A DNA stretch of 29,279 nucleotides from Chromera velia (taxonomy: Eukaryota; Sar; Chromeraceae): assembly GCA_018398765.1 (NCBI GenBank), contig JAHBMJ010001524.1, positions 1-29,279 of the forward strand. The letters are read 5' to 3'. Below, one piece after another: positions 1 through 29,279 of this stretch. Positions within the stretch are counted from its first letter, which is position 1. The number at the start of each line of letters is the position of its first letter. Made by a program: the position numbers and the translations under genes. The notes beneath the pieces are model-generated. The model did no database searches. It had not been told where the DNA came from and saw only the letters and a list, made by a program, of their open reading frames with translations.

Positions 1-42
1 ACCGCCCGTCCAGATGGACAAAATGCGTGTGCGTGTATGTAT

Positions 43-44
<2 letters not shown>

Positions 45-79
<35 letters not shown>
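45..79. repeat. (GT)n microsatellite
   Basis: Seventeen uninterrupted GT units on the plus strand, inside the inferred LSm1 intron. Confidence 0.95.
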
Positions 80-80
<1 letters not shown>

Positions 81-305
81 CTGCTCACAGGTATAAGGAC
101 CTGCAAGGAAATGCCTCCTTTGAGGAAACGAGAAAAGATCACAGGCTATTCGAAAATAACCAGGAGGATTTCGTCACACGTCGTTGCCATCATATTGGCC
201 ATAGGTTGAACTCGCACCCCTTGTTGAGACAGACTATATGTTTCTTCTTCTCCCTTCTTTTCTTCATGGACAGACAGACAGACAGACAGAGAGCAAAAAA
301 CAAAG

Positions 306-673
306 CGAGAAAGGAAGGAATAAAAGACGGAAGGAGGGAAGAAAGAAAGAAAAGAAAAGAAAGAAAGAAAGAAAGAAAAAGAAAGAAAGAAAGAAAGAAA
401 GAAAGGAAGGAAGGAAGGAAGAAAGGAAGGAAGGAAGGAAGGAAGGAAGAAAGGAAGGAAGAAAGGAAGAAAGGAAGAAAGGAAGAAAGGAAGAAAGGAA
501 GAAAGGAAGAAAGGAAGAAAGGAAGGAAGGAAGGAAGGAAGGAAGGAATAAAAAGACGGAAGGAAGGAAGCAAGGAAGGAAGGAAGGAAGGAAGCAAGGA
601 AGGAAGAAAGGAAGCAAGGAAGGAAGAAAGGAAGGAAGGAAGGAAGGGAGGAAGGAAGGAAGGAAGGAAGGAC
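306..673. repeat. Long purine tract, (GGAA)n/(GAAA)n
   Basis: Nearly uninterrupted A/G sequence of about 370 bases made of GAAA, GGAA and GGAAGAAA units. It generates several long artefactual open frames (KKERKKGRKEGR on plus, [10 protein letters not shown] on minus). On the LSm1 sense strand it is a polypyrimidine run. Such tracts can form triplex DNA. Confidence 0.95.
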
Positions 674-791
674 GGATGTATTACACAAGGGACGGAAAGA
701 CGTTTGGAAAGGCGAGCAACGGCATAAAACCAAACAGGTTGATAGAGCGGAGACGCCCCCCCCTCTTGACGCTGCCCTTCGCGCGACTTAC

Positions 792-940
792 TCAAAGCAC
801 CGAAGCCATCCAACAAACTTTCTTCCATCTCTGAGAAGGACGATAAGCCGCTTGTCAAGTTCTTCTTCAAGACTACTCATCCAGTGGGGTATCTTGTGCA
901 CCCCTGCCCCCGCAAATTCCTCCAGCTGGTGGTCAACCAT
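792..940 (-). CDS. LSM1: LSm1-like Sm-family protein, first exon (5' partial gene)
   Basis: In eukaryotes LSm1 is the subunit that makes the cytoplasmic Lsm1-7 ring, which binds 3' ends of deadenylated mRNA and promotes decapping. The exon reads 49 codons from an ATG at 940, with an in-frame stop just upstream, so this start is well supported. It ends with the split codon GA before a consensus donor gtaagt at 791-786. Residues 24-49 (SLEEELDKRLIVLLRDGR, then KFVGWLRCF) match the Sm1 motif; the VLLRDGR-x3-G-x-LR form is the one typical of LSm1 rather than LSm8 or SmB. The next family residues would be D-Q-F-A-N, which fits the split GA codon. The Sm2 motif and C-terminal tail are not found in 1-791 and presumably lie beyond the left edge. 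Family assignment is strong; the specific LSm1 call is good but rests on one exon. Confidence 0.8.
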
Positions 941-1653
941 CGTGGTTCAGATTTCAATTAATGGGAATCTAAAACAAGGCAGCTCACGAGATATACAAGT
1001 GGCGGCACACTGAACAGCTTCCAGAGGCACAGAGCTACTCTTGAGGGACGATGCCCCTGATCTGCCTCTCGCTTGGAGAGAACGCGTAGAGCAAGATTGA
1101 AGATCAGTATGGGAAGTTGTCTCTGTGAGAGACTGCAGACAGTAGGCAAGAATTGCTTTTATTTTTCTTTCCTGTCCTTTGCTCTGCGTCTTCCACAAAC
1201 GTGTGCGAAGAGCTTCTATCAAGAAGAAGCCAGCTGCAGCTAGATTTGAATCCATGGAATGTCAAAGAAACCAAGACTCAGTGCTGGGGGGTCAAACTCA
1301 GTGGGTCGAATGCCTCTGACGAATCTCCAAGACAATCCAAGAGACGGCATGCGTGCAAGCCGGAGACGGCCATGACAAATTCGGATTCGAATTCGGGTGC
1401 GTGCACATGTTTCTGACCTTTGACCATGCACGTACTTTCGATCAAGAGATTCAACCCTCCGACATCCTCCAACTATATCTCCGACTTGCTGATTCCATGC
1501 ACTGCATGCAATTCTCTGACAGGTCACATTCTGATAAGCCGTGCTCCATTGAATTCTGCCGTCGCCTCTGACTCGTATGTGCGTTTCTTTCACTGCCTGA
1601 CCAAACATGCAGCATGAGAATATTGTGAGACTAAGAAGCCAGGAGACTCAAGG
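941..1653. promoter_or_regulatory. Divergent intergenic region between LSm1 and importin-9
   Basis: About 710 bases separate the two start codons, which face away from each other, so promoters and 5' UTRs of both genes must lie here. No TATA box or other named element is convincing. Short open frames on both strands lack splice context and family resemblance. It is free of long simple repeats, unlike the introns on either side. Confidence 0.5.
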
Positions 1654-4600
1654 ATGACGGACGTCCGCTCGCAGATGATGCAGCTGCTGGCAGGGCTGGC
1701 GTCCGGTGACGGGCCCACCAGGACAGCTGCAGAGAACATTTTGGACTCTCAGGGCAAACAACCCGGGTTCCTTGCTGAGATGGCCCACATAGCGATCTAC
1801 CCAGACCCGGATCCCGCACACGCAGGCTCCCGACTTCTTGCTGCGGTCCTATGCAAACGTCTGGTCAGTCTGAGTGGGTGTTCGTCAGCGACGGGTGACC
1901 CTTTTGTAAATGCGGGGTGGAAGTAGGAATTTTATTTGTTTTTATTTTCTGCAGGTGAAAGACGGCTGGACAACCCTCAGTGAGGCAGAGAAGATGCAAG
2001 TGAAAGGCCTTCTCCTCGAGTCCGGTATTTCGCACAGGGAAAAACCCATCCGTACCGCCCTCCATGTCGCAATCGCAAAAATTGCGGACGAGTGCAGTCT
2101 CCCTCAAGGGTGGCCCGAGCTGATTGCCCTCATTGGCGGTTTGATTCAGCAGAACAGACAGACAGACACGATGACATCGCCAGAACAGAGGGCCGAACAA
2201 AGGAGGACTATGGAATGCGGGCTGGAGTGTCTGGTGGTCATGCTGGAAGAGTGTGATCGACTGGCAGCATCGCTGGCTCCTCATATGGACGCACTCTTCT
2301 ACCTTGCCTCAGGGGTGGGTGGGTGAGGGACGGGTGCATTTTCTGTTGGAGTGTTTGATACGCAACAGTGTCCCGTCTCCTAGTTTGATCAGGTCATAAA
2401 TATTCGTCACAGCTGCTGTGCGTCATCTCATTTGTTTTTGGGCCTGTCCAGTGCCTCGGTTCTCCTTTTTCCACTTTGTAAGTGCGGTGCTTCTCTCCTG
2501 TGGATACAAAAAAGTCTCCTGAATTCTCTGAAGTTACTTGGACCGTATCTTCCAGTAGCGGCCATCTCTCGAAATGCTTCACAGGCCAGACAGCCGCAAA
2601 GATGGGCAGGCAGAGATGCGGCGTTTTCTTTATCGGTGCTCAAATCCCCCCTCCTTCCTTCGCTCGTCGACCTGATTCCTCATTCGAGGCTCCTTCTTTC
2701 TCTCTCGATAGATCCGCCACTCTCTCCGCACGGTTGCGTACATCCAATCCTGGCACAATCCTGGCACTGCATCTGCTTCTTGATTTTTGTTTTTCTTCCT
2801 CAAATCTTTCCTGCTTTTCTTTGAACATCTTTCCGGACGCTCATTCCTGCAGGACGGCAGCACCCCAGCCATCACAAGACGATGTGTGAACGTCTACAGG
2901 TCGACAATCACCATCTTGATCCTCAGCGAGGAAAAACAAATCCTCAAAGACACGGTGGGTGGGTGGGTGGGTCAGTTGTCAGGGCGTCAGCCGATCTGGC
3001 CAGCTGTCTCTGCTGTGTGTCTTTGCATGTATGTGGTTGTGCGCATGAGAGTGCTTTTGTCCGGGTGAGCACCCATCCGCGTGTTCGACTGTGTGCGCAG
3101 ATCTTCCCTTCGCTCGAGAAATGGACTCAACTGATCGAGCACGTCATCACTTCTCTCCAATCGTCGTATGCGGATCTGGAGGCCTTCAGAACCTCATTTG
3201 CCGCGGTGAAACTCCTGAAGGCCCTAGTTGAGAACAGAGGAACAGACGTGAAGGTGAAGACACAGGCAGCAGGAGTACTACACGGGATCCTCTCTTTCCT
3301 CGAGAGATATGCACCGCAGTATGAAGCAATGGTGGTCAGTATAGAAAGTCATGACAAATCGGGGGGGACTGAATGATGATGAACTGAAGAGAGAATAGCC
3401 ACACACACACGACAAAACATGCAGTGACGTGTGAAGCGATAGGGGACAGTCGGTCGGTCACCCTCTTCTGCCGCCCCCCCCCCCACCCCCCTCTGTGTGT
3501 GTGTGTGTGTGTGTGTGGGCGCGCGCGTGTGCGCGCGTGTGCGTGTAAGTGAGTTTGTGCGTGTAAGTGAGTGTGTGCGTGTAAGTGCGTGTGTGCGTGT
3601 AAGTGTGTGTGTGTAAATGTGTGTGTATGTGTGTGTGTGTGTGTGTATGTTTGTACCAATCATTCGATGATTCCGTTCCCCGCCTCTGTGGGGGTCCCTT
3701 CAGGTAAACGCAGAGGAGGGGGGAATCGAGGAGGACGAGGAAGGGGGGCCCCAGGCGTTCCTCATGCAGGCCATGGAGATGATGGCAACGATGGCCCTGA
3801 AGCCAGGCCACAGGAAGGCGATCAAGGGGAAGATACAGCCATCCCTTCTTCTCTTCGCACAGTACATGCAGCTGTCGAGTGCGCAGGTGGGTGCCGCTGT
3901 CGGCCTAGGTGTATTTTTGAGAGGAGGGTGAGACAAGCACTTTAATTCAATATTGTGCTCGTTGCGCCTCTGCAGTGGAGGGTCCAAGTCTGCAGACACG
4001 GGATGGCATCACGGGATTTGGTTGGAGAAATGCTGGGGGAGAAGTTGGAGGAAAGAAAGGGGGGTGCTGACATTTGTTTCTGGGTGTGGGGCGAATACGG
4101 AAAGGGACGAGCGAAGTTCCTCAAAGGAAGGGAGGTAAAACTCATGATTTGCATTTTGCAGTCCTCTCACGCGAGCCAAACGACTTCCAGGGCACTTCTA
4201 CCAGAGTCTGGATGCAACTGTGCGAGTATGTGTGCGAATGCAATGCAGGTCTCTGCGTGGGCTGCGGACCCGAACGAGTTTCTTCTGAATGAGGACGATG
4301 AGAGACTAGACATCAACGTGCGGTATGTCTGTATGTATGTCTGTGTTTCTTCCATGATTTTCTGTCTTTCTGCGCCGATGTACATGTATGCATTCAAGTC
4401 GACTTTTCTCCCTCCATGTGTATCTCTCTTGGCAGCTGGTCTTGTGGCAGTTGCTCGGTCTCGACGTGCAGAAGCGTATTTCTTTCTGCTCACTGGTTTG
4501 TCATTTTGCGATTCACATTTGATAGACGTAGGTGGCCGACGCGGATGCTTCCTTGCCATCTAAATGACCTCCCCCCCTCCCTGAATTCACTCCTCCACAC

Positions 4601-6951
4601 ACACACTGCATGCAGGAAGACTGCGGAATCTTTGATCGACGCTTTCTTTGAAGAATTCGAAAACGAAACGCTCAACGGAGTCGTGGCTGCAGCCATGCGG
4701 ATGGTCGCTTTGGCAGAAGAGAAGAACGGAAACGGAAACCCATTCTGGTGGAAGTACTACGAAGTCAGTCAGTCAGTTGTCAGTCGGCAGCTAGAGAAAT
4801 CATGGTGCTGCACTTACTCTCCATCCACTTCTTCTCCGGTGATTCTAAACTGATGGCGTCAAGTGAATGTGGATGAAATGAATCCGAACGGCCATCTTTT
4901 TCTTTTTTCTTTTTCTTCTTGGAGGTCTGCTCGAGCACTCGTTTCGTCCTTCCTTCCCTCCTTCTTTCTGTACTTCTCTTTCATCTATCTCTGCCCTGGC
5001 ACCTCGGCCTCTTTCTTTCTGCCCTTTTTTCCACTCCCATCCCTCTGCATTTTTGTCGGAAACCCCTTCCTCCTCTCCCAAAATGCATGCATGCACCCAC
5101 GTGTGCCCGCAGGTTGCTTTGAAGATGATCAGCATCATCGGGGACTGTCTGGAGGCACCTGACGAGGTCCCCCCTCAGGTCCTCGAGGGAGTGGCGAAGA
5201 TCATCGGGCAATTGGGCAACGCCGTCAGCGGGCCCCATGTGCCTCTCTTCCTCAGGTCTGCGTGCATGCATGCATGCATGTGCGCACTGGCGTGCGTTTT
5301 GTCAAGGGTGCGGCATCGGACAGTCACAGAACATGGAGGGAAGGAAGGGACAATATGTTTTTCCCCCTGTGTCGCCGTATCTCCATTCTTTCCCTCTTGC
5401 GTGAGTTGATTCATCCATTCACTTACCTGTTCGTTCAATTTGTTTGTGCAGGGCGCGAGCGTTTTTGACAGCGCAAAAGCTTCGGAATTTCATCGTGGCC
5501 AGGTTTGCGGGGGACGTGGATTCAATTCTCCTCGTTGCCGCGCAGGGGGTGGCTCCAGAAAATAATATGGTCTTGCGGGTCTGTGCAATGCGGGCTTTCT
5601 GCAGCTTTCTTGGACACGCGTCCATGGTCAGGCGGATAGGCAGGCAGCTACGCTCTTTTTGTCCAGCTTTTGTATGTTATTTCTCTTTCCCCCTCTTTTC
5701 CTGTTTCCTTCTTTTCTGACTACTCCCACGAGGCCCACACACGAAAATAAAGAAGCTGCATTCGGATAGGCTCCTTCTACCTTCTTTTCTCCCGTTCTGC
5801 TCCCTGCGTGGGCGTCTCTTTTGAAACGCCTGGTTGCGTGCTTCAAAAAATGGGGGGAGAGGTGCAAAGTTTCTGCTTTGCGGTTTTGATTTCTTTCGAT
5901 CCTCTGGTGCTGTCTATCTCCATCCCTTTTTGCTGCACGCGAATTTCCTTCGCGTTCTTTCTTCATGCAGGCTGCCCGATCGGCGGCATTCCAGGAAAGC
6001 AGGGTGGCAACTTCAATAGCCGAAATTCTCTCACAGGCTACCGATGATGTCCTCCACTTGGCGATGGACGTGCGTTTTTGCGTTTTTTTGCTTGGTTGTT
6101 CATCTGTTGCTTTCCCACGGTGGTTCGTTTCTGCCTTTCTCTCTTTGCGTAACTTCACTGATTCACTGGTTCGTTCATCCATTTGTTCCTTCCTTCCTTC
6201 CTTTCCTCGCCCACCCCCGGTACGTCCTCTTTGTTTGAGAAGTTTCTCAAGTTCTTTGTTTTTCATTTCATGTACTTAACTTCCCTTTCTTGACTATTCT
6301 GCACGATGGAGACAGAAACAAAACCTGAGTTCCATCTGTGTGCTCGTCTCTTATTACACTCACTTCGCCTCAATTTTTTCGTGTTTTTCTCTTCTCTCAT
6401 GCCAATTCTGTCCTCCAGGCTCTGTCAGCGCTCGTGAAGCACTGCCCAGCAGAGGTCGCAGCTGTGGAGGAGTCCTTCTCCCCTATCGTCCTTAACGTCT
6501 GGGCGGCTGCTTCGAACGACCCTCTCGTCCAGTTGGCATTTCAGTCCTTTGTTGCAAGCGCCTGTGCGTCCAGCGATGCACTTCGACGGTCGTTGGAGAA
6601 CAGACTGATTCCCCGAATCCTGAGGGTGTTCCAACTTCACGCGGAATTGAGAGATCAAACAGTGGGGGGGGCAGGGACAGCGGCGGGAGGGGCAACAGGG
6701 ACAGGAGGGGATGGGGGGCAAGGGGGAGATGATGATGGTTTTTCGTTGGGGGTGTGCGTTGATGTCCTTTCGACTTTGCTGAAGAGAGCAGACGTGCCCT
6801 TGAGTGACCCCTTTTGGGCCTCTTTTGAGCTTTTAATGAAGGTCGGTCTCCTTCAATACTGCTGCCTCTGTGTGTTTGCATGCGCCTTGTGGCTAAATTA
6901 AATTATCTGGGCAGCGAAGGAAGAAAGGGCAGTCTCAGTATGTCACCCCCC

Positions 6952-6994
<43 letters not shown>

Positions 6995-8177
6995 GCGTGT
7001 GTGTGTGTGTGTGTGTGAAAATTTCCGTGTGCGCATTGACGCATGTTCAGGTAGGACGGACCAGAAAGAACGTGAAACGGTTGTATGGATGAATGAGGAG
7101 AGCTAAGGCAAACGGATTTCGTTGCAGTGAGAGAAGAAAGGGGGCTGCAGAATTTGAGTCGACTCAAAAAACTCAGCAGACTGCACCGGGAACTCCTGGT
7201 TTCCGGAAGGATGGCACCCCCCAAAAAAGTCTGTGGCGCTTACTTGTAGATACGTGACGCACGCCTCTTGTTCCCTCTCACTGCGCTTATTGATTTCATC
7301 AAAATATTAACTAACGTGCAGATCGCAATGAGTTTTGAGGAGTCTTCTTTCCTTCAGAGTGCCTGTGAAGTTTTCTTGTTGGTCATCCTCAGGGCGGCTG
7401 ACCGGGTTCGGCAAGCAGGGCATCTGGCGGCGTTTCTCCAGTTTGCAGAAAGAATGCTAAGCCCTGGAATGGACGACCGCGCGTGTCTATTTGTTGGGCC
7501 TCTTCTGACAGTCTTCATTCGCAATTTTGCAGCGGAACTGGGATCTCAGCTAGTGAACGGAATTTTGCGGGCGTGTGCAGATCGACTGCTGAGATCTGAA
7601 ATGCCGGCGTTGCAGCAGAATCTGTTGGTGGTTTTTGGGTGTTTCTTGAACCAGTCCTGCAGTGAGGTGGCTGCTCTCCTGGAGGCGATTCGGATAGACC
7701 ACGCGGGGGAAACTCTGAATGGCCTCGAGGCAGTCATCGCAGTCTGGTGCATGAACACGGAATGCCTTGCATCGCAGTGAGTTGACTGATGTCGGGCGAG
7801 AGAGAACCTGAGGGAAGGGGGGAAACAACGAAGAAGAAGCACATGGCAGATCCCTGCTCTCCTTCTCTTTCTTTCTCTGCTACATGAATCCTCGACCCTT
7901 CTGCCTTGGCTCTGCCTTTCTTCTGCCTGTCTCTGCAGCATGTCTTTGTCGAGTTGATTCGTTCTGCATACTGTTTCTTGTGCTTCTGCTCGTGCTTATT
8001 CTGCTTCTGCTGCTGTGTGCAGGTATTCGCGCAACGTGACGTACTCTGCATTGACGAAGTTGTTGCAGACAGAGGAAGAGAGACTGGTGCGGGTGAGGGC
8101 AAAGAAACCCGTGCCTCTGCAGGTGTGTCTCTTGATCGTTCTCTCTTCTTTTTCTGGCTGTCTCTTTTTCTTCTGTC

Positions 8178-8209
<32 letters not shown>

Positions 8210-9025
8210 CGCGTGAGATCAACGAGTGTTTGCGGGACTGTGCGTGCGTGTGCGTTGCGGGCTCCGTACCTTTCCGTATTCTGTTCGTCTTTGATTCAGT
8301 TTTGCTCATTTCGTGAGGACAACAAAATAGAGGGGTACAGAATTCTTTCTGGCTGAAATTTTTTCTGTCTCTCATGCAGATTGTGGAAGTTCTAGCAAAA
8401 GCGCTTCGAGAAGAGAACAAGGGGTTGAGGTTGAAGGTTGAAAGGGAGGAGAGGAGAAGGAAACACAGGGATCAGCAACAGAGGGACAGAGGGTCGGCAT
8501 CTCTGGATGCAGAAGAAGACGACTGGGTGGACGAAGACGATGAAACAGTCGGAATGAGTCAGTCAGTCAGTCAGTCTATCAGGCGGGCGGGGGAGCAGTG
8601 AGAGAATTGAAGGAAGACGCTCTGTGGTTGTGTCGGTAAGTAGAGGGGAAACTTCGTGTGAAGGTTGCGCATGGTTCGCTCTCCACCCACGAGAAAGGGG
8701 TTAGACAGATGGTGTTTTTATTCATTGGCTCAGAAACACAGATGGATGGATGGATGCATGCATGCATGGAGGGATGCATGGATGGAGGGATGGATGGATG
8801 AATGAATGGATGGATGGATGGAATGAAGGTAGCTTTTGGAGGCTGTACTGTCTTGTTTGACTGGAGTAGTCACTCAATGACCAAACACCAGACGAGAGAG
8901 AAATAATGGGCCTTGCTGGGGGCCGTTCCTTTGTGTAAAGGGTTTTGTGCGCAGACAGTTCGCGGGCAACACAAATTGTATTCAACACTTCTGGAGTCTT
9001 TCGTTGCTGTGTTTGCCCTCTCTCC

Positions 9026-9098
<73 letters not shown>

Positions 9099-9561
9099 CC
9101 CTCCCATTGCTTTCTCCCCCCCTTTCTCCCTTTTTGCTTTCTCTCTCAGGCGGCCTTGCGGGTCTGCACAACGAGGACGACCCCAACTGGCGCGCTCTGA
9201 TGGAGAACTGGGACGATGACGACGACGACGATGACTGGGGAGGGAAAATGACGCCTGAGAATGACGCATTTCGGGCAATGGAGAAGGAGGATCCGCTGTT
9301 TAGCATGGATCTGCAGGTGAGCAAAGCATGTTTGTCTGTCTACCTGTTTCTTCGACTCCTCAGTTTATGAGGTAATGACAAGGTTGAGACAGAAAGGGGA
9401 AAAAAGGGAAACAAATGTCTGGAGGGACTGTCTGTCTATGTGGATGAAGTGAAATTAAAGGGATGAATCCTCGCTGCGAGTCTGTCAGCCTGTAGGAGAG
9501 AAAGGACACTCTTGTCTGTCTCTCTATCTGAGATTGAGGAAAGAGATAGAAACACATCCTG

Positions 9562-9592
<31 letters not shown>

Positions 9593-10002
9593 TTGTTTGT
9601 TTGTTTGCTCATTTTGTTTTGTTTTGTTTTGTCTGTTTTCGAAAGATACCATATTGTGTGCCTGCCTGTCTGTCTGTCTGTCTGAGTCTGTCTGTCTGTC
9701 AGGGGTGGTACGGGATGATGGCAATGAGCTCTGTGTGGGATGGGTGGGTGGGTGGGTGGGTGAGTGCATGGATTCATGGGTTTGGTGGGTACATTTCTCC
9801 TTTGCTGCTGTGCTTGCAGGCCGAACTATTTCGGTTACTTCAAGAGCTTGCGGGAAACGGGAACAAGTGGTTGCAGGCGCTTTCGGGTGAGGAGCAAACG
9901 AAACTGAAGGGAGCACTGGAGGATGCGACGGCTCTGAGACAGCGGTTGGAGTCAAACGCCCAGGGGGGGGGCGCGGGGGGGTCAATGGGAATTCCGCGGT
10001 AG
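1654..10002 (+). CDS. IPO9: Importin-9 / Kap114-type nuclear import receptor, 16 exons
   Basis: Karyopherin-beta receptor; family members carry histones, ribosomal proteins and TBP through nuclear pores under RanGTP control. Exons: 1654-1863, 1955-2314, 2853-2954, 3101-3334, 3704-3886, 4249-4322, 4616-4763, 5113-5255, 5452-5626, 5971-6069, 6419-6841, 7322-7776, 8023-8122, 8380-8557, 9150-9316, 9820-10002. They total 3234 nt (1077 aa; animal IPO9 is about 1040) and every junction keeps phase. The importin-beta N-terminal region is at about residues 15-110 (SRLLAAVLCKRL at the exon 1/2 joint). Importin-9 hallmarks are W-x-x-x-P-x-x-F in exon 6, FWWK in exon 7, GLAG plus acidic DDDDDDDD in exon 15, and DPLFSMDLQ leading into the C-terminal helix. 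Acidic loops lie near residues 305-317 and 945-1000. A Gly-rich insert at about 658-683 is lineage-specific. HEAT repeats are inferred from the family. Confidence 0.9.
1864..1954 (+). other. Importin-9 intron 1 (shortest clear intron, GTCAGT donor)
   Basis: A 91-nt phase-0 intron from gtcagt to a T-rich tract ending tctgcag. It joins AVLCKRL to VKDGWTTL, which is continuous importin-beta N-terminal sequence. It is the cleanest case for the unusual donor class because little room exists for another solution. Confidence 0.85.
3493..3654 (+). repeat. (GT)n and 20-bp GT-rich repeats in importin-9 intron 4
   Basis: A pure GT array is followed by units of about 20 bases containing gtgtgcgtgtaagtg, repeated about four times, then further GT/GTAT repeats. 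The unit contains GTAAGT and often GTAAGTGAGT, which are perfect donor consensus sequences. They lie between the used donor (3335) and the acceptor (3703). Confidence 0.9.
4764..4798 (+). repeat. GTCA repeats starting at the intron 7 donor of importin-9
   Basis: The intron begins with gtcagtcagtcagt, then gtcagtc again. The first repeat unit is the donor itself, placed by the conserved WWKYYE exon end and the reading frame. Confidence 0.8.
6955..7018 (+). repeat. (CT)n-(GT)n compound microsatellite in importin-9 intron 11
   Basis: A run of CT units passes directly into GT units. The same CT-then-GT order is found at 9030-9098 and 19336-19392, always in the sense orientation of the host gene. 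Confidence 0.95.
8558..8577 (+). repeat. GTCA repeats starting at the intron 14 donor of importin-9
   Basis: About five GTCA units start exactly at the donor inferred from frame: exon 14 ends ATG-A and exon 15 restores Ser followed by GLAG, a conserved importin-9 motif. Confidence 0.75.
8735..8822 (+). repeat. (GATG)n repeats in importin-9 intron 14
   Basis: Interrupted GATG/GATGCATG tetranucleotide array. Confidence 0.9.
9030..9098 (+). repeat. (CT)n-(GT)n compound microsatellite in importin-9 intron 14
   Basis: Uninterrupted CT units followed by GT units, ending about 50 bases before the acceptor at 9149. It may supply the polypyrimidine tract. Confidence 0.95.
9560..9702 (+). repeat. (CTGT)n / (GTTT)n repeats in importin-9 intron 15
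   Basis: CTGT units, then GTTT and GTTTT units, then more CTGT units. Noncoding; the apparent CLSVCLSV open frame is an artefact. Confidence 0.9.
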
Positions 10003-10085
10003 CACTGGGTGAGGCATGCAGGGATCAGAAACATTCTAAGAAGAGGTTCGATTCATCGGTTCAGCGAAATTACACTGGTAAAGTT

Positions 10086-10135
10086 AAGACGTGGGAATTC
10101 AATTAGGAAGAAGACGTGGGAATTCAATTAAGAAG
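10086..10135 (+). repeat. 25-bp direct repeat, two copies
   Basis: The block beginning aagacgtgggaattcaatta occurs at 10086 and 10111 with a single internal difference (g/a). It is followed by a second small duplication, gcgggagccta, near 10168-10192. Confidence 0.9.
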
Positions 10136-10571
10136 AGACTGTAGAGGAATGAAGCTTCAGGATTTTGCGGGAGCCTAGGGAGGCGGGAGCCTAATAGCAC
10201 CATGGATTCATCATTTGATACCATGACTCAGACTGGGAAATACCATGCGTCTAGCGTTGTGCTTGAATTGATGGGTCTAGAGAGCTTGAATGATAAAATT
10301 GAAATCTATGGTAACGATTTCACTTTAAACTGCTGTTTAAAAAGGTTGCCGCAGTATATTTATTTTAGCACTAAGATTCTATTGTTGAATATAATACTAG
10401 GCGTGGGGGGCATTGACTTAAAGTTTGTTCCTAGCGTCTGGCTTATGCGTCTTTCGTCTCTTCCTTCTGTCCTGGTTACTGCTCTCGCTGCTAGCTCTCT
10501 CTCTCATGCGACCTCATACTTGACGCTCCTCCATCCGAATGCCTTCTTCGGCATTTGCTAAGTACTTCCTA

Positions 10572-10796
<225 letters not shown>

Positions 10797-10904
10797 TTAT
10801 CATGATAAATAAATATTATATAACTCTCTAAACAACTGTTGCTTTTATGTTGTAAGGTGTTGCATATGGTTGTTATGTCTTGATGGAGGTCATCATCGAA
10901 AAGC

Positions 10905-10960
10905 AAAAAAAAAAAAAAAATTGCCCTGGAGACCGGTTTTTTTTTTTTTTTTTTTTTTTT
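10905..10960. repeat. Poly(A)16 and poly(T)24 facing each other
   Basis: Sixteen A residues (10905-10920), a 16-base spacer and 24 T residues (10937-10960). This is a perfect A/T inverted repeat between two convergent genes. It may be a hairpin, or two oligo(A) tails inserted head to head. Confidence 0.9.
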
Positions 10961-11259
10961 GAAAATTACCCCTAGGTGCATACCAGGCAGGGAAAAAAGT
11001 AGGTTATAAGGTTAAGTTATAAATTATTAATTTGCCGTCTATAGTTATGATAACCGGTCATAACAGGCGCTTAACCGGATTAACCGGTAAGAGCTGATAA
11101 ACACCAAATTAAAACTAGAAACAAATAATTTCAAACAAACAAAAATACTGAAAACATAACAGGACCGTTTTTAAACACAATTAAACAAATGTATATAGTA
11201 TAAACATAAACTAGGCAAACGGTGTTTTTTTGCGTGTTTTTTTGAGTGTTTTTTAAATA

Positions 11260-11799
11260 TTAGACCTGGAAGAAGGCCATACGATTATGGGGGATCATGA
11301 ACGCCAGCGTGAAGGCAGGAAAAACAAGCACTCCGCCCAGGATCTCCCAGAAAGTCTCTTTCTCGACAATCAGATGCCATAGGACGTGAGAGAGCTTTAG
11401 GGGCATCCATTTGATCACCAGAGAGAGAACCAAAGTGTATGCTGTCAAAGAACAACCCACAGAAATCAAAACCTGCACGCAAGTAAGAATTGAGACAGAA
11501 AGGAAAGGCAGGGAAGGAAAGAAAGGGTCAGTCAGTCAGACCCGGCCGGCGCATATCCATGAGGACTCCCTGCATGGGTGGGCCCGTCGTCGCTTTTGTA
11601 ACTCTGTCCGATCGGGCCTTCCTCCGCCAATCACAGGCCAACACGCTCATAAAAGAGAAAAGGAAGTCCCCTCAGATGTGGAAAAAACACACACATTCCA
11701 CGAGGATGAAAAACCGAGCTTGTAAAAGATTGAAATGATCAGACACAACTGCAAGTACTTATGCATGCAAGCCTTTTGGTCACAGGGTCACACTTAAAT

Positions 11800-11834
<35 letters not shown>

Positions 11835-13821
11835 TCTCTCTCTCCCTCTGCTTCTGGGTTTTCGCCTGCCCACCTGCCTGGATGGATGCATGATTGTCAC
11901 CGGCTTTTTGCGTTTGACCTAGCTGAACTTCGGACCATCATACACGAAGGACAGCTAGGTTTACTGTTCTGGTTGGTCCGGCCTGCTTCAAGACTGCGCA
12001 CACATACACTGACTGATTTGATCAAGGCACTCATTCACTACCTGACCACAAAACAGAATCCCCCCCCAAGCCCCCTGGAGGAACCGCTTTCCTTCCTGCC
12101 TAAAGTTCAGACGCTGACCGAGCGAGCAATTGTGGGAGCGGATGACTACTCACGTATGACTTTCTGTCCATTCGGTAAACCGAGCTAATCTGAGTCTGAT
12201 TAGAAGGCTGACCGCGTATCCGATGTTTGCGTATTCGTCGTCGGTCAGCTCCAGCAAAGAGGTGTAGAAGTGCCGAGTGACGCACGCTTCACTTCGAACA
12301 AACGTCACCGTTAGAATGACCAACAGAGGAGCCAGGGTGTCCATAATGACCCTGACTGTCATTCGTGCCATGGTCAAGACAATCTGCTCCGACGAATCGG
12401 GTTCAAAGGCTCCCTTGAAGATATCGTTGATGAAGGGAGCTGCTTCAGGAGCGAGGGTCAAGAGCAGCTTTTCTGAGCGTTTGGAAGTCTGAGAACGAGC
12501 AAACGAGATGCTCTTCTTTGAGGAAGGTATCAGTGCTCCCTCCAGTGCTTCTGCAAGCGCAGAGAGACGCTCCTTGGAGAGACGAGACGCCTGCGACAGA
12601 TGAGACGCAATGGAACGACGAGAAACGACAGAAGCACGGAAGGCACCCGACGGAAGCCGGTCCGGCTGTTGTCCTCTTCTCTCACGTTCTGCACTTCTAG
12701 CCTCAGCTCTTCGACTTTGGGCCTCTTTCTCTCCTTCATCTTCAAACTGGACACCTGAAAAGTGAACTCTAATGTCTTCTAATGGATCTAGCGCTTCTAG
12801 ATCTTCGCCTTCTTCGGGATCTTTCTCACCCTCCTCTTCTCTGCTCTCGGCCGTCTGAACTCTCTTCTCCCCAACATTCTCACCAGGCACAAAGTCTTCA
12901 TCATCTGCGAAACGGACACTTGAAAAGTGTGCCTTGACGTCTTCTAACGGATACACCCTCTCCTCTGGTTCAAGCTCGCCCCTCTGAGTGTGCTGTTGAA
13001 CTGATTCCTCTCCAATCCCATCTCTTTTACTCTTTCTTTGACCTTCCAATCGCCCCCCTTCCCCTTCCCCCTCCCCACTCTCTAGGTCCACCTGCCCAGG
13101 GAGAGTCCGGCTGTCTGAGGGGGGACCTGTACTGACACGGAGAGTCGAGCGGTTGGCGTTGCCCTCCCGTGGATCCTCTCCCTCCTCTTTTGGCGGGACG
13201 AGTGGGACCAGATTCCCTCTCTCACTTTGACTGAACATCGTCAGGCTTTGCCGTGAGGATGCGGCTTGTGAAGATCCTTTTGTCCTTCTTCTTTTTTGCA
13301 AAGCCTCGTTGAGCACTCTCATTTTTTCCGTTCCCTGTTTGGATAGTCTCCAGATCTGCACCCCTGCGTACGTGTAGTTCTGTATTCTCAGGAAAGTGAC
13401 CAGAGAGAAGAACCACAGGACTATCCGGGGGCTGACCATAATAATGAAGATGTTGAAAATGAACAATACAAACGAAAGCACTGTCAAGGTCGCAATTTTT
13501 CTGAGTTGACCGACAAATTTTTGATACACTTGTCCCACCAACCAGCCAGCAACAGGAAAGAAAGTAAACACGATATATCCAGGCCACTCCAGTTGGAGAC
13601 CCCTGGTCACGTACTGCAACATCGCTGCATATCCAAGCGCGAGAAGCCATACGAGACAGCCACCGGAAACAGCAATGACCGACAGGAGGAAAAAGCGAAA
13701 CCCCTCTCTGTCCTTCCAAAATCTCTCTACAAAATTCGGCAGCAGCAGACCCATTGCGAAGACCTGCAACACAGCGAAATACCAACAGAACAACAGAGAG
13801 TGAAGCGACGAGCATTTATGG

Positions 13822-13883
<62 letters not shown>

Positions 13884-13894
13884 CCCGACAGCCC

Positions 13895-13930
<36 letters not shown>

Positions 13931-14025
13931 GCCCGACAGCCCGACAGACAGACAGACAGACAGACAGACAGCCCGACAGACAGCCCGAGAGACAGCCCGA
14001 CAGACAGCCCGACAGACAGCCCGGC

Positions 14026-14084
<59 letters not shown>

Positions 14085-15327
14085 AAGACGTACAAGTGCA
14101 TAAACGAACAAACAGATGAGAAAAAGGACGGCCGAAAAGATGCCCCCGCAGAACACACCGAGAGGAATCCACGCGGCAAAATGTCAGACAGGAAAATCCA
14201 CAGACCGATAGGCAAGTACGATGCAGATACGATAAGTCAGCTAGCATACGACCAGAGGCATGAAGAAACTTAGATCTAGCTTTAGACTCAGTCCAGAAAG
14301 GGGCAGATAAGCAGACAAGCAGAAAGAAAGGAAGGAAGACGGACACTGCCAGGTACAGATTTGCAGAGAGACGTGCCGTTGGGGTATTTCTGCGCACATC
14401 TTTTTCGAAACGGTACAAACACGTGCAAAAGCTGAAACAGACGACCACTGCGCGCGAAAGACTAAAGGACACAGGTACATGTATAATACTCAAACACAAA
14501 GAAGCAATTGCGGATCGAAGCCAAAGGGAGAGAGGGACAACGAGGGCGGGAGGGGACATGCAGGGACGAACTGAGGGGTATTAACAGCGATCTTGACACT
14601 ATGACGCAGCAGCGAGACCAAACAGCTGTAGAGAGATTACACCAAACGTTAGAGACTATGCACCACAAAAGTCACCCAAGAGTCGGTAATCGCCAAAGGT
14701 CAGACACTTTACTGACCGCTGCTGGGTAGCTGATCGCTGCGATAGACACATGGGCCGGGATCGCAAAGAACGTTCCCTCTGCGGCGGCAAAGCTCCAGTA
14801 GAAGATGTTGGTAAGCACGAAAGTCACTGCCCAGTACGGAAGACTGCTCACGATGCTGAAAGGTTCAGAAAGTAAGAGTGGGAGGAGAAATGCTGCAGGC
14901 AAATAAAGCATGCAACAGATAGATACATAGACAATGTGTGTTATTCGGGGAGGGAAAAGCTACAAAGGCAGTACTTTTACTCTAATGACTGACCGCCATA
15001 CCACCAGACGCTGAAGAAGCAGAAGATTGCGAAGTACACGTACAGCCATCCCAGGTGGTGTTGCCATGGAAGTAGAGGATCGTTCAAGGGGAGTGAAACC
15101 CAGACGAGCACTTCAATGAAAGGCAGCACCAAGAGGGCAAGCAGTCGAAGAAAAAAAGCAGGATTGAGAAAGTCTGCAGTCCGCTTGGCAGGAGGCTTTT
15201 CAAAAAGCCACGCCAAGAACACATGTCGCACAGGGTCAACTTTGGGCCTCTTCAAAACAGGCTCCCCCCCGTCGGGAGAAAAATTACAAATTCGAACGCT
15301 GTCCGGTATGACGTTCTTTCCACTCAT
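11260..15327 (-). CDS. Unrecognised polytopic membrane protein, 4 exons, about 757 aa
   Basis: Exons on the minus strand: 15327-14994, 14892-14717, 13763-12213, 11472-11260. They total 2274 nt with phase kept throughout. The start is the first true ATG in frame (MSGKNVIPDS). Hydrophobic, probably membrane-spanning segments lie at about residues 58-79, 92-110, in exon 2 (111-170), at 190-230, 232-250, 262-282 and 285-300, and after the loop at 637-660, 688-710 and 730-750. Between the two membrane blocks is a charged loop (about 310-620) rich in Glu, Ser and Arg. It holds a duplicated motif, YPLEDVKAHFSSVRF near 441-455 and DPLEDIRVHFSGVQF near 496-510, each followed by acidic residues. All three donors start gtcag. 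Location (surface or internal membrane) and function cannot be told. The final exon is placed by phase and an acceptor and is less certain than the others. Confidence 0.7.
13820..14084 (-). repeat. (CTGT)n array with CGGGCTGT variants in intron 2 of the membrane-protein gene
   Basis: About 265 bases of CAGA units (plus strand) with interspersed cagcccga octamers forming a second-order pattern. It is in frame as CLSVCLSV on the minus strand, so a naive open frame fuses it to exon 3. The in-phase acceptor ttgcag at 13764 excludes it from the protein. Confidence 0.9.
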
Positions 15328-15835
15328 TCTGGTACGATTCCAAATTCGACGCACGCATATGTATGACGAGTCTGTGCAGGTAACAAAGATGATTTCAATT
15401 TATGAATTAAGGGCTACAATGCAACGGATTGCAACGCGGTCATGTCGATGTCACGTCGTCTGAGCGACGACGCATGCAGATCGAACGCGCGCCGCCGCAT
15501 GAATCGATGCATGCATGTATATGCCAAAGAAGGTGCGCGCCGCCGCATTGAATTATGAATCGCGCGCGGGGCGCGCCGGCCGGGCCCGCACCCACAAACA
15601 CGCGGCGCAGGCCCGCGGCGCGCCGGCCTCGCGGGGCCTGCGTGCCTGCAGTGGACGAAAATCGGATAATCGGTTAATATTGTGCGCATGCATGCGATGG
15701 CACCATTTGCCGTCCACATTTGCCTGTTCCATGCATGCAAATTGCACGGGCGCCCTGTCAGAAAGTGGTTCGCAACCAAGTTTCTGCTTTCAATGCTTGC
15801 CTGTCAATCTTCGCTGATCACTCAATTGATTGGTC

Positions 15836-15847
15836 GAGAACGTTCTC
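15836..15847 (+). promoter_or_regulatory. Heat-shock-element palindrome upstream of BiP
   Basis: GAGAACGTTCTC is a perfect 12-base palindrome containing GAA-nn-TTC, the core pair of a heat shock element, about 130 bases before the BiP start. An inverted CCAAT (attgg) sits immediately upstream at 15829-15833. Factor binding is inferred from the motif only. Confidence 0.5.
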
Positions 15848-15872
15848 TCACACAACTTCCAAGGCACACTTT

Positions 15873-15889
15873 GATCGAAACATTCGATC
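15873..15889 (+). promoter_or_regulatory. Second GAA/TTC inverted repeat upstream of BiP
   Basis: GATCGAA-ACA-TTCGATC has perfect 7-base arms around a 3-base centre. The GAA/TTC pair is spaced by three rather than two bases, so it is only HSE-like. Confidence 0.35.
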
Positions 15890-15935
15890 CTTAATTGTTC
15901 TGAATCTTTGCAGTCAATCAAATCAAAACTTCATC

Positions 15936-15942
15936 TATATAC
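15936..15942 (+). promoter_or_regulatory. TATA-like site of BiP
   Basis: tatatac lies about 35 bases before the start codon and downstream of the HSE-like palindromes. The short distance would imply a very short 5' UTR, so it could be fortuitous. Confidence 0.3.
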
Positions 15943-15974
15943 ATAAGAGTTCCCAAACTCGTACGTGTTTGAAA

Positions 15975-20745
<4,771 letters not shown>

Positions 20746-20808
20746 GCAGAGGAGAAAGAAAGAAAAGGGGGCAGAGAGAATTCAGTGCATGAGTGCATGG
20801 ATAGATGG

Positions 20809-20839
<31 letters not shown>

Positions 20840-22044
20840 ACCTGATTCAGCTGCAAGCAGCAGCAAAGCACACCCAAGGGACTGTTTGATTGATTCCGTC
20901 TGGAAGCAATGCTAAGAGAAGAGGCGGCGAAGAAATAGAAAAGAAAAAAAGGGAAAGTAAAGCGTTCGCATCCAAAAAATGGATCCGATGCATGATTAAT
21001 CAAGGTTGGCTTCCTGTCAGCAGACCCTGTTAGAATCTGATCGAGTGCAGATCGACTCGAACGAGGGAGGGATTTAACTAACTCCACGTTGTTCTTTTAA
21101 CTATGCACTGAATGTTGCTTTCTTGATGTCTCCCTGCGTGCCTGTGTGTTGCCGCTGTGCCTCGATCTTCGTTTGTGTGGCTGTATGTGAGATTGAAGTC
21201 TATCTAGCTCTCCGTAGGGACACAATGTATGGATGTGCTGTGTGCGTGTAGTGAGAGAGAAGAAAGTGGAATTCATTCGGAAAATTCAGGAGCAGAAAAA
21301 CAATGTGTGCGTGACCATGCATGTGGTATTTGAAGACAATCCTCGTGTCTGTCCTTTCATGACTTTGGGGGTGAATGTCTTTGTTTCTTGTCATGTCTGG
21401 TCTCGTCTGTCTTGTTCGACGAGATCTCAGCTAGATTTCGTCTGTTTTGCCTGCATGCCTACATGCTGCTCTCCGCGAGAGTGGCGGCAACGTCTTCCTA
21501 TGCGGATTGCTCCGTTGACTTTTGTACATGTTTTTTGTGCGTTCTTTCCCAATGCGTTGCAGTGCGGCATATGTACATTCTGTTCAATCGTTGCTTGTGC
21601 GGGAGCATGTCAATTAATAAAGCGAAGACTGCCGTGCGCATTTGCTCATGCGCATATTCTGACCATCGTTTGTGAAATTCGTTTAAGCTGGCAGACTCAG
21701 TTTGCCGTGCGGTTCTCTGTATGGAGCTTCGATGTCGTGTGGATGACAACTTTTATAAAATTTGTGCAGTCAAGTTTCCTTCAGTCTGCTTGATTTTCTG
21801 TGGCGTTTTTTGAGGCTCTCACAATTCATTTGCGCAGGACTGTCACTGAAATGCAAGACATTGGCGTGAATATGCAACAAATTCTGGAAGAAATTTGGAG
21901 AGTTGAATAATTTAAATTCAATTTTTACCTTATAACCGTATATAGTATACGTAAACTTTAAAGGTAATGAAAACTCAAAGTTATGAATCTGAATCTTGAA
22001 AAGCCAAGTGAAAAACAACCTTTTAAAGATTTACATACTTTCAA

Positions 22045-22125
22045 AGTTAGCTTTCAGACTTTATATATCACTTTCAGCTGGGCCCTCAAGCCAGGCTCTC
22101 AAGCTGAAAGTTATATGTCTAACTA
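22045..22125. repeat. Imperfect inverted repeat (hairpin) around ACTTTCAGCT
   Basis: ctttcagct at 22071-22079 pairs with agctgaaag at 22102-22110. Pairing extends outward imperfectly through TATAT and GTTAG/CTAAC segments to a span of about 80 bases. Confidence 0.7.
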
Positions 22126-22213
22126 TATCTAAAGCTACATACGCTCTGATTTTTGTATTCGTACTATTCCAGAAGCATGCTGCTCCTGTCATTTTCTTGT
22201 TAATACTAGTATT

Positions 22214-22308
22214 GATGCGCATTTCTTTTGCCTCTTTCCATTTTATAGAATTAATTCATTCGGCATGCGCCCCTTACAAAATAGAAAGAGGCAAAAGAAA
22301 TGCGCATC
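22214..22308. repeat. 25-bp perfect inverted repeat with about 45-base loop
   Basis: Left arm 22214-22238, starting gatgcgcatttcttttgcct, is perfectly complementary to right arm 22284-22308. Pairing continues imperfectly inward for about nine more bases (cattttata against the complement of tacaaaata). It would form a long stem-loop in RNA of either strand, or a cruciform. Confidence 0.9.
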
Positions 22309-23782
22309 GACAACTTACGACGATAACTTTAAAGTAAACTTAGTAAAAGACAGGAGGAGCATGCTTTTACCTTTTGGAACGTTGCGGTATTAATGATTTA
22401 TATAGACTAGCATGCCGAATCAGACGGCGGATAATGCTAGAAAAAACGTTAGAGTGACTAGTAAAGTCTGTATTGCTCCGTCTATAGCCAGCATGTTTAA
22501 AACTCTAGTTAAGACTATTTAAGATTAATACAAAAGTGCCGCTTAGTCTTGCATTGACTTGCAAGCCTTCATGATCAAATGTGAATCCATGGAAAGCAGC
22601 CAACGAAGCCTCCCTGTGTTAAAAAAGAAATTACAAAGCAGGGGAGGGTCTCCAAAAAGGGAAGCCTAGTGCTGGGGTACCGTGTAAAGCAAATTTTGGC
22701 AAAGTACAGGCAAGGACGGGGCTGGCGCTATGTAGCGCTATGAAGTAGCTTGGTAAGCTTAGCATGGGTGGCAGACTACGTCTCATGAATCAGCATCATT
22801 CATGCGCAAGCATGCTGTTCCGGAAGTAGAAGAGTTTGAAAAGAAGCATCCTGGTTTAAATTAAGTATAAATCAAAGTGAACTGCTGTTGTAAAGAACCG
22901 AACTGCCTCGTGCGTTGCCACCAAACGCTAGACGCCTATTTATAGGCTGATGGCGATGGCGTATGATGATGATGATGATGATGATCAAATGCGCCATGGT
23001 TAGCCCCATAAGGCCTAGATTGAGTGAACAAATTCCTACTAATTTCTGCATGATATTTGGCCAGAACCTAAATGGTGGCTCACCGGTTTTGACCTAAACA
23101 TGATCATTCCCAGGATCATTCAATACTAGATTCAATAAAATATCTAATAAAATATTTTTACGATATATATACAGTAGCCTATATATGGTAGCCTAGTATA
23201 TATGAATCGTTTACTATTGAAAACAATAGAAAACAAAACATATAATATCATATATTAATTCAAGTTTAGCTTTTTGACTACGTTTTTAATGTTTTTAATA
23301 TACTAATAAAGACTGGAAAAACATAGAGTAAAGCTATCAATCTGTTACTGTTAGACTACCGAGACTAGACTGCCAGCCTATGTCTGCCCTCGATTCCCCA
23401 ATAGGACAAGCAGTCGATTAAATGAAAAAGCATGCTGACGTGGTGATGTGCAATAGCTAGGATGTGCACGCGGATTGATCTGCTTCAAATGAGGATCCAG
23501 TCCACACCCCTGCCTCCCCTGTCAGCTGTACTACCATTCTGATGTCAAATGGAGAATTTGAACATCCAGACACTGGCACTAGTACTGGCAGGACAAGCCA
23601 AGAGTCTGAGCCACTGTCTGGCCCACGACCCTTTTCCTGCACGCCTTGCCACCCTTTTTAGGCACCCAACTGTTACACCACTTCACCGAAACGAGACAGC
23701 CTGGACACAGCCGACGACACCACTGGATGAAAATTCTCTGAACAACTCAAACTAAAAAGCGAGACCCAAAACGTAAAACGAC

Positions 23783-24038
23783 GTGAAAGGACAGGAACAC
23801 GACACAGCAAGCCTTAGGACGGAGAGGAAGAAGGAAGAAAGCCAGTCAGAAAGAAGGAAAGAGAGAGACAGAGACAGAGAGAGAGAGAGTGAAAGAAAGA
23901 AAGAAAGAAAGAAAGAAAGAAAAGAAAGAAAGAAAGAAAGAAAGAAAGAAAAGAAAGAAAGAAAGAAAGAAAGAAAAGAAACAAAGAAAGGAAAGAAGCA
24001 AGGAAAGAAGCAAGGAAAGAAGGAACAACGAAAGAAAG
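23783..24038. repeat. Purine tract, (GAAA)n
   Basis: GAAA and GAAAA units with GA runs. On the minus strand, the sense strand of the neighbouring gene models, it is polypyrimidine. Confidence 0.95.
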
Positions 24039-24150
24039 AAGTCAAACAGTAGAACGAAATCGGAAGCGGACGAGGACATGAAGGCGAAATATTTTCACGC
24101 CCGCGATGCACATTGATCCTCCTCTCGTATCGAAGAAAAGCTAAAAGCGG

Positions 24151-24360
24151 CTAAACGAACCTTCCATTTTTCTTCTTCATGGCTTCACCCCTTCCGTACA
24201 GCATGTTTCCGCTCAACACTCTTCCATCCGTTCCATGCATGCTTGCACACTGGTCGCCATTCAATACACACGAGCGAGTGCTCTCAATGCCGTACGTAGA
24301 AACAAGCCTGGCCCAAAGTGCTGATAGTTCATCAGAAAGGCGGAAAGGGTCGCAAAACGC
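24151..24360 (-). CDS. Terminal exon of an unrecognised minus-strand gene
   Basis: After the acceptor tatttcag (24363-24361) a 69-codon frame runs to a stop at 24153-24151. It starts AFCDPFRLSDELSALWARLV and contains STYGIESTRSCVLNGD. Composition and the good acceptor suggest real coding sequence. Upstream in sense orientation is a GT array (24430-24460 region), as in other introns here. Donor and earlier exons cannot be fixed; open frames at 24520-24790 on the same strand may belong to it. No family recognised; three Cys residues could form disulphides if secreted. Confidence 0.4.
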   Translation of the reverse strand, partial: AFCDPFRLSDELSALWARLVSTYGIESTRSCVLNGDQCASMHGTDGRVLSGNMLYGRGEAMKKKNGRFV

Positions 24361-24427
24361 CTGAAATACAGTTTGACGAATCGGGCATAAAATGGCAAAA
24401 CTGGAGAGAACTTCCACGAGAAAAGAG

Positions 24428-24459
<32 letters not shown>
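24428..24459. repeat. (CA)n microsatellite
   Basis: Uninterrupted CA units on plus, so (GT)n in the sense orientation of the inferred minus-strand gene. Confidence 0.95.
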
Positions 24460-24460
<1 letters not shown>

Positions 24461-24792
24461 TCCTCTCCCCTTTATTTTGAATCTCTGCTGGACGTTTTTC
24501 TTTTTCAAGTTTCGTTTCATTCAACAATGAGGGAGAAAAAAGGGATCAGAGCACAGGCTGAGCCGAAGGAGGAATCATGCACACACCAAAGCCCCAAGGT
24601 ATGTCCTGTCCCTCCTCCACCATACCCGACAGTCCCCCCCCCTCCTCTTCTCTTCTCTTTTCCCTTCTCTTCTCTTCTCATCTCAGACACATGCATGCAT
24701 GTCAGTTGCATGACGTCCGGTTTTTTCTTCCCTCCATCTGGCCACAATGACCTCATCAAAGTCTCCTCCGACCAACTTAAGGGCACGCGCCC

Positions 24793-25751
24793 CTACCCCG
24801 ACAGAGTTTGGGACTGGGACTGCTGGGCGTTGTTCATCCCATCCATGATCCCCTCCAAGTTCTCGACCATGGCATCGGGGTCGTACTGCAATCACATGCA
24901 GACAGAGACACACATTCCAGCCAGAGAGATGGAGGGGACGGACGGAGAAAAGAAGTGAAGGATGCGCACCATAAAACGGGTGAAAAGGGGAGAAAGAAGA
25001 CATGGGGGGGAGAAGGACGAAAGAAGGACATTGTAGAGTGTGAAAAGGGATCAAGATCCGCAACAATATTCATGCACTATCACGAATAAGACGCACACAT
25101 GGCTCCTGATTTGAAGCCCTTCTGAGAGACCATTGGCAAACCGGAAAGCAAAGCGGAAGGGAGCTTCAAGGCAGCTCATCGAAGGGTGGCAGCCATTTAA
25201 GACAGACCAACCTGAGGAGAAGAGGTGCCACTGCCAGCTTCAGATGTAGAAGCAGCTGAAGAAGAACCGCTGCTGGCAGGAGATGTAGAAGCAGCTGAAG
25301 AAGAACCGCTACCAGCGGGAGAGGACGAAGCTTGGGCCGAGGAAGTAGAGGAGACAGAGGAAGAAGAGGTTGGTGAGGTACTCCCAGCACGTCCCGAAGA
25401 CAAAGACAACTGAAGTCTCCGACCGACGCGACCGGCAACCGCTTGTTGGGCTTCCCGGGCGTTCTGCAGGAGGGGGGAGGCGCGGGCAGTGATTTGCTGA
25501 AGCTTGTTAATTGCCGCCTGCAGAGCTGCCGTCTCCGTCTCCAGTCGGGCAATTATCTCTTCATTGGAAGTGTCGGCCTTCAGCTCCTCCTCGGTGGCCT
25601 TGAGAGCCTCAGTGTGTTGCTGTACCGCGTCGAGAGCAGCTTTGTACTCTGCGACGAGACTAGCCACAGGACTATCCACAGAATCGGGAGGAGACGGGCT
25701 CGTGGTTGCAAGTGGCACTAGAAGAGCCGTCAGGAACGCAGCGAGCTTCAT
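24793..25751 (-). CDS. Secreted or surface protein with coiled coil and Ser/Ala-rich tail
   Basis: Exon 1 is 25751-25212; a second exon 24885-24793 is proposed in phase, giving about 210 aa. Without splicing the frame stops four codons later at 25197. The start is the ATG of MKLAAFLTALLVPLATTSPS, a typical signal peptide. Residues about 25-125 are helical, Ala/Glu/Gln-rich and probably coiled coil (EYKAALDAVQQHTEALKATE). Residues about 130-180 are a Ser/Ala/Gly low-complexity tail with a 13-residue tandem repeat (SGSSSAASTS type) encoded by a 39-base repeat. Such tails are often O-glycosylated. The proposed exon 2 reads YDPDAMVENLEGIMDGMNNA and ends in a Gln/Ser stretch; its donor gttggt is weak. 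No family recognised. Confidence 0.55.
25240..25312. repeat. 39-bp coding tandem repeat, about two copies
   Basis: The block gatgtagaagcagctgaaga plus the following gaaccgct recurs 39 bases on. Because 39 is a multiple of three it lengthens the Ser/Ala tail in frame. Confidence 0.85.
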
Positions 25752-26300
25752 TATGTATTGGATTTCGCTAAAGGCAATCAGGGAAAGCTGTTCCACTCTG
25801 TCCTAGCTGGCTGGCTGTCGATAGACTGGAGCACGATTTGCGAAAGTATCCGAGTGTTACCTGTATCGATGCATTCAGACTGCGACACACTTTCATGATT
25901 GAAAGTACGTGCATGGGTGTGGGAGGAGAGAGGTGCCAAGGAACAGTACATCTCGATATTGAGTCCTTCACCCATTAGCTTTCTAGTCTTTCGTCCATGC
26001 ACACTGCAACCCTGCAACCAGCGCGTTGAGTCGTCCAGCGTCAGATTCTCCCCGACATCCAGAAGATTTTCGCGAAGGATCAGGATGGATCACAATGATG
26101 GACAATTGTCGCTTTCCGAGGCCTTTCTCAAGCTCCGCAAGCAAGGCCACGCGGGCTTTCCGGGGCCGCGTCGGAGTCACTTCGGAGACATTCGGAGACG
26201 CCTTCTGCATGAGGGCTGGGGGAAGAAAATACACCAAAAGGGGGGAAAAAGACGGCGCGCGAAGCGCGCCGAAAAGATGATATCGGCGCGCGAAGCACGC
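25752..26300. other. Intergenic region with a possible plus-strand exon
   Basis: Upstream of the secreted-protein gene. From an ATG at 26085 about 55 codons (MDHNDGQLSLSEAFLKLRKQ...) have protein-like composition before the frame enters the satellite. The opposite strand is also open over this stretch, so I do not call a gene. At 26251-26303 are two GC-rich inverted repeats: ggcgcgc-gaa-gcgcgcc and an imperfect copy. Confidence 0.3.
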
Positions 26301-26302
26301 CA

Positions 26303-26990
26303 AAAAACTAGTCAGATTTTTGATTTGCTTTTCGAACTGACTTCGAATTCTAGTCTGATTTTCGAACTGACTTCGAATTCTAGTCTGATTTTCGAGCCAA
26401 CTCTGAATTTTAGTCTGGTTTCCGAACATGTTCTAAAAGCTGATTTTCTAATATATTTAGTAAAAAAAAAAAAAATTTCGCCTGCGGCGCTAAAAAACTT
26501 GTCCGCTTTTCGAACCAACTTAAAATTTTAGTCTGATTTTTGAACTAACTTCGAATTCTAGTCTGATTTTCGAACTGACTTCGAATTCTAATCTGATTTT
26601 CGAGTCAACTCTGAATTTTAGTCTGGTTCCCGAACATGTTCTAAAAGCTGATTTTCTAATATATTTAGTTAAAAAAAAAAAATTTTCGCCTGCGGCGCTA
26701 AAAAAACTAGTCTGATTTTTGAACTAACTTAAAATTTTAGTCTGATTTTTGAACTAACTTAAAATTCTAGTCTGATTTCCGAACTGACTTCGAATTCTAG
26801 TCTGATTTTCGAGCCAACTCTGAATTTTAGTCTGGTTCCCGAACATGTTCTAAAAGCTGATTTTCTAATAATTTTAGTAGGTAAAAAAAAAAAAATTCGT
26901 CTGCGGTGCCACAAAATTAGTCTGATTTTCGAACTAACTTAGAATTTTAGTCTGATTTTCGAAATACTTCTAAAAGCTGATTTTCTAATA
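26303..26990. repeat. Higher-order satellite: about 208-bp units built from 30-bp subunits
   Basis: The basic unit is about 30 bases, agtctgattttcgaactgac plus ttcgaattct, with ordered variants. Each superunit of about 208-211 bases holds four or five subunits, then a diverged one (gaacatgttctaaaagctga), an A-run of 12-13 bases and a small GC hairpin cgcctgcggcg. The hairpin occurs at 26479, 26687 and, mutated, at 26898. About 3.5 superunits are present. Confidence 0.9.
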
Positions 26991-27195
26991 CTTATGGGTC
27001 TTAGGTTTTTTATCAAATATCTGCATGATTACAATACGATATGCAACATCCAAACTCATTGTGATAATGACAACTGAATAAAGGGGGAAAACAAACAGCA
27101 AGGGGGGGGACAGCCGGGAAAAGCAGTGAACAGAACGAGAAAGACGGGGGAAAAACACACGAAACACTGGAATAAGAAGGTGAAACATTAAGCAT
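26991..27195. other. 3' flank of the acidic-protein gene
   Basis: About 200 bases between the stop at 27196 and the satellite; presumably 3' UTR. No clear signal seen. Confidence 0.4.
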
Positions 27196-28958
27196 TCAGC
27201 CCCTGTCTTTCTTCTTCTTCTTCTCCTGCCTTGCCTTCTGCAAATTGTGTGCCTTCAAAATGTCTTTCTCCCATTGACTAAACTCTTTGGCAGGCTTTCC
27301 ACCTTGGGGAGATGGACACCAAATGAAAAATGCCTCCCCTTCTTCGAGTTGTTTGACTTCATGGAAGAATCGGTCTCCCTGATCAAAGATTGTCTGACAT
27401 TCGTTGCATGCCTGCCCTTGCTTTGCCAAACGGGCAACCTCTTTTGCATGCTTTCTTTTTGGGATTTCAACGGTCTCGAATTCGGTCAGATCAGGAAAAG
27501 TGAGGGGGCAATACAAGTAGTATGTCTGTCTTTTCGGGTGAGTAGAAGATTCAACCGGAAGCCCACAGAGGTCACAGCAGCTCCTGACTGACAAGTTGAG
27601 GATGTGAATCAGTTTCGAATAGTTTGCTTTGCCCAGGTGGTGAGACTGTGCAAGTTGCACTCGCTGCTGTGCAAGCACCACATACTGGTTGGGCGGTGGC
27701 ACGAGGTCACCCCCTCCCCCCCCCCTTCTCCACGTCGATCACCTCCTGCGTAGCCCCCCCTCCCGAGTTCATCTCCGCAATCTCTCTGGCATCAGGAACA
27801 ACTCCGGCCGCTGCTCCAACATCAACCATGCCGTCTGGCACGGAGTACGAAGAGTCGTGGTTGTGCCACACTCTATCGCTCATCGAACAGCTGGAAGCGA
27901 GAGCGTCTGCCCCCGCTCGTTTTTTCTTCTGGTCGTCGATGAACTGCTTCACGAACGACCGGTTTGTGTACGAGATGTGGCAGGCAGGGATGTTGATGTT
28001 AAGGGCTGCAATGCAAGAAGGGGGGAAAAGCTTGCACAAGAAGGGGGGGGAGCAGGGGGGAGAAAGGGGATGGGGGGGGTAGGGGTAGAAAAGAGGGAAA
28101 ACAAGTAAACAAGAAGGGGGAAAACAAGTAAACAAGAAGGGGGAAAACAGGTAAACAAGAAGGAGAAAAACTGGCAATCATTGGCAAATTGGCAATCTAG
28201 CTGGCAAGTCAAAGAAGAATTAAAGGGAAACGCTGACCCGTAATATCGGCGGCATCGCCATCTTGCAGTTTTCGCAAGGAATCCAGCTCCGACGCGATCT
28301 TTGCGTAGTCGTCGCCATGGTTCTGGTGAAGCTGCCAGACCAGATCCCTCATGGAAGAGCTCCATCTGGACGGAGGCTTCGGATGGTACGAGATGAACGC
28401 GCCCCCTGGACTTGTTTGCAGATTTGTGAGGTCTACCTCGGTCAGAGAAACAGGTCTCTCTGAAGACATGATTTCTGCAACAGAGCAGCTGAGGTCCGCT
28501 GCTGCCAAGCTCTGCATACATCCGATGCAGTGCAAAAACAAAGGGAAAAGAATCAGCGTGAAGCCAACGGGGGGGAAAGCGGGAAAAACGAGCGGAAACC
28601 TTAAGCCGACGGGGGGGGAAGGGGGAAAAACGAGCGGAAAGCCGACGGGGGAGAAAGGGGGAAAACTGAGCTGTCTAACCGATTCATCCTGAAGGAATTC
28701 CGAGAGCTCCGTCTCTGAGAAATGCGGCGGAAGAGGGGGTTCATCGAAGTCCTCCTCGTTATCATCATCTCTCAGGTCACCTGCGTCCGTGGCGATCTGA
28801 TCTCCACCTGATTCCGTCATTGGGTTGCGGGCCTGGGCGTATTCCATTCCCCACAGCTCTCCTAAGAGTCGACACATTGACTCTTTCCTTCGCAGATGTT
28901 CAAGACTCAAGTCCAAACGCTGACCCGTAATCTCGTAGTGCAGGTTGTCAGCCGCAAC
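27196..28958 (-). CDS. Unrecognised acidic protein with CxxC...CxxC tail, 3' part (continues past the right edge)
   Basis: Minus-strand exons: 28958-28680, 28511-28238 and 28005-27196. Further 5' exons must lie beyond 29279. Exon 28958 begins VAADNLHYEITGQRLDLSLE and ends in an acidic stretch (DDDNEEDFDEPP). The next exon holds a segment WSSSMRDLVWQLHQNHGDDY-AKIASEL that weakly resembles a SANT/Myb helix pair. The last exon has CDLC (27576-27565) and CNEC (27408-27397), a possible zinc site, and a Lys-rich end KKKKKDRG. Reading frame changes at a run of ten C (plus strand, 27716-27725): upstream codons reach a TGA just past it, while the CxxC frame is open on both sides. One base less in that run would make the exon continuous. 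Function unknown; nuclear location is only a guess. Confidence 0.55.
28093..28171 (-). repeat. 23-bp minisatellite in an intron of the acidic-protein gene
   Basis: Three to four copies of gggaaaacaagtaaacaaga plus agg (plus strand). In sense orientation each unit ends in a tttccccc pyrimidine block. Confidence 0.9.
28556..28672 (-). repeat. Degenerate G/A-rich minisatellite in the preceding intron
   Basis: Units of the type aaaaacgagcggaaa followed by gccgacggggg, three copies with length variation. Pyrimidine-rich in sense. Confidence 0.85.
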
Positions 28959-29279
28959 CTGTGATAGAATTAAAAAGAAAAGAAATGAGACCATCACGAC
29001 TGTAGGGGGAAAAGAGGGGAAAACAGAAGAAACGAGACCATCAATGTCCATCATGAGACCATCACGGCTGAAGGGGGGGAAAAGAGAAGAAACGAGACCA
29101 TCAATGTCCATCATGAGACCATCACGGCTGAAGGGGGGGAAAAGAGAAGAAACGAGACCATCAATGTCCATCATGAGACCATCACGGCTGAAGGGGGGGA
29201 AAAGAGAAGAAACGAGACCATCAATGTCCATCATGAGACCATCACGGCTGAAGGGGGGGAAAAGAGAAGAAACGAGACC
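28959..29279 (-). repeat. Intron (partial) with 60-bp minisatellite at the right edge
   Basis: From 29025 to the window end a 60-base unit repeats about 4.2 times, nearly identical, beginning gaaacgagaccatcaatgtc in one phase. In sense each unit contains ttttccccccttcag, a complete pyrimidine tract plus AG. Because 60 is a multiple of three, one frame stays open as RDGLMMDIDGLVSSLFPPFS repeats. The real acceptor of the next exon is the cacag ending at 28959. Intron status is inferred; the repeat could instead be coding. Confidence 0.7.

What the first reader, a model, noticed from the sequence alone, without database searches (positions are those of the whole stretch)
1864..28238. A large class of splice donors has C at +3 (GTCAG)
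About 30 donors can be placed from phase and protein continuity. Twelve begin GTCAG and two more have C at +3 (GTCTGC at 5256, GTCGGT at 6842). GTCAG cases are at importin-9 1864, 3335, 4764, 5627 and 8558; membrane gene 14993, 14716 and 12212; BiP 17982, 19819 and 20400; acidic-protein gene 28237. Only about four follow GTRAGT closely. Canonical U1 pairing requires a purine at +3, so this suggests altered U1, another donor-recognition factor, or strong reliance on +4 to +6 AGT. Conserved BiP and importin motifs across the junctions make these cases robust.
Basis: partly seen in the sequence, partly recalled or inferred. Interest (0 to 1): 0.75.

Follow-up and report, generated by a model that had tools for sequence, protein, structure and literature searches.

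The report
Introns that start GTCAG, not GTAAG
In this photosynthetic protist most of the introns that could be checked begin with GTC instead of the usual GTA or GTG, although the RNA thought to read that spot (U1) looks ordinary, which hints that another RNA, U6, or local repeat sequence sets the preferred letter.

Summary
All 14 named donors have C at +3, 12 being GTCAG. Aligning BiP, five CCT genes and Prp8 to PDB proteins, using no sequence beyond the donor dinucleotide, gave 85 introns. Of these I kept 70 with a well-supported donor: +3 is C 46, G 14, A 6, T 4. In 20 sampled regions an ab initio model gave C in 62 of 154; a version without donor information showed no C excess (27% of 180).

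Altered U1 is not supported: the only complete U1 found has the usual 5' end, and six of seven U6 copies keep ACAGAGA. GTCAGT donors carry exon AG less often (6/24 vs 36/46, p=2.5e-5), behaving as strong sites.

Best reading (inferred): +3C mismatches U1 but can pair Watson-Crick with the G after ACA in U6 ACAGAGA (human G44). Against it, +3C is tied to +7C (37/46 vs 7/24), which U6 does not predict and which favours the rival: relaxed +3 in a GTC-rich, period-4-repeat genome. The genome is a photosynthetic alveolate, probably Chromera velia (species recalled).

The parts
1864..1954 (+). importin-9-like intron 1, donor CTG|GTCAGT
   Evidence: stop-free 15-intron model; U1-mismatched +3C
3335..3703 (+). 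importin-9-like intron 4, donor GTG|GTCAGT
   Evidence: also found by the donor-blind model
4764..5112 (+). importin-9-like intron 7, donor GAA|GTCAGTCAGTCAG
   Evidence: continuity with human importin-9; alternative 4779 has the same hexamer
5256..5451 (+). importin-9-like intron 8, donor CAG|GTCTGC
5627..5970 (+). importin-9-like intron 9, donor ATG|GTCAGG
   Evidence: no phase-compatible stop-free alternative within 30 nt
6842..7321 (+). importin-9-like intron 11, donor AAG|GTCGGT
   Evidence: donor also found by the donor-blind model
8558..9149 (+). importin-9-like intron 14, donor TGA|GTCAGTCAGTCAGTCAG
   Evidence: 8570 equally possible
14893..14993 (-). membrane-protein gene intron 1, donor GCG|GTCAGT at 14993
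   Evidence: phase-consistent with TGCAG acceptor, stop-free
13764..14716 (-). membrane-protein gene intron 2, donor GCG|GTCAGT at 14716
11473..12212 (-). membrane-protein gene intron 3, donor GCG|GTCAGC at 12212
17982..18521 (+). BiP intron 5, donor CTG|GTCAGTCAGTCAG, opening a long GTCA/GACA repeat
   Evidence: PDB-based spliced alignment, support 14
19819..20281 (+). BiP intron 7, donor AAG|GTCAGA
   Evidence: support 18
20400..20568 (+). BiP intron 8, donor GCG|GTCAGT
   Evidence: support 10
28006..28237 (-). acidic-protein gene intron, donor CGG|GTCAGC at 28237
   Evidence: ab initio model only

Best explanation
These are ordinary U2-type GT-AG introns of a photosynthetic alveolate in which the donor consensus has become GTCAGT. 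Shown: C is the commonest +3 base in homology-checked introns, and the U1 found would mismatch it. Inferred: at the first step U1 still binds through GU, +4 to +6 and the exon end, leaving +3C unpaired against U1 U6/psi6; at hand-over the donor docks on U6 ACAGAGA, where +3C makes a Watson-Crick pair with the G (human G44) that normally faces A or G and binds it weakly, and this pair stacks on the +4A facing the m6A. The +3 base would thus be tuned to U6 rather than to U1, much as +4U is in the yeast consensus GUAUGU.
For: 70 supported donors: C 46, G 14, A 6, T 4; +5G 69, +6T 55, +4A 43. U1 5' end canonical; six of seven U6 copies ACAGAGA, the seventh ACAGAGT, all seven with ACAGAG. Parker et al. 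2025 (PMC11732430, passage): the +3 base, usually A or G, interacts only weakly with U6 G44. Parker et al. 2022 (PMC9803359, passage): m6A43 and +4A cap the helix because G44 and +3A have not yet paired stably. +3C donors carry exon AG less often than others (23/46 vs 19/24, p=0.022) and GTCAGT donors much less (6/24 vs 36/46, p=2.5e-5): the opposite of what a weakening mismatch needs. Scoring +3 by U6 strengthens the exon-intron trade-off more than shuffled +3 bases do (p=0.023); scoring it by U1 does not help (p=0.084 in the wrong direction). +3C goes with +4A (34/46 vs 9/24, p=0.004). A METTL16-like U6 methyltransferase fragment is present.
Against: The trade-off is mostly carried by +4 to +6; with AGT held fixed the effect of +3C alone is p=0.060. 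In the independent window set (importin plus membrane, 18 donors) GTCAGT has AG in 0/6 vs 5/12 (p=0.11) and +3C in 2/10 vs 3/8 (p=0.61). The perfect U6 complement GTCTGT is rare (3 of 70). +3C is strongly tied to +7C (37/46 vs 7/24, p=5e-5), which U6 pairing does not predict; among the 25 donors whose +7 differs from +3, C is 9, no excess. The donor-blind model in random regions shows no C excess (27% of 180), though on importin and BiP it recovered only 4 of 10 known C donors against 9 of 13 others. Several tests were run without correction. No RNA data.
Confidence: 0.38

Rival explanations
1. Relaxed +3 plus mutation: the spliceosome here hardly reads +3, and the base drifts to what the genome supplies. 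GTA is rare, GTC and GTG common, and period-4 repeats such as (GTCA)n grow at intron starts, so GTCAGTCAG accumulates without selection for C.
For: After all GTs +3 is A 13%, C 30%, G 33%, T 23%. +3C and +7C are coupled (37/46 vs 7/24, p=5e-5); 10 of 70 donors read GTCAGTCAG, 6 of 70 GTCAGTCAGT. Donors with +7 different from +3: C 9 of 25, no excess. Random regions: donor-blind C 27% of 180.
Against: C is 66% against a 30% supply; when only donors whose +7+8 repeat +3+4 are removed C is still 25 of 46 (p=6e-4). GTNAGT donors are C 24 of 32, while background GTNAGT is G 272, C 197, A 65, T 33. GTCAGT donors dispense with the exon AG, odd for a neutral mismatch, and the 5 GTCAGT donors without +7C have AG in 0.
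Confidence: 0.36
2. A U1-side change that the searches missed: a divergent U1 with G opposite +3, a modified U1 base, or changed U1-C or LUC7 proteins that favour C.
For: Predicted unmodified U1 duplex falls from -13.6 (CAGGUAAGUC) to -9.5 (CAGGUCAGUC) and -5.2 (CUGGUCAGUC) kcal/mol, so some compensation is needed. The covariance search scored 41 of 2442 candidates. A diplonemid is reported with an alternative U1 5' end (PMC12621601, passages).
Against: Complete U1 canonical; no variant among five copies; the N-pattern search found only the known copies and one match at the control level. A zf-U1 (U1-C) hit is ordinary by score, 64.5 bits; its sequence was not read.
Confidence: 0.16
3. The GTCAG introns are a separate class: introners or minor-spliceosome introns.
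For: +3C introns have TGCAG acceptors less often (28/46 vs 22/24, p=0.011) and a different exon context.
Against: They sit side by side with GTR introns in the same genes, with no length difference (p=0.16). Among 64 introns compared, 19 match rows of 17-57 nt; those I printed are simple repeats except one 34-35 nt pair. GTCAGT does not resemble the U12-type donor (recalled). U11 and U12 gave no hit, but the control also stayed silent, so absence is not shown.
Confidence: 0.06
4. Misplaced junctions.
For: Period-4 repeats give tandem in-frame donors 12 nt apart (8558/8570).
Against: 64 of 70 kept donors lose 10 or more half-bits when forbidden, C 43 of 64; tandem alternatives have the same hexamer.
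Confidence: 0.04

Closest known systems
S. cerevisiae consensus GUAUGU
   Same: A consensus base (+4U) that pairs with U6 ACAGA; the U6 pairing of +4U is stated in PMC9803359 (passage); the mismatch to U1 is recalled.
   Different: There the position is +4 in an intron-poor genome; here it is +3 with several introns per gene and a variable consensus.
Two 5' splice-site classes NN//GURAG (U6) and AG//GUNNN (U5)
   Same: Exon AG and intron +4 to +6 trade off here too (10/32 vs 32/38, p=8e-6).
   Different: The U6-like class has C, not A or G, at +3 (24 of 32 GTNAGT donors).
Diplonemid alternative U1 (S. specki, PMC12621601, passages)
   Same: Unusual donor use in a protist.
   Different: No alternative U1 found here.
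Dinoflagellate and Amoebophrya introns (PMC7789003, passages)
   Same: Alveolates with unusual donors.
   Different: There the terminal dinucleotides change; here GT-AG is kept.

Membership tests
U2-type (major) spliceosomal introns | GT...AG ends | tested here: met
   83 of 85 aligned introns begin GT; the aligner required AG and allowed other donors at a penalty; the two GC cases were set aside as doubtful
U2-type (major) spliceosomal introns | canonical U1 and U6 snRNA genes present | tested here: met
U2-type (major) spliceosomal introns | purine at +3 of the donor | tested here: not met
   purine 20 of 70, C 46 of 70; +3 purine is a consensus feature, not essential to membership
U6-class donors NN//GURAG | trade-off with exon AG | tested here: met
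   GTCAGT 6/24 vs others 36/46 with AG; window replicate same direction, p=0.11
U6-class donors NN//GURAG | R at +3 | tested here: not met
U6-class donors NN//GURAG | direct pairing of the donor with U6 in the spliceosome | not testable with these tools
   needs crosslinking or mutants
variant-U1 systems | U1 gene with a changed 5' end | tested here: not met
   a divergent U1 is not excluded
U12-type introns | U11/U12 snRNAs | tested here: inconclusive
   no hit, controls silent
introners | sequence-similar introns in many genes | tested here: not met
   only short matches among 64 introns; not tested genome-wide

The most novel reading that the evidence does not exclude
A eukaryote lineage has moved its donor consensus at +3 from the U1 match (A/G) to the U6 match (C pairing with G44), so that GTCAGT is the strong donor: a natural experiment separating U1 recognition from U6 hand-over.
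Probability: 0.36. Interest if true: 0.8.

Novelty: new variant of a known kind. Interest (0 to 1): 0.58.

Why it matters
Whether U1 or U6 sets the donor consensus is debated. A genome where the commonest +3 base mismatches a normal U1 but matches a normal U6 would let the two be told apart by comparison and by single-base tests. In practice, gene finders that expect GTRAG would miss or shift many exons in such a genome.

Tried and rejected
Altered U1 was looked for three ways (covariance model, DNA similarity, pattern) and not found. Minor spliceosome: no hit but silent controls, so open. Introner families: short matches only. Laying out the whole genome for a full donor count was not possible, nor a larger random sample. 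The donor-blind model did not show the C excess in random regions; I report it and think it reads through GTCAG repeats, because it found 4 of 10 known C donors and 9 of 13 others in importin and BiP. Literature: searches on Chromera/chromerid splice sites, GTCAGT consensus and unusual protist donors listed no paper that reports C at +3 as a consensus; the Chromera genome paper PMC4501334 was seen as passages only and its passages do not describe donors. PMC10581693 gave no passages for the terms tried. PMC10599564 was seen as two passages.
Full report
What the window is. Alveolin repeats (11 matches; the control also rang once, in Caulobacter) and light-harvesting proteins (58 matches) mark a photosynthetic alveolate.

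All 14 positions are as stated. The importin-9-like gene reads through 15 introns as 1077 residues without an internal stop, the membrane gene through 3 introns as 757 residues, and BiP through 8 introns. Of these 26 donors 13 have C at +3. Two of the importin donors have an in-frame tandem twin with the same hexamer (8558/8570, 4764/4779), and 28237 rests on the ab initio model alone.

A test that does not look at +3. I wrote a spliced aligner that asks only for a donor dinucleotide (GT cheap, GC dearer, others dearest) and an AG acceptor. Five CCT genes (zeta, gamma, alpha, delta, theta), BiP and Prp8 were aligned to PDB sequences. That gave 85 introns. For each I forbade the chosen donor and took the score lost as its support. 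I kept 70 (loss at least 5 half-bits, GT, not in stretches without a reference) and set 15 aside. Kept: C 46, G 14, A 6, T 4; +4 A 43; +5 G 69; +6 T 55; -1 G 63; -2 A 47; GTCAGT 24 of 70; acceptor TGCAG 50 of 70. With loss at least 10: C 43 of 64. All 83 GT introns: C 52. By gene: CCT 31 of 42, Prp8 12 of 22, BiP 3 of 6. After all 26,574 GTs of the sampled sequence C is 30.3%; binomial p about 1e-9.

Random regions. On 20 regions of 10 kb taken at set steps through the contig list an ab initio model trained from a flat donor gave C 62, G 56, A 21, T 15 of 154; with strict flanks and a TGCAG acceptor C was 42% of 38. Started from a human-like donor matrix, training on the whole 255,584 bases ended at the same place (C 0.48 against 0.47). 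The donor-blind version gave C 27% of 180 in the same regions, no excess. On importin and BiP that version recovered 4 of 10 known C donors and 9 of 13 others, so it is biased against GTCAG, but the genome-wide share of C stays uncertain, between about 40% and 66%.

The snRNAs. The only complete U1 gene has AAACUUACCUGG, an Sm-like site and a 3' stem. Of four partial copies, two keep ACUUACCUG and two are truncated there. The N-pattern search found the two known copies and one match without U1 features, while the reversed control gave 2. Seven U6 copies all carry ACAGAG, six ACAGAGA and one ACAGAGT. A METTL16-like fragment (name from the domain hit and recalled motif) and a zf-U1 hit (the control rang in E. 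coli) are present.

Are +3C donors weak or strong? A mismatch with U1 costs about 4 kcal/mol by the unmodified duplex model, and should call for a better exon side. The reverse is seen: exon AG in 23/46 +3C donors vs 19/24 others (p=0.022), and in 6/24 GTCAGT vs 36/46 others (p=2.5e-5). All seven donors without -1G are GTNAGT, six of them GTCAGT. With AGT held fixed the +3C effect is p=0.060. Shuffling the +3 base: U6-type scoring gives a stronger trade-off than chance (p=0.023), U1-type scoring a weaker one (p=0.084). The 18 importin and membrane donors point the same way without reaching significance (0/6 vs 5/12, p=0.11; +3C alone 2/10 vs 3/8, p=0.61).

Mechanism. Two passages of Parker and colleagues (PMC11732430; PMC9803359) say that the usual A or G at +3 interacts weakly with U6 G44, and that +4A and m6A43 cap the helix because of this. 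C at +3 would make a Watson-Crick pair with that G, and would give the +4A a better stacking partner; +3C does go with +4A (34/46 vs 9/24, p=0.004). This step is inferred.

What speaks against it. +3C is coupled to +7C (37/46 vs 7/24, p=5e-5), outside the U6 match; donors whose +7 differs from +3 show no C excess (9 of 25); the full U6 complement GTCTGT is rare (3 of 70). Period-4 repeats (GTCA, GTCT, GTGG) at intron starts could make such a pattern without selection. Removing donors whose +7+8 repeat +3+4 still leaves C 25 of 46 (p=6e-4), and the exon trade-off is not carried by +7C (p=0.31; the five GTCAGT donors without +7C have AG in 0 of 5). I therefore hold the U6 reading and the repeat-plus-relaxation reading about equal.

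Verdict. It is a new variant of a known kind: a U2-type intron population with a shifted donor consensus. The literature searches made here listed no report of it, within an open-access library only.

Noticed in passing
70 supported introns outside and inside the window: The acceptor is long and strict, TGCAG in 50 of 70, and +3C introns have it less often (28/46 vs 22/24).
   Followed up: partly
17982-18220: BiP intron 5 opens directly with a long run of GTCA/GACA units; many donors start period-4 repeats (GTCA, GTCT, GTGG). Tandem in-frame GTCAGT copies 12 nt apart could give alternative donors.
   Followed up: partly
26290-26990: Imperfect tandem repeats of a unit with TAGTCTGATTTTCGAACT, ending in A-runs and CGCC/GCGGCGC.
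   Followed up: no
28980-29279: Near-identical head-to-tail repeats of about 60 bases at the contig end (read by eye).
   Followed up: no
15450-15740: GC-rich stretch with many ATGCATGC/TGCATGCA words between the diverging membrane gene and BiP, a possible shared promoter.
   Followed up: no
L005, L006, L007, L008: Four truncated U1 copies elsewhere in the genome, one with a good 5' end but no Sm site.
   Followed up: partly
L014: One of seven U6 copies reads ACAGAGT instead of ACAGAGA.
   Followed up: no
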